Source: Astropecten irregularis (lineage: Eukaryota > Echinodermata > Asteroidea > Paxillosida > Astropectinidae). Taken from it: 64,000 nt of DNA. A program made the position numbers and the translations under genes. How positions within the stretch are numbered: the stretch's first letter is position 1; every line of letters begins with the position of its first letter. Under the pieces are notes generated by a model that searched no databases, was not told where the DNA came from, and worked only from the letters and a program-made list of their open reading frames with translations. The stretch covers positions 4,876,270-4,940,269 of the forward strand of contig OZ020265.1 in the NCBI GenBank assembly GCA_963971285.1. The letters are read 5' to 3'. Positions 1-64,000 of the stretch are shown piece by piece.

Positions 1-817
1 TTCACTCATTTTGGCCGAGATGGAACTGTGAGCATCCGTGGTGATTTCTGTGATGGGTAAATCTTCTTCCATGACCCTCTTCATTGCTCGCTCAAATCCT
101 AGCACCTCCATGTTCACGCTCTTCCCGTCTACCTCACGGCTATCAACCATTTCCATATGAATGATTTCCTGTGTAGCTGCATTTGTCAGGCTATATGTGC
201 AATACTGAGATGAGAAACCAGGTGAATCGTTTCTTCCATCACCTACAAGATGCACTTCTGTTTCTCCTTTTAATCTGGAGAACATCTCATGCTGCATCTC
301 ACTCCAATATTATTCAACAGCTGGTACAATGTACATCTTTTGAACCCTGTTGAAGGTATCCTTACAGATGAATGCAATTTCTGCAAATTTAAAGAGCAAG
401 GCAACCTTCATGTAACTGTTACCAGACAATAACAGTGCCGCTTCCAACTGCAGATTTCCTGCAAGCATCCCATGATACCGTGGTTGGGAACACCAGGAAC
501 CTCTTTTGTGTCCTCCTGAACATTGCCATGTGAACAGCATAGCTGAACCAATTGCCTTGGAGCTGTATGAAAGGGGTAGTTTGCATCCCTTATGTTTGCA
601 TGTATTTCCATAAGCAAGTTTGAGAAGGGGCATCAACTGTGATGTATAGGTGACAAACTTCCTGTCCTTGGTTAATCTGCCAAGTTCCTCAAAAGAAAAG
701 TCAGAGAACTCTGGCTCCTCACCTTCTTCATGAGTATCATCATTATTATCTGAGATGGCTCCATCAATGACGTAGTCCAGTACTTCCTCCTCCATCGACT
801 GATTAACACCAGATTGG
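1..817 (-). pseudogene. Kolobok-like transposase-type gene, main exon (interrupted, continues off window)
   Basis: The exon enters through an acceptor ending at 818 (T-rich tract then AAAG) and is open except for one in-frame TAA at 310-312; the frame then stays open for 103 codons to base 1. The N-terminal part is acidic (EEGEEPEFSDF). It is followed by two CxxxxC-type pairs (CKHKGC, then a single C before GGHKRGSW), a SQPRYHGMLAGNLQL block, and after the stop GDGRNDSPGFSSQY and ITTDAHSSI. This order matches a widespread family of uncharacterised invertebrate and fish proteins. I associate it with Kolobok-type DDE transposases, with the Asp residues of GDGR.D and TTDAH as candidate catalytic positions. 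The frame and phase join exon 1239-1334. The family name is from memory; the conserved frame and stop codon are seen directly. Confidence 0.55.
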
Positions 818-1238
818 CTTTAAAAAAAATAATATACACGTGTATTAGTGCTATAATACATTGCTCATCAAGTAAAGTATTGAAATTTGTTGTTTACAAG
901 TCAGGTGTTTGGTCTTTAATCCCTGTCAATGTATTCCCTTGTGTTATACATCTAATTTCTGATGCATCAGTTGGCAGACTTGATCTTCATGTTCATGAAA
1001 AAGGTCAAATCTGAAAAGTTGGAAAGTCAGAATGTAATATACACTAAATTTCTCAGGGGTCATTCAACAATCACAAATGGGAGTCATTGTGACTCGCATT
1101 CCCTCTTCCAAGAAGCATTTACTGCCATGCTATATTGCAACATTATATTACGCATTCATGTTTGAAATTGTTTTCTTTAACAAAAGAGATATGATTTATA
1201 TTAAAAAAAATGTAATAATGTGTTACATGTATATTTAC

Positions 1239-1334
1239 CGTTCTAAATTAGTGTCTGGTAGCGGTGAACAAAACAGTCTCTTTGCGCTTGACCTTGTTGG
1301 AGTTGATGCAAATATTGGCAGCTCTTGAGAATCA
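1239..1334 (-). CDS. Upstream exon of the Kolobok-like gene
   Basis: Ninety-six bases between a TTTTCAG acceptor and a GTAAAT donor. It encodes a Ser/Pro/Thr-rich linker (begins DSQELPIFASTPTRS). It ends two bases into a codon, and the next exon begins with the one base needed to keep frame into QSGVNQSMEEEV. The exon has no domain of its own; splicing and phase are the support. Confidence 0.4.
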
Positions 1335-1357
1335 CTGAAAAGTACATGTGTAAACAC

Positions 1358-1684
1358 AAATCACTAGTACATCATGTAGGCCTACTACACTTAGTATTAT
1401 ATGAAAGCACACATTTTCAGGCTTATGGTGTATACTGATTACTGTATGTGCATGTTTAGTATTTAGGAAGGCGTTTCTGTCGTACTGTCCGCATTTCATG
1501 TATGATGTACATTACATTAATGTACATTAAATCACTAGTACATCATGTAGGCCTACTACACTTAGTATTATATGAAAGCACACATTTCCAGGCTTATGGT
1601 GTATACTGATTACTGTATGTGCATGGTTAGTATTTAGGAAGGCGTTTCTGTCGTACTGTCCGCATTTCATGTATGATGTACATT
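1358..1684. repeat. Recent 171-bp direct tandem duplication
   Basis: Bases 1358-1513 and 1529-1684 are almost identical; I see two or three substitutions, for example CATTTTCAGG versus CATTTCCAGG. The copies lie head to tail inside an intron of the Kolobok-like gene. No open reading frame or transposon end explains them, so this looks like simple tandem duplication. Confidence 0.85.
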
Positions 1685-2211
1685 GCAATTAACGTATTAT
1701 GCAACCAATAAAAAAATAACTTTTAGAACTTATATAAGTTTAGAATTGCTACAAAGAAAGAAAAACAAATAAAATCAGTTTAAAAACAAAGTTTTTCAAG
1801 GACAACACATGCCTTGTGGTCAATCTTATTATTATATTTACATTGGCCAGAAAATGAGACATGTTTGAAACTTTGCTGGTTCCAATAGTAATACTAGAAC
1901 TAGTATACCATCAACCTGTCGTGATACCCGTAAGATTGCAAACCAGGAGAGGGGAATTGGTCACTAATTAAATAGGGTAGCGATAAGAAATTAAGAATAT
2001 GCAAGAACTGAAGACCTGTTCTCAACTTCTAACAATAATTTAAAAAATAATTATCAGCTAGGGGCCTATGGTCATGATGGCCTAACAATCATTTACAACA
2101 TTAGTAGCCTACCTTGTTGAAAATGATAAATCTGGAGGTGAACAAATACTGGGACTGGTGCCGGTGGTATCACCAGTCGGCCTAGTAGTACAAGAACTTG
2201 AAGATTCAAGT

Positions 2212-2499
2212 TCAGAGGGTCCCTGGTCGTGTGGTACCGGTACTAGTCGACGGCTTACATGTAGCGTTGCATAACGAACATGATTTGTGGACAGCCATCA
2301 AATGCTTGACATACTGGGCAGGTTTTGAGTTTGCAAAACCACACTGTTGCCGTAGTGTTTCAAATTCATCATAAGCATCAGCAAGACTGATCCTGTGAAC
2401 TCTTTGTTGGTGAGATTTATCTTGTTCTCTCTTTCTTCTTTTGCTTGCTGATGCTGATATTCCAAGCAGACTTCCTTGTCCTTTCCTCTTCGTGGCCAT
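2212..2499 (-). CDS. First coding exon of the Kolobok-like gene, 3' splice site unresolved
   Basis: ATG at 2497-2499 in a good context (AAAATGG) opens a basic start (MATKRKGQGS, then a KRRKREQ nuclear-localisation-like stretch). A helical-looking motif RISLADAYDEFETLRQQCGF follows, typical of the N-terminus of this transposase-like family. The open frame stops at 2212. The real exon probably ends earlier, at GTAAGC near 2262 or at GTATGT near 2310. Only the GTATGT donor has the phase needed to join 1334 directly, but it would cut the motif, so a further exon between 1334 and 2212 is possible. Confidence 0.4.
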   Translation of the reverse strand: MATKRKGQGSLLGISASASKRRKREQDKSHQQRVHRISLADAYDEFETLRQQCGFANSKPAQYVKHLMAVHKSCSLCNATCKPSTSTGTTRPGTL

Positions 2500-3060
2500 T
2501 TTTGCTGCACTGAAAAGTCAATGCTGCGCCTAGAGAGCTAGCGCCGCCGACGAGCAGCGGCTGATATGCAATATAATGTAATGTACAGTACATGTATAAA
2601 GTCAATCGGATGGTACGGTGTGTACAGGCTGTGCCCGTCGTATACGCGTACAGTACACACACATTGTGCACTGTGTGTATGTACCGGTACTGGGTTATTT
2701 TTAGACTGAGCTGAATATATAATTAGGTTGCGCCCTCCGGGATTGTAAGAGCTGGCCGTCGCAAAGGGCAAAGGTGACTTTTCGTGGCACGAATTTTGTC
2801 CGTCGTGCATCGACGAGCCTGCACCTTTAAGCAGAAAAATCTGATCGGCTAACAAACCAACAATTAAAAAGAATTGGGTAGATGACGGTTCAAGCTTCCA
2901 TTTATAGTATTGTACCAAAAACTGAGAGACTCCTGGATGTATTTATTTGAACTGTGAAGTTGAGGGTCAATGGTGTGGTGCGCCCATAGACATTGGTATG
3001 TCTTAAAAGCGCCCTCTATGTGCTCTCTGTGGGCGTTGATGGCGCATTCCGACTGTTCCA
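2500..3060. other. Upstream region of the Kolobok-like gene, no recognised gene
   Basis: This stretch would hold the promoter of the minus-strand gene starting at 2499. It is rich in TGTAC/GTACA steps and contains no domain I recognise. Open frames here on either strand show no domain signature. The GCGCCCTCT word at about 3010 recurs at 4688 and 48563, probably a fragment of repeated elements. Confidence 0.3.
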
Positions 3061-3072
3061 CAGATATGCTGT

Positions 3073-4418
3073 TTGTTCTGTTCCCTACCCCTCTCCAGAC
3101 AACGACTCACTGAAATCCAACAGGCTACAGCCAGTGATTCTGCACTGCAGCTCGTCATACAAGCTATCACAGTAGGGTGGCCAGCGACAATGCACGAATG
3201 CCCACCTGAAACACATGTGTACTTCAGTGTTCGAGACGAACTGACCACTCAGCATGGCATAGTCTTCAAAGGCTATCGCTTTGTCATCCCTAAGAAACTA
3301 AGAGCAGACATACGACAACGCCTATACATGCTGCTCACACCGGCATACAGAGTACTCTCAGACGGGCCAGAGAATGTGTTTATTGGCCAGGAATGACCAG
3401 TTAACTGAAAGACTTTGTTTCCAAGTGTGAAGCATGCAACACGTATCAGTCCAGCCAACCCAGAGAGCCACTCCTGAGCCATGATATTCCTCAAAGACCC
3501 TGGGAAAAAATTGGTTGTGACATATTCACACTGGGAAAGCACGACTACCTATGCACAGTCGACTACTACTCCGACTATTTTGAGATCGACACACTCACCG
3601 GCAGCAAGGACGGCACCGCCATCATCAAGAAACTGCAAAGCCACTTCGCAAGCCATGGTATTCCAGACACTCTACAAAGCGACAACGGACCGCCCTTCAA
3701 CTCCCAACAGTTCAAGAATTTGCCACGCAATACGGATTTGACCACACCACCAGTTCTCCTGAATACCCACGAAGCAATGGAAAAAATCGAAAATGCCGTC
3801 AAGATAGCGAAGCGCTTAAACATGAAAACCCACCACACTCACGGTGATTTCTACTTAAACCTACTCAACTGGCGCAACACACCAACCGAAGGACTTCACA
3901 GCTCACCTGCTCAGCGCTTTCTTGGCCGTCGTACTAAGACTGACATTCCTGTAGCTACCAAACTTCTCAAACCCAAAATCATACAGGATGTCTCCGCAAA
4001 GAAAACCCAGAGACAGGCCAAGCAGGCCTTCTACTATGATATAAATGAAACACCACTTGCTCCCTTGTCTGAAGGAGATACCGTGCGCTTCGAACCCAAA
4101 CGTGACAGCAGGTTGTGGGTGAAAGTGCAAGTCCAGAAACAAGTTGGCATTCGGTCTTATCAGATCATTGCCGAGGATGGTCGAGAGTATCGACGCAACA
4201 GGCAACACCTGAGAAAAACTGCAGAAACTGTCACAATTCCTGCACAAGACCTGCAAGATCTGCAGCTAGAGACCTCCCCACAAACCGACAACAGCCAAGC
4301 ACCGAATCCACCATCTAATGCATCGAGTCAACCACCTGACACACAACCAACCGCCTTGAGAAGAGGCAACAGAATTCGGACAACCCCGAAATACCTGGAA
4401 CAATATGTCACAGATTAA
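3073..4418 (+). mobile_element. Ty3/Gypsy retrotransposon 3' half: decayed integrase and C-terminal region
   Basis: Translated fragments follow the Gypsy integrase order. A leader frame 3073-3396 contains VRDELTTQHGIVFKGYRFVIP, followed by a zinc-binding-like CxxC (KCEACNTYQ). Next come core pieces with the first acidic residue (CTVDYYSDYFEID), SDNGPPFNSQQF with the second Asp, and FDHTTSSPEYP. A NWRNTPTEG motif and a basic C-terminal region with VRFEPK and IIAEDGREYRRNRQHL end near 4418. Frame is lost between 3330 and 3730, so no intact integrase exists. The upstream gag, protease and RT are absent; this is a 5'-truncated or eroded insertion. Confidence 0.85.
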
Positions 4419-4668
4419 GGACAAGACAATGACTCTAGAGAACGACTCGTTTCAAAAGAGAAAATGTTTCTGTTTGCAATGACAGTTGTTTATTGGCATT
4501 AATTGTTGTTGTTTGCTGACAATTTGCTATGTTAATTGTTATGTTAATTGTAATTGGTGTTACTTGGGTTGGTTTTGCAAGATTTAGATTTAGATCTGCT
4601 TTTTCAATAGGCACTCAGAAGCCTAAGAAAACCCACCAAAGGTTGTTTCTTTTTATGAAAGGAAAGGT

Positions 4669-4830
4669 GTAACGATAGTAGGAATAGCGCCCTCTATCGA
4701 CGAGTTTCATGTAGGCACTTGCATTGTAATGGCCGCTGAATAAAGCTAACCCAGATCTATATCGACATGTAAACCTACTTTGAATCGTCTCAATCAGACC
4801 CCATCCTGCGAAGATATACAAACTATTACA
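4669..4830 (+). repeat. Probable 3' LTR of the Gypsy element
   Basis: A purine tract (GAAAGGAAAGG) directly precedes TGTAACGATAG, the usual polypurine-tract-to-LTR boundary. An AATAAA lies at 4739-4744, and the segment can be closed at a TTACA at about 4830, giving TG...CA ends. No 5' LTR is present to prove the borders, so the end is a guess. Confidence 0.4.
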
Positions 4831-4866
4831 CATGCAGAGCCCACTGTTCCAGCTATAACAAATGGA

Positions 4867-4968
4867 ATACACGGGTTAACACTTCGACAAGTGCGCATGC
4901 GTGATAGTGCCTCGTTTTGAAGTTGCGATCAAAATCTAAGATGGCTGCCAAGGTGTTAACCCGTGTAT
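4867..4968. repeat. Foldback: 18-bp inverted repeat flanking about 66 bp
   Basis: Left arm 4867-4884 (ATACACGGGTTAACACTT) is the reverse complement of right arm 4951-4968 at 17 of 18 positions. The loop holds AAGATGGCTGCC, a YY1-like motif. It may be a tiny MITE or a transcript hairpin; no target duplication was identified. Confidence 0.6.
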
Positions 4969-5342
4969 GTGTCCGGAGACTGCTAGATGAAATTCTGCAT
5001 AATGATTCGTGAATGTTTGTTTGCGTGTATGTCGTGTACTCCTTCTGCGTACTCGGCGTATTGTTACGTAAGCCAGCGTATACTAGCGCAGTAATAGAGT
5101 AGGGGAGCGTAGTCGCTACGCAACCCTCCGAAACTGTACGTAAGGCCCGGTGTGAAGGGAGCTTTAGGTAAAGCAAGGTAAGAAACGTTTTTCTGATGAA
5201 ACGGAGACGTTTTCCAATTTTCAATCTCATGCTCTATCAGTTCCTGCAATTGGCCAATGTATTATTCTATGTACTGCTGTATAAAGATTTGTTGTTTCTT
5301 CTTGTGGTACCGAATTGTGGTTCAATGTACGAATGAACTTAC

Positions 5343-5414
5343 AAGATCCGCAGTTTCCCCAGTCCTCTGAATGCTGCATTTTCTAATGTTTGAAGGGGAT
5401 TATTCCGAACAATC
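5343..5414 (-). CDS. LRR exon 4 (72 nt), last exon seen
   Basis: 72 nt, phase 2-2, acceptor TTTTCCAG, donor GTAAGT. One repeat: IVRNNPLQTLENAAFRGL then GKLRI. The strong donor shows that the gene continues; I found no further LRR or membrane exon between here and base 1. Confidence 0.88.
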
Positions 5415-8400
5415 CTGGAAAACAAGGGGAAAAATGTTAACATTATACAAAATGCACAAAGCTGCATAATACTCAGTGAGGCACCGTACATATGCCCTTT
5501 TTTTTGCTGTGACCAGTCATTAACCTCAATTCAAAATTTGCTTCCTTAAAGAAATTCCGTGTTTAGACTTTTATGATGTATTTGAGGCTTTAGTAATTTA
5601 TGTCAGTCATTTTCCTACAGTTTTTCATTCACTATTTATTAGTTTCTTGATGGAGCAAGGTGGGACTATATAATTATAATAGTTTGGTTTTCTATACAAC
5701 TGCTGACAAATACGAATATCACGTCTTCATGTTAAATAATTATCATTAAAGAGCACTTACATGATTTCTAAATTTTGTAATCCTTTGAAGTAGATACCTT
5801 TAATACTTCTGATGTTGTTGTCTGATATATCCCTGGGAAACAAAACCCACAGAACAAAATAATTCATTTTTTCAGTAACAATACACACATAACAAAGCAT
5901 TTATTTCCATTCAGAAACAATACCCACATAACAGAATCATTTAATGTTTTAGTAAAAATACCCGTATACACAAAATCACTTTTTCAGAAACAATACCCAC
6001 ACAACAAGAGCATTAATTGTTTTATTTAGTATTGAGGGAGTTATTTCCAACTCTAGCACAATAGTGTATGTCATTCCGTTATTTCGCAGTGTGTTGACGG
6101 CAACTAGTTTGATTTCACTAGGTGCAAGTGGTGATATACTTGAACATTGGGCCATGAAAATGACGTGAAAATGTGACAACTATGTTATCAGTCTGTAGGG
6201 AACATCTGGGGCTACATTTTGTGCAATTTTATTCTAATTGGCTCAGTATTGAGGGAGTAATTTCCAACTCTAGCACAAACATGAATGCCATAACGTTATT
6301 TTGCAGAGTTTTGATGGCAACTAGTTTGATTTCACTAGGTGCAAGTGGTGATATACTTGAACATTGGGCCTTAAAAATGACGTGGAAATATGACAAATAT
6401 GTTATCATTCTGTATCCACCCGACTTGACCAATAGCAAGCCGGTCGCTCACCTACTTTTGGGGGCCTACTCCCCGGTCGGGAATGCATTAATATTCACGT
6501 TTCTTTGAGAAATCTCCGGATACCCAGGTTCTTGCATACATTTTCAATGTTAAGTGAAATACCTTTGTTGGGCGGCGAAGCATGGGGTTGATAGTAGCGC
6601 GATCAAGGCTCATTCCTGCACAAGCCACGGTGAGGGAAGGGTCGCCGAGAGCGCTGTTATTTCTTCGTTCTTTGCGTTCTCTGAGTTCAGCCCTATTTAT
6701 TTTTCTTCCTTCGCCGTTTTACTCCGTTAAGCTATGCCTCATGTGCAAAAGAATATTCGGTGAGTTCTACCAAATAATGTGTTGTAATAACTGTACGTTA
6801 ATTTTCATGATTAATATCTAATAACACGAGTGTTAAGCATTTTATTGATTCTTGAAATATTTGCTGGGTTGATTGAAAATGGTGTAACGTAATATTTCGT
6901 GGTGTTTTCTTTCACGATTCTCACGAATATTGTCACCATATTGCTAAATTTATGTGTAAATCTAACGTGCCGAAATTCTTGTTTAGTACCGGCAATAGTC
7001 CTCTTTTAATCGTTGAATTTTCCTCGCCCTAAAGGTTGACTTCTTTTTAAAGAACCGCATGGCTAGAAAAGAAATTGGGTCCGTTGTGCATATAACGATC
7101 ACTCATGTTGTCACGGTTTTGAGTACATCTATATTTATTACAATTATTAATTTAATTTCAGTGTATGTATGCTGAGCACGGTGATCATTATGTGTTGTTG
7201 AGCACACTTCTATGGGACAGCTCGCCACCGTCCCCGCAACCTTATTGCAGGTACGGTGTAATTTAATTGTTGTGAATTATAGGACACCAATTTAATTGTG
7301 CTATTTTAGGGAAATTCTTGTATTTATGTATTTTCTGGCCGTCATGATTATATTGTGTTAAGTCCCACAATTGCGTTCCACTAAGCCACTGATGTCTTTA
7401 GACTGAGATAACTTTGCAACACTTCACTCGATTTTGGCCACACCGAGTCGAAGTTGTGAACCTTTTAGATAACTGTTTGCCATACTTGAATTATTATAGA
7501 TTGATTGTATTGACTTGGTCGAAGAAGATAATAGTCGTCGACATTTGTGGGCCGGTAACTATGGCCGTATTCTTATAATTATTGCATTAAATTTGTTGTG
7601 CACAGATCTTTACAATCAATGAATATTTTTCTACGCAGACTTCCATATATCTTCTGGTAGCCTTGTTTACTCCTTTTTATTGAACCCAATTAAATGCACA
7701 ATGTTTTGTCTGACCTGAAAGAAAACTTTCCACCTGTTTTCCTTTACCTTGAGTCCTCTTGGTTATAATTCTATAGGGAACATCTGGGGCTACATTTTGT
7801 TCAAGTTTCGTTTTGATCGGCTTAGTATTGAGGGAGTAATTTCCAACTCTAGGGCAAAAGTGTATGCCATATCGTTAGTTTGCAGTGTTTTGACTGCAAC
7901 TATTTTGATTTCACTAGGTGCAAGTGGTGCTATACTTGAACTTTCGGTCATGAAAATGACGTGGAAATGTGACATCTATCTTTCCATTCTGTAGGGAACA
8001 TTTGGGGCTACATTTTGTACAAGTTTCATTTTGATCGGCTCATTATTGAGGGAGTAATTTCCAACTCCAGCGCAAAAGTGTATGCCATCGTTAATTTGCA
8101 GTGTGTTGACGGCAACTAGTTTTATTTCACTGGGTGCAAGTGGTGCTACAGTTGAACGTTTGGCCATGAAAATGACTTGGAAATGTGACAACTATGTAAT
8201 ACAAATACCCATGCAAAGCATTCTTTGTTTCAGTAACAATATTAATACCCACATAACAAAGCATTTATTTTGGGAAACAATTACCACAAATCACAACAAT
8301 AATTGTTTCAGAAATAATAACCATCTAACAAAAGCAATAATTGTTTCAGGAACAATACGCACACAACAAAGCATTTCAGTAACGATACCAACAGAACAAA

Positions 8401-11400
8401 ACATTCGTTGTTTGTAGGATTCAACAACTGAATTGGCTGAACAAAAAGTTGCATTTTGTTGTCAGCATAATACTACAACTGTTCATTGAAATTAGAATTA
8501 CAAAGAACATTGGTCAGGAGGGATTCGAACCTGCGACCTCTGTAATACTGTACTGGTTTCTTTCTAAACTCGAGTAATATAATATGAGCCAAGCTCATAT
8601 CAATGTTAAGTGGTCAAACTGTAAACGAATTTTCATTTTGACTACAGGAGAGAATAAGGCCTCTCTATTGTCTGTCGAAGGGAACTTACAAGAAAGTCAG
8701 ATTGTCCAGACCGTTAAATATCTTTGGTCTGATCCTGTCCATGCTGTTGTTGTTGAACCATCTGTTAGTAGAAAATAAATACGTCAAGTGAAAGACAAAA
8801 CAAAGACCTAAACTTCGAGAAGAACATTTGCAACATTACTGTCGCACCCTAATTTAGTTTGGGGATGATTCTAATGCTAGTAGAATGCAAATGATCGGAT
8901 ATCATGTTGGAATATTTCCATGGAGCTCCTCAAGCATACACATTCGCTTAGCATGGAAATTCCTCCTTGCTTAAGATAGCATCACCAAGAGTATGCTTAT
9001 GTGATGCCTATTGCTTAGGTCTTAGAAAAGCATTCTGTTTGCTGAGCATGACAATCTTAAGACATAGAAGTGGGGAATCGGATTTCATTGAGGAAGTTAT
9101 GTAGTTCCTGAGTAGGTTTTGCGATTAGGAAGATGTATAAACTTTCCCCCTGACACGAATTACTACTCAATGACGCTGAATTTAGTTTGTTCATAGTGCT
9201 GTGTTGAAGACAACAATTTGGACTCTCCCTGATTGCTACTAGAGATTAGCTTTGATTGTAAAGTCGTGAAGATCAGCAAGTGCCGCCCTTCATAAACTGT
9301 ACACCCATTAACTTTTAGAATTGAGATAACAATCTATGGATGAATAGTTATCAAGAAAATGTCTGCGAAATTTAACTATGACACCTTTTGTTTCTGTCAG
9401 AAAACTGTTTACTCACAAAGCTTGTAAAGATAAGAACTCTTTGAAAAGTCCCTCGTCAAGCGCACTCGCGTTTCCACCAGAGAGCGTGCTGCAAAAATAC
9501 GAACAAAATCGAAGTAATCAATCACCAAAAAACAAAACAAAATTGTTTGCCGGGTCAGAGTGGTTACGACTTCGCCAGGCTTTCAAACTTAATATCAAGG
9601 CTAGTTTGACCTCTGACCTAATCAGTGTATGCTTACAGGTGCCGTGTCCCCTTCGCCATGTTGGCAATGGTAGTCTTGGTCCAGCCGTCTTCACAGACTA
9701 CACGAACGTCCCCTTGGGCAACCGTGCATTTACAGCCACTTAAGCATCGCTGCTCTGAAAAATCAATCCAAATAATAGAAAGAACATGATAGCCTGCACT
9801 CTTGCAAAACCTGAATTTCATGGCATATTTTCACCAAATGAAGGCTCGCTGTACTTAAAGGTACTGTCATACTTTGGTTTTTGTCCAATAAATGCAGATT
9901 TATGGGCACAAAAATCAAGACAGATACAATAACAGTCATCTGTGAAAATTTCAGTCCCATACGGTGCCCACTTTTTGAGAAAACAGTGAAAACAGCCTCA
10001 GTCTTTTCCCCTTTTTGTTTTGATCTTTTAAAAGATCTTAAAGATATTCGGTCGTTGATTTACTCTTTCCTTGATAAATAACAAATTTCAGGCGGAAAAA
10101 AATGTCAACGGTAGGTTTCTACTAGCACCATCTTCATACCCTGTAAGTTATACGTAAATATGTGAAAATTTCTGTTTTGGGTTCTTACCAAAGTATGATA
10201 CTACCTTTAAGCTTCAAATGTGATAATAATATGTCACGTACTTGTGTGAAAGATTTTAATGTTTAAGATACATTTCGTTTTTTTTTGTGCACAAAGATGG
10301 CGTCTGTTGCGTCTCTTGCGTTGAAACCTAGAATGACGTCATGTGCATAGAGTTTGCACGGCCATGTTCGAATGCTGGCTTCTTGGGCTGCCGCTACGGT
10401 TACGCCTATTAATTGTTTGCGTGCTTCAATGCATTTGCATCGTCCGAACACCTAGACCTAGCCTTAGCCTAAATTTCCCATGCGTACCGCATTGCAAGTC
10501 GTTCTCATCGTCCCCATTTGGGCAATCAATATTCCCGTCGCAGACCATTGGCAAACGGATACACTTCAATGAGCTGTCACAGTGGTAGAAATCTGGACAA
10601 GTTACATTCTCTGTATGTTAAATCAAGAGTATAATATAATGGTTAATTAAAAGTTATATTAGTCATCGCTTATAGGCTACCTAGAGTCACCCAATAACGT
10701 TATCATCACTTTCATCATCACCATAGCCTTGAGTTTCCACAAAATACTTCACGTAAATGATTGATGCAGTCCTTTTATTCAGTCAGGTTCTTTTATTGCC
10801 TGCATACAGAGAAAATACTTACAGATAATGAATGGCAAGTCTTAGTTTGGTATCAAACCACCATTTGGTTTTCGTTTTAATGGCTTTGCAAAATGGGAGA
10901 TTTTCATGCATACTCATGTGGGGAACAAACAGCACAAATATAATGAAAAAATATAAACAATGAAGAGGCAAACTTGACCCACATAAATGGTTTTGTAAAA
11001 ATATTACACCGCCTGTTGAGTGAAAGGAACATATATTCACCACACCGTAAAACCTATTGAGGAGGAAAAGGTCTGTCAGAAAACCTCTAAAACAACCCCA
11101 AACGTTTTGCGCTCAAATCAATTGGATTACTGCTCTCAAATACCCAGATGACATCACAGTTTTGTGAACGAATATGGAAATCCTAATTAGCATACAAACC
11201 AAAAACCTGTTAACCCCGAAACAGTGCTAGGAGGAGGGTAAAATCACCGGCCCATATAACAATTTTTTTTTGACACGTGTTAAAGCCATTATATTCCTAT
11301 TGCAGAGACCCTTTAAGGCTAGGCGATTTTTGCTACTGCCTTTTTTCAAATTATAAATGCAGTGAATTGGCTTGATATACATGGCGAAGGTTGAGCCTTT

Positions 11401-14400
11401 TCACGGCTTCGCCAGGTGGCCCAATCCCTTCAATTGTGGGCCCTATTACGCCTTTCACTTCACATGTTCGGCATATCTCCGAAAGTGCCAATTGGGCACA
11501 CTTTCCCTCGTGTATATGGCGAACCATTCTTCAGAGTGGAAGTTTGACCCTCCTGTCTGTTGAAGAGAATTAAAGTTTGCACTAAAATAACAAATCAGCA
11601 CTCACTGCAATCAAGTTCATCTGAGCCATCCGTCTGACAATCTTGAAAACCATCACATCGCGCATCACTAGACACACAGGAGCCATCGCCACAGTCAAAG
11701 AGGTCGTCGTATGCACACGGAGTAGGCTCTAATATATCGAGGACAAGGATCGAAGGGACAAAGCTTACCAATAATCGGCAAAGGCAATTTTGATAAATGA
11801 CCGGTCTGTAAAATTGAGCCATAAGTAACAAATTTGGCAAACTGAGTTATATCTGTCGAATGAGAAACTATCCCCATGAGGTTTAATATGGTTCATGTTT
11901 GAATGTTTGATATGAATACTACTTCTTAAACACAGAATGATCCTACAATTCTACAAACTCTTCCCAGGTTTAATAAAATATACCCTGTAAACATGCTGAG
12001 TGACATCAGAGCGAGTCACAAAATGTCTAACATGCTTGAATCGATACAAGTAATAACCTGCTACAAACTGCTCATCAACCAACATAATGATCTAAACTGT
12101 ATCAGATGCTTAAATGAGTTTGGAGGACCTGATGTTTCGATCCTAGCAGGATCTTTCTCACATCAGGCGCCCTCCTTAATTCAAGCATGTTTGATTTTAC
12201 TGAATTGTTCATGGTCAAATTGTTAAAGTTTTTTTCAGCAGGTGTTTTCAGTATTATAATTGTTCCTAATGCCCTTCCTATACGTGGTTGGTCCAGTCGA
12301 GGTTTTTGAACGTGAAACACATTTTGAAGCTAGTGTGGCCGAAACACTGTGGCTCTTCTGAAAAGTTTAAAAGTAGTCTATTCCTCATTTGTTTATCTCT
12401 TAGGAGCTCGATCATCATCCCATATGTAAACTTCATTCTTCTTAACTACTTGTCTACGGTGGCCCCATGATGACTGAATGTGTTCGTGTTGGACATGTGG
12501 GGGTTTGACGTTGGACAAATGAATTCTGAACCGTGGACCTAAAGGTCCTAGACCGTGGACGTTTTAATATGCACTGCTGACATTCTCACCAAATATCGCA
12601 GAGAGTTGAATGTGGAAGCCTTCCTTGGCCACAGTGGAATCCGTCCTGAAGTGTATCGTCACCTCGCTTGAATTAAAGGTGATGGTTCTAACTTTTGTGA
12701 TGCCGTGCATCCTGAACACCATCCCAGCTCCTCCTTGAAGAGTGTCACCAGTAAACCAGAGCTCATCTCTGGAGGTCTCGGTGGCAAATGTCCTCACCGA
12801 GATCATGATCCCGTATGGGTAGGCCACCAGCCATTCGCAGTCTAGATCGGAGGGATATTTATCTGGATATCCGGCAGAGTACAGGTCTTCATGTAAAAAC
12901 CGATAGAGGTTGTACAAGTGATCGCCACAGTCATCTACAGGCGAGAATGCAATGAAGCAAGCCATTACGCAAGCCCGTCAATCAAACTGTACGCATTCAT
13001 TGGAGTCGTTGTCGTCCATTACCTTGGTCAAACTAGGTCAAGTGCGGTATGTAAAACATGTGGCGTTGCTAAGGTTGGCGGGACTTATCTAATCCGGAAC
13101 TATACATGTCCACACTAATAAGCAAAAACAAAACAAAACAAAAACAAAACAAGTGAAAACACAAGCAAGCAAACAAGAAGCAAGGAGCGACTTCCAGACA
13201 GACATCCAGACCAACACCACCACAGACAGACAAACAAGGGAGGGATGAAAGGGAGTGCCATGATTCAGGTTTCTGGTGCCCACCTTCTGGCAATCCCCAG
13301 GGGAGGTTTCAGAGGTCAGGCTGGGTGGCAAAAGAGCCACGCCCATCGTTGAGTTGGTGGTGACTGCCCATCGCTGGCCACCGAGGAAAGGGAGGGAGGT
13401 TTTAGCTCACAAAGAGGGGGATCGTTGCAGTGGGAAAGTTTGGGTGGTCCTGGCACGGAGTAGTGGTTAACCCATGTCTCGCCGAGGCGAGCAGGTACTT
13501 TAGCCAGGACCAAATAAGATAGAGACTAACCCAGAAGTGACAAAGAAAGTACATATAGTTATTGTTTTCAGTGGGAAAAACGAGGAACAGAACATTGGTT
13601 AAAATAGCAAGTTGAGTGAGTCGTATGTGATTTCGAGTTTAAAAACGAAAGATTTGGGCATAATTTTTGGTGAACATGGAAACATCGTTGCGAGAGGAGT
13701 AATATCGGAATTCTGTGAGAATTTTACATTTGATTCGGGTGGTCCAAACTAGAAGGGGGTTGTCAAAAGTCTGTTTCGAGTACAGGAAGTAAAACATGAA
13801 TTTTAAAGTCATATTGAGGTAATTAAAGAGGTTTACGGCTTTTTCGGACGACCCCTGGCGTGCGGAAGGAGAGACCAGTACACGTCGAAGTTGAAGCGGA
13901 TGTCGGGGAGGATCTTGTGAAGGAGCTGCTTCAGAGCTGGTTCAATGGCAGGACACTCGATACAGAGGTGGATGGTTGTTCCTCTGTGGCCGCACCATCC
14001 GTATGTTGAGGAGATGGCTGAGTCAATGTGGTGGAGAACTGTTAGGAAAGGTACAGTGTTGTATCATGTGCAAGAGCCGGAATTGTGCATTGACTTCCTT
14101 CCTGGTAGTCGGAATACTTGTTTCCACGGTATGGCTTGTTTCGTTGGAATAACACCATTTGTGTGCAAGCGGGTAATATTGCACTCACCCAAGTGGTTCA
14201 GCTGCTTGTTGATGGGGCGGTAGATCACCTTTGCTGGCGAGTGGGTGATGATGGAGTCTCTGGTGGTTTGAATCTTAGGCTGTGGACTTGGAATTGCAGG
14301 AAGGTTGCACAGACGAGAAGTTAAGAGCCGGTATATCCGGTTGGATTGGAGAGTTTGGGAAGGGCAGGGATTAGAGCAGCTTCCAGTTGAAACAGTTCGG

Positions 14401-17400
14401 CTTGGAGAGTCTTGGGGACGGCGGGTGACGCATGCGCGGCGGGTGACGCATGCGCTCTCGGTAGTACTGTGCTGCGTTCCACTTTCCGGAGTCATCGAAG
14501 ACGTCTCCGACTGATCTGATTCCACACGCCAGGAGCCAGGGTGAAAGAAGCGTTTGGACACATGGTGAACTCAGAAAGAATAACTGGCATTTAATGGTAA
14601 ATTAACAAAAATGGATTGATTCGGGTTGCGCTGCCACGCGAGCTCCCGAAATGATCCAAGCACGTTTGACATTACTGCGGGAGGTAGGGAGATTTACCAG
14701 GTACTTGGTATTAACGCAGAAGAGTTGATAGTCAAATTGGATTCTACGAAACTGAAGGCGATAGCATTTTATAAATTCAATAGAAGAATGGGTCGGGTCT
14801 CGGAGGAGTTTCTGGATAGAGTTTGAGGAGACTCTCCGTGTCGTTAGACAAAAGTTAAACACAAGATAAAAAGTAGTCACCAAAACCCATAACAGTCATG
14901 GTTTTGAATAGCTAATGTTTATCAGCATTATCGAAAGCCTTGTCTGTCTGTCACAAAGGCACATTGTTATAGTTTGCATAAAGTAATACATCTTTGGTGA
15001 TATTTATATTGTCTTGTATAGAGCGGTCAGGGAACGTGTAGCTTTGATCAGTGTGGATGACATTATCGAGTCTATTGTCCAAAGCTTTAGCAACAATTTT
15101 ATAGTCGACGTTGAGGAGAGAAACTGGACGCCAGTTGGCGATGACAAAGAGGTCGCCTTTCTGTGGTAAGAGAGTAATAACAGCTCTCCGGAAGGAGATT
15201 GGTAAGATTTGGTTGCGTATGGAGGCTTGAAGGACCGAGATCAGGTCATCCCCGATGAGCGGCCAAAACAATTGGTCAAATTCAGAAGTGAGTCAGTCAA
15301 GTCCGGGGGATTTGTTTTGACCTAGTTGACGGACCGCGACAAAGAAAGAAACAAAGAAACAAATACCCCTACACCCCAACATATAAAACAGTTTTTTGTT
15401 TAGGTTAAGGGTCCGACTGTGCTTCATAGGGAAGCCAGAGCATGCCCTTCGCACTTACCTGTTGAACACACTTGGCGTCCATTCCGTGAGCTGTCGTTTC
15501 TTACACATACAAGGTCCTCCATTCTGCAAGCAATTTCGTTCTCACCGCAAGAAACTAATCGGTAAATATACACATATCAGTTTTATGAATATAGTTTGGC
15601 AATGAGGTACTTTCCCTTATTCGGGAGAACCTTAGGATCAACCTACACGTTCTCTGACGTATACATAATATATACCTTAGAGCAAAAAACATACTTCTAA
15701 ATTCCATCAGGTTCCAGGGCTGTTGATAGAGTTGTAGCATTAAGGAGGGTCCACAAAATTGCTATTATTGGGCCCATTCACACCTACTTGTTTTACATAC
15801 CTTATGTGGACCCAATTCGTTTGTTATGTACTGATGACCAAATGGACACTTTTAAACCATTGGTATTTAAGCTTTACCAGTTTTGTTCATGATGCAATTT
15901 GGTGTTGGTACAGGAATGGCATCCCTATTTTTAAAACCTCAAGCAAAAGGAAAAGTTCATGCATACGGATTTAAGCAATTGCTTGAACTTTATATGTTGC
16001 CAGACAAACAATAATTGCTTACAAGCAATTGCTACTTTTAATACATATAGGCCTCTAATTGAACAGGCATTTTAAAGTAATGGATACGCTTTTGGATATG
16101 ACTTGGAAGTAGATTTGGATTCTCAGGATAAGTTAACCGAGACGAAACCGGCGCCGGCGCCGATGGAAGTTATTTGTTCCCAAGTGGCGCCTTTCACTCT
16201 GTGTTGCTTCGGATATCATCCTGTTTGCACTCACCTGTGTCTGATGGTCTCTGTTCAACAAGAAGCTCAAAGCCACGATTTGTGTCCTTGTAGTTAGACA
16301 TGAACTTCAGGAACATTTTGTTGCCCTTGGAGGCAATCCAGACGGGGAACAAATCTCTAGAGACAGTATTGCCATAAAAAAGACCGATATATTTAATTTG
16401 AAATAAAGTTTTGATATAGATGTTACAGGTTATAGGAATAGAGAGGTGATTATGGTTAACCATAGTAAAACTTGATAACGAACATTCCGTATTGAAGCAC
16501 ATAGTAGCAATAAACCAAATTTACCCGGTCAATATGAGAAAGGCATTGTTGAAATCGTCTTCATTGCCACAAAGCAGGTAGTCCAATAATTTCGTCTCAA
16601 ACTCCACGAAGTTGAGAACCACTCTGTATCCCACCTCTGCCACCACTGACCATAAGCACTTCCGTCTATTCGGATAGTCAGCGATGGGCCATCCAGGCGA
16701 TGCTATCACCGATGATGCATTCTGCGTTACATTGACAAACGTATCACTGCAAGGTTCTGGAAAATTATCAATAGATGAAACATTCCAGAAACTTGAGTAA
16801 ATCTTATATGGTGGACGGTCGAACTTCATTCTTCATTTGAATGGAAACAAACAAACTAAGAATTACAATGAGCCGGACAACCAGACGTCCATCCCGTCCG
16901 ACAGCTCGACAGACATACGAACGTCAACAGCTCTACAGCCCGACCAGCTGACGGACAGCCCATTCGACAGACAAACACCGTTAGCTCGACAGACAGCTCG
17001 ACAGGCAATTTGACAAACAATAAATCGAAATGAATCTATTGTGAGGTTTCGTGTTCTTCTCAGCCTCATGTCAGAAAAAAAATACATGTACAGTGGCATC
17101 AGGACATGTCCTTCGCTCTTACCTTGTGAACAAACGTGGCGTCCAAACCTGTCGTTTGTTACACATACGAGGCCCTCCATTTCACAAGCAATTTCATTCT
17201 CACCGCAGGAAACTAGATGGTAACCATACACAAAAACAAGTGTAAATATAAATGTATTTTGGACTTTTAACTGAATGGGTAATGGGGCACTCATTTATAC
17301 GGGAGTTGGACATATAACCTTAGAAAACGTACCTTAGTCTAACATAGGAACTACCTCAGTGAAGAAACCATAATTCTAACTTCTCTTCAGTTTTATCAGA

Positions 17401-20400
17401 ACAATACATAGATTTGCGACATAAAGGAATTGCGTCAGTGCATAAAGAACTAGTGCCTTGACCCGACATAAGCTCTGGCTTGGGCTCCGGATCGGGCTCC
17501 GTTTCGTGCATTCAATTGAAATTAACACGTGATAAAAAGGCTTTTCACTACTTCTTGACAGTGGAATCTTTGTTTTGAACAACGCAATTCCACAGCCTGC
17601 GGAGCCGCAGCTGATACCAACAATAGTGCACGCTCACTGTGCGGCATTTGGTTTCCCAAACTCTGAAACCGGCGTCTTTCACTCAGTATGTCCTTCTGTT
17701 TTCGTCCTTTTCTACTCTCACCTGTGTCTGATGGTCTTTGTTCAACAAGAAGCCCAAAGCCATGGTTAATACCACCGGCGTTAGACGTGAACTTCAGGAA
17801 CATTTTGTTTCCTTTGGAGGCAATCCAGGCGGGGAACATATCGCTTGAGAAATTATCACCATAGAAAAGACAGATATATTTTCTTTGAAATTTAGAGTGA
17901 ATATAAAGGTTTACGCAGTAAATACGAACTGAGTGACATAAGATGTTTATGGTTAACAATAAAAACATTAAAAACACTTTACCCGGTCAATTTGAGAAAC
18001 GCATTGCTGAAATCGGCTCCATTGCCACAATACAGGAAGTCGTATGGTTTCATCTCAAATTTCACAAAGGTGAGAACCACTCTGTATCCCACCTCTGCCA
18101 CCACTAACCATAAGCACTGCTGATCATTGGAATAGTCAGCAAAGGGCCATCCAGGCGATGCTATCACCGATGATGCATTCTGCGTAACGTTGACATACGT
18201 ATCACTGCAAGGTTCTGGAAATTTATCAATAGATGAAATTTTTAGCAAACCTGATACCTGATACCAAACCTGGCGGACGATTAAGCTTCATTTTAATGGA
18301 AACAAACAATGTCCCCCTACCATCGCCCCAAAATATCCAACAAACAAAGAATTAAAATGAGCTAGACAGCCTGACATTCCATCCCACCCGAGAGGACGAC
18401 CGACAGACAAACGCCGACAGCTCGACAGACAGCCCCTTCAACACAAATACTTATAATCGAAACAAATCTATTGTTGGGGTTTCGTGTCCTTTTGAGTTTC
18501 ATGAGAAGGTCGACGTGAATGAAAAATGCAGTGTCTTCCAAACACGGCCTTCGCTCTTACCTGGTGGACAAATTTGGTGATGATTCCGTGAGCTGTCGTT
18601 TCTTACGCATACAAGGTCCTCAATTTTACAAGCAACCTCATTTACGCCGCAAGCAACTAAACGGTAAATGTACACAAATTAGTGTTAATGTAATAACATT
18701 TGGGCTATTTACTGAATGGGCAATGGGGCATATTCACTTATTCGGCAATTGAACCAAAAACCTTGCGATAAACGTACCATTACTCTCAACTTAGTGGAGA
18801 AACAATTGTTTGAAATTACCTTCAATTTGATTAGAGCAATAATTATTTAGATTTGCGGCATAAAGGATGGTCCCCAAATTGTTATCAACATTACTGAAAA
18901 TGCGTCAGTGCGCAAAGAACTAGTAACTTGACCCAACATAGGCTCTTGCCTTGCCAACAATGATGCACGCTTAATGTGAAGCATTTAATTTTCCAACCTC
19001 TGACACCGGCGTATTTCACTCAGTATATTTCTTCTGTTTTCATCATTTTATGTACTAACCTGTGTCTGATAGTCTCTGTTCAACAAGAAGCTCAAAGCCA
19101 CGATAAGTTACATTGCTGCCAGAGGTAAATTTCAAGAACATTTTGTTGCTTTTGGAGGCAATCCAGACGGGGAACAAATCTCTTGAAAAAAAAATTGTTA
19201 TAAAAACAAGAAAGATATAATGTTTTCATTTAAAATGTAAACAAGGTATCAATATTATGCAGTGAATATGTACAGAGGTCCCATAAGTTGTTTATGCTTT
19301 AACTAAATAAATAACATAGCTCAGAATGATTTATTTAGTGTTTAAGTTATTGAAATGTGAACAAAGAAAATTTGACTTGAGCGGTTTTCAAACCATCCAA
19401 TGACTCAGTTTTCTGTATTTGTCATTGTTAGATATTTATAATTTCAATTATGTAGTTGACATTTGCTCTACATTGAAGTATTACCCGGTCGTTGTGAGAA
19501 ATGCATTGCTGAAATCGTCTTCGTTGCCACAATACAGGTAGTCATAGCCGTGTTCCATCTCAAAGTCCACGAAGGTGAGTACCACTCTGTATCCCACCTC
19601 TGCAACCACTGACCATAAACACTGCCGATCAATGGGATAATCAGCGATTGGCCATCCTGGCGACGATATCACTGATGATGCATTCTGCGTAACGTTGATA
19701 AGCGGTTTTCCACATGATCCTGGAAATATTAAAAATATATGAATGTACCACAATCCCGAGCAACTCCGTTTTGGATGAACAGTCCAAACAAACAATCAAC
19801 CCAGCCAACCTAATTTAGTATTTTGACAAGCTTATAACTCGGCTGTCATGCTCACTACATGTAATGCATACATGACGGGTATTAAAATACAAACAGGTCA
19901 AGAGAGGGCCCTATTACATATGGTACACCTAACAAACAGATAAACAGACAAACAAACATCCCGATCTGTCTTCAGACATACCGACAGATAGAAACAAGAT
20001 CGACATATTCTACATCCACCCAACAGCTCGACCGCCCGACCGACAGACAGACGAAAAAACAAACAAATTATGTGGTTGCAGGTCCCACTGAGATTCATAG
20101 AGAGACCCACATCAGAAGAGAATACAGTGGCATCAGGACAGGGCCTTCGCTCTTACCTTGTGAACAAACTTGACGTCCATTCCGTGGGCTGTCGTTTCTT
20201 ACACATACGAGGTCCTCCATTCTGCAAGCAATTTCGTTCTCGCCACAAGAAACTAAACGGTGAATGTACACAGATCAGTGTTATGAATAAATCCGGGAAT
20301 CCTTGCCAAATGGACAATAGGACATCAATATTAGGAATATCTGTAGGGTTATTAACTAGTTTGGCAATAAAAAATTGTTTTTACTTATTTTTGAGATGAA

Positions 20401-23400
20401 CCAAGAACCTTAGGATTAGCGCACCCAGGCACTTATATATTGCAACTACTTCAATGTAGAAACAATAGTTGTAATGATTTCCATCAGTTTTGTCAGACCT
20501 GTAGATAGATTTGCGGCATAAAGGAAGGTCCCAAAATTTCTATCAAAATGGCCGAAATATGCGTCAATGCACAAAGAGAACTAGTGTTTTTTTTTTCCAA
20601 CATCGATTCAGGCTTTGGTCCTTATCTTGCTTTATTTCTTGCATTTATTTAAAAGAAACCGGTGTGAAAAAAGAGGGTTCTGGCTACTGCTTGCCAGTAG
20701 ATTCTGTGTTTTTCAATGGAAAAACCACAGTCTATGTTTACATCATATCGGTGACAACGAATGATTCGTAGCCGATGCAAAGGTTTGAACAAGGCCCCTT
20801 GTCGGTGCTTCTGTTTTCATCATTTCTGCACTTACGTGTGTCTGGTAGACTCTGTTCAACAAGAAGCTCAAAGCCACGATTACTAACATAGCCGTCAGAC
20901 TTGAACTTCAGGAATATTTTGTTGCTTTTGGAGGCAATCCAGACGGGGAACATATCACTTGAGAAACAATTGTCATCAAAACAAGAAAGATATAATCATT
21001 TCATTTAAAAAAAAAAAAAAATATAAATATTATGCAGTGAATAGGCACAGAGGTACCATAAGATGTTCATGGTATAACTAAATAACATAGTTCAGGACGA
21101 TTTATAATGCTTAAAGTTAAGAGGGCATGACGTGTTTTTATCCGAGCAGGATCTTTATCAAAGGCTAAATGACAATGGGACCAGAAGATGCAAGTGACAG
21201 AAACTCAAATGAAGCTGCTTTTTGTACTTAACCTCTCCATCTTGATATTTAATCCTCTCATTATCATCTTTGTTAATCCATATTCCCCATTCTTCCCAAC
21301 ACCTTTGGAGTCTGGCAACTTTGATCTTGCCTACCTCACCCCTGTTTGTCTGACCAATCTCACCATCCCTCCTATTGTTATCATCCTTTAATTCATTCAT
21401 TTGTGTTTCTTTCACTTGCATGTTCTTTCCCCTTCTCATTTAGCATTTTAGAAAGATTTAGCTGGTAGCGAAACTTGTCAGGCCCTTCCAACTCTAAACA
21501 TTTGATTTATTTCAGGTAATTTAGGCTGATGAGCAGTTTGCAGGAGGTTATCACTTCTAATGATGTACACTGTTTAAATGATTGAAATGTGAATAAAGAC
21601 ACATTTTTCAAACCATTGAATTACTCAGTTCTGGAGTCCATTCTTTGTGAGATATTTGTGTTAATTATGTAGGTGACATTTTCTCTACATTGAAGCTTTG
21701 AGTAGCATTGAACTAGTATTACCCGGTCGTTGTGAGAAATGCATTGCTGAAATCGTCTCCGTTGCCACAATACAGGTAGTCATAGTCGCGTTCCATCTCA
21801 AAGACCACGAAGGCGAGTACCACTCTATATCCCACCTCTGCCACCACTAACCATAAACACTGCCGATTATTTGGATAGTCAGCGATGGGCCATCCAGGCG
21901 ATACTATCACCGATGATGCATTCTGCGTAACATTGATAAGCGGTTTTCCACATGATCCTGGAATATTAAAAATATATGAATATACAACAATCCCGAGCAA
22001 CTCCGTTTTGGATGAACAGTCCAAACAAACAATCAACCCCACCAACCTAATTTACTGTTTTGACAAGGAATGAGCAGAGAAACCTGACTCACAAGCTTAT
22101 AACTCGGCTGTCATGCTCACTACATGTAATGCATACATGACGAGTATTAAAATACAAACAGGTCAAGAGAGGGCCCTATTACATATGTTACACCTAACAA
22201 ACAGATAAACAGACATACAAACATCCCGATCTGTCTTCAGACATACCGGCAGATAGACACAAGATCGACATATTCTACATCCATCCAACAGCTCGACCGC
22301 CCGACCGACAGACAGACTAACAAACAGATTATGTGGTTTCAGGTCCCATTGAGATTCATAGAGAAACCCACATCAGAAGAGAATACAGTGGCATCAGGAC
22401 ACGGCCTTCGCTCTTACCTTGTGAACAAACTTGGCGTCCATTCCGTGAGATGTCGTTTCTTACACATACGAGATCTTCCATATTACAAGCAATTTCGTTC
22501 TCGCCACAATAAACTAAACGGTAAATGTACACACATCAGTGTTAGGAATAACTCCAGGAAACCTTGCTAGATGGACAATAGGACACCAGTGTTATGAATA
22601 TTTGTAGGGTTATTTACTAGTTTGGCAATAAGACATTGTTTAACTTATTTGGGAGATGAACCAAGAACCTTAGGATTAGGGAACCCAGGCACTAATATAT
22701 TGCAACTACTTCAATGCAGAGTCAATAGTTGTTATGATTTCCATCAGTTTTGTCAGACCTGTAGATAGATTTGCTTCATAAAGGAAGGTCCCCAAATTGC
22801 TATCAAAATGGCCGAAATATGCGTAAAGGCACAAAGAGAACTAGTGCTTTTTTCCAACATCGATTCAGGCTTTGGCCCTTATCTTGCTTCATTTCTTGCA
22901 TTCATTTAAAAGAAACCGGTGTGAAAATAGAGGGTTCTGGCTACGGCTTGGCAGTAGATTCTGTGTTTTTCAATGGAAAAACCACAGGCTATGTTTTCAT
23001 CATATCGGTGACAACGAATGATTCGTAGCCGATGCAAAGGTTTGAACAAGGCCCCTTGTCGGTGCTTCTGTTTCCATCCTTTCTGCACTCACCTGTTTCT
23101 GATAGTCTCTGTTCAACAAGAAGCTCAAAGCCACGATTGGTATATCTAGACTTGAATTTCAGGAACATTTTTTTGCTTTTGGAGGCAATCCAGACGGGGA
23201 ACATATCTCTTGAGAAATAATTGTCATAAAAACAAGAAAGATATAATCATTTCATTTAAAATGTACATAAGATATCAATATGATGCAGTGAATAGGTACA
23301 GAGGTCCCATAATATTTTCATGGTTTAACTAATTAAATTAACATAGTTTAGGACGATTTATAATGCTTAGAGTTAAGAGGGCATGACGCGTTTCGATCCT

Positions 23401-26400
23401 AGCAGGATCTTTATAAAAGGCTAAATGACAAGGGGACCAGAACATGCAAGTGAAAGAAACACAAATTAAGCTTATCTTGGACTCGACTTCTCCATTTTTA
23501 TCTGATCTCTAATCCTCTAATTATCATCTTTGTTAATCCCTATTCCCCATTCTTCCCCACACCTTTGGAGTCTGGCATTTTTGATCTTGCCTACCTCACC
23601 CCTGTTTGTCTGACCAATCTCACATCCCTCCTATTGTTCTCATCCTTTAATTCATTCCTTTGTGTTTCTTTCACTTGCATGTTCTTGTCCCCTTGTCATT
23701 TAGCCTTTGAGAAAGATTTAGCTGGCAGCGAAACGCGTCAGGCCCCTCCCAACTCTAAACATTTGATTTATTTCAGGTAATTTAGGCTGATGAGCAGTTT
23801 GCAGGAGTTTATCACTTGTAATGATGTATACTGTTTAAATTATTGAAATGTGAACAAAGACAATTTTCAAACCATCCAAAGACTCAGTTTTCTGGAGTCA
23901 TTTGATTTTAAGATATTAATTACGTAGGTGACATTTTCTCTAAATTGAAGCTTGCAGTAGCATTGAACCAGTTTTACCCGGTCGTTGTGAGAAATGCATT
24001 GCTGAAATCGTCTCCATTGCTACAATACAGGTAGTCGTATTTTCTCAATTGAAAGGTCACGAAGCTGAGTACCACTCTGTATTCCACCTCTGCCACTACA
24101 GACCATAAGCACTGCCGATTATTCGGATAGTCAGCGATGGGCATCCAGGCGATGCTATCACCGATGATACATTTTGCGTAACGTTGATAAACGTATCACT
24201 GCAATGTTCTGGAATATTAAAAATAGATGAAATATTCCACAATCCCGAGCAACTCCGTTTTGGATGAACAGTCCAAACAAACAAACAAACAAAAAACACC
24301 CCAACAAACAAACAAACAAACAAACAAACAAACAACTCCATCACCATAACAAACAGACCAACAAACATCCCGATCTGTCTTCAGAAAAACCGACATATAG
24401 ATACTCGATCGACATATTCTACATCCACCCAACAGCTCGACCACCCGACCGACAGACAGACAAACAAACAAACAAATTATGTGGTTTCAGGTCCCAAGGA
24501 GATTCATAGAGAGACCCACATCAGAAGAGAATACAATGGCATCAGGATATGTCTTTCGCTCTTACCTTGTGAACAAACTTGGCGTCCATTCCGTGAGCTG
24601 TCGTTTCTTATACAAACGAGATCCTCCATATTACAAGCAATTTCGTTCTCACTGCAAGAAACTAAACGGTAAATGTACACAAACCTATTGATATGAATAC
24701 ATTTGTGAATCCTTGCTAGTTGGACAATGGGACACCAGTGTTATGAATATGTGTAGGGTTATTTACTAGATTGGCAATAAGAATTTTTTTTTTTTAAGTT
24801 ATTTGGGAGATGAACCAAGAACCTAAGGATTAGCGCACCCATGCACTTATATGCACTTCAATGCAGAAACAACAGTTGTAATGAGACCTGCAGTTTTGTC
24901 AGACCTGTAGATAGATTTGCGGCATAAAGGAAGGTCCCCAAATTGCTATCAAAAATGGCCGAAATATGCGTCAATGCACAAAGAGAACTAGAGCTTTTTC
25001 CCAACATCGATTCAGGCTTTGGCTCTGATCTTGCTTCATTTCATACATTTATTTAAAAGAAACCGGTGTGAAAATAGAGGGTTCTGGCTACGGCTTGGCA
25101 GTAGCCAAGGTGTTCTTTTTTCAAAAACCTTGCGATAAACGTACCATTACTCTCACCTTAGTGGAGAAACAATTGTTTGAAATTCCCTTCAATTTCATTA
25201 GAACAATATATAGATTTGCGGCATAAAGGATGGTCCCCAAATTGTTATCAACATTGCTGAAATGCGTCAGTGCGCAAAGAACTAGTGCCTTGACCCAACA
25301 TAGGCTCTTGCTTTGCCAACAATGATTAACGCTTAATGTACGGCATTTGGTTTCCCAAACTCTGACACCGGCGTATTTCGTTCTCACTGCAAGAAACTAA
25401 TCGGTAAATGTACACAAATCAGTGTTATGAAAACATTTTGGAATCCATGCTAGTTGGGCAATGGGACACCAATGTTATGAATATCTGTTGGGTCATTTAC
25501 TAGTTTGGCAATGGGGCATTTTCACTTATTCGTGAGGTGATCTAAGAACCTTAGGATTAGCGTACCCGTGCTGTAATATAATATAACTACTGTACCCCAA
25601 TGCAGAAACCACAGTTGTAATTATTTTCAGTTTCAGTATCAGTTTTGTCAGAGCTGTAGATATATTTCCGGCAAGGAGGGTCCCCAAATTGCTATCATCA
25701 TGACCGAAATATTATGCGCCAATGCACAAAGAGAACTAGTGTTTTTTTCCAAAATCGATTCAGGCTTTGGCTCTGATCTGGCTTCATTTCATGCATTAAT
25801 TTAAAGAAACGGGAGTGAAAAGACAGGGTTTTGGCTACGACTTGGCAGAAGATTCAAAGGAAAAAACTGCAGGCTATATTTTCATCATATTGGTGACAAA
25901 GAATGATTCATAGCCGACGCAAAGGTTTGAACGAGACCCCTTGTCGGTGCTTCTGTTGTCATCCTTTTCTGCACTCACCTGTGTCTGATAGTCTCTGTTC
26001 AACAAGAAGCTCAAAGCCACGATTTGTACCCCTGTTGTCAGACGTGAACTTCAGGAACATTTTGTTGCTTTTGGAGGCAGTCCAGACGGGGAACATATCT
26101 CTTGAGAAAGTATCACCATAAAAAGAAACATATATTTCCTTAAACATATCGATTACTTGTTAAGGTTTATGCAGTGCATAGGTACAGAGGTAATTTAAGA
26201 TGATTATTGTTATTAACCGTAAACAGATATAATGGAAATTCCGCATTGAATCACAGAGTAGCATTGAACAAAGTTTACCCGGCCAATGTGAGAAACGCAT
26301 TGCTGAAATCGTCTCCATTGCCACAATACAGGTAGTCACAGTAGACATATTGGCACATCGTCCTAAAGTCCGCGAATGTGAGAACCACTCTGTATCCCAC

Positions 26401-29400
26401 TTCTGCCACTATTAACCATAAGCACTGCACATTACTTGGATAGTTATTGATAGGCCATCCAGGCGATGCTATCGCCGATGATCTGTTCTTGGTTACATCG
26501 AAAAACGCATCACTGCAAGGTCCTGGAATATCAATAAAAAAGATGAGAATGACCAAGATCTCAAGTTTACTGATTGTTTCGAATGCCCCTCAGAACCAAA
26601 TCATAGATTGTAATTTATTGGCTTTTTCTCAAATATGTTTTGTACAATCCACCTTAACTTTTGAGTCAGTAAGAAATATTGTTCTAAGGACTGAAGCGAT
26701 TGTAACACATGTCTGAAGAATTGTGTGAACCCGCGACTTGTGCCTGCCCCTCCTTACCCAGTTACTATCGCAAGTTATATCGCACCCAATTTACCTTAAA
26801 AATGTGGTCAAACTTAATGAGGAATGGGATTTGTGATGGCTGCAAGCGTTTTGTGCGAAAGAGACGCAATGAAAAACCCAATTTGGCACTTTGTTAAGAC
26901 AGGTTTACTCATTACAACCTTGTATAAAAATATTGTGAGTTTCAGTGAGACAAGCCAACATGATTGTTGCGTCTTGGCCGAATAGCTGTGGGAAAACTTA
27001 CCGCAGTACGATTCGTCCATAAGGTCCGCGCAGTCTGCGATGTCGTCACAGATCCTATCGGTAGAAACGCACTGTCCTGACATGCAGGCCAACTCTGACG
27101 AGGAACAGTTACCTGAAACCATGATTGATAATCGTAGATACGTCATCAAGAATGAAAAGGGTACATGCTGGAAGGAACGTGACAGAATGTTTGGTCATTT
27201 GATACTAAACATTTCATGGCTGGACAGTCAGCCTGTGAGTGAAATTACACCAGTGCATTGATCTATGATTGACTCGTGCAAAATACATTAAGCATTAAAC
27301 TTGCCAAGCACCGAAAACCTAGGATGAACGTATAATACTAGAGTATAAACACAATGGTATAACACTCTTTGAGTATGACACATTTCGTCAAACTATTAGA
27401 CATTGTCATATTTTCATTCCCTGTGATCTTAAAAATTTATTTTAAGTATGAAGCAATATTTAAAACCGGGGACCAATAACTGAATTGAAAATTGAATGAC
27501 CATTTCACTGATGAAACATGTACAAAACCAATTAAGCTGTTGCCAAAAAGTTAATTTCACAACAACATTCGAACATGAAAAAGGTCCAAGACTTGTGAAC
27601 AATTTGAGGCTGTTCTGTAGATAAGTGTTGCCACTGCGTAACTTAAGTAATACATACCACATCCAAACTCGTATCCACTGTGCCAAGCATGCGCACATAC
27701 GCAAGGTGGATCCTCAATATAATGCAGGTCAGTTGGACAGACAAACTCATCCTCGCTACAGCCTGAAACATGAACCAGAAATAGACAAATGACCATAGGC
27801 ATCATAGTACGTTATGCAGAATTTAAAGTACTTCACTAACGATGCGAAAACTCAAGGCAAGTTTGGCCTAAATACCAAACCAACACCATCAACAAACAAC
27901 AAGCAAATAAACAGAAAAGTTCACACAAACCAAATAATTAAACAGCATAGGAAAAACAGCGCCACATTATGTTAAACCTGGCCAGGGGCTTTTCTCAAAG
28001 CTCGGCTCCGGCTCCGACTCCGCCTCCATTTTAACATTTCGGGTATCAAGAAACCAGAGCTTCAGCTTCAATGAAAACTCATAACCTGTATTTCCATCAT
28101 AATGGAATAAAGAGACGAAGCCGGATCCTTAGCCGGAGCCCATCTTTGGGAAAGGCCCTTTAAATAATATATAGATTGAGCAAGCCATGCATTATAAATG
28201 GAATGAAGTGATAGCGTAATGGCTCAACGTAGCGTCAGCTGGCCTCAACTGAGCATTCCGCTCCTTGGGGAGACTGCACGAGAGACTAAGTAAACGACTT
28301 GTGCATAAGCCTATAAGCCCCTAAGGCACTATGTGTACTTTCTGTTTGAATATTGTAATTTGTATGCTAATGGCAGTTATTAAGATCGCTGTATTTGCCT
28401 TTGCTAATGTCTTACCGGCGACGTTGTATGAGATGAATATGAGTTTGAGCTTCACCAAGTATCCGTTCGGGTAGTCATGCTTTAGTGTTATCCACGTCCC
28501 GGATCCCTCCATCGACAGCACGTCTGTGGGTTGAGTGGCTCCCAGCGTGGCAGAGAGCACCTTACCTGGAACACTCGCACCCGGATCCAATCCGTTCCCA
28601 AAGCTCATTACCATTGCCTCACCGATGAAATCCACCACATTTACCCTGATCCGGGTTCCGGGTGGCTCCCTCACTTTCCAGATGCACTCCAGAGGTCCTA
28701 TTTCGTCTGTGTAGTTGGTGATAATGACGTCATCTCGGGCAGGGTCATTTGAGGACGAGGGAAACTCTCCAGGGTAGATGGCAAAGTGACCAGATGGTGG
28801 CATGTCCTTGGATTTGAACAAGCCACTTATAGTCAGGGCTTCACGTGGTCTCAGTGATATCTCTGACACGCCGCACCGATCTGCGAAATAAAGCACATGT
28901 ACATGTATTGAGAATATTGAATTGATACAAACAGCAACGGAAATCCCAGCAGCCTCCACTTTTCCTGATCAATGTCAATGTATGTCAATGCTGTGTGGGC
29001 GTAGAGACACTCTGACTCCATCCCCATTATCCTCGTTTCGAATCTCTCCGACGTCATCGTGTATTTGGAGCGAGTTGCTCCTGCCGTCTTGAACGAATCT
29101 TCCAAGACTCAGTCTCTCAGGCAAGGACGTGACATAATCATTCCATGTTCTCTTCAATGACTCTTGGCTCTTACTCACCACAAGGGCCCGCTTCATCCTC
29201 GTAGTTGGAGCAGTGCGCCTTACCGTCGCAAAGCGCCTGCTGTGGAATGCACTTGGAGTCATGGGGACATCGTATCTGCTCTGTCCCGCACTGAACTAAA
29301 AGAAAAACGGGAAAATAGTAACATGTCTTCGTAAATATATGATATTCATCTTCATGGGACGGCAGGAACTCACAATTCAAGAGTTCTGGGGATCGATTAA

Positions 29401-31645
29401 CTATAAAAACAAACATAATTCCATAATGCGTGACCTCTTGACCTGCACTATATTGCATGTATCACACAAACTCTAAAACCGTAAGGGTCAGTGACGTGGT
29501 ACTGATGGGCATGCAAAACCAAAATATCTTTAGTACGAAACCATTAAAGCACTGGGCATTTGGTTTGTCAGGCTATTACCTGACAATCTCCTGGAATTCT
29601 TGCAGAACGTTGTGTGCAGATCTTGAGACGAGAGACCATACTTGGTCAGAGGTAAACTCATCAGTTTCCTCTACAGTTTGCGCCGTGTTTTAGTTTTCCA
29701 GTTGATCAGAAATTGAACGTAATTTTGGTTTAAACAAATAAGAAATGTTACCTTCTGCTGTTTCGTTCTCTGCCCACAAGAGGATTTCTAGTTTCATCTC
29801 AAATTTGCTGCTCGAGTTGCAATCCGGACTGGAAATGAAGGTGATCCAGATGTTCCTCTCATTAAAGATGTACGTAGTTCCATTCTCATCTTTGGTTTCC
29901 AAGTAGGTTATGGTGAGCGCCAAGGATGACATGTTGTTATTGACCTGCCCAGTACCGAGGTAAAGTCGCTGGTATTCCCTCATCTTGATGTTCAACAGAT
30001 CTACGTAGGTTGTCATGCCCGGAGCGGTGGTTACCAGCCAGATGCATTTTTGGAAACGGTTATTTGGAGTGGAGGAGCTAATAAGATGGGCCCCGGTCAG
30101 GTTGATGAGGGAAGGTCCACAAATCTGAGCTGAAAAATATAAACCAAGACAGTATAGGCTATTACAACAATGGTACTTTCCTTGTTGGAAAATGAATTGT
30201 GTTGCAGAATATCTTGAAAGTTATTGTACTATTCGTGGTCTGGTATTAGAAAAACGAGGTTGACGATGTTCGTAGTTAAAAGTACAATACATGATTGGTA
30301 AAGGTCACAGGACTGCAGTCATACATTGTCTGATCAAACATGTACATGAAATAATAAACCTGTGAAAATTTGAGCTCAATCGGACATCTGAGTCACGAGA
30401 AAATAGCGAAAACCCGATTCGATTTTTCTTATAAAACATGAAGAATAGTTTACTTTATGTAAACTAAATCTTGATTTGCTTGAAAAACCAAGCATCTGAT
30501 GAACCAAAATTTCTATGGTGACTGTTTGCACTGTTTACGAACTGTTAATACAAGAAAGTTAATACCTACAGTTAGAGTCCTTACCCGTGATATCTGGTAA
30601 TGGCTTAACTTTACACGAGGCAGACAGATTAAAAACGGTTGAGTGAAACCTCACTATCAGAGGTTTAGATGCTGAACGAATTTCGTCAGGATAGTCATTG
30701 TTGTAAGAGACATAATCGTCTTCAGTGAACAGATCCAGGTACGTTGTACTTCGATGCTCTGCAGAGATGTCACAATCCAGCTCGATCTCAATTCCCTCAG
30801 AAGCCGTGATGTTCCAGCAGTAGTCACGGAAATCGCCGCGTCGAATCGCCAACGAATCGCTGAGGTTCATGGCGTCCCAGTCGCTCGCCGAGAATGCAGA
30901 CGTCTGGCTGAAGTCCGCAAGAAAAACATCGATGCACGCCGGGCCATATTCTAATGAATACAAAAATGACCATTTCTACTTCCACACGTGGATCAGTGCC
31001 TTGGTCATGAGGGGCAGGCAAAATTCGCATCCAGCATGTTTTATGGTACAAAGGTATTGAAATATAAAACGCTATCATTTCTCCATCGACACCACGAAAT
31101 GACACTAGTTGTACCTATTGTGTGAATTTTTTTTCAGATTTTCGTTTTATTAACGATTTGAACTATCTGTGTGTTTATCTGTTTGAATTTGATTTGAAAT
31201 AAGCCGGTTTTAAAAAGTCGTCAGCTTCAAACGGCAATATTTCAAAATATGGACACATGATCTTGCACGTTTTGGGTGTCAGTTCACGGTGTTGGTGAAG
31301 ATTTGCTGGGACAAAACTTCTGTTCAGTACAATGTGATGAGCGTCTGAGCTGAATCAAAAATTTGGTTTTGCTTAACTCAACAAGTTTCCACTGGACAGA
31401 AATCGAGGCTTGCCAGTCAATGATAAAACTATACCAAACGCAAACATATGTATAACTAAGCATCTCCTCGAGGTTTATGGACACTACACTCTTTCATTTT
31501 CACTAATGATTTATTTACTCCCCCTACACTGTTCGTTTTCGCAGAATATAAATTGTACTCACGTGAAATGGCCACACTGCAACAGAGGCCGAGCATTAAT
31601 ATGATGCTGAGTCTACATGAACCCATTTTGGATTCAACGGAAATT
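5343..31645 (-). CDS. CUB-LDLa-LRR receptor gene, relaxin-receptor/GRL101-like (partial, 3' end off window)
   Basis: Thirty-one exons with matching phases (listed individually below) give: signal peptide, CUB1, CUB2, LDLa1, CUB3, LDLa2 (divergent), LDLa3, six CUB-plus-C4 cassettes, CUB10, LDLa4, LDLa5, LRRNT, LRR1-4. The protein is secreted or a membrane-receptor ectodomain. In the type C LGR family, LDLa modules at the N-terminus are followed by LRRNT, LRRs and a rhodopsin-like 7TM, and LRRs sit on 72-nt exons, exactly as here. The multiple CUB domains are not part of the vertebrate relaxin receptors. No 7TM or stop codon lies in the window, so a single-pass or secreted LRR protein remains possible. 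Introns carry a LINE, MITEs, SINE debris, a tandem-repeat complex and probably the Gypsy and Kolobok-like elements. CUB exon A of cassette 2 is frameshifted. Confidence 0.72.
5761..5832 (-). CDS. LRR exon 3 (72 nt)
   Basis: 72 nt, phase 2-2, acceptor TTTCCCAG, donor GTAAGT. One repeat: DISDNNIRSIKGIYFKGL then QNLEI. A 2.9-kb intron with the repeat complex separates it from LRR exon 2. Confidence 0.88.
5860..8415. repeat. Symmetric tandem-repeat complex in an LRR intron
   Basis: Order: roughly 42-bp repeats of ACAATACCCACATAACA type (5,860-6,010), two 217-bp units (about 6,028-6,415), 1.35 kb of unrelated DNA, two 217-bp units (7,772-8,195), then more 42-bp-type repeats (8,205-8,410). The 217-bp unit contains TATTGAGGGAGTAATTTCC at 6,030, 6,248, 7,828 and 8,045. 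Both halves have the same orientation. Confidence 0.8.
6416..7771. other. 1.35-kb segment splitting the 217-bp array
   Basis: It interrupts a unit between CATTCTGTA and CTATAGGGAAC. It holds a GC-richer block (6,420-6,740) with a short plus-strand frame from 6,582 and a strong donor-like CG|GTGAGT at about 6,758, then AT-rich DNA with no recognised gene. It could be an unclassified transposon; I found no clear terminal repeats. Confidence 0.4.
8505..8580 (-). repeat. tRNA-derived SINE fragment (B-box side)
   Basis: On the minus strand GGTCGCAGGTTCGAATCC is a perfect RNA polymerase III B box with tRNA T-arm context. The A-box half is degraded and there is no intact tRNA fold. Confidence 0.6.
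8690..8761 (-). CDS. LRR exon 2 (72 nt)
   Basis: 72 nt, phase 2-2, acceptor ACTAACAG, donor GTAAGT. One repeat: WFNNNSMDRIRPKIFNGL then DNLTF. Confidence 0.85.
9417..9488 (-). CDS. LRR exon 1 (72 nt)
   Basis: Exactly 72 nt, phase 2-2, acceptor TTTTTGCAG, donor GTGAGT. One repeat: LTLSGGNASALDEGLFKEF then LSLQ, fitting LxLxxN.xxxLxxxxFxxxxxL. Confidence 0.78.
9637..9754 (-). CDS. Exon: LRR N-terminal cap (LRRNT)
   Basis: 118 nt, phase 1-2, acceptor TTTTCAG, donor GTAAGC. RCLSGCKCTVAQGDVRVVC shows the LRRNT cysteine pattern C-x3-C-x-C-x8-C, then a Thr/Ile-rich strand leading into the first LRR. The phase changes here from 1 to 2, matching the LRR exons. Confidence 0.82.
9859..10207 (+). mobile_element. 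MITE family A, complete, TTAA target duplication
   Basis: 349 bp flanked by TTAA (9855-9858 and 10208-10211). The ends are inverted: AGGTACTGTCATACTTTGG and the complement of CAAAGTATGATACTACCT. A central palindrome GATCTTTTAAAAGATC marks the middle. Non-coding; it depends on a transposase that makes TTAA duplications (piggyBac or Kolobok type). Confidence 0.85.
10488..10610 (-). CDS. Exon: LDLa domain 5
   Basis: 123 nt, phase 1-1, acceptor ACATACAG, donor GTACGC. VTCPDFYHC, LKCIRLPMVC, DGNIDC, NGDDENDLQC: complete LDLa directly before the LRR cap, as in relaxin receptors. Confidence 0.9.
11606..11728 (-). CDS. Exon: LDLa domain 4
   Basis: 123 nt, phase 1-1, acceptor ATATTAG, donor GTGAGT. 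CAYDDLFDC, GSCVSSDARC, DGFQDC, DGSDELDC: a textbook LDLa with full calcium cage. Confidence 0.92.
12590..12934 (-). CDS. Exon: CUB domain 10
   Basis: 345 nt, phase 1-1, acceptor CCTGTAG, donor GTGAGA. A canonical CUB on a single exon: DCGDHLYNLYRF, SAGYPDKYPSDLDCEWLV, DELWFTGD, VTIHFRTDSTVAKEGFHIQL. Unlike the cassette CUBs it has no internal intron, so it belongs to a different CUB lineage. Confidence 0.9.
13105..13172. repeat. CAAAA-type simple repeat
   Basis: Runs of ACAAAACAAAACAAAAAC followed by ACAAGCAAGCAAACAAG; simple-sequence DNA in an intron. Confidence 0.8.
13520..15340 (-). mobile_element. Decayed LINE (non-LTR retrotransposon) fragment
   Basis: On the minus strand RT motifs appear in order: QNKSPGLD (followed by a stop), LPISFRRAVITLLPQKGDL, NWRPVSLLNVDYKIVAKAL, HTDQSYTFPDRSIQDNI, then KAFDNAD (motif A Asp kept). 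A deletion removes the rest of the palm. The C-terminal region resumes with WKQVFRLP and a zinc-like CGHRGTTIHLCIEC, and RGRPKKP near 13,850. Many stops and frame changes; dead copy. The pattern fits the L1/Tx1-type group. Confidence 0.82.
14420..14457. repeat. 17-bp direct repeat
   Basis: GCGGGTGACGCATGCGC occurs twice in succession within the decayed LINE. Confidence 0.7.
15459..15554 (-). CDS. Cassette 6, C4 exon
   Basis: 96 nt, phase 1-1, donor GTAAGT. VSCGENEIACRMEDLVC, SSRNGRQVCST. The LINE insertion follows about 120 bases downstream in the next intron. Confidence 0.75.
16235..16356 (-). CDS. Cassette 6, CUB exon B
   Basis: 122 nt, phase 2-1, donor GTGAGT. DLFPVWIASKGNKMFLKF, NRGFELLVEQRPSDT. 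Confidence 0.82.
16525..16756 (-). CDS. Cassette 6, CUB exon A
   Basis: 232 nt, phase 1-2, donor GTAAAT. EPCSDTFVNVTQNASS, SPGWPIADYPNRRKCLW, LLDYLLCGNEDDFNNAF. The usual YLYC tyrosine is Leu here. Confidence 0.85.
17123..17212 (-). CDS. Cassette 5, C4 exon
   Basis: 90 nt, phase 1-1. VSCGENEIACEMEGLVC, FGRHVCSQ; two residues shorter than the other copies in the last loop. Confidence 0.75.
17722..17843 (-). CDS. Cassette 5, CUB exon B
   Basis: 122 nt, phase 2-1, donor GTGAGA. DMFPAWIASKGNKMFLKF, HGFGLLVEQRPSDT. Confidence 0.82.
17983..18214 (-). CDS. Cassette 5, CUB exon A
   Basis: 232 nt, phase 1-2, donor GTAAAG. EPCSDTYVNVTQNASS, SPGWPFADYSNDQQCLW, YRVVLTFVKFEMKPYDFLYC. Confidence 0.85.
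18561..18656 (-). CDS. Cassette 4, C4 exon
   Basis: 96 nt, phase 1-1. VACGVNEVACKIEDLVC, SSRNHHQICPP. The most diverged C4 copy, but all four cysteines and both splice sites are kept. Confidence 0.75.
19060..19181 (-). CDS. Cassette 4, CUB exon B
   Basis: 122 nt, phase 2-1, donor GTTAGT (weaker than the GTGAGT of its sisters). DLFPVWIASKSNKMFLKF, then NVTYRGFELLVEQRLSDT, with a unique NVT sequon. Confidence 0.8.
19485..19719 (-). CDS. Cassette 4, CUB exon A
   Basis: 235 nt, phase 1-2, donor GTAATA. GSCGKPLINVTQNASS, SPGWPIADYPIDRQCLW, YRVVLTFVDFEME, YLYCGNEDDFSNAF. Close copy of cassette 3 exon A, with few substitutions. Confidence 0.85.
20157..20252 (-). CDS. Cassette 3, C4 exon
   Basis: 96 nt, phase 1-1. 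VSCGENEIACRMEDLVC and SPRNGRQVCSQ; donor GTAAGA, acceptor CCGTTTAG. Confidence 0.75.
20836..20957 (-). CDS. Cassette 3, CUB exon B
   Basis: 122 nt, phase 2-1, donor GTAAGT. DMFPVWIASKSNKIFLKF, NRGFELLVEQSLPDT. The exon's last base is C instead of the G found in its sisters. Confidence 0.82.
21723..21957 (-). CDS. Cassette 3, CUB exon A
   Basis: 235 nt, phase 1-2, donor GTAATA. GSCGKPLINVTQNASS, SPGWPIADYPNNRQCLW, EVGYRVVLAFVVFE, DYDYLYCGNGDDFSNAF. Two N-glycosylation sequons (NVT, NAS). Nearly identical to cassette 4 exon A. Confidence 0.85.
22418..22513 (-). CDS. Cassette 2, C4 exon
   Basis: 96 nt, phase 1-1, acceptor CCGTTTAG, donor GTAAGA. VYCGENEIACNMEDLVC then ISRNGRQVCSQ; all four cysteines kept. 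Confidence 0.75.
23093..23208 (-). CDS. Cassette 2, CUB exon B
   Basis: 116 nt, phase 2-1, donor GTGAGT. Encodes DMFPVWIASKSKKMFLKF and NRGFELLVEQRLSET; two residues shorter than its sisters in the loop between the strands. Confidence 0.82.
23978..24208 (-). pseudogene. Cassette 2, CUB exon A with 1-nt deletion
   Basis: 231 nt where phase 1-2 demands 3n+1 (sister exons 232 or 235). One G is missing in the SPGWPIADY codons at about 24,140 (plus strand GATGGGCATCC versus GATGGGCCATCC elsewhere). Splice sites (ATTCCAG, GTAAAA) are intact. If the base is truly absent, the exon is frameshifted; skipping A and B together would restore frame. It also has CSNG where others have CGNG. Confidence 0.85.
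24275..24345. repeat. CAAA microsatellite in cassette 2
   Basis: About ten CAAA/ACAA units with a short CACCCCAAC interruption; expanded only in this cassette. Confidence 0.85.
24566..24661 (-). CDS. Cassette 1, four-cysteine (C4) exon
   Basis: 96 nt, phase 1-1, acceptor CCGTTTAG, donor GTAAGA. Begins VSCSENEIACNMEDLVC and ends GRQVCSQ. Cys spacing is C-x6-C-x6-C-x13-C. The start resembles an LDLa domain that has lost its calcium cage; I know no named family for it. Confidence 0.75.
25378..25404 (-). pseudogene. Truncated relic of a C4 exon
   Basis: The acceptor (CCGATTAG) and the first 25 or so bases of a C4 exon, up to the codons for SENE, are kept. The sequence then switches at about 25,379 to a copy of the intron that follows CUB exon B in cassette 4 (compare 18,775-19,015 with 25,121-25,378). 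It is the scar of a lost cassette. Confidence 0.7.
25979..26100 (-). CDS. Cassette 1, CUB exon B
   Basis: 122 nt, phase 2-1, donor GTGAGT. Second half of the CUB: DMFPVWTASKSNKMFLKF, then NRGFELLVEQRLSDT, matching the final CUB strands (FLxF.SD....GFxLxV). Confidence 0.82.
26279..26522 (-). CDS. Cassette 1, CUB exon A
   Basis: 244 nt, phase 1-2, acceptor ATTCCAG, donor GTAAAC. First half of a CUB: CSDAFFDVTKNRSSAIASPGW, QCLWLIVAEVGYRVVLTFADF, then CDYLYCGNGDDFSNAFL. It is the most diverged exon A of the six and has extra cysteines (TMCQYVYC). Confidence 0.82.
27002..27112 (-). CDS. Exon: LDLa domain 3
   Basis: 111 nt, phase 1-1, acceptor GTTTCAG, donor GTAAGT. Canonical six cysteines: CSSSELAC, GQCVSTDRIC, DDIADC, and LMDESYC, with the calcium-binding acidic residues (D in IADC, DE near the end) present. 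Confidence 0.88.
27658..27762 (-). CDS. Exon: divergent LDLa-like domain 2
   Basis: 105 nt, phase 1-1, acceptor TGTTTCAG, donor GTATGT. Contains CSEDEFVC like an LDLa start, then PPCVCAHAW and FGC: five cysteines rather than six, and no DGxxD..SDE cage. It resembles the first half of the C4 exons of the cassette array (CGENEIAC), so it may be their ancestor. Confidence 0.55.
27985..28160. mobile_element. GGCTCC-type MITE, eroded copy
   Basis: Left GGGGCTTTTCTCAAAGCTCG plus CTCCGGCTCC; right AGCCGGAGCCC then TTTGGGAAAGGCCC. The arms are inverted and resemble the complete copy at 50,776. Confidence 0.7.
28416..28880 (-). CDS. Exon: CUB domain 3
   Basis: 465 nt, phase 1-1, acceptor TTTCGCAG, donor GTAAGA. 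Begins DRCGVSEISLRP; then FAIYPGEFPSSSND, LECIWKVREPPGTRIRV and VVDFIGEAMVMSFGNG give the CUB core, and GTWITLKHDYPNGYLVKLKL the final strands. It is longer than a typical 110-residue CUB. Confidence 0.75.
29179..29295 (-). CDS. Exon: LDLa domain 1
   Basis: 117 nt, phase 1-1, donor GTGAGT. Six cysteines in LDLa order: CGTEQIRC, SKCIPQQALC, DGKAHC and a final C after YEDEAGP. The calcium-cage Asp of the usual DGxxDC is His here, although the terminal acidic pair is kept. Confidence 0.85.
29752..30129 (-). CDS. Exon: CUB domain 2
   Basis: 378 nt, phase 1-1, acceptor TTTTTCAG, donor GTAACA. Begins QICGPSLINLTGAHLISS, then KCIWLVTT and ITYLETKDENG, then NIWITFISSPDCNSSSKFEMKL near the end. The C...C-x-W spacing is that of CUB. 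Several N-glycosylation sequons are visible (NLT, NMS, NGT, NSS, NET). Confidence 0.7.
30280..30440 (+). mobile_element. MITE family B fragment
   Basis: TTAA at 30276-30279 then AAGTACAATACATGATTGG and an interior like the right half of the 41,572 copy (ACATGTACATGAAATAATAAA, TGAGTCACGAGAAAATAGCG). Truncated within an intron of the receptor gene. Confidence 0.6.
30585..30950 (-). CDS. Exon: divergent CUB domain 1
   Basis: 366 nt, phase 1-1, acceptor TTCATTAG, donor GTAAGG. About 122 residues with the CUB-like spacing CIDVF...YCWNIT...ELDCD...SASCKV and a final hydrophobic strand (LIVRFHS). It lacks the usual SPGYP motif, so CUB is called from position, size and Cys/Trp pattern. Confidence 0.6.
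31563..31645 (-). CDS. Signal-peptide exon with start codon
   Basis: ATG at 31624-31626 begins MGSCRLSIILMLGLCC, a classic signal peptide (Arg at position 5, then a hydrophobic core, Ser at the probable cleavage region). A strong pyrimidine tract and TTTTCAG place the acceptor at 31646, so 31627-31645 is 5' UTR and an untranslated exon should lie upstream (higher coordinates). The donor is GTGAGT at 31562; the exon ends in phase 1, as all later ectodomain modules require. Confidence 0.75.
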
Positions 31646-31680
31646 CTGAAAAGAGAAAAAAACCATGAAACTTAATTTGG

Positions 31681-32665
31681 TTGTGTTTTATTATTTTAAT
31701 TGTAAAAATGGCGTGTAATAGTGTGTCAATAGTCTTTGTCGTCTGTGTCGTCTTTGCTCACTCCTCTGTCGTCTTCTTCATAGTCTTCTTTGTTGTCTTT
31801 TTCATATTCATTTTTTATCAAGGAAAGAGTAAATCTTCTGCAGTGATATGTGGGGGAGATTGCTTCTTGGATCCACAATGTGCATCATTCAACTATCGTG
31901 AGAGTAGCCACTTCTGGCAGATAAATAACATTAGCAGGAATATGGATCCTTGTACTGTACGAGGAAGTGCCTACTTTGACAATAAATATGAAACACCACT
32001 ATTTGCAGCATCTTTACATGCCAAATACCAACGCTGTCAGATGTTGCTTCAAGCTGGTTACCATTACAATGGTATCTATACCATCTATCCTCTTGGAATG
32101 CATGGTGGCATACCAGTATACTGTGATATGACAACAGGTGATGGAGGCTGGATAGTTTTTTCAGAGGCTTAAAGATGGCTCTGTTTTACCTTTACCGTGA
32201 CTGGACTGACTGCAAATTTGGATTTGGCCATCTATTGGGTGAGTTCTGGCTTGGAAATTAACATATCAACAACATTACGTGAAATGGACGGTGGAAGTTA
32301 AAGGTAGACATGGGAGACTGGGAGAATATAACTGCCTGGGCTGAGTGTAATGATTTTAGAATTGCAGGTGAGAATTACACACTCAATATTGGCTCATAAT
32401 AATGATGACGGTACTGCAGTTGTTTCGCTGCCAGAGCATAATACATATCAATTCACAATAAATGATCAGGACAATGATGCATGGTCAGATGGAAAATGTG
32501 CACATAAATATTGGGAAGGTGCATGGTGGTTCAATAATATGCTTCAAGTCTGACTTCAATGGGAAATATCTCTATCATTCTAACAAAAGAAATCCACATA
32601 GTTTACAGTGGTATTACTGGAAGGGAATCTGGTATTCCCTTATGAATGCAGCATTAAAATGAGGG
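31681..32665 (+). pseudogene. PAN/fibrinogen-like (FReD) protein pseudogene
   Basis: The first open frame (to 32,172) has a hydrophobic start, a PAN/apple-like block (ICGGDCFLDPQCASFNY) and the start of a fibrinogen C-terminal domain (CQMLLQAGYHYNGIYTIYP, VYCDMTTGDGGWIVF). Domain sequence continues with frameshifts and stops: FGFGHLLGEFWLGN, MGDWEN, WAEC.DFRIAGENYTLNIG, FTINDQDNDAWSDGKCAH, KYWEGAWWFNN, and near the end YYWKGIWYSLMNAALKMR. No intron interrupts this domain, suggesting a retroposed copy, but I see no clear poly(A) tail. It sits head to head with, or in the 5' UTR intron of, the receptor gene. Confidence 0.8.
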
Positions 32666-32669
32666 AAGT

Positions 32670-33800
32670 CCTGTAAACATAATATCTTACTATGTTTCTG
32701 CACACGAATTACAAAAATTGATCCCCATTCTAATGCTGGAACAATATCTGAGACAGTTTCACAGGGTATCCCATTAGTTTGTACACATCTACCCAGCTGA
32801 ATAAACTGATCAAAGGAACTCACATAATTTTAGTAGCTGTCTCGCATACGGGGGAACAGCTTTTGATTGTTCTTAATTGTTTTGTCTTGTCCCGCTTTTC
32901 CCCCATAGACATTACACGGGGGTTATCTACAAGTCACTTCTACGCTTATGTCAATTCCGATGAACTTCATACACAGTACAGGCATAGTAAGACCACCACC
33001 CAAGATGCCATGGCGAAACTTGTCGTCATCATGACGTCTTTAAGTGCACCATGACGTCATCTTAAAAGTGAAAATATTAGGTCTCTTTATCTCCGAAACT
33101 GCATGGAAGTCCGATGCAATTCAAACTTTTTTACCTTTTCTTTATAACTTATGGACGGCGAATCGATTTTTTCCAGAAACGCACATAAGCGAATATCCGA
33201 TCATGATAAAACTTGGTAGGTAAGTAGGGAATGGCACTAGTATCTTAAATGTGAAGTGACGTCACTGATTTTTGCATTAGCTTTGAATAATGAATCTTGC
33301 CAATTTGAGTCAAACATAACACTAAACAAGGGCTTTTGAAAATTTCGGACCACTGATATGGCTATCAATAGTACTGGGCCAATTGTGTACACGTGAATGG
33401 AACAAGACTACCTAGAAAATCAATCATTTTGCTGTTTCCACCGCCCATATATGCACAACCATACATAATATGCGCGCTGGCCTATGGTTGACTCTGCCAT
33501 TTCTGTGTTTCTCATGGCCGTGAGTATGTATCTGTATCTGTATACGTGTATTGATGGAGTGAAGACGCTCCTGATAGTTGTTTACGACAATTAAGTCTGT
33601 TGGCCGCAATGCTTGGTTAGCAAAAAGTGACGTTAGGCTCCCTCCAGTTCCCCCCCCCCCTAGATTACGAGCTTTAAGTTTTTCAATTTCCGAATAAATT
33701 TTACTTTGACAAATGTTTGCCCATGGGATGCTCCATTTCGTGTGCGTTATTCGAGACATTTAGTACGTTTTTAGAGTTTCGCGTGAAGCGGGCGTAGCAC
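32670..33800. other. Non-coding stretch
   Basis: No coding domain recognised. A CATGACGTC and an ACCATGACGTCATC near 33,030-33,060 resemble the HINE monomer core but without other HINE parts. A run of nine or more C residues lies at about 33,650. Confidence 0.3.
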
Positions 33801-36075
33801 TGTAACATAATATCTTGATGATTTCTTGTTCATTGGCGAAAAGAAGGAGCAATGTGCGTTCCTGTTCATCTACATTCTTAGATGTTTGCAGGCAGCTACA
33901 TGTACCACTGGCGGACGAAAAGACGGAGGGCCCTTGTCAAACTATTACTTATTTGGGTTTGGAAATTGATACAGTTAGGCGTGAGATTCGGGTGCCAAGT
34001 AACAAAGTACTGACGCTTCGGGAAAAAAATCACTCTTGACTGGGCAGAAAGAAGTTGACCGTGCGGGAAATACAATCCTTAGTCGTGCAGTCGCGCCAGG
34101 CCGGGCGTTCACCAGGCGTTTAATTAACCTATCTCGAGGGCTTGCAAAGCCGCACCATAAAACACACATATCAGTAGGCACAAAGATAGACTTAATGTGG
34201 TTGGAATTTCTTGATCATTTCAATTTCGTGTCTCCGTTTCACGATCAGGGCTGGCTCGACAACGACACATTAGAACTGTTTTTAATACCGATGCTTGGCT
34301 TTGGTGGTTACTTTTAATAACGGTCAGTGGTTTCAAGGGAAGTGGGCTCCTGAGCTAGTCGCATGCTCGCCAACCATAGCCTACTGTGAATTCTATCCGT
34401 TGGTGATTGCCGTGTATTGCTGGTCTCCCAGTTGGCTAACCGCAGGGTCCGTTTTCGGACTGAAAACGAGGCCGTTGTTCATATTATCCTCACATTGCGA
34501 TATGATCATGCAATTAGTGCGCCTGTTTATTTGCCATAGTCTGCGATTAAACATCACGTTTGAGGCCGCTCACATTCCGGGAATTTGAAAAGACACAGCC
34601 GATTCCCTTTCTCGTTTCCAGGGGGATCGCTTCCGTTCCCTCGCCCCTTAGGCCAAGAACAATATGACCCCAATCCCAGACATCCAGCGGAAGTGTTAGA
34701 AGGTAAGATGCACCGCCTTTTGATGGCAGCTTCGGCTTCAAACACTCAAAACACACAAAACTTATCAAACTGGTTGGCGGGCATTTTCCTTATTCAAACC
34801 TGCTGAGGTTGGTCAATTCATTGCATGGTTGTCCTTACAAGGCTTAGCAGCATCTACAATTGCCACATACGTGGCAGGTGTTGGCTATTATCATAAGATT
34901 GGGGGTTTGGACAGATCCCACCCATCATGACCCATGCATGATTTTTTTTAGAGAATAAACTATTAACCGGTTGTCGTAGGGATAAGGCAGGTAGCGACAA
35001 ACGGTGGCCCATGACCATTCCGGTCTTGGCCAGAATTATGCACGCACTTCCTCATGTATGTATCACTATGAAATTGTTCTTTTCCGTGCGGTTATGCTTG
35101 GCGCCGTTTTGGGGTTTAACATGACATAACATAACAAATTACATTTATATAGCGCTAAATACAAAGTTTCTACGCGCTTAAACATTACAATACATAGGAG
35201 AACAAACATATTACAACAACGGTACTGAATCTACTAATTAAACTTCACTATGAATAATGTTGATCAAACAAGTGGGTTTTAAGTGTTGATTTGAAACTGT
35301 TGTGTTGAGTTTATGCGCATTGGCGATTTTGCCGCAATTTCTAAAACCCACATACAAAAATCGGTCCTACGTTCATCTGACGTGGAATTTTTGCGCCTTA
35401 TCGAAACGGAGGCTTAGGCTCAGGCTCGGCTCTGTCATCCATAATCTGCAAATATAGTTCGTGGTTTTTCATTGGAGCTGAAGCTCTGTTTTCCTTTTCA
35501 AACCAGAGAATCTACTTCCGAACCTTAGCCAAAAGCCTCTATTTTGATACTCGTTAAATTATAATGGATTCAGGTCTGGGTTGTAAGCCACAAGTTCGCT
35601 AGAATGGTCTGGGTGGAGCCAGATTCGCCGCCATTGAGAAACTTAAAAATGACCCTTATCGCCGTTGGCCACAGCCGGCCATGTTAATTGTTCACATTGG
35701 AACAAACGACTTAATAGATACCGATTTTTTGCAGTATGCGACAGCGTGTTAAGCTTCATGGGCTTGAATATAGATATGCGTTCCCGGGAACCAAGATTGT
35801 CTGGTCCAATATATTGCCGCGTGCCTGTTACTTTGGTGCCACAGATCAGCAAAGAATAAAAATGATGAGGCGCAGTGTTAACGCAGTGGGCCCGTTCGTT
35901 TGGCAGTCCCAACGGAGTGCCAGTTCTTAACCATCCTCAGTTTAAGTGGTGCGAATTTGGGCTGTTCCGCTACGACGGCGTTCTCCTGTCGAAAACCGGA
36001 AATATGCATTTTAGGTCCAACCTGTGCGATTGCATTGACGCCACATTTGGTTAAAGTTTTCTTGGGCAGCATAGT
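33800..36075 (+). mobile_element. Degenerate Ngaro-type (DIRS order) retrotransposon
   Basis: Pieces in order: RT end (CRQLHVPLADEKTEG, ITYLGLEIDTVRREIRVP), DIRS-type RNase H (NGQWFQGKW, CEFYPLVIAVYCW, ITFEAAHIPGI), tyrosine recombinase N-terminal part (TGWRAFSLFKPAEVGQF, LAASTIATYVAGV), and the recombinase core start (MTIPVLARIMHALPHVC, APFWGL). The core is cut at about 35,118, before the catalytic Arg. After other repeat DNA an SGNH hydrolase follows (LIVHIGTND, FPGTKIVWSNILPR, FRYDGVLLS). RT-RH-YR plus an SGNH hydrolase ORF is the Ngaro pattern known from sea urchin and fish. All frames are broken. Confidence 0.8.
35118..35610. repeat. Repeat DNA inserted in the Ngaro-type element
   Basis: 35,118-35,240 contains ACATTTATATAGCGCTAAAT, a word common in invertebrate interspersed repeats. 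35,405-35,600 is a degraded GGCTCC-type MITE copy (GGCTCAGGCTCGGCTCTG, GAGCTGAAGCTCTG). No coding capacity. Confidence 0.5.
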
Positions 36076-36493
36076 GTTTCCAGTTTTAGTGTTGTATTGT
36101 TGGTCAGGTTTCCTTGTTTTCTGGTTTTAGCGGGCAGGCTGCCTGTCGTTCCAGTAGGGGAGCGCCCATCGCGTTTGACAGGAATTGTTTGGAAGCGACG
36201 GGCAACAATGCCTCAATTCAAATAAATGAACAATTAGTTAAGAAGACTTGGAATTTTCCTTTAAAATTTTTACAGATTAATTCGTGTTCATTGTTACAAC
36301 TATACGCCAAGCACCCGCTTGTTCTGGCGGGCTTCCCATTCCAACCGTATGTGCCAACGGTGGAACAAATCGGCGTATTTTCATATTATCATTGTAATGT
36401 ACACTGTGACTATACGCCCATTTGTTCTGATGGGGATAGTTTTATGCCAAGCGTGGCAAGTATTTGGGCAAACGTGCACACGTTTTCTTTTAA

Positions 36494-36851
36494 AGGTAGT
36501 ATCATAATTTGGTAAGAGACCAAAACAGAAATGTTCACAGATTTACGTATAACTTACAGGGTATGAAGATGGTGGTTGTAGAAACATACGGTTAAACATT
36601 TTCCGCCTGAAATGGTGTATTTATCCAGAAATTAGTAAAACAACGACAGAAAATCTTTTTGATCTTTTAAAAGATCAAAAATAAAAGAGAAAAGACTTAA
36701 GAAATACTGTGGCTGTTTTTCAATGTTTTCTCAAAAAGTGGGCTACGTATGGGACTGAAATTTTCACAGATGACTGTTACTGTATCTGTCTTGGTATTTT
36801 TGCCCATGAATCTGTATTTCTTTGATAAAAAGTATGAGTATGATACTACCT
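36494..36851 (-). mobile_element. MITE family A, complete, inverted copy
   Basis: 358 bp between TTAA at 36490-36493 and 36852-36855; it is the reverse complement of the 9,859 copy, with the same ends and central GATCTTTTAAAAGATC. Confidence 0.85.
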
Positions 36852-37939
36852 TTAAATGCCAGTTTATCTCAAAGGTGTTTGTAAAATTGAATAAAGAAAA
36901 AATTGCGGTGCGAAGAGCTCTACCCAAAAGTCAAACTTTGTTTCAAGTTGTATTGTGTGTGTCGTCTGAGAATAAATTGATGTTAAATGTTTTTTTTTCA
37001 TATAAAAATACCACAAGTCCAGTATCCAGAAACGGAGTTTAGGAAATGCTTGAAACATGGACATGTGTCATACCACTGTATTACCAGTAGCATTCTGTAC
37101 GATGAATTATTCAAATGCTGAAAATGATATCAGTAATTAAACTTTCCATTGCAAGCTGAAAACGTTTGGATAATAGTATTGTTACCATTGAAAAACCCAT
37201 GCCTTACCAAGTCTTGAGTTGGTGGAAGGTATTAATATTCATTCCTAAATATTCATTTAGAACATGATTTGAAAACAAGTTTGATGTTGAAATCACACAC
37301 ATAGATTAAACAGCCTGAATAAACAGCAACTTAATCTTCCACTTGTGTTGCTGCTTGTTTTTGTAATTATATAAACCCATAAATGGATATTAAATATCCA
37401 TTCAAAACAAAAATACATTGTTTATCTCAAACTGTAAAGATGGTTTATTGTTACCCCAAGATAAAATATGAAAAGAATGATCCCAAATACTTGTTTGAAA
37501 AATGATGGATATTTTGAAATAAACGAAGCATTTAATGTGGTAAAATGATAATATATGTTTTAAGCTTTGCCTTATTTTGGGTTTGTCTGTCAGTGCTTAC
37601 ATGTATTCATTATTAAGAATGGTTTTGATCTTAGATAACAAATGTTTAGGTCTTTGTTTGAATAATTCCTCGGAAATTACACCATTTCAGTTGAGCACCG
37701 TCTACATATCCTGGAAGTTATACGTTCACCTGTGATAAATTTTTTCCGGTTATGTTACAAATCCTGTACTGTACATTTAAGTCTTAATAATCCTCTCTTG
37801 AAAGAATAGCTGGGGTATCGCTTTTGCCAAATGGCCTAACCTTGCATTGTTGCAAACTATCGGGTGTCAAAAAAGTAGTTTTAACTGTGCTCACTCTCTC
37901 TCTCGCTCTGTGTAAAGGAACTTGCCAATATCCCTTTAA

Positions 37940-38297
37940 AGGTAGTGTCATATTTTGTTTTGTTTTTCAAAGAAATCCGGATTAATTGGCAAAAATATAA
38001 AGGAAGATACCGGAATATATCTGTGAAAATTTCAATCCATACGTTGCCCGATTTTTGAGAAAACAGCAAAAAACGTTCACAGTATTTCATAAGTCTTTTC
38101 TATTTTATTTTTAATCTTTAAAAGAAATCAAATAATTGTTTTCATTGGTTTTACTCTTTTCTTGATAAATGCAGAATTTCAGGTAGACGCATTTTAACGG
38201 TATGTTTCTAACACCAACACCTTTATATCATGTAAGTTGTAGGTATGAATCTGTGAAGATTTCTGTTTCGGTATGCTACCAAGGTATGATACTACCT
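37940..38297 (+). mobile_element. MITE family A, complete
   Basis: 358 bp, TTAA at 37936-37939 and 38298-38301, ends AGGTAGTGTCATATTTTG and GGTATGATACTACCT. Confidence 0.85.
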
Positions 38298-38479
38298 TTA
38301 ACAGATCTATTTTACTGGAATACATTTCCTACATTATCAATACAGTCTCCTATTCGAGGAATCTGATAAGAATCCGTATTCGTAACTGTTTAACACCTTA
38401 CCGAAATCAATACAGAATCTCAGTTACCCCTGTGGTAACTTAAAGAGGGTTGTTTGACACATCAATATCACCAAATTAA

Positions 38480-39235
38480 AGGTAATTTTACACTTTGGTT
38501 TTTGTAAATAATAAAATGCAGATTCATGGGCAGAAATATTAAGAAAGATACGGTAACAGTCATCTGTGAAATTCCCAGTCCAATACGGTGCCCACTTTTT
38601 GAGAAAACAGTGACAACACGGCCACAGTATTTTTAAATCTATTCATATGAGTTTTGATCTTCGTGAGATCAAAATTGTTTATCGTCTTTGGTTGTATGCA
38701 TTTCTGTACTGGGGCATGCGACATCGGCCCGTTCCGGCCAGCTCGGCCGCGGTCACGATGGCCCCCATTGGGGGCCTTATTTGTCTATTTTAGGCCTTAA
38801 AAGATGCACCTGTTTTATGTTACTCGCCCTCCCTGCTGCTTATGTTTCTACCATCGCCATCTTTATATCCTAAGTTATATAGCTAAATTAATATGTGAAG
38901 ATTTCTGTTTCGGTATGCTACAAAAGTATGATAGTACCCAGGTACAGCACAGGATTAGTAACATATACCCAAACAAAAATGTTCACAGATTGTATGTATG
39001 GTGATCGTATATAAACATACCGTAAACATATTTTCAGCTGAAATGCTGTATTAATCCAGAAACTAGTAAAAACAACGACCGAATATAATTTTGATCTCGG
39101 GATGAGATCAAAACTCGTATCATTTACATACCAATAGATTTGAAAATACTGTCCTGTACAGTTTCCGATGATGACATGAGCAGCTGTTTGCAGCTGCTGT
39201 TCTGTCACCTCAGTTACCAATCCTGTATTATACCT
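38480..39235. mobile_element. Composite: MITE family A copy abutting a family B copy
   Basis: A family A copy (38,480 to about 38,939) carries an extra block of roughly 100 bp containing a GC-rich GGCCGCGG core. Its right end directly meets a family B copy (38,940-39,235) in the opposite orientation, with ends AGGTACAGCACAGGATT and AATCCTGTATTATACCT. TTAA borders only the outer ends (38476-38479 and 39236-39239). Confidence 0.7.
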
Positions 39236-39363
39236 TTAACTAATACACTAAATGAATTACTTCACATACCTGTTCTTTTGATCTTTTCGAAACCGATCTC
39301 CGTTCATCTACGTCAAAGAAGTCATCTTAAAGAGTACATCGCAGTTGAAAACCAAAAACAAAG

Positions 39364-39440
39364 ATAATTTGTAGCTGGTAGGGCGTCTGCACTGGTAAAC
39401 TGAAGGACGTGGGTTCGAACTCCAGCCGAGCAAACCTGTG
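39364..39440 (+). repeat. tRNA-derived SINE head
   Basis: A box TAGCTGGTAGGGCG (39,372) and B box GGGTTCGAACTCC (39,411) at tRNA spacing, followed by non-tRNA sequence. Not an intact tRNA gene: the acceptor arms do not pair. Confidence 0.65.
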
Positions 39441-40540
39441 GGATTATGTGCTTTGAATTCTTTGAACGGCTACTCGGAGAGTTAACTTCGCATGCAGTAC
39501 TCGTCGGGTAAGTTCTGTGGCGTCTGCAATCCGTCCCACTCCGCTGTGATCAGGGCGTCTGTGGTCAGGCACACACTCTCTTAAAGCAAACCTGTCTTCA
39601 GAAAGATTTCACGTCGGATGCATGAGACCACGTGACACAAAAAGGAGGAGCAATCTCATCAAAATATCAACCGAGTTTTAACCACACCCTAAGTTTTCTG
39701 ATGCTGTTTCAGCTTTTGCATATAGCAATTCTGGAGTTTCAGACATCAGACATGACGGCAGCTTGTGACAGTCTATAGGCCGGGCTGCATGCACGATTAC
39801 GTAGATACAATATTCAGCAAAGGATCTTAATCAAACGGTCTCTTGGCCTCAATAAATAATTAATATTCGCGCATATCTATTAACTTCAACTAAAACTTGC
39901 AATCGACCATCATCTTCAAATGTCATAATAACTGGTAAATATAGATATAGTAATAAAGACAGGCCATGACAATATTTTTGATAAATACAAAGAAGCCCGA
40001 ATCCGCCGAGTTTCCAATAACAATCATTCCGATGTCTCGTCATGCCTGCAAAAAATCTCGCAAAGCGACGTTTGCTGCCTCCGTCAGAGGCAGTGGGAAG
40101 ATTAAAAGCGGTTTTTGTTTTTGGAATGCGCCGAGCGGAATAAAACGCCTTCTGTTATGACAACAAGATGAGCGTATTCGTGGAGTCCGAGCAGAAATTT
40201 AAATTTGATTGTTCATTTCCTAAGAAGACGAGAATTTCGGGCTGAGTATTTCCCACCATGATTGCGGCAAATATTTACATCTTTACGGACTCGTGGGCTT
40301 CTAACTTTTTGTTCCTGAATTTGATGTTTGCAGACCTTGGCGAGGGATAAAAGAAAAATTAGAAACGGAAATGGGGGAAATTGTGATCAAAACAAAATGA
40401 AAACGTCTTGAAGCGAAGTAGTCTTAATTTTATCGCGTCCATCCCAACTGCATCGTACGACATGAAGGGCTTTGCTAATTTATCAAAACTGTCGAAAACA
40501 AAAAAGGCTAAAAAGCACAGAATAGCACTACAGCAGCTCA
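39440..40540. other. Non-coding stretch between SINE and pentanucleotide tract
   Basis: Open frames are short and without domain features. I see no transposon ends. Confidence 0.25.
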
Positions 40541-40544
40541 CATT

Positions 40545-40830
40545 ACATCACATGACATCGCAATACGTCACATCACACACATGACATGACATGACAAGAC
40601 ATGACATGACATGACATGGCATCACATCACATTCCATCACATTCCATCGCATCAAATCACATCCCATCGCATGACATCACATCACACGATATCACATGAC
40701 AACACATGACAACACTTCCCATCAAATGAGATGACATCACATGACATGACGTCACATCAAATGACATCACACCGCATGACATGACATGACATGACATGAC
40801 ATGACATGACCCGACACGACATGCCATGCC
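40545..40830. repeat. Degenerate CATGA pentanucleotide tract
   Basis: About 290 bases of ACATGACATGACAT, ACATCACATC and related units, including a purer run of ATGAC at about 40,780-40,810. Simple satellite-like DNA. Confidence 0.9.
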
Positions 40831-40869
40831 ACAAAGAAAATTAACTATATTAGGGACACCGCCAAGGCT

Positions 40870-41060
40870 GAATGGATAGCTCAGTTGGTTGTGCGCCTGT
40901 ATGTTTTTCCGGAGATCGCTGGTTAGAGTTCTACTCCACTTTTCAATGATTAAAAACTCAGCCAGTTTCCCTTGTGGTTGTTATGTATACCCGAGGATGG
41001 GACTTAGGGAGATTTTCCCTCAGGGTCGTGCGACAACTTTATTTACCTATTTCTAAACAT
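40870..41060 (+). repeat. tRNA-derived SINE remnant
   Basis: GGATAGCTCAGTTGG is a strong A box; the matching B box is damaged (GGTTAGAGTTCT for GGTTCGAGTTC). A non-tRNA tail follows. Confidence 0.6.
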
Positions 41061-41571
41061 CCGCTAAACCAATGAACTTGAAATTGGCATAATTATGTCT
41101 TCTTTTAAAATATGGACAGCAAAAATGTATGTCCTTAAAAGGTAGCTGGTATAATAGGGAGACACCGACAAGTTTCCCTATTTGCCGATGTCTCCCAAAT
41201 ATTCACTTTAAGACGCTAAAATGTCTCCCTGATATCCTTTCATATCATTCTTATTATGACATGCAAATTGTCTTTCTTTTTCCTATGGCTGAGATTATAA
41301 ATATTAATAATTTCTGACCATTATAGCACAAGAATTACAAAATTATTTAATGACGGCATCACAGACTGGCACGTTATCCGAATAAAACGTTTCCTCATTA
41401 TCCACTACGGTTACCGTTGAGTATGAAAATAACCTCTGCCAAAATTCATCATGATTATTTCATTGTTATTGCAGTGCGCCGAGAAGTAGGCCATATGCAT
41501 CGGCTTCTGCTGTACAGCGCTGCGTTTATGAAGATTGAGCCGAAATTGAAATTGATTGCGCTTTTGCTTAA

Positions 41572-41929
41572 AGGTACAATACAGGACTGGTAAAACATAT
41601 CCCAACAGAAATGTTCACATATTTACGTGTAACTTCCATGGCATGGAAATGGTGCTGGAAGAATTATACCGTTGTATTTCCGCCTGAAATGCTGTATTTA
41701 TCCAGAAATTTGTAAAACAAACACAGACAACAGTTTTGATCTCGGGGTAAGATCAAAACCATTCTTTATAATGTTTCATAAGAACAACTGAGTCAGTTTT
41801 CGCTATTTTCTCGTGACTCAAATGTCCAATTGATCTCAAATGTTCACAGTTTTATTATTTCATGTACATGGTGGATCAGACAAAGTGTGAGTGCTGCTAT
41901 GTGCTCTTTATTAATCATGTATCGTACCT
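41572..41929 (-). mobile_element. MITE family B, complete
   Basis: 358 bp, TTAA at 41568-41571 and 41930-41933. Ends AGGTACAATACAGGACTGG and AATCATGTATCGTACCT. It shares the interior of family A (CCGCCTGAAATGCTGTATTTA, TTTTGATCTCGGGG) but has different termini. Confidence 0.8.
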
Positions 41930-42430
41930 TTAAAAACGTAATGCAGCAAGTATTTTCATCTCTTATGAGATTGGAGACTTCTAACTCGGCGCACCTCGTG
42001 TAAATATCTTTCAGTATATGATGGTCAGGCCACTAGATGAATAAAACACAATACGGGAGAATGGATCATCAGAAAAGAAGGAGCATTAAGTAACGCGAAG
42101 TCGTCTTCATGTATTTTTTTCGGGTGCAACACAGCCGCCATTTCCCACAAGAAGACACTGGCTTGTCCTCATGTATAACTGTAACTGATCCCCAACTTAT
42201 CAAAATCAAAGTATTTGTGTTTTATTATGTTGACCACACAACTATTTCGCTATTTATTTGCTACTAAAGAAAATACCACTGATCGATTTAGATTTAAACA
42301 ATCAGATTTTTAATTGTTCAATTTAAAATGATGAGCAGCTCTATAAGTGAGGCCCATATTCTGAAACAATGTTGTAAGGTGGCGATACATGGCTAAGATT
42401 GTTTTAAATATTTTGGAGCGTAAAGACTTC

Positions 42431-42574
42431 TGGGGTCCATTTCACCAAACTCATCGCAACTTACAATCAATCGTAGGATCCATGATGCATTGCAGCCCAA
42501 CATAGGATACGATGGGTTATCCATCGTAACTCTAGTTACGATCGATCGTAGGGCTTCGTGAAATCGCCACCCCA
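42431..42574. mobile_element. 144-bp palindromic MITE (TGGGGT...ACCCCA)
   Basis: Ends TGGGGTCCATTTCACCAAAC and GGGCTTCGTGAAATCGCCA then CCCCA are inverted. Interior ATCGTAGG, GTAACTCTAGTTAC and GATCGATC are themselves palindromic. A related copy is at about 62,011-62,142. Confidence 0.7.
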
Positions 42575-42893
42575 AGTTGACAACCAATGGAGTGTATTGT
42601 AAGTAGCATCAGTACGTCCGATAATGATGTCGGCCGCGGCTGATGGCTAAAAAAAACTATTCTTGTGCTTGTCCCAACTGAACCAATAAAAACAAAATAC
42701 ATAAATAAAGAACAATCGCCTCTTATTAACTGGCGCTATACGGCTTCCGTACTAGACTACCGTAATTGACTCTAAGCAGATTCAAGCTAACTAGTTACAG
42801 TTATAGTCTGAAGAGTATTATATACTTATAGATCCTAATTTCTTGGATGTATACGGCCTAATGGTTACTTGACGGGAGTTTAATTAATATTTT

Positions 42894-43013
42894 ATGAAGC
42901 TCACTGATATAACTGGGGCCGAAGAACGTCATTTCAAGTTCGTCCCTCTGGACGGCCAGATTGTGCGTCGGGAGGAGAGTGCACAGCTGAACAACGAGCC
43001 GGTGGACGCTGAC
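42894..43013 (+). CDS. Possible short coding fragment, interrupted by a MITE
   Basis: From ATG at 42,894 the frame reads MKLTDITGAEERHFKFVPLD, then GQIVRREESAQLNNEPVDAD. It is GC-richer than its surroundings. The MITE starting at 43,014 then brings a stop. Beyond the MITE, 43,258-43,300 reads VSVEPDSADLSPY then TAG, which would be a sensible C-terminus. It looks like the last exon of an unidentified gene, or a retrocopy, split by insertion. I do not recognise the protein. Confidence 0.3.
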
Positions 43014-43257
43014 CTGGGGTCAATTTCATAGAGCTGCTTAGCACAAAAATTCATATACATGACATATCTGTCTGAATAAAAACAGGATTAACAATTAAAT
43101 TTCCATGTGTTGTGTATCGCTTGTGATTGTTCTTTGGATGTTGTTTGCTGACCATGAATATTAAGTTGAATTTTCAATGGTGGTTTGTTTTATTGGTTAA
43201 GCTATTTTTTTGCTAAGCAATTTTTTGTGCTAAGCAGCCGTATGAAATTTGCCCCAG
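43014..43257. mobile_element. 244-bp MITE with about 38-bp inverted ends
   Basis: Left CTGGGGTCAATTTCATAGAG then CTGCTTAGCACAAAAA; right TTTTTTGTGCTAAGCAGC then CGTATGAAATTTGCCCCAG. The ends are inverted complements at roughly 34 of 38 positions. No reading frame. Confidence 0.85.
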
Positions 43258-43299
43258 TTTCAGTTGAACCCGACTCAGCAGACTTGTCGCCTTATTAGC

Positions 43300-44815
43300 C
43301 GGTAACCCTCGTTAAAGGACAATGAACATTTCGTAATTATTTGTACATTTGTACATGATACCTTGATTGCTTAACTGTTTTGTGACTGTTCCCAACTGAA
43401 CCAATAAAAACATTATAACCTTATGGTGTGTTTGAGCCAAAGAGAATGAACACGGTTTGTATTTTTGTTTAAATGTTCTAGAAGAACCTCTTTTTTTAAA
43501 AGAGAGAAAAAATGTATTTTGTTTCCATGGTTTTCTATTTAAACTGTTCTACCTCATGTATTCTAAGAGAGCAATTGGGAAGTTTTTCAGTTCTAAGTCA
43601 ACCTCATGGACCCTGGAAAATTATGATTGTGTAAGTCAACCTCATGGTGAGGTTTGTTAGAATGTATAAAATGGTTAAGGGTCAACACTGTTTCTTTCTT
43701 TATTTATTTTAATATGTAAGCTGTTAGGTCGAGACGGCCTAAGTTTAGCCGGGTCCTGTGTGGCGAAACAGCCAGTGGACTTGTCGAGTCTAATCGGACA
43801 TGTCTGGTTGCCAGACGTCCGTCGCATTCATTATAGTGCGTAGTCGGTAAATGTTAGCGACTTCGTCTCCAGACTCCATAGAAGAAGCATCGTAACGTTA
43901 GAGCAAGGGCGATTGTTATTCAGCCTCACATACGAGCGATCTACTGACAGTTCTTACAGTCTGTTGAGGGCAGCGAAGCGGGTGAGAGATAAGAGTCACT
44001 GTAGTATGTTATCACTTATAATAAGTGGGGAGTGTTAGCTTGGGTGGGTGTAGGTTGAGCAGAAGTGGCTAGAGTCGTTTGGGCCTGTGTGGTTTGCGCA
44101 ACTGGTCCCCGTTGTGGGAATTTGGGTTGCTGGAAGCGTGTCGGCCTGGTCTCGTGTAGTCACACTGAGGTTTACTCAGAGCTCCGTAACCTAAGCCGTA
44201 GCTTGCATGTATTAAAGTTGTTACGAGGTTTACTCTCATATTATTTGGGCTAGTATGTGCAGTTGCATCAAGCAACTTGCATGACTTGTTACTGTTGATC
44301 ATACTTGGTGCCACAGTGAGGTTTATAGTCGCTGTGGGTTTACACTTGTTGTAATACAAGAGGTTTATTATGTAAACTTTATGCAGAATATTTATGATTA
44401 CTTGGCCTATTAAATTGATTACTGTGGTGAGGTTCATCAGCCACAGGCATTGATGCACAGTTGAGGTTTAGACTGTGAGGTTGACTTGTGAGGAAGTGTT
44501 GAGATAATAAAACAGTTGTTGTTGTTGTTCTCGAAGACACTGTGTGAACTGAGGTTCATTGAGGTTTATTGAGGTTCACCTGACTTGGTTGATAATTGGT
44601 AGCCACGTTGATTGTCATTTCCTTTAGGGTTGGTATATTTCCAACAAACGAACAGGCCTTGGATTTGAGTCCTCCGTTCGTGATATAATCCCCTCTTGCG
44701 TGTAAATAACCGCTCATGTGCATGTGAGGTTCATTAAATAATTTTGTGGGATAGCCCATGGTCGCTGTTGGTGGATTTGCCAGGGGTTTATTCACCGACG
44801 GGTGGCCCGGTTCGC
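43300..44815 (+). repeat. 5' LTR/leader region of the plus-strand LTR retrotransposon
   Basis: It ends just before TGGTGTCAGAAGTGGGAT (44,821), a sequence of the kind found at the primer-binding site of Gypsy elements. AATAAA lies at 44,508. The left border is unknown because no 3' LTR is present. GAGGTTYA recurs at least nine times between 44,160 and 44,980. CCCAACTGAACCAATAAAAA occurs at about 42,677 and 43,392, so the unit may reach further left. Confidence 0.5.
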
Positions 44816-45002
44816 CAAAAATGGTGTCAGAAGTGGGATCCTTTTAGGATTGCTTTTGACGTGGTGTACGACAACCTGTGTTGTTAGGTTGTCGAGATTG
44901 ACCAATAACCCTCAGTGAGGTGTTGTGATTTTTTGTTGCAGCTATTGTTGTAGCACGGTACTGGTGTGAGGTTTACCACCAGTGGGAACTTGAGACGTCA
45001 CG

Positions 45003-46673
45003 ATGACTGATAGTTTCAAGGGTAACGTTGGAGTTTCCGGTGAGGCTGACTCACAGCCGGTCAAGGTTGAGAGGTCACTGGAGTTGCAGAATCAAATGCT
45101 CCAATGGGAAGTCCAACAGTTGAAAGCAGAACTTCAGCGGAATTCCTAAAGAGATAAAGTTGCGAGCACACCTGTGGAAAGGAGTCGTGCTCCGCGTGAG
45201 GTTGATTCGGAGATAGAGTTCAGGTTGCCAGATGAAACCTCAGGATATGCCTCATTAGAGGTGGTGGATGGGTGATGTGCGTGGAAGGGGTTTGGATAAA
45301 TCCGCAGAGGCACACGCTAGTGCTAGTACACCTCAGTATAGATCTGGGGTTAGGTCTACTAGTCGTGATTCGGGACTGAGTCCAATCACAAACCCATTTC
45401 TGGAGGTTGTTGACCGTGGTGAGCGTAAGTAGCATGCTGACCTTTGCGACAAGTCCGCCTGCGAGGTGTTTTTGATAACCTCACACAGAATTGCAATGAC
45501 GCTGGATTGGTTCCTTGGGCACTTAAGGGGGAACCGAGAGTGGTCGGCGAGGTTTACTGTTCGAGCACGGGAACTGGGAATTCTCGTCGTCCGAACATCG
45601 TACCCGACAGGTATGATGGTAAAGTTGTTTGGAATGAGTATTTCGGGCATTTTGAGTCGTGTCGTGTGGTAAATTGCTGGAGCGACCAGCAGGCTGGTCA
45701 GTATTTGTCGGCAAGCCTACAGGGGAGTGCATTGAGGTTGATTATCAATAGTGCACCGGCAGGTAAGGGGCACACTTACAGCGAACTTGTGCAGCTACTG
45801 GAACTGAGGTTTGGTCATTGCCGGCAGGCAGAGAATTTCCTGGTAGAACTGCGTCATCGTAGGCAGTGGCCGAAGGAGTCTCTTCGTGAGTTGGGTCAGG
45901 CTATTAGGGAATTGGCGGCAAAGGCCTACCCTGAGATACAGGAGGAGGCCAGGGATAGACTAGCCAAAAACCACTTTGTGCATGCAGTGCTGTGGAGAGT
46001 CAGGCAGTCCGGGAGTGCATTCACCGTGCCCGTTCAAAGGGGCTTGACGAAGCCGTCAGGGCAGCGGTAGAGACCGAGAACTTTGAGAAAGCCGAGGAGC
46101 AGAGAAGACAATATCGTAAGCCTACAGTTTGCCAGGGCCCTTGACCGTGCCATTGAGAAACGGGTTTGTTCCATGGTCGAATCTCTGTTTTCAGAGTGGT
46201 CGAAACAGAAGAGTTGTGGAAACACTAAGGGGGAGTTCCCTAACGGGAGATTGCCTAATCCTCCTAGAATGGAGAAAGGCGAACTCAGGTGTTTCAATTG
46301 TGGACAAACAGGTCATTTCCGGCGGGAATGCAAGGAGCCTAGGAGGAAACAATGCAGGCAGGGAAGCGATGGCAAGCCGACCAACGGGCCCGCGGGCAGG
46401 CTGGGAAGTTCACAGGGCCCACAAGGGGTGAAGGCGAAGTATGGCTTGTTTGTGAATGGGGTGATACGGAATAACGAGTGTCGGTTCCTCATAGACACGG
46501 GGTCGTCAGACAATGTTGTGAGCAGTACGGTTTATCAAAGTATTCCGAAGGAACAGAGGCCAATTTTGCAAACTAAGAGTTTGAAAATTGAGCAGGTAGA
46601 CGGCAGTCTGTTGGCAGCAATAGGTACTGACCGGGTGGAAGTACAGGTTGGAAAATCTGTAGCCACTGTGTAG
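45003..46673 (+). mobile_element. Retrotransposon gag and protease region (broken)
   Basis: ATG at 45,003 starts MTDSFKGNVGVSGEADSQ and a coiled-coil-like stretch (LELQNQMLQWEVQQLKAEL) that stops at 45,147. Gag core resumes in 45,444-46,070 (YDGKVVWNEYFGHFESC, ELVQLLELRFG, LRHRRQWPKESLRELGQ). After a frame change, 46,083-46,673 has the CCHC zinc knuckle CFNCGQTGHFRREC and an aspartic protease start, FLIDTGSSDNVVS. A TAG at 46,671 ends it. Gypsy-type, inactive. Confidence 0.85.
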
Positions 46674-46979
46674 GTGATTTTTGCTGACATGCCGTATTCA
46701 GGAATTCTGGGGATGAATTCCTTGTTGTCTATGGGTGCAAGTTTGGATCTGCAGACCCTGCAGCTGAAGTTGAATGGTGAACAAATACGATGCACAAAAT
46801 GGTGTTGGTGAGCCGTTCGTGGGGAAGGTGATTGTAACTGAGACGAAAGTGATTCCCTCCGGCCACGAGGCTGTGGTGCCAGGTGTGATTCGTAGGTTGT
46901 GTACGGTTGTTTCCGGCTTGTTGAACATGTAGAGGGTGGTAGCGTTTTGGCACAGCCAGGTTTAATTTTAGCGAGATCA

Positions 46980-47596
46980 TTGGTTGAGTGTGATCAAGAG
47001 GTGCTACGGTTGCGGGTGTTTAACCCCAACAGGGAGAGTTGTGCGGCAAGGTACCACCATAGGGATGGTTTCTCAGGTTGAGCAGTTATTGCACCGAAGG
47101 TGGGAGTCTGACGATGAGAAGTTAATTCGTTGGCAGATGGTGCTGCCAGAGGAGTATAGCAGGGGTGTGGTTCATGTGTTGCATGGTGGTAGTGCTGGTG
47201 GACATTTTGGGGTTGAGGAAAACACTGGCCAAAGTGAAGTTGCGATACTACTGGCCAGGAATGACTGCTGATGTGAGGTCACACCTTCGCTGTTGTGAAC
47301 TGTGTCAGAGGCGAAAGTCGCCGTCAAAAAGGAGAGTTACTCCTTTACAGCAGTACAGAGTGGGTGTCCCTGTTGAAAGAGTGGCTCTGGACATGCTGGG
47401 TCCACTGCCTCGGAGTGACAGTGGAATTATTTGGGTTCTAGTCGTGGGCGATTATTGCTCTAAGTGGATGGAGGCATTCCCACTTCCAGATACAAGTGCA
47501 GAAACGGTTGCTGCAAAGTTCGTCACTGTGGTTGTTTGCCGTTATGATGTCCCACAGCTTCGTTGGAAGGGGCCATTCTTAATTGTGAAGAAGTGA
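46980..47596 (+). mobile_element. Retrotransposon integrase with internal deletions
   Basis: The protease frame is followed within about 400 bases by the integrase zinc-binding domain (H-containing VVHVLHGGSAGGHFG, then CCELCQRRK) and core start (ALDMLGPLPRSDSG, GDYCSKWMEAFPLPDTSAET). RT and RNase H are missing. After VVCRYDVP the core jumps directly to a C-terminal piece (RWKGPFLIVKK), so the second Asp and the Glu of the catalytic triad are deleted. A non-autonomous, internally deleted copy; no 3' LTR found. Confidence 0.85.
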
Positions 47597-47599
47597 TTC

Positions 47600-47990
47600 G
47601 ATTTCACCCCATGTGCAAGCCAATGTTCACTAGCGTCAGGCGATTAGATAGAATCGCCTTTCAATTTAAACTATTCTATTAGAACAGCATTCAAATTCCC
47701 AACGGGTTTTGGAAGCGTGCGCATAGTCATTCGAATTCGTTTTTGGGCAGGCATTTATGCGACTTGTTCAGCAAATTTGGCGTTTTGTTAATCTGCAATG
47801 ATCAATGAACCTCAAAAATAAAAAAAAAGATAGAGAAAGGGTTCATTTCTTGTATGGGAATCACGCTTGTGTTGTCCCCTGACAACGATTGTTTGTCATT
47901 GAAACAATCAACGGAAAGAATAAGGCTTGCAGTCGATATACCAGAGAGTATCATTTGATGGATGATTGATGCATTCGAATGATTTATATT
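47600..47990. other. Spacer between LTR element and HINE array
   Basis: No gene recognised. Contains the insertion site of the HINE array (ATTTATATT then TAGCTG at 47,991). Confidence 0.3.
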
Positions 47991-47991
47991 T

Positions 47992-48890
47992 AGCTGTTCC
48001 GACATTTCGGATGTCGGAACAGGTTTTGTTTTTGTTCTGATTTTTAGCTGTTCCGACATTTCGGATGTCGGAACAGGTATTGATTTCGTTCGGATTTTTC
48101 ATTATTCCTTCGCTCTTTTTGCTCCCATAGCTTTGTGCACAAAGTTTGTTTATTGTTTATCTCTTCTTAGCTTCTTCTGATCAGCTGAAATGAGGTATCA
48201 TACGAAAGCTTATAAGCTAAGGATCATTTCGGAACGGAAGTGTTAACATTCTCAATTAATTAGTCACGTGACAGTCATTTGAATATTTAATTAGTTATTT
48301 TTGTTCGCAGCGTATCTCGAGAACGGCAGGAGATACGAAAATAATTCTTTTTGCAAAAGCTTAGTAACACCCTGTAGATGTGCATGCTGCCATAACATTT
48401 GTGACGTTACGTCATCATGACGTCACAACCGGAAGTTGAATTTTGACTCGAAATAACTCCAAAACGGATGGATTTGGGCATTTAAAACCTAACAGTCTAA
48501 AAGATAGAGACAGGCTAGGGCTTTTGGAAAATATAGGTGATGACGTCATACGGGTTACACAGCGCCCTCTACGGTTGATTAAATATATACAGTGATTACG
48601 TAATCCGAAAATAAACAACGGATTACCGCTAAATTTGGTAAGTGTCAAGCATTGGAACACTTCCTTATGTTCGTGAAGTTTGAATGTGATAACGTCATTC
48701 AACCGGAAGTTATGTGCTTTTAAAGGAAAAATTACGTCATTATTAAAATACTATTTACTCTGTAACGGCATATGCTACGAAAATAACTCTTTTTCCAAAA
48801 GCTTTTTAACATCCTTTATAGTTGTGCATGCTGCAATGAAAATGGCCGCGACGTCGATCATGACGTTATAAAACTGGCTGTTTTAAAGCC
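47992..48890 (+). mobile_element. HINE copy 1, 5' part
   Basis: Starts with two consecutive 5' hairpin blocks (47,992 and 48,045), then the leader (TTGTTTATTGTTTATCTCTT, GATCAGCTGAAATGAGGTAT) and two diverged monomers with GATGTGCATGCTGCC. Divergence grows toward 48,890, where foreign sequence begins. It presumably belonged with the 3' part at 51,060-52,434. Confidence 0.65.
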
Positions 48891-49397
48891 CGAGATCGAG
48901 GGCCCATAATGTATGAGCATGGCGCCATGGTATGTGTGTGTACAGCCACTGCATGTGGTGCATGCTCTTTACAGTTAATCCCCGAATGAGTTGGGACTGG
49001 TTTATCTTAAGGGAACACGCCGGCTTCAAAGATCCAAAAATGAACAATGCAGAGTATAGCACAATATTTCTATGATATTTAATGAAGGTTTTTTGTGAAA
49101 AAAATCAGAAATATGTCGTGTAATTAAGGTTACAACACAAAAACACTATAAGGGCAAATTAAGTCAGGTACGTATAAAGCCTTTCCAGCCTCAGCAAGTG
49201 TTAGGATGTCGCACACCAATATGGTTTTAGATGTACTGGTAGCTGTGACTTTGTTGCAGCTGCCGTATGAGAATTCCAGGAAGGCGATACATCACGTACG
49301 ATGGTTTTAGCCGTACACGATGGTAAAATCATCGGCAAAACTTTAACAATTACTGAATTAGGAAAATCTGTCTGTTGAAACCATGATTAGGCATTTT

Positions 49398-50490
49398 AGA
49401 ATGATTCACAAAATGTTTTTTGAGTTGACGAAATGTTTGCAACTTGACAAAATGTTTTTGGGTTGACGAAATGTTTGCGAGTTGACGTAATGTTTGCAAG
49501 TTGGCGCAATGTTCGCGAGTTGGCACAATGTTTTGCGAGTTGAGGCAATGTTTTCGAGTTGACGAAATGTTTGCACGTTGGCGCAATGTTTGCGAGTAGG
49601 CGGAATGTTTGCGAGTTGAGGCAATGTTTTCGAGTTGACGTAATATTTGCGAGTTGGCGCAGTAGAGTTGACGTATATGTTTGCGAGTTGAGGCAATTTT
49701 TTACAGTTTACGCAATGTTTGCGAGTTGAGGCAATGTTTTCGAGTTGACGTAATATTTGCGAGTTGGCGCAATGTTTTAGAGTTGACGTATATGTTTGCG
49801 AGTTGACGTAATGTTTCCGAGAGTTCAAAGTTTGCGAGTTGACGCAATGTTTTAGAGTTGCAAAATGTTTGCGAGTTGAGGCAATGTTTTCGAGTTGACG
49901 AAATGTTTGCGACTTGAAATGTTTTCGGGTTGACGTAATGTTTTCGAGTTGACGTAATGTTTGCACGTTGGCACAATGTTTGCGGGTTGGCGGAATGTTT
50001 TACAGTTGACGCAATGTTTGCAAGTTGAGGCAATGTTTTCGAGTTGACGTAATGTTTGCACGTTGGCACAATGTTTGCGGGTTGGCGGAATGTTTTACAG
50101 TTGACGCAATGTTTGCAAGTTGAGGCAATGTTTTCGAGTTGACGTAATGTTTGCGAGTTGGCGCAATGTTTTAGAGTTGACGCAGTGTTTGCGAGTTGAC
50201 GCAATGTTATCGAGTTGACGTAATGTTTGCGAGTTGACGTAATGTTTCCGAGAGTTCAAGCAAATTTTTTGAGTTGCCGCAATGTTTTTGATTTTACACA
50301 ATGTTTTCAAGATTATGTAATGTTTGCGAGTTGTCACAAAGTTTTTGAGTTGACACAATGTCTGCGAGTTTACGTAATGTTTGCGAGTTGACGTTATGTT
50401 TTCAAGTTTATGTAATGTTTGCAAGTTGATGCAATGTTTTCGAGTTGATGCAATGTTTTAGAGGTGACACAACGTTTTTGAGTTGACGAA
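49398..50490. repeat. 20-bp minisatellite, about 54 units
   Basis: Unit TTTGCGAGTTGACGCAATGT with variants (TTTTCGAG, GTTGGCG, GACGTAATG). Because the unit is not a multiple of three and lacks stops on the minus strand in any register, long minus-strand open frames (186, 167 and 109 codons) arise automatically, with LRQLENIASTRKH-type repeats. These are not evidence of a protein. Confidence 0.9.
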
Positions 50491-50775
50491 ATGGTAAAGT
50501 CACGGTAAAGGCAAGCATGGGCGCCAAAAAGTGCCAAAAATCGCCCAACGTGTGTGTACTGGGTCTCAGAAATGTACTGCTATGTATAAGAGGTAGGCCA
50601 GCAAGTACATGACCAGGCACTGTTGCCACGTTAACAATTAGGTACGTACAAGGGCATACAGATCAGACATGACGTACGTAGGATGTTGAAAGTACTGTAA
50701 GGTCTCCATTATTTTACGTGTGGAGGTTGTGTTATCAGGCTTATTTTCATTACCCCAGTTTTATCATGGAGGTAT

Positions 50776-51017
50776 GGGCCCTTTTCCAAACCTCGGCTCC
50801 GGCTCTGGATCCAGCTCCAGCTCCATTTCTTGAGTCAATTTTAAAATAACGGGTATCAAAATAGAGACTTTTGGCTGTGGTTCGGAAGTAGATTCTCTGG
50901 TTTGAAAGGGAAAACGGAGCTTCAGCTTCAATGAAAACCCACAACCTCTATTTTCAGCATATGGATGACGGAGCCAGAGCCGGAGCCGGAGCCGGAGCCG
51001 AGGTTTGGAAAAGGGCC
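50776..51017. mobile_element. GGCTCC-type MITE, best-preserved copy
   Basis: Inverted ends GGGCCCTTTTCCAAACCTCG and its complement CGAGGTTTGGAAAAGGGCC, extended inward by GGCTCCGGCTC repeats. Interior TTCAGCTTCAATGAAAACCC. 242 bp, non-coding. Confidence 0.82.
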
Positions 51018-51059
51018 TTGGTTTCATATACTTGTAAATTTTGAGAGCGAAAAGTGCTA

Positions 51060-52434
51060 CGAACTTGATTCTTTTATCTGTTATATCATGTAGTTGTGTA
51101 TGTTGCCACGAAAATGACTGTGACGTCATTACGATATGTCATTAATTGTACTCGAAATTTTGGTTTCCTCTTTAAAGATACGTGATTGGAAGATTTTTTT
51201 TCCACGGTTAATTCTTAAATGTCCGTGAATTACTTGAATAAAAATCATTTGTCGGAGAATGTGACATTGAGACTGAAGTCACTGATATAATTGCTACGTG
51301 AAACATTAACAACTGGAATACACCAAACAGCCCTAATTATACCTCAAAACAAAAGAATAATCTTCCGCTTTGTGTGAAGTCTCGTGACCATGGCTTGCGA
51401 TACGAAGGTACTTGTAGATCGTGGTCTTACGGCTCTGATCGGAGCACACCAATAGCGCCACCAAGCATTTTAACGTTATGAAAAAAGCTTTATTTTTTGT
51501 TTGCAGTATATCTCGAGAACGACAAATGCTATGGTAATGATTCTTTTTGCATGAGTTCTGTTAGATCCTGAAGATGTGGCATGCGGCAGTAAAAATAAAT
51601 GTGATGTCACCATGACGTCATAAAAAGCTGAATTTTATTCCATATCATTAAGAATGTCTGATTGTCAGGAAACTTGGTATGTGTGATGTCTGTGCTATAT
51701 ACTCCAATAATGTTTTAGTAATGATTTATAATTTAGAATTAAATGTTTTTTGGTAAATGTTTGAGAATTGTCGAGATATGCTGGTAAATTTTACATCATG
51801 TAGTTGTGCATGCTGCCAAGAAATTTACCGTGACGTCATCATGACGTCATCAAAAATGCTGATTTAATTATTAGCAGCATATTTCGAGAACGGAAAGTGC
51901 TACGGTAATGATTCTTTGTGTACAAGCTTTGTTTTATCATGTAGTTGTGCATGCTGCCCCAAAATTTAGTGACGTCATCATGAAGTCATAAAAAAGTAAT
52001 TTTTAATTCTTTAATATTTAAACACGTGACAGCTCATTTAAATTAGTCAATTTTGTTAGCAGCGTATCTCGAGAACGATGACGTCATTAAAAAGGGTAAA
52101 TTTTTTGTTAGCAGTATATCTCGAGAACGGTAAGTGATACGGTAATGGTTCTTTTTGTAAAAGCTTTGTTAGACTCTGTAGATTTGCATGCTGTTGTGAA
52201 ATTAACTGTGACTATATGACGTCATCAAAAGCATAGTTGATCTTTGCAGCATATCTTGAGAATGACAAAAGCTATGGCAATGATTCTTTTCGCAAAACCT
52301 TTTTTTATAACCTTTAGATATGCATGCTGCTTTAGAAATGACCGTGATGTCATCATGACGTCATCGGAGCTTATAAAGCTGATCAAATAAGTCGGAACAG
52401 CTCCGTGTTCGTCCACGAACACTTAAATGTCTAG
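51060..52434 (+). mobile_element. HINE copy 1, 3' part
   Basis: Six diverged monomers, the first at about 51,060-51,140, then the standard end: subterminal repeat, hairpin, CTAG at 52,431-52,434. Monomers here are more eroded than in later copies. Confidence 0.65.
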
Positions 52435-53239
52435 TTATTATTATTATTATACTTTATCATCCAATTTTGTTTATTGTTTATCTCTTCTTATCTTCTTCTG
52501 ATCAGCTTAGATGAGGTATCATATGAGAGCTTATAAGCTAAGGATCATACTGGCACTGAGTTGAAAAAAATTCTTAATTAATTAGCCACGTGACAGTCAT
52601 TTGAATATTTAATTAGTCACTTTTTTTAGCAGTATATCTCGAGAACGGAAAGCGCTACGGAAATGATTCTTTTTGCAAAAGCTATGTAATAGCATATAGA
52701 TGTGCATGCTGCCATGAAATTTACCGTGCCGTCATCATGACGTCATCAAAAAAGCTGATTTTTGGTTAGCAGTATATCTCAAGAACGGTAAGTGCTACGG
52801 TTATGATTCTTTTTCCAAAAGCTTAATAGTTATATCATGTAGTATTGCATGCTGCCACGACATTTACTGTGACGTCATTATGACGTCATCAAAAAGGCTG
52901 ATTTTTGGTTCACAGCATATCTCAAGAACGGTAAATGCTACGGAAATAATTCTTTTTGCAAAAGCTTAGTTATATCATGTAGTTGTGCATGCTGCTACAA
53001 AAATTTTCATGACGTCATCATGACGTCATCAGAAAGGCTGATTTTTGGTTCACAGCATATCTCGAGAACGACAAATGCTATGGTTATGATTCTTTTTGTA
53101 AAAGCTTTGTTATATCTTGTAGTTGAGCATGCCGCTACGAAAATGAATATGACGTCATTATGACGTCATCAGAGCTTATAAAGTTGATTAAATAAGTCGG
53201 AACAGCTCCGTGTTCGTCCACGAACACTTAAATGTCTAG
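52435..53239 (+). mobile_element. HINE copy 2
   Basis: 805 bp with four monomers. Starts directly with the TTATTA microsatellite; the 5' hairpin block is missing. Confidence 0.75.
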
Positions 53240-53820
53240 TTATTAGCTGTTCCGACATTTCGGATGTCGGAACAGGTTTTGTTTTTGTTCTGATTTTTAT
53301 TATTATTATTATTATTCTTTATCACCCAATTTTGTTTATTGTTTATCTCTTCTTATCTTGTTCTGATCAGCTTAGATGAGGTATCAAATGGAAGCTTATA
53401 AGCTAAGGATCATGCAGACACTGAGTTGTAAAAATTCTTCATTAATTAAGCACGTGACAGCTCATTTGCATATTTAATGAGTAAATTTTGTTTGAAGCAT
53501 ATCTCGAGAACGGCAAATGCTACGGAAATGATTCTTTTTGCAAAAGCTTTGCTACATCATGTAGTTGTGCATGCTATTAAGAAATTTACAGTGACGTCAT
53601 CATGACGTCATCGAAAGGCATAATTTATGTATGCAGCATATCTTGAGAATGACAAAAGCTATGGTAATGATTCTTTTCACAAAAGCTTTGTTAGAAACTT
53701 TAGATATGCATGCTGCTTTGTAAATGAACGTGACGTCATCATGACGTCATCGGAGCTTATAAAGCTGATCAAATAATTCGGAACAGCTCCGTGTTCGTCC
53801 ACGAACACTTAAATGTCTAG
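53240..53820 (+). mobile_element. HINE copy 3, short
   Basis: 581 bp, two monomers, with a full 5' hairpin block (AGCTGTTCCGACATTTCGG). The smallest complete copy, useful as a reference for terminal structure. Confidence 0.8.
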
Positions 53821-54879
53821 TTATTAGCTGTTCTGACATTTCCGATGTCGGAACAGGTTTTGTTTTTGTTCTGATTTTTATTATTATTATTATTATTATA
53901 CTTTATCACCCAAAGTTTGTTTATTCCTGATCTCTTACTTAGCTTCTTCTGATCAGCTTAGATGAGGTATCATATGAAAGCTTATAAGCTGAAGTTAATC
54001 CTAAGACTGAGTTTTTTTTAATTCTTAATTAATTAGGCACGTGACAGCTCATTTGCATATTTAATTAGTCAATTTTGTTAGCAGCGTGTCTCGAGAACCA
54101 CAAATGCTGTGAATATAATTCTTTTTCCATAAGCTTAGTTACATCATGTAGTTGTGCATGCTGCCAAGAAATTTACCGTGACGTCATCATGACGTCATCA
54201 AAAAATGCTGATTTTATTATTAGCAGCATATCTCAAGAACGGTAAGTGCTACAGTGATGATTCTTTTTGTAAAAGCTTTGCTACATCAAATAGTTATGCA
54301 TGCTGCCCCAAAATTTACAGTGACGTCATCATGAGTCATTAAAAAAGGTTACTTTTTATTCTTTATGAATTTAGCACGTGACAGCTCATTTAAATGTTTA
54401 ATTAGTCAATTTTGTTAGCAGCGTATCTCGAGAACGACTAAGGCTATGATTATGATTCTTTTTCCAAAAGCTTAGTTACATCATGTAGTTGTGCATGCTG
54501 CCAAGAAATTTACTGTGACGTCATCATGACGTCATCAAAAATGCTGATTTTATTATTAGCAGCATAACTCGAGAACGGTAAGTGCTACGGTAATGATTCT
54601 TTTTGTAAAAGCTTTGTTACATCATGTAGTTGTGCATGCTGCCCCGAAAATTACAGTGACGTCATGACTTCATCAACAAAGGTAATTTTTGGTTAGCAGT
54701 ATATCTCGAGAACGGTAAGTGATACGGTAATGGATCTTTTTGTAAAAGCTTTGTTAGACCCTGTTGATGGAAATGATTGGAAATGACAGTGACGTCATCA
54801 AGACGTCATTGGAGCTTATAAAGCTGATCAAATAAGTCGGAACAGCTCCTTGTTCGTCCACGAACACTTAAATGTCTAG
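53821..54879 (+). mobile_element. HINE copy 4
   Basis: 1,059 bp, about five monomers and a full 5' block. A second leader-like CACGTGACAGCTCATTTAAAT segment lies in the middle (54,373), so it may be a fusion of two units. Confidence 0.75.
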
Positions 54880-56054
54880 TTATTAGCTGTTCCGACATTC
54901 AGGATGTCGGAACAGGTTTTGTTTTTGTTCTGATTTTTATTATTATTAGCTGTTCCGACATTTCTGATGTCGGGACAGGTTTTGTTTTTGTTCTGATTTT
55001 TATTATTATTAGCTGTTCCGACATTTCCGATGTCGGAACAGGTTTTGTTTTTCTTCTGATTTTTATTAGCTGTTCCGACATTTCTGATGTCGGAACAGGT
55101 TTTGTTTTTGTTCTGATTTTTATTAGCTGTTCCGACATTTCTGATGTCGGAACAGGTTTTGTTTTTGTTCTGATTTTTATTATTATTAGCTGTTCCGACA
55201 TTTCTGATGTCGGAACAGGTTTTGTTTTTCTTCTGATTTTTATTATTATTATTATTATTATTATACTTTATCACCCAAAGTTTGTTTATTCCTGATCTCT
55301 TACTTAGCTTCTTCTGATCAGCTTAAATGAGGTATCATATGAAAGCTTATAAGCTGAAGTTAATCCTAAGACTGAGTTTGTTAAAATTCTTAATTAATTA
55401 TGCACGTGACAGCTCATTTGCATATTTAATAAGTCAATTTGGTTAGCAGCATATCTTGAGAACGACAAAGGCTATGAATATGATTCTTTTTGCAAAGGCT
55501 TAGTAGCATCATGTAGTTGTGCATGCTGCCAAGGAATTTACCGTCACGTCATCATGACGTCATCAAAAATGCTGATTTTATTATTAGCAGCATATCTCGA
55601 GAACGGTAAATGCTAAGGTAATGATTCTTTTTGTAAAAGCTTTGTTACACCATGTAGTTGTGCATGCAGCCCCGAAATTTATAGCGACGTCATCATGACG
55701 TCATCAAAAAGGGTAATTTTTGGTTTATAGCAATATATCTCGAGAACGGTGAGTGCTACGGTATTGGTTCGTTTTGTAAAAGCTTTGTTAGACCCTGTAG
55801 ATTTGCATGCTGTTGTGAAATTAACTGTGACGTCATTATGACGTCATCAAAAGGCATAATTTATGTTTGCAGCATATCTTGAGAATGACAAAAGCTGTGG
55901 TAATGATTCTTTTCACAAAAGCTTTGTTAGAAACTTTAGATGCATGCTGCTTTGTAAATGACCGTGACGTCATCATGACGTCATCGGAGCTTATAAAGCT
56001 GATCAAATAAGTCGGAACAGCTCCGTGTTCGTCCACGAACACTTAAATGTCTAG
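54880..56054 (+). mobile_element. HINE copy 5, with six 5' hairpin blocks
   Basis: 1,175 bp. The 5' block (hairpin, GGTTTTGTTTTTGTTCTGAT, TTATT) is repeated six times at 54,884, 54,949, 55,011, 55,068, 55,124 and 55,188, then the microsatellite, leader and four monomers. Confidence 0.82.
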
Positions 56055-56860
56055 TTATTATTATTATTATACTTTATCACCCAAAGTTTGTTTATTCCTG
56101 ATCTCTTACTTAGCTTCTTCTGATCAGCTTAAATGAGGTATTATATGAAAGCTTATAAGCTGAAGTTAATCCTAAGACTGAGTTTGTTAAAATTCTTAAT
56201 TAATTATGCACGTGACAGCTCATTTGCATATTTAATTAGTCAATTTTGTTAGCAGCGTATCTCGAGAACTACAAATGCTATGAAAATAATTCTTTTTGCA
56301 AAGGCTTAGTAGCATCATGTAGTTGTGCATGCTGCCAAGAAATTTACCGTGACGTCATCATGACGTCATCAAAAATGCTGATTTTATTATTAGGAGGATA
56401 TTTCAAGAACGGTAAGTGCTACGGTAATGATTCTTTTTATAAAAGCTTTGTTACATCATGTAGTTGTGCATGCTGCCCCGAAATTTACAGTGACGTCATC
56501 ATGACGTCATCAAAAAAGGTAACTTTTGGTTTATAGAAGTATATCTCGAGAACGGTAAGTGCTACGGTATTGGTTCTTTTTGTAAAAGCTTTGTTAGACC
56601 CTGTAGATTTGCACGCTGTTGTGAAATTAACTGTGACGTCATTATGACGTCATTAAAAGGCATAATTTATGTTTGCAGCATATCTTGAGAATGACAAAAG
56701 CTATGGTAATGATTCTTTTCACAAAAGCTTTTTTAGAAAGTTTAGATGCACGCTGCTTTGTGAATGACTGTGATGTCATCATGACGTCATCGGAGCTTAT
56801 AAAGCTGATCAAATAAGTCGGAACAGCTCCGTGTTCGTCCACGAACACTTAAATGTCTAG
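56055..56860 (+). mobile_element. HINE copy 6
   Basis: 806 bp, four monomers, no 5' hairpin block. Monomer order is the same as in copies 5 and 7. Confidence 0.75.
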
Positions 56861-57661
56861 TTATTATTATACTTTATCACCCCAAATTTTGTTTATTCCT
56901 AATCTTTTATAATGTTTGTCTGGTCAGCTTATATGAGGTATCATATGAAAGCTTATAAGCTGAAGTTAATCCTAAGACTGAGTTTGTTAATTTTTTTAAT
57001 TAATTAGGCACGTGACAGCTCATTTGCATATTTAATTAGTCAATTTTGTTAGCAGCATATCTTGAGAACGACAATGGCTATGAATATGATTCTTTTTGCA
57101 AAGGCTTAGTAGCATCATGTAGTTGTGCATGCTGCCAAGAAATTTACCGTGACGTCATCATGACGTCATCAAAAATGCTGATTTAATTTTTTGCAGCATA
57201 TCTCGAGAACGGTAAGTGCTACGATAATGATTCTTTTTGTAAAAGCTTTGTTACATCATGTAGTTTTGCATGCTGCCCCGAAATTTACAATGACGTCATC
57301 ATGACGTCATCAAAAAAGGAAATGTTTGGTTTATAGCAGTATATCTCGAGAACGGTAAGTGCTACGGTATTGGTTCTTTTTGTAAAAAGCTTGGTTAGAC
57401 CCTGTAGATTTGCATGCTGTTGTGAAATTAACTGTGACGTCATTATGACGTCATCAAAAGGCATAATTTATGTTTGCAGCATATCTTGAGAATGACAAAA
57501 CCTATGGTAATGATTCTTTTCACAAAAGCTTTGTTAGAAACTTTAGATGCAAGCTGCTTTGTAAATGACCGTGACGTCATCATGACGTCATCGGAGCTTA
57601 TAAAGCTGATCAAATAAGTCGGAACAGCTCCGTGTTCGTCCACGAACACTTAAATGTCTAG
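56861..57661 (+). mobile_element. HINE copy 7
   Basis: 801 bp, four monomers, no 5' hairpin block; very close to copy 6. Confidence 0.75.
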
Positions 57662-58648
57662 TTATTATTATTATTATACTTTATCACCCAAAGTTTGTTT
57701 ATTCCTGATCTCTTACTTAGCTTCTTCTGATCAGCTTAAATGATGTATCATATGAAAGCTTATAAGCTAAAGTTAATCCTAAGACTGAGTTTGTTAAAAT
57801 TCTTAATTAATTATGCACGTGACAGCTCATTTGCATATTTAATTAGTCAATTTTGTTAGCAGCGTATCTCGAGAACTACAAATGCTATGAAAATAATTAT
57901 TTTTCCAAAAGCTTTGTTACATCATGTAGTTGTGCATGCTGCCACGAAATTTAGTGTGGCGTCATCATGACGTCATCAAAAATGCTGATTTCTATTATTA
58001 GCAGCATATCTGGAGAACGGTAAGTGCTACGGTAATGATTCTTTTTGTAAAAGCTTTATTACATCATGTAGTTGTGCATGCTGCCCCGAAATTTACAGTG
58101 ACGTCATCATGAAGTCATCTAAAAAGGGAATTTTTAATTCTTTAATAATTAAGCACGTGACAGCTCATTTAAATTTTTAATTAGTCAATTTTGTTAGCAG
58201 CGTATCTCGAGAACGACAAAGGCTATGAATATGATTCTTTTTGGAAAGGCTTAGTTACATCATGTTAGTGTGCATGCTGCCAAGAAATTTACCGTGACGT
58301 CATCATGACGTCATCAAAAATGCTGATTTTATTATTAGCAGCATATCTCGAGAACGGTAAATGCTACGGTAATGATTCTTTTTGTAAAAGCTTTGTTACA
58401 CCATGTAGTTGTGCATGCAGCCCCGAAATTTATAGTGACGTCATCATGACGTCATCAAAAAGGGTAATTTTTGGTTTATAGCAGTATATCTCGAGAACGG
58501 TGAGTGCTACGGTATTGGTTCTTTTTGTATAAGCTTTGTTAGACCCTGTAGATTTGCATGATGTTGTGAAATTAACTGTGACGTCATTATGACGTCATCA
58601 AAAGGCATAATTTATGTTTGCAGCATATCTTGAGAATGACAAAAGCTA

Positions 58649-58679
<31 letters not shown>

Positions 58680-58934
58680 AAAAATCGCCAATCACAATGC
58701 CCAAAACAGGCCACTCCAGGTGATGGCTAAAGCGAGGAGAAAAGGGAACAACGAAGAAATCATGGGGTAGAAAGCTATAGTAATGATTCTTTTCACAAAA
58801 GCTTTGTTAGAAACTTTAGATGCATGCTGCTTTGTAAATGACCGTGACGTCATCATGACGTCATCGGAGCTTATAAAGCTGATCAAATAAGTCGGAACAG
58901 CTCCGTGTTCGTCCACGAACACTTAAATGTCTAG
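57662..58934 (+). mobile_element. HINE copy 8, carrying a retroposed insert
   Basis: 1,273 bp, about six monomers, with a second internal leader segment at about 58,150. A poly(T)-headed sequence is inserted at 58,649-58,768. Confidence 0.75.
58649..58768 (-). mobile_element. Retroposed sequence with poly(A) tail and target duplication
   Basis: On the minus strand roughly 92 bases of unique sequence end in 28 A residues. The flanks repeat AAAGCTAT (58,642-58,649 and 58,769-58,776), so this is a target-primed insertion. The body (contains CACCTGGAGTGGCCTGTTTT) is not recognised; it may be a 5'-truncated mRNA or small-RNA retrocopy. Confidence 0.8.
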
Positions 58935-59929
58935 TTATTATTATTTTTCTTTATCACCCAATTTTGTTTATTGCTTATCTCTTCTTAGCTTCTTCTGATC
59001 AGCTTACATGAGATATCATATAAAAGCTTATCACCTAGGGATCATACTGGCACTGAGTTGAAAAAATTCTAAATTAATTAAGCAAGTGACAGCTCATTTG
59101 AATATTTAATTAGTAAATTTTGTTCGCAGCATATCTCGAGAACGGCAAATGCTACGGAAATGATTCTTTTTGCAAAAGCTTTGTTATATCATGTAGTTGT
59201 GCATGCTGCCACGAAATTTAGTGTGGCGTCATCATGACATCATCAAAAATGCTGATTTCTATTATTAGCGGCATATCTGGAGAACGGTAAGTGCTACGGT
59301 AATGATTCTTTTTGTAAAAGCTTTATTACATCATGTAGTTGTGCATGCTGCCCCGAAATTTACAGTGACGTCATCATGAAGTCATCTAAAAAGGGAATTT
59401 TTAATTCTTTAATAATTAAGCACGTGACAGCTCATTTAAATTTTTAATTAGTCAATTTTGTTAGCAGCGTATCTCGAGAACGACAAAGGCTATGAATATG
59501 ATTCTTTTTGGAAAGGCTTAGTTACATCATGTAAGTGTGCATGCTGCCAAGAAATTTACCGTGACGTCATCATGACGTCATCAAAAATGCTGATTTTATT
59601 TTTAGCAGCATATCTCGAGAACGGTAAATGCTACGGTAATGATTCTTTTTGTAAAAGCTTTGTTACATCATGAAGTTGTGCATGCTGTTGTGAAATTAAC
59701 TGTGACGTCATTATGACGTCATCAAAAGGCATAATTTATGTTTGCAGCATATCTTGAGAATGACAAAAGCTATGGTAATGCTTCTTTTCACAAAAGGTTC
59801 GTTAGAAACTTTAGATGCATGCTGCTTTGTAAATGTCCGTGACGTCATCATGACGTCATCGGAGCTTATAAAGCTGATCAAATAAGTCGGAACAGCTCCG
59901 TGTTCGTCCACGAACACTTAAATGTCTAG
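58935..59929 (+). mobile_element. HINE copy 9
   Basis: 995 bp, about five monomers. 59,215-59,660 is nearly identical to 57,945-58,390 of copy 8, including the internal leader, so the two share a recent duplication. Confidence 0.75.
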
Positions 59930-60518
59930 TTATTATTATTCTTTATCACCCAATTTTGTTTATTGCTTATCTCTTCTTAGCTTCTTCTGATCAGCTTACA
60001 TGAGGTATCATATGAAAGCTTATCACCTAAGGATGATACTGGCACTGAGTTGAAAAAATTCTTAATTAATTAAGCACGTGACAGCTCATTTGAATATTTA
60101 ATTAGTAAATTTTGTTCGCAGCATATCTCGAGAACGGCAAATGCTACGGAAATGATTCTTTTTGCAAAAGCTTTGTTATATCATGTAGTTGTGCATGCTG
60201 CCACTGAGAACGGTAAGTGCTACGGTATTGGTTCTTTTTTTAAAAGCTTTGTTAGACCCTGTAGATTTGCATGCCGTTGTGAAATTAACTGTGACGTCAT
60301 TATGACGTCATCAAAAGGCATAATTTATGTTTGCAGCATATCTTGAGAATGACAAAAGCTATGGTAATGATTCTTTTCACAAAATCTTTGTTAGAAACTT
60401 TAGATGCACGCTGCTTTGTAAATGACCGTGACGTCATCATGACGTCATCGGAGCTTATAAAGCTGATCAAATAAGTCGGAACAGCTCCGTGTTCGTCCAC
60501 GAACACTTAAATGTCTAG
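59930..60518 (+). mobile_element. HINE copy 10, with a recombinant monomer
   Basis: 589 bp. At about 60,203 the monomer jumps from GCATGCTGCCAC to GAGAACGGTAAG, an in-register deletion between monomers. Confidence 0.75.
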
Positions 60519-61171
60519 TTATTATTATTCTTTATCACCCATTTTGTTTATTGCTTATCTCTTCTTAGCTTCTTCTGATCAGCTTACATGAGGTATCATA
60601 TGAAAGCTTGTCACCTAAGGATGATACTGGCACTGAGTTGAAAAAAATTCTTAATTAATTAAGCACGTGACAGCTCATTTGAATATTTAATTAGTAAATT
60701 TTGTTCGCAGCATATCTCGAGAACGGTAAGTGCTACAGTAATGATTCTTTTTGCAAAAGCTTTGTTATATTATGTAGCTGTGCACGCTGCCACAAAATTT
60801 ACCGTGACGTCATCATGACGTCATCAAAAATCTGATTTTAATGTTAGCAGCATATCTCAAGAACGACAAATGCTATGGTAATGATTCTTTTTATAAAAGC
60901 TTTGCTGCATCTTGTAGTTGTGCATTGCTTCGAACAATAAACATGATGACATCATGACGTCATCAAAAAGGCTGGTTTTTTGTTTGCAGCATATCTGAAG
61001 AATGATAAATGCATTGGTAATGATTCTTTTTATAAAAGCTTTGTTACATCATGTACATGAGTATGCTGCCATGAAAAAGATATTGACGTCATCACGACGT
61101 CATCATGACGTCATCGGAGCTTATAAAGTCGGAACAGCTCCGTGTTCGTCCACGAACACTTAAATGTCTAG
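60519..61171 (+). mobile_element. HINE copy 11, last in the array
   Basis: 653 bp, three monomers, the last with an extra CRE (CATCACGACGTCATCATGAC). Ends CTAG at 61,168-61,171; unique sequence follows. Confidence 0.78.
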
Positions 61172-62000
61172 TACATATTGATCTTGCAGTCAATTTTGAA
61201 CATCAACAGGTCGACAGCAAAATCTTTTGTCGCAACTTAGGCCTATTTTGAGATCCGGACGAAGAGAGAGGTTGGTCAGAGGAATTGCAACTCATTTCAA
61301 TATGGATTATGAGATGTGACACCATGATTTTCAATACATCCATGGCACCTATCCGATTTTGAGACTTAATCATATGCAAGCCAGTAAATAAAGAAAATAA
61401 CCAATCACAGAAATATAAAAATAAAGGAAAACAGGGAAATTTACAAAAGATACACAGAAATAAACTAACAAGGTGTAAAGAGGTAATTTGCATTTGTTTG
61501 CTCATTTTGAGAAATTGCTTGCCTCAACACGAAAACGAAAGTAACGATCTGGTATAAATCGTTGTTTGCGGTTACCCTGCAAAATTGAATGCCGATTTCG
61601 CATGACTAAATTGAACGACTGTTGAATTAAATTGAATGCAATGTTATATAGATACAGATGTATCAAAATGAAATCAAGTGACGGTTTCAACCAAGGAAGC
61701 CAAATCACTTGAACAGGAATGCGCGAAAATGAAATTGGCCGCTCATTTGCCGAAAATGACCGGGAAAACCTATAGTAGGTTACAAAGTAAGTACAAAGTG
61801 AGGAACGTATTTTATGTTGTGCCTTTCATCCCTCGGCATCGGATCAGAAAGGACCATAAGCTTCGATGACTGTCCCCACTGCCGGCAGCTAAGGCGAGTG
61901 GACCCCCTTGTTGCACGGGCATGTAGCCCAAGTTCGGGAATGCATCGCTGGCGGTTGTCCTGAACGATGTAGGCGAGAACAAGGAGTTTTATTTGGGAAA
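61172..62000. other. Flanking DNA without recognised gene
   Basis: Open frames here are short and show no domain. The words GGGAAAACCTATAGTA near 61,764 and 63,886 hint at a shared low-copy repeat. Confidence 0.3.
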
Positions 62001-62010
62001 CGTAGCAGTG

Positions 62011-62142
62011 ATGCCATGAATCGAATTTACCAAACTCATCCCAGGACTTATGATGCATTGCAGCCCTAGATATGATAAGATGTGCAATCCTTCGTAACTC
62101 GAGTTGCGACCGATCGCAGGGTTTCATGGAATCGATCCCTGG
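62011..62142. mobile_element. Eroded copy of the TGGGGT MITE
   Basis: Shares ACCAAACTCATC, TGATGCATTGCAGCCC, GTAACTCGAGTTGCGACCGATCG and TTTCATGGAATCGATCC with 42,431-42,574. Confidence 0.6.
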
Positions 62143-62674
62143 TCTGGTTGGCGATTTCGTCGGACTTCGGGGACTTAGATTTAGCTCCTGAAGTTACCGT
62201 AGTGTCGTCCGACGTCCATGGGCTCGTGAACAGGACCCAACGGCCGTTGTCTTGCCAGGGGACTGTCTCGTTACGGAGTCCCCCTTCCTACGCAGAGCGC
62301 GTCCGGAACTCCCGCTGGAGGAACCGCATTGTTTTGTTGGGGGTGGGGGATGGAAGGGTGCAAAATTCTCTTCTCGCCCACCCAACAATCTTTCCCTGGT
62401 AATGTACCAGCCACAATGATGATAAAATTTGCTTTAATCAACAAATTACCGCGTACGTTAGGGAAACTTTTACTGAATTAATTTTAAGTCAGTGTAAAGT
62501 GAACTGTGAAAGGTTGATTGGAGCGGGATTCGCAGCTGTGACCGCCCGGTGTTGTGTGGGCTGGCGATTTCAGCAACAGAAACGACTGCATACGACTGCT
62601 TGCCTATATTGGATTAGAACGCTCGTCCGTTGTTGCTTGTTGTTAATTTACTTAACATAAAGAATTATACCCTA

Positions 62675-62970
62675 CTGTACTTGAAAATGAAACATACTAT
62701 GAAAGATACAGTGACAGTCATCTGTGAAATTCATAGTCTCATACAGTTCGCATTTTTGTAGAAAACAGTGATAAACTCTCATGGTATATTCAAATTAATC
62801 CACAGGAGTTCGGACCTCACCCCGAGATCAAAGGTTTTTGGGTTCTGCTTTTTGGATACATACGGCATTTCAGGCAGACACATTTCAAGAGTGTGTTTCT
62901 ACCATCTTTATACTTTGTAAGTTAAAGTGAATTGTGTGAAGGTTTTACTACCAAGGTAGGACAATACCTT
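62675..62970 (+). mobile_element. MITE family A, eroded copy
   Basis: Contains GATACAGTGACAGTCATCTG, TAGAAAACAGTG, GAGATCAAAG and a right end GACAATACCTTTAA. The left end is not recognisable. Confidence 0.6.
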
Positions 62971-63029
62971 TAATACCTCCAGCCAGAATAAAGGTGTTCA
63001 ATTTAAGTTTTGTTATACTACTATCATTT

Positions 63030-63960
63030 TGCTATCATCGAGAAATTGTGTCGGCATTTGCATTTGCTTTACCGGCAATGAGTGCAAACTTCATAGCGTG
63101 TGGCTGTAACAGGAAACTCCAATGAAATAATCCCCTGTTCTTGGTTATGTATTTATCCAAAAAAACCGAGAGTGTTGTGATCAGTGTAATACTACCACGT
63201 CCCCTTTTTCTGAGGTAACATAAATCTCGAAATTCTGTTGAAGCCAAAATCAAACATGTTTCCTCTTCAATAGTGGAATACCTTTTTTGGTGTTTATTCA
63301 TTAAGTTTTCGCTAACAGAACCGAATAACATCACATTCAAATTTAACATTAATCGTGAAGCAAATCAGCGCCGATATTAATATCCCTAGCATCAATGGCG
63401 ATATCGATTTGAACCTCGAAATTTGGGGTCGCTAAACAGGGTTGTTACTCAAGACTGATCTCAGTTCATCGAATGATTTGTGGAGTGCCCTAAAGTTGCC
63501 ACAAAAGTTTCTTTTAAACTTTCACTACAGTTTCTTACAAACCAGCTAAAACTCAACCGTGCCAATCAATAACTCCACGTAACTCCCATCTGTTGGTAGG
63601 AGTAGGTTAATATACAATGACCTTTTAATTTGGCTTCTCCCGGGCAAACTCTACCCTGACCCACAACTTGTCCTAAATATATAACATGGGCTTTCGCAGA
63701 CTCACTCTTTTTCAGGTTCATCACCAGGGCCAGTTTGCTTTAGTGAGGCCCACAACAATTCACCGATATGTTTTACATGATCCTACCAGTTACAAAAATA
63801 TGCAATCATGTCGTTTATACAGCGTGCCCCCCGCCAAAAGGGGCAACACTTTGTCGAGAACCATTTCTTTGCTGAAATTGGCCGGGAAAACCTATAGTAA
63901 GAATCAGAAACAATTACGCACATAGGTGTGATATCGTTCCTTTTGACTTGATCCCGCAGA
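63030..63960 (-). mobile_element. Gypsy RT/RNase H fragment (decayed)
   Basis: On the minus strand, descending: RT YxDD region altered to CINDMIAY, HVKHIGELL, MNLKKSESAKAHVIYLGQVV, frame-broken connection pieces, then RNase H in 63,035-63,349 (KRYSTIEEETCLILASTEF, VFLDKYITKNRGLFHWSFLL, GKANANADTISR). YxDD is lost and frames break repeatedly between 63,350 and 63,800. It is not continuous with the other two Gypsy-like elements. Confidence 0.82.
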
Positions 63961-64000
63961 TTCGAAATCATTGTATCGGTACGCCAAGCACTAAAAGAAA

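Follow-up and report, generated by a model that had tools for sequence, protein, structure and literature searches.

The window, a 64,000-nucleotide stretch of Astropecten irregularis DNA (C30:4876270-4940269 of the 475.7-Mb assembly in our genome search), contains most of a large gene on the minus strand that runs from C30:4907895 down to C30:4868745. We spliced the window strand by acceptor, donor and phase, which gave AG...GT at every internal junction and continuous phases through the chain: single modules are 1-1, two-exon CUBs 1-2 then 2-1, the LRRNT 1-2 and the LRRs 2-2. With both exons of the CUB labelled CUB5 omitted, the window part of the chain encodes 1629 aa and is stop-free. We also retrieved the 60 kb to the left of window base 1 and searched it with seven starfish relatives (tblastn). 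Two further exons, matching in order, strand and phase, were found there: one encoding LRR/hinge sequence, and a 1156-nt exon, 6.4 to 7.5 kb left of the window, encoding hinge, 7TM and stop. The full model has 33 exons and 6210 nt including the stop, and encodes 2069 aa with no internal stops. The features are listed below in coding order, in window coordinates and all on the minus strand (−).

31563..31645 (−), first coding exon, with ATG (31626) and signal peptide; acceptor before 31645, phase-1 donor after 31563
30585..30950 (−), CUB1, divergent CUB
29752..30129 (−), CUB2
29179..29295 (−), LDLa1
28416..28880 (−), CUB3
27658..27762 (−), LDLa2x, degenerate LDLa-like exon, placed by comparison with relatives
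27002..27112 (−), LDLa3
26279..26522 (−), CUB4 first exon, unit copy 1
25979..26100 (−), CUB4 second exon
24566..24661 (−), m1, 4-Cys module
23978..24208 (−), CUB5 first exon, unit copy 2, one base out of frame
23093..23208 (−), CUB5 second exon
22418..22513 (−), m2, 4-Cys module
21723..21957 (−), CUB6 first exon, unit copy 3
20836..20957 (−), CUB6 second exon
20157..20252 (−), m3, 4-Cys module
19485..19719 (−), CUB7 first exon, unit copy 4
19060..19181 (−), CUB7 second exon
18561..18656 (−), m4, 4-Cys module
17983..18214 (−), CUB8 first exon, unit copy 5
17722..17843 (−), CUB8 second exon
17123..17212 (−), m5, 4-Cys module
16525..16756 (−), CUB9 first exon, unit copy 6
16235..16356 (−), CUB9 second exon
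15459..15554 (−), m6, 4-Cys module
12590..12934 (−), CUB10, single exon, grouping with the relatives' last CUB
11606..11728 (−), LDLa4
10488..10610 (−), LDLa5
9637..9754 (−), LRRNT, phase 1 in, 2 out
9417..9488 (−), LRR exon 1, 72 nt
8690..8761 (−), LRR exon 2, 72 nt, found by tblastn with relatives
5761..5832 (−), LRR exon 3, 72 nt
5343..5414 (−), LRR exon 4, 72 nt
1..5342 (−), intron leaving the window
−6064..−6156 (C30:4870205-4870113) (−), LRR/hinge exon
−6369..−7524 (C30:4869900-4868745) (−), hinge + 7TM + stop exon

The 2.5-kb intron between m6 and CUB10 also holds a reverse-transcriptase fragment (RVT_1, window 14954-15292, minus strand). Elsewhere in the window there are fragments of an LTR-type element (45444-47593, plus strand), with a CCHC knuckle and a weak protease-like match at 46083-46670 and an integrase zinc-binding domain at 47165-47593; Pfam gave no match for 45444-46067. 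A 19-bp unit forms a tandem array of about 57 copies at 49422-50493, in a region of marked GC skew, and a repeat of about 139-143 bp occurs in many short tandem runs at 52630-61105. The unit of the latter contains TGACGTCATCATGACGTCATC, which to us resembles doubled CRE sites.

Domain structure and extent of the gene

The encoded protein begins with a signal peptide and the series CUB1-CUB2-LDLa-CUB3-LDLa'-LDLa, continues with six [CUB + 4-Cys module] units, and ends with CUB10, two LDLa, LRRNT, LRRs, hinge and 7TM. CUB, LDLa, LRR and 7tm_1 thus lie in that order within one reading frame. An earlier note on this DNA had proposed one unbroken chain from signal peptide through CUB and LDLa modules to LRRNT and LRRs, and splicing, phases and the open frame bear this out. 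It had also inferred a GPCR, a reading that depended on 7TM exons lying to the left of the window; the search of that region located the 7TM at C30:4869900-4868745. For the C-terminal 633 aa of the model, Pfam gives 100 bits for 7tm_1 (cut-off 30.5 bits), 62 bits for LRR_8 and 41.7 bits for LDLa.

Some details of the earlier description needed revision. The 72-nt LRR exons were correctly recognized, but their list was incomplete, the one at 8761-8690 having been overlooked. The LDLa modules before the LRRNT stand, but we rejected m1-m6, the six modules that follow the unit CUBs, as full LDLa modules because each has 4 Cys. For CUB1, a non-CUB identity was rejected by profile comparison, an AF2 model and structural matches.

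We also considered whether two genes are present, one for a secreted CUB-LDLa protein and another for a separate LRR receptor, with the 2.5-kb intron and its reverse-transcriptase fragment separating m6 from CUB10. We rejected this extremely improbable reading because the phases, the relatives and the 7TM exon agree: phases are unbroken at all junctions, and nine annotated relatives (see below) unite these domain kinds in single proteins. CUB10, moreover, sits on the LRR side of that intron. We consider it nearly certain, on these sequence criteria, that the gene and its domain structure are as modeled. The gene is predicted to be complete and to encode a very large class A cell-surface receptor.

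Relatives in echinoderms and in the same genome

When residues 1150-1629 of the window model served as the query, 70 proteins were listed. The top nine are echinoderm proteins (starfish and brittle star), and Pfam finds CUB, LDLa, LRR_8 and 7tm_1 in every one of them. The architecture is therefore not new in kind. The earlier note's claim that it was new fails on these annotated proteins and also on CUB-bearing type C LGRs that an excerpt of PMC9545775 describes for Nematostella and Trichoplax. In that excerpt Nvec-LGR4 and Tadh-LGR5, like our gene, add CUB to LDLa-LRR-7TM but, unlike it, carry fibronectin type II domains too. The Nematostella protein P0034 shows MAM, fn2 and one CUB stretch.

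The long asteroid relatives read, by eye, CUB-CUB-LDLa-CUB-LDLa-LDLa-CUB-LDLa-LDLa at the front and CUB-[4-Cys]-CUB-LDLa-LDLa-LRRNT-LRR-7TM at the rear. Two of them, Acanthaster planci LOC110983163 (P0001) and Patiria miniata LOC119725387 (P0002), annotated as "uncharacterized" or "GRL101", share with the window gene the kinds and order of domains, the 4-Cys module between the last two CUBs, the motif DSF at the E/DRY place, and a hinge-7TM region that is 71-72% identical. They differ from it in having one [CUB + 4-Cys] unit rather than six. They also carry a CUB and two LDLa that are missing from the window gene, located between the equivalents of its LDLa2x and LDLa3. The Amphiura filiformis proteins P0008 and P0009 (five and three CUBs, respectively, by the CUB profile) likewise place CUB and LDLa before LRR and 7TM but retain Arg3.50 (DRF, DRL), unlike the window gene. 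The same profile finds eight CUBs in the window model and a maximum of six in 182 proteins (P0075, P0078), although it misses the window's CUB1 and may miss its counterpart in relatives too. In a 7TM tree of 72 rows, the window gene is nested in an asteroid clade (SH-aLRT 99). Given these sequence relationships, there is hardly any doubt that it belongs to an echinoderm CUB-LDLa-LRR receptor family. Our searches of open-licence PMC papers turned up no account of starfish LGRs with several CUBs, nor of the Arg that these receptors lack.

In its domain order the gene resembles type C LGRs: LDLa modules precede the LRRNT, and the LRRs are followed by a class A 7TM. The same arrangement of LDLa, LRRs and class A 7TM is found in RXFP1/RXFP2 and Lymnaea GRL101 (types C1/C2). 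A figure legend of PMC9545775 gives RXFP1 (human LGR7) a single LDL domain and mentions no CUB for it, and GRL101 has twelve LDLa and six LRRs according to an excerpt of PMC8286064. Compared with solved structures, the window 7TM alone scores 130.7 bits with RXFP1, 120 with TSHR and 100 with FSHR; for the relative P0001, RXFP1 is best at 178.7 bits, with the FSH receptor at 109. The likeness to type C LGRs would thus be a resemblance by domain order and bit scores only. The earlier label "relaxin-receptor-like" fits the LDLa-LRRNT-LRR layout, with CUBs in front, but gives little ground for a relaxin-receptor function: RXFP1 is the nearest solved structure, yet only slightly ahead of the TSH receptor by 7TM alone.

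Searching the genome with the LRR-7TM part of P0003 (555 query residues) gave 84 matches, of which 42, including the window's own, cover at least 325 of the 555 residues; 29 of these long matches are on C30, and six have stops inside. Among the best 20 beside the window's own, Arg3.50 is absent in every case (17 DSF, 2 DCF, 1 NSF), and the 7TM exons are 61-96% identical to the window's. Thirteen of them, at 90-96%, are distributed over four contigs (nine on C30, two on C10, one on C23 and one on C29), and the aligned exon of one of them (L042) contains a stop. With the window gene itself, this group of 90-96% identical 7TM exons numbers at least 14, and ten members share one contig. For the 13 close paralogues, 7TM dN/dS against the window gene is 0.13-0.29, which indicates that the 7TM is under constraint (purifying selection). 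The next group, with 54-57% matches, has DRY or DRF in all six hand-picked members. At E 1e-4, no paralogue turned up in 160 kb on the left or in the 100 kb past the right end of the window; a tandem cluster at the locus was accordingly rejected, the copies being dispersed. This burst of Arg3.50-less copies is new, as judged from the matches. Biomphalaria GRL101-like receptors, as described in an excerpt of PMC12297450, similarly combine an expanded LGR set with an extra recognition domain, but that domain is a C-type lectin rather than a CUB, and twelve of the genes lie in one 440-kb cluster instead of being dispersed.

CUB domains also occur in other settings in this genome. In one open frame of 3330 aa (C8:28287813-28295696, minus strand) lie 15 of 150 scored CUB matches, which makes it a multi-CUB protein in one giant exon. 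Dense CUB exon matches, some with an internal stop, extend across 27 kb at C14:22317349-22343939 (plus strand), perhaps a multi-CUB gene.

The amplified CUB unit

We built a CUB tree with 74 domains taken from 17 proteins; its 116 columns are a small number for that many sequences. All five intact unit CUBs (4, 6, 7, 8 and 9) form one clade in it (SH-aLRT 99), close to the one CUB that corresponds to them in the relatives. On the available sequences, the sixfold amplification of a single [CUB + 4-Cys] unit is a new feature compared with those relatives. The unit region as query gave 23 proteins, four of which (P0001, P0002, P0004 and P0006) are family receptors, covering 52-59% of it; the rest mostly have cubilin or cubilin-like names or CUB domains, and no other GPCR with the same unit amplification is among the 23. 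In the Asterias rubens receptor P0077 (LOC117299647), the first two CUBs form a close pair beside the last-CUB type, which from its place in the CUB tree appears to be a doubling separate from that in the window gene.

The earlier note had counted ten CUBs. Ten copies are indeed there, but the first exon of CUB5 is frameshifted by one base, leaving nine in frame. This copy can be skipped without a change of phase, and as the units are bounded by phase-1 introns, copies can be inserted or dropped with the frame kept.

Pairwise dN/dS is 0.37-1.16 among the five intact unit CUBs (the value of 1.16 comes from the pair 4 and 9, one of ten pairs) and 0.14-0.48 among the six 4-Cys modules. Seven of the ten unit pairs include unit 8 or 9; in these, divergence over aligned bases is 28-49% in the introns and 10-20% in the CUB exons, so those exons look constrained. 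In the youngest pairs, exons are no more conserved than introns. Between units 6 and 7, the introns differ by 4% and 29% and the CUB exons by 8% and 14% (for the 4% intron against the 8% first CUB exon, Fisher p is 0.03 on rounded counts); between units 5 and 6, the introns differ by 10-15% and the CUB exons by 13-16%. Patchy gene conversion or diversification could lie behind this pattern. Within the unit CUBs, pN/pS is 1.09 inside two loops, which were chosen after viewing the alignment, and 0.51 outside them; the ratio near 1 would fit relaxed constraint equally well. Three acidic residues, which we take to be the calcium site of CUBs, are all kept in five aligned relatives and, among the five intact window copies, only in CUB6.

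The frameshifted copy, the intronic reverse-transcriptase fragment and the 13 close paralogues, which could mislead assembly, might together suggest that the gene is a pseudogene or that the array was wrongly assembled from its paralogues. We regard this as very unlikely: splice sites are intact at 33 exons around one open frame of 2069 codons, sister-unit exons differ by 8-26%, too much for an assembly duplicate, and the flanks searched above have no paralogue at E 1e-4.

Arg3.50 and the possible role of the receptor

The window gene has DSF at the E/DRY motif, and so no Arg3.50, and retains the canonical NPxxY (NPYLY) and CWxP (CWMP) motifs. Of 201 proteins plus the window model, 127 align over more than 200 residues in our 7TM alignment; Arg is present at 3.50 in 108 of these rows and absent in 19, with six variants: DCF in seven, DSF in six including the window gene, NCF and DCL in two each, and SCC and NCL in one each. 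All 19 fall on one side of a single branch (SH-aLRT 99) in the 72-row tree, which comprised these 19 and 53 hand-picked rows of the 108, with motif columns removed, and which came from a quick search, with no bootstrap and some long branches. The loss maps as one change, a count as low as this arising in 0 of 500 shuffles. By their source names, the 18 database members of this clade come from Acanthaster, Patiria and Asterias, and other proteins of these genera retain the Arg.

Atypical receptors such as C5aR2 are without this Arg. The window gene might accordingly encode a decoy, scavenger or co-receptor whose G-protein coupling disappeared along with Arg3.50 and which takes up or displays what its CUB array catches. 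The single loss shared by all 19 clade members, the absence of the Arg from the best 20 further genomic copies, and a 7TM that is still constrained would all suit such a role. We nonetheless judge it improbable, as NPxxY and CWxP are retained and RXFP1 has Lys at the same position in a solved structure that is a Gs complex, so that a missing Arg is no proof of lost coupling. A virus-encoded receptor that is highly active without a DRY motif (a reference cited in PMC6267866, in an excerpt whose remarks on DRY concern two other starfish receptors and not its GRL101-like one) likewise argues, with the RXFP1 Lys, that a missing Arg need not mean atypical signalling; the same two observations weigh against the Arg3.50-independent route in the explanation favored below.

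The LDLa-LDLa-LRRNT-LRR arrangement beside the 7TM, as in type C LGRs, and RXFP1 as the best solved match for both P0001 and the window 7TM would be expected of a peptide-hormone receptor of the relaxin/insulin type. Its LRRs would bind the ligand and an LDLa near them would activate the receptor, with the CUB array as a mere spacer or in functionless drift. This too seems unlikely: dozens of dispersed genomic copies are unlike a hormone receptor, and in the older units conservation is higher in CUB exons than in introns. Furthermore, LGR3, LGR4 and GRL101 each have only a single orthologue in the ambulacrarians covered by PMC8286064 (excerpt), which suggests that the CUB-LGR family may lie outside those groups.

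The explanation that we favor, with a probability of about one half, is a sensory or immune receptor that captures and signals. The long CUB/LDLa stalk would serve as a capture arm, binding outside macromolecules by avidity (candidate targets are prey, microbes, conspecifics or matrix), and the captured ligand would be handed to the LRR-hinge-7TM unit, with the 7TM relaying the signal inward by a route independent of the usual Arg3.50. The family would expand in the manner of chemosensory or immune receptors. The 7TM dN/dS of 0.13-0.29, against 0.37-1.16 for the CUB units, suggests a conserved output and a faster changing input side. Precedents are found in snails, where a schistosome-resistance region includes a cluster of GRL101-like LGRs that carry C-type lectin domains (excerpt of PMC12297450), and in starfish, where a GRL101-like receptor is elevated in sensory tentacles (excerpt of PMC6267866). 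Taken together, the constrained 7TM, the faster arm, the many copies and these precedents may point to macromolecule sensing or an immune receptor.

A bolder and rather doubtful version of the capture-and-signal idea would have a starfish-private, fast-multiplying set of receptors that abandoned the Arg3.50 switch and converted a hormone-receptor frame into one for capture. Phase-1 [CUB + 4-Cys] cassettes would be gained or lost from one gene copy to the next, their ligand loops would diversify, and the 7TM would carry the captured ligand or take it up, with no ordinary G-protein coupling.

LGRs are familiar chiefly as hormone receptors, with an ectodomain that is rather fixed, whereas the ectodomain here is modular and appears to grow by exon cassettes. 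The clade multiplies within one genome, and the residue most closely linked to G-protein activation is gone from its 7TM, which nevertheless remains under purifying selection. This makes it testable whether the hormone-receptor frame may have been turned into a sensor of large ligands, and whether an LGR can work without Arg3.50.
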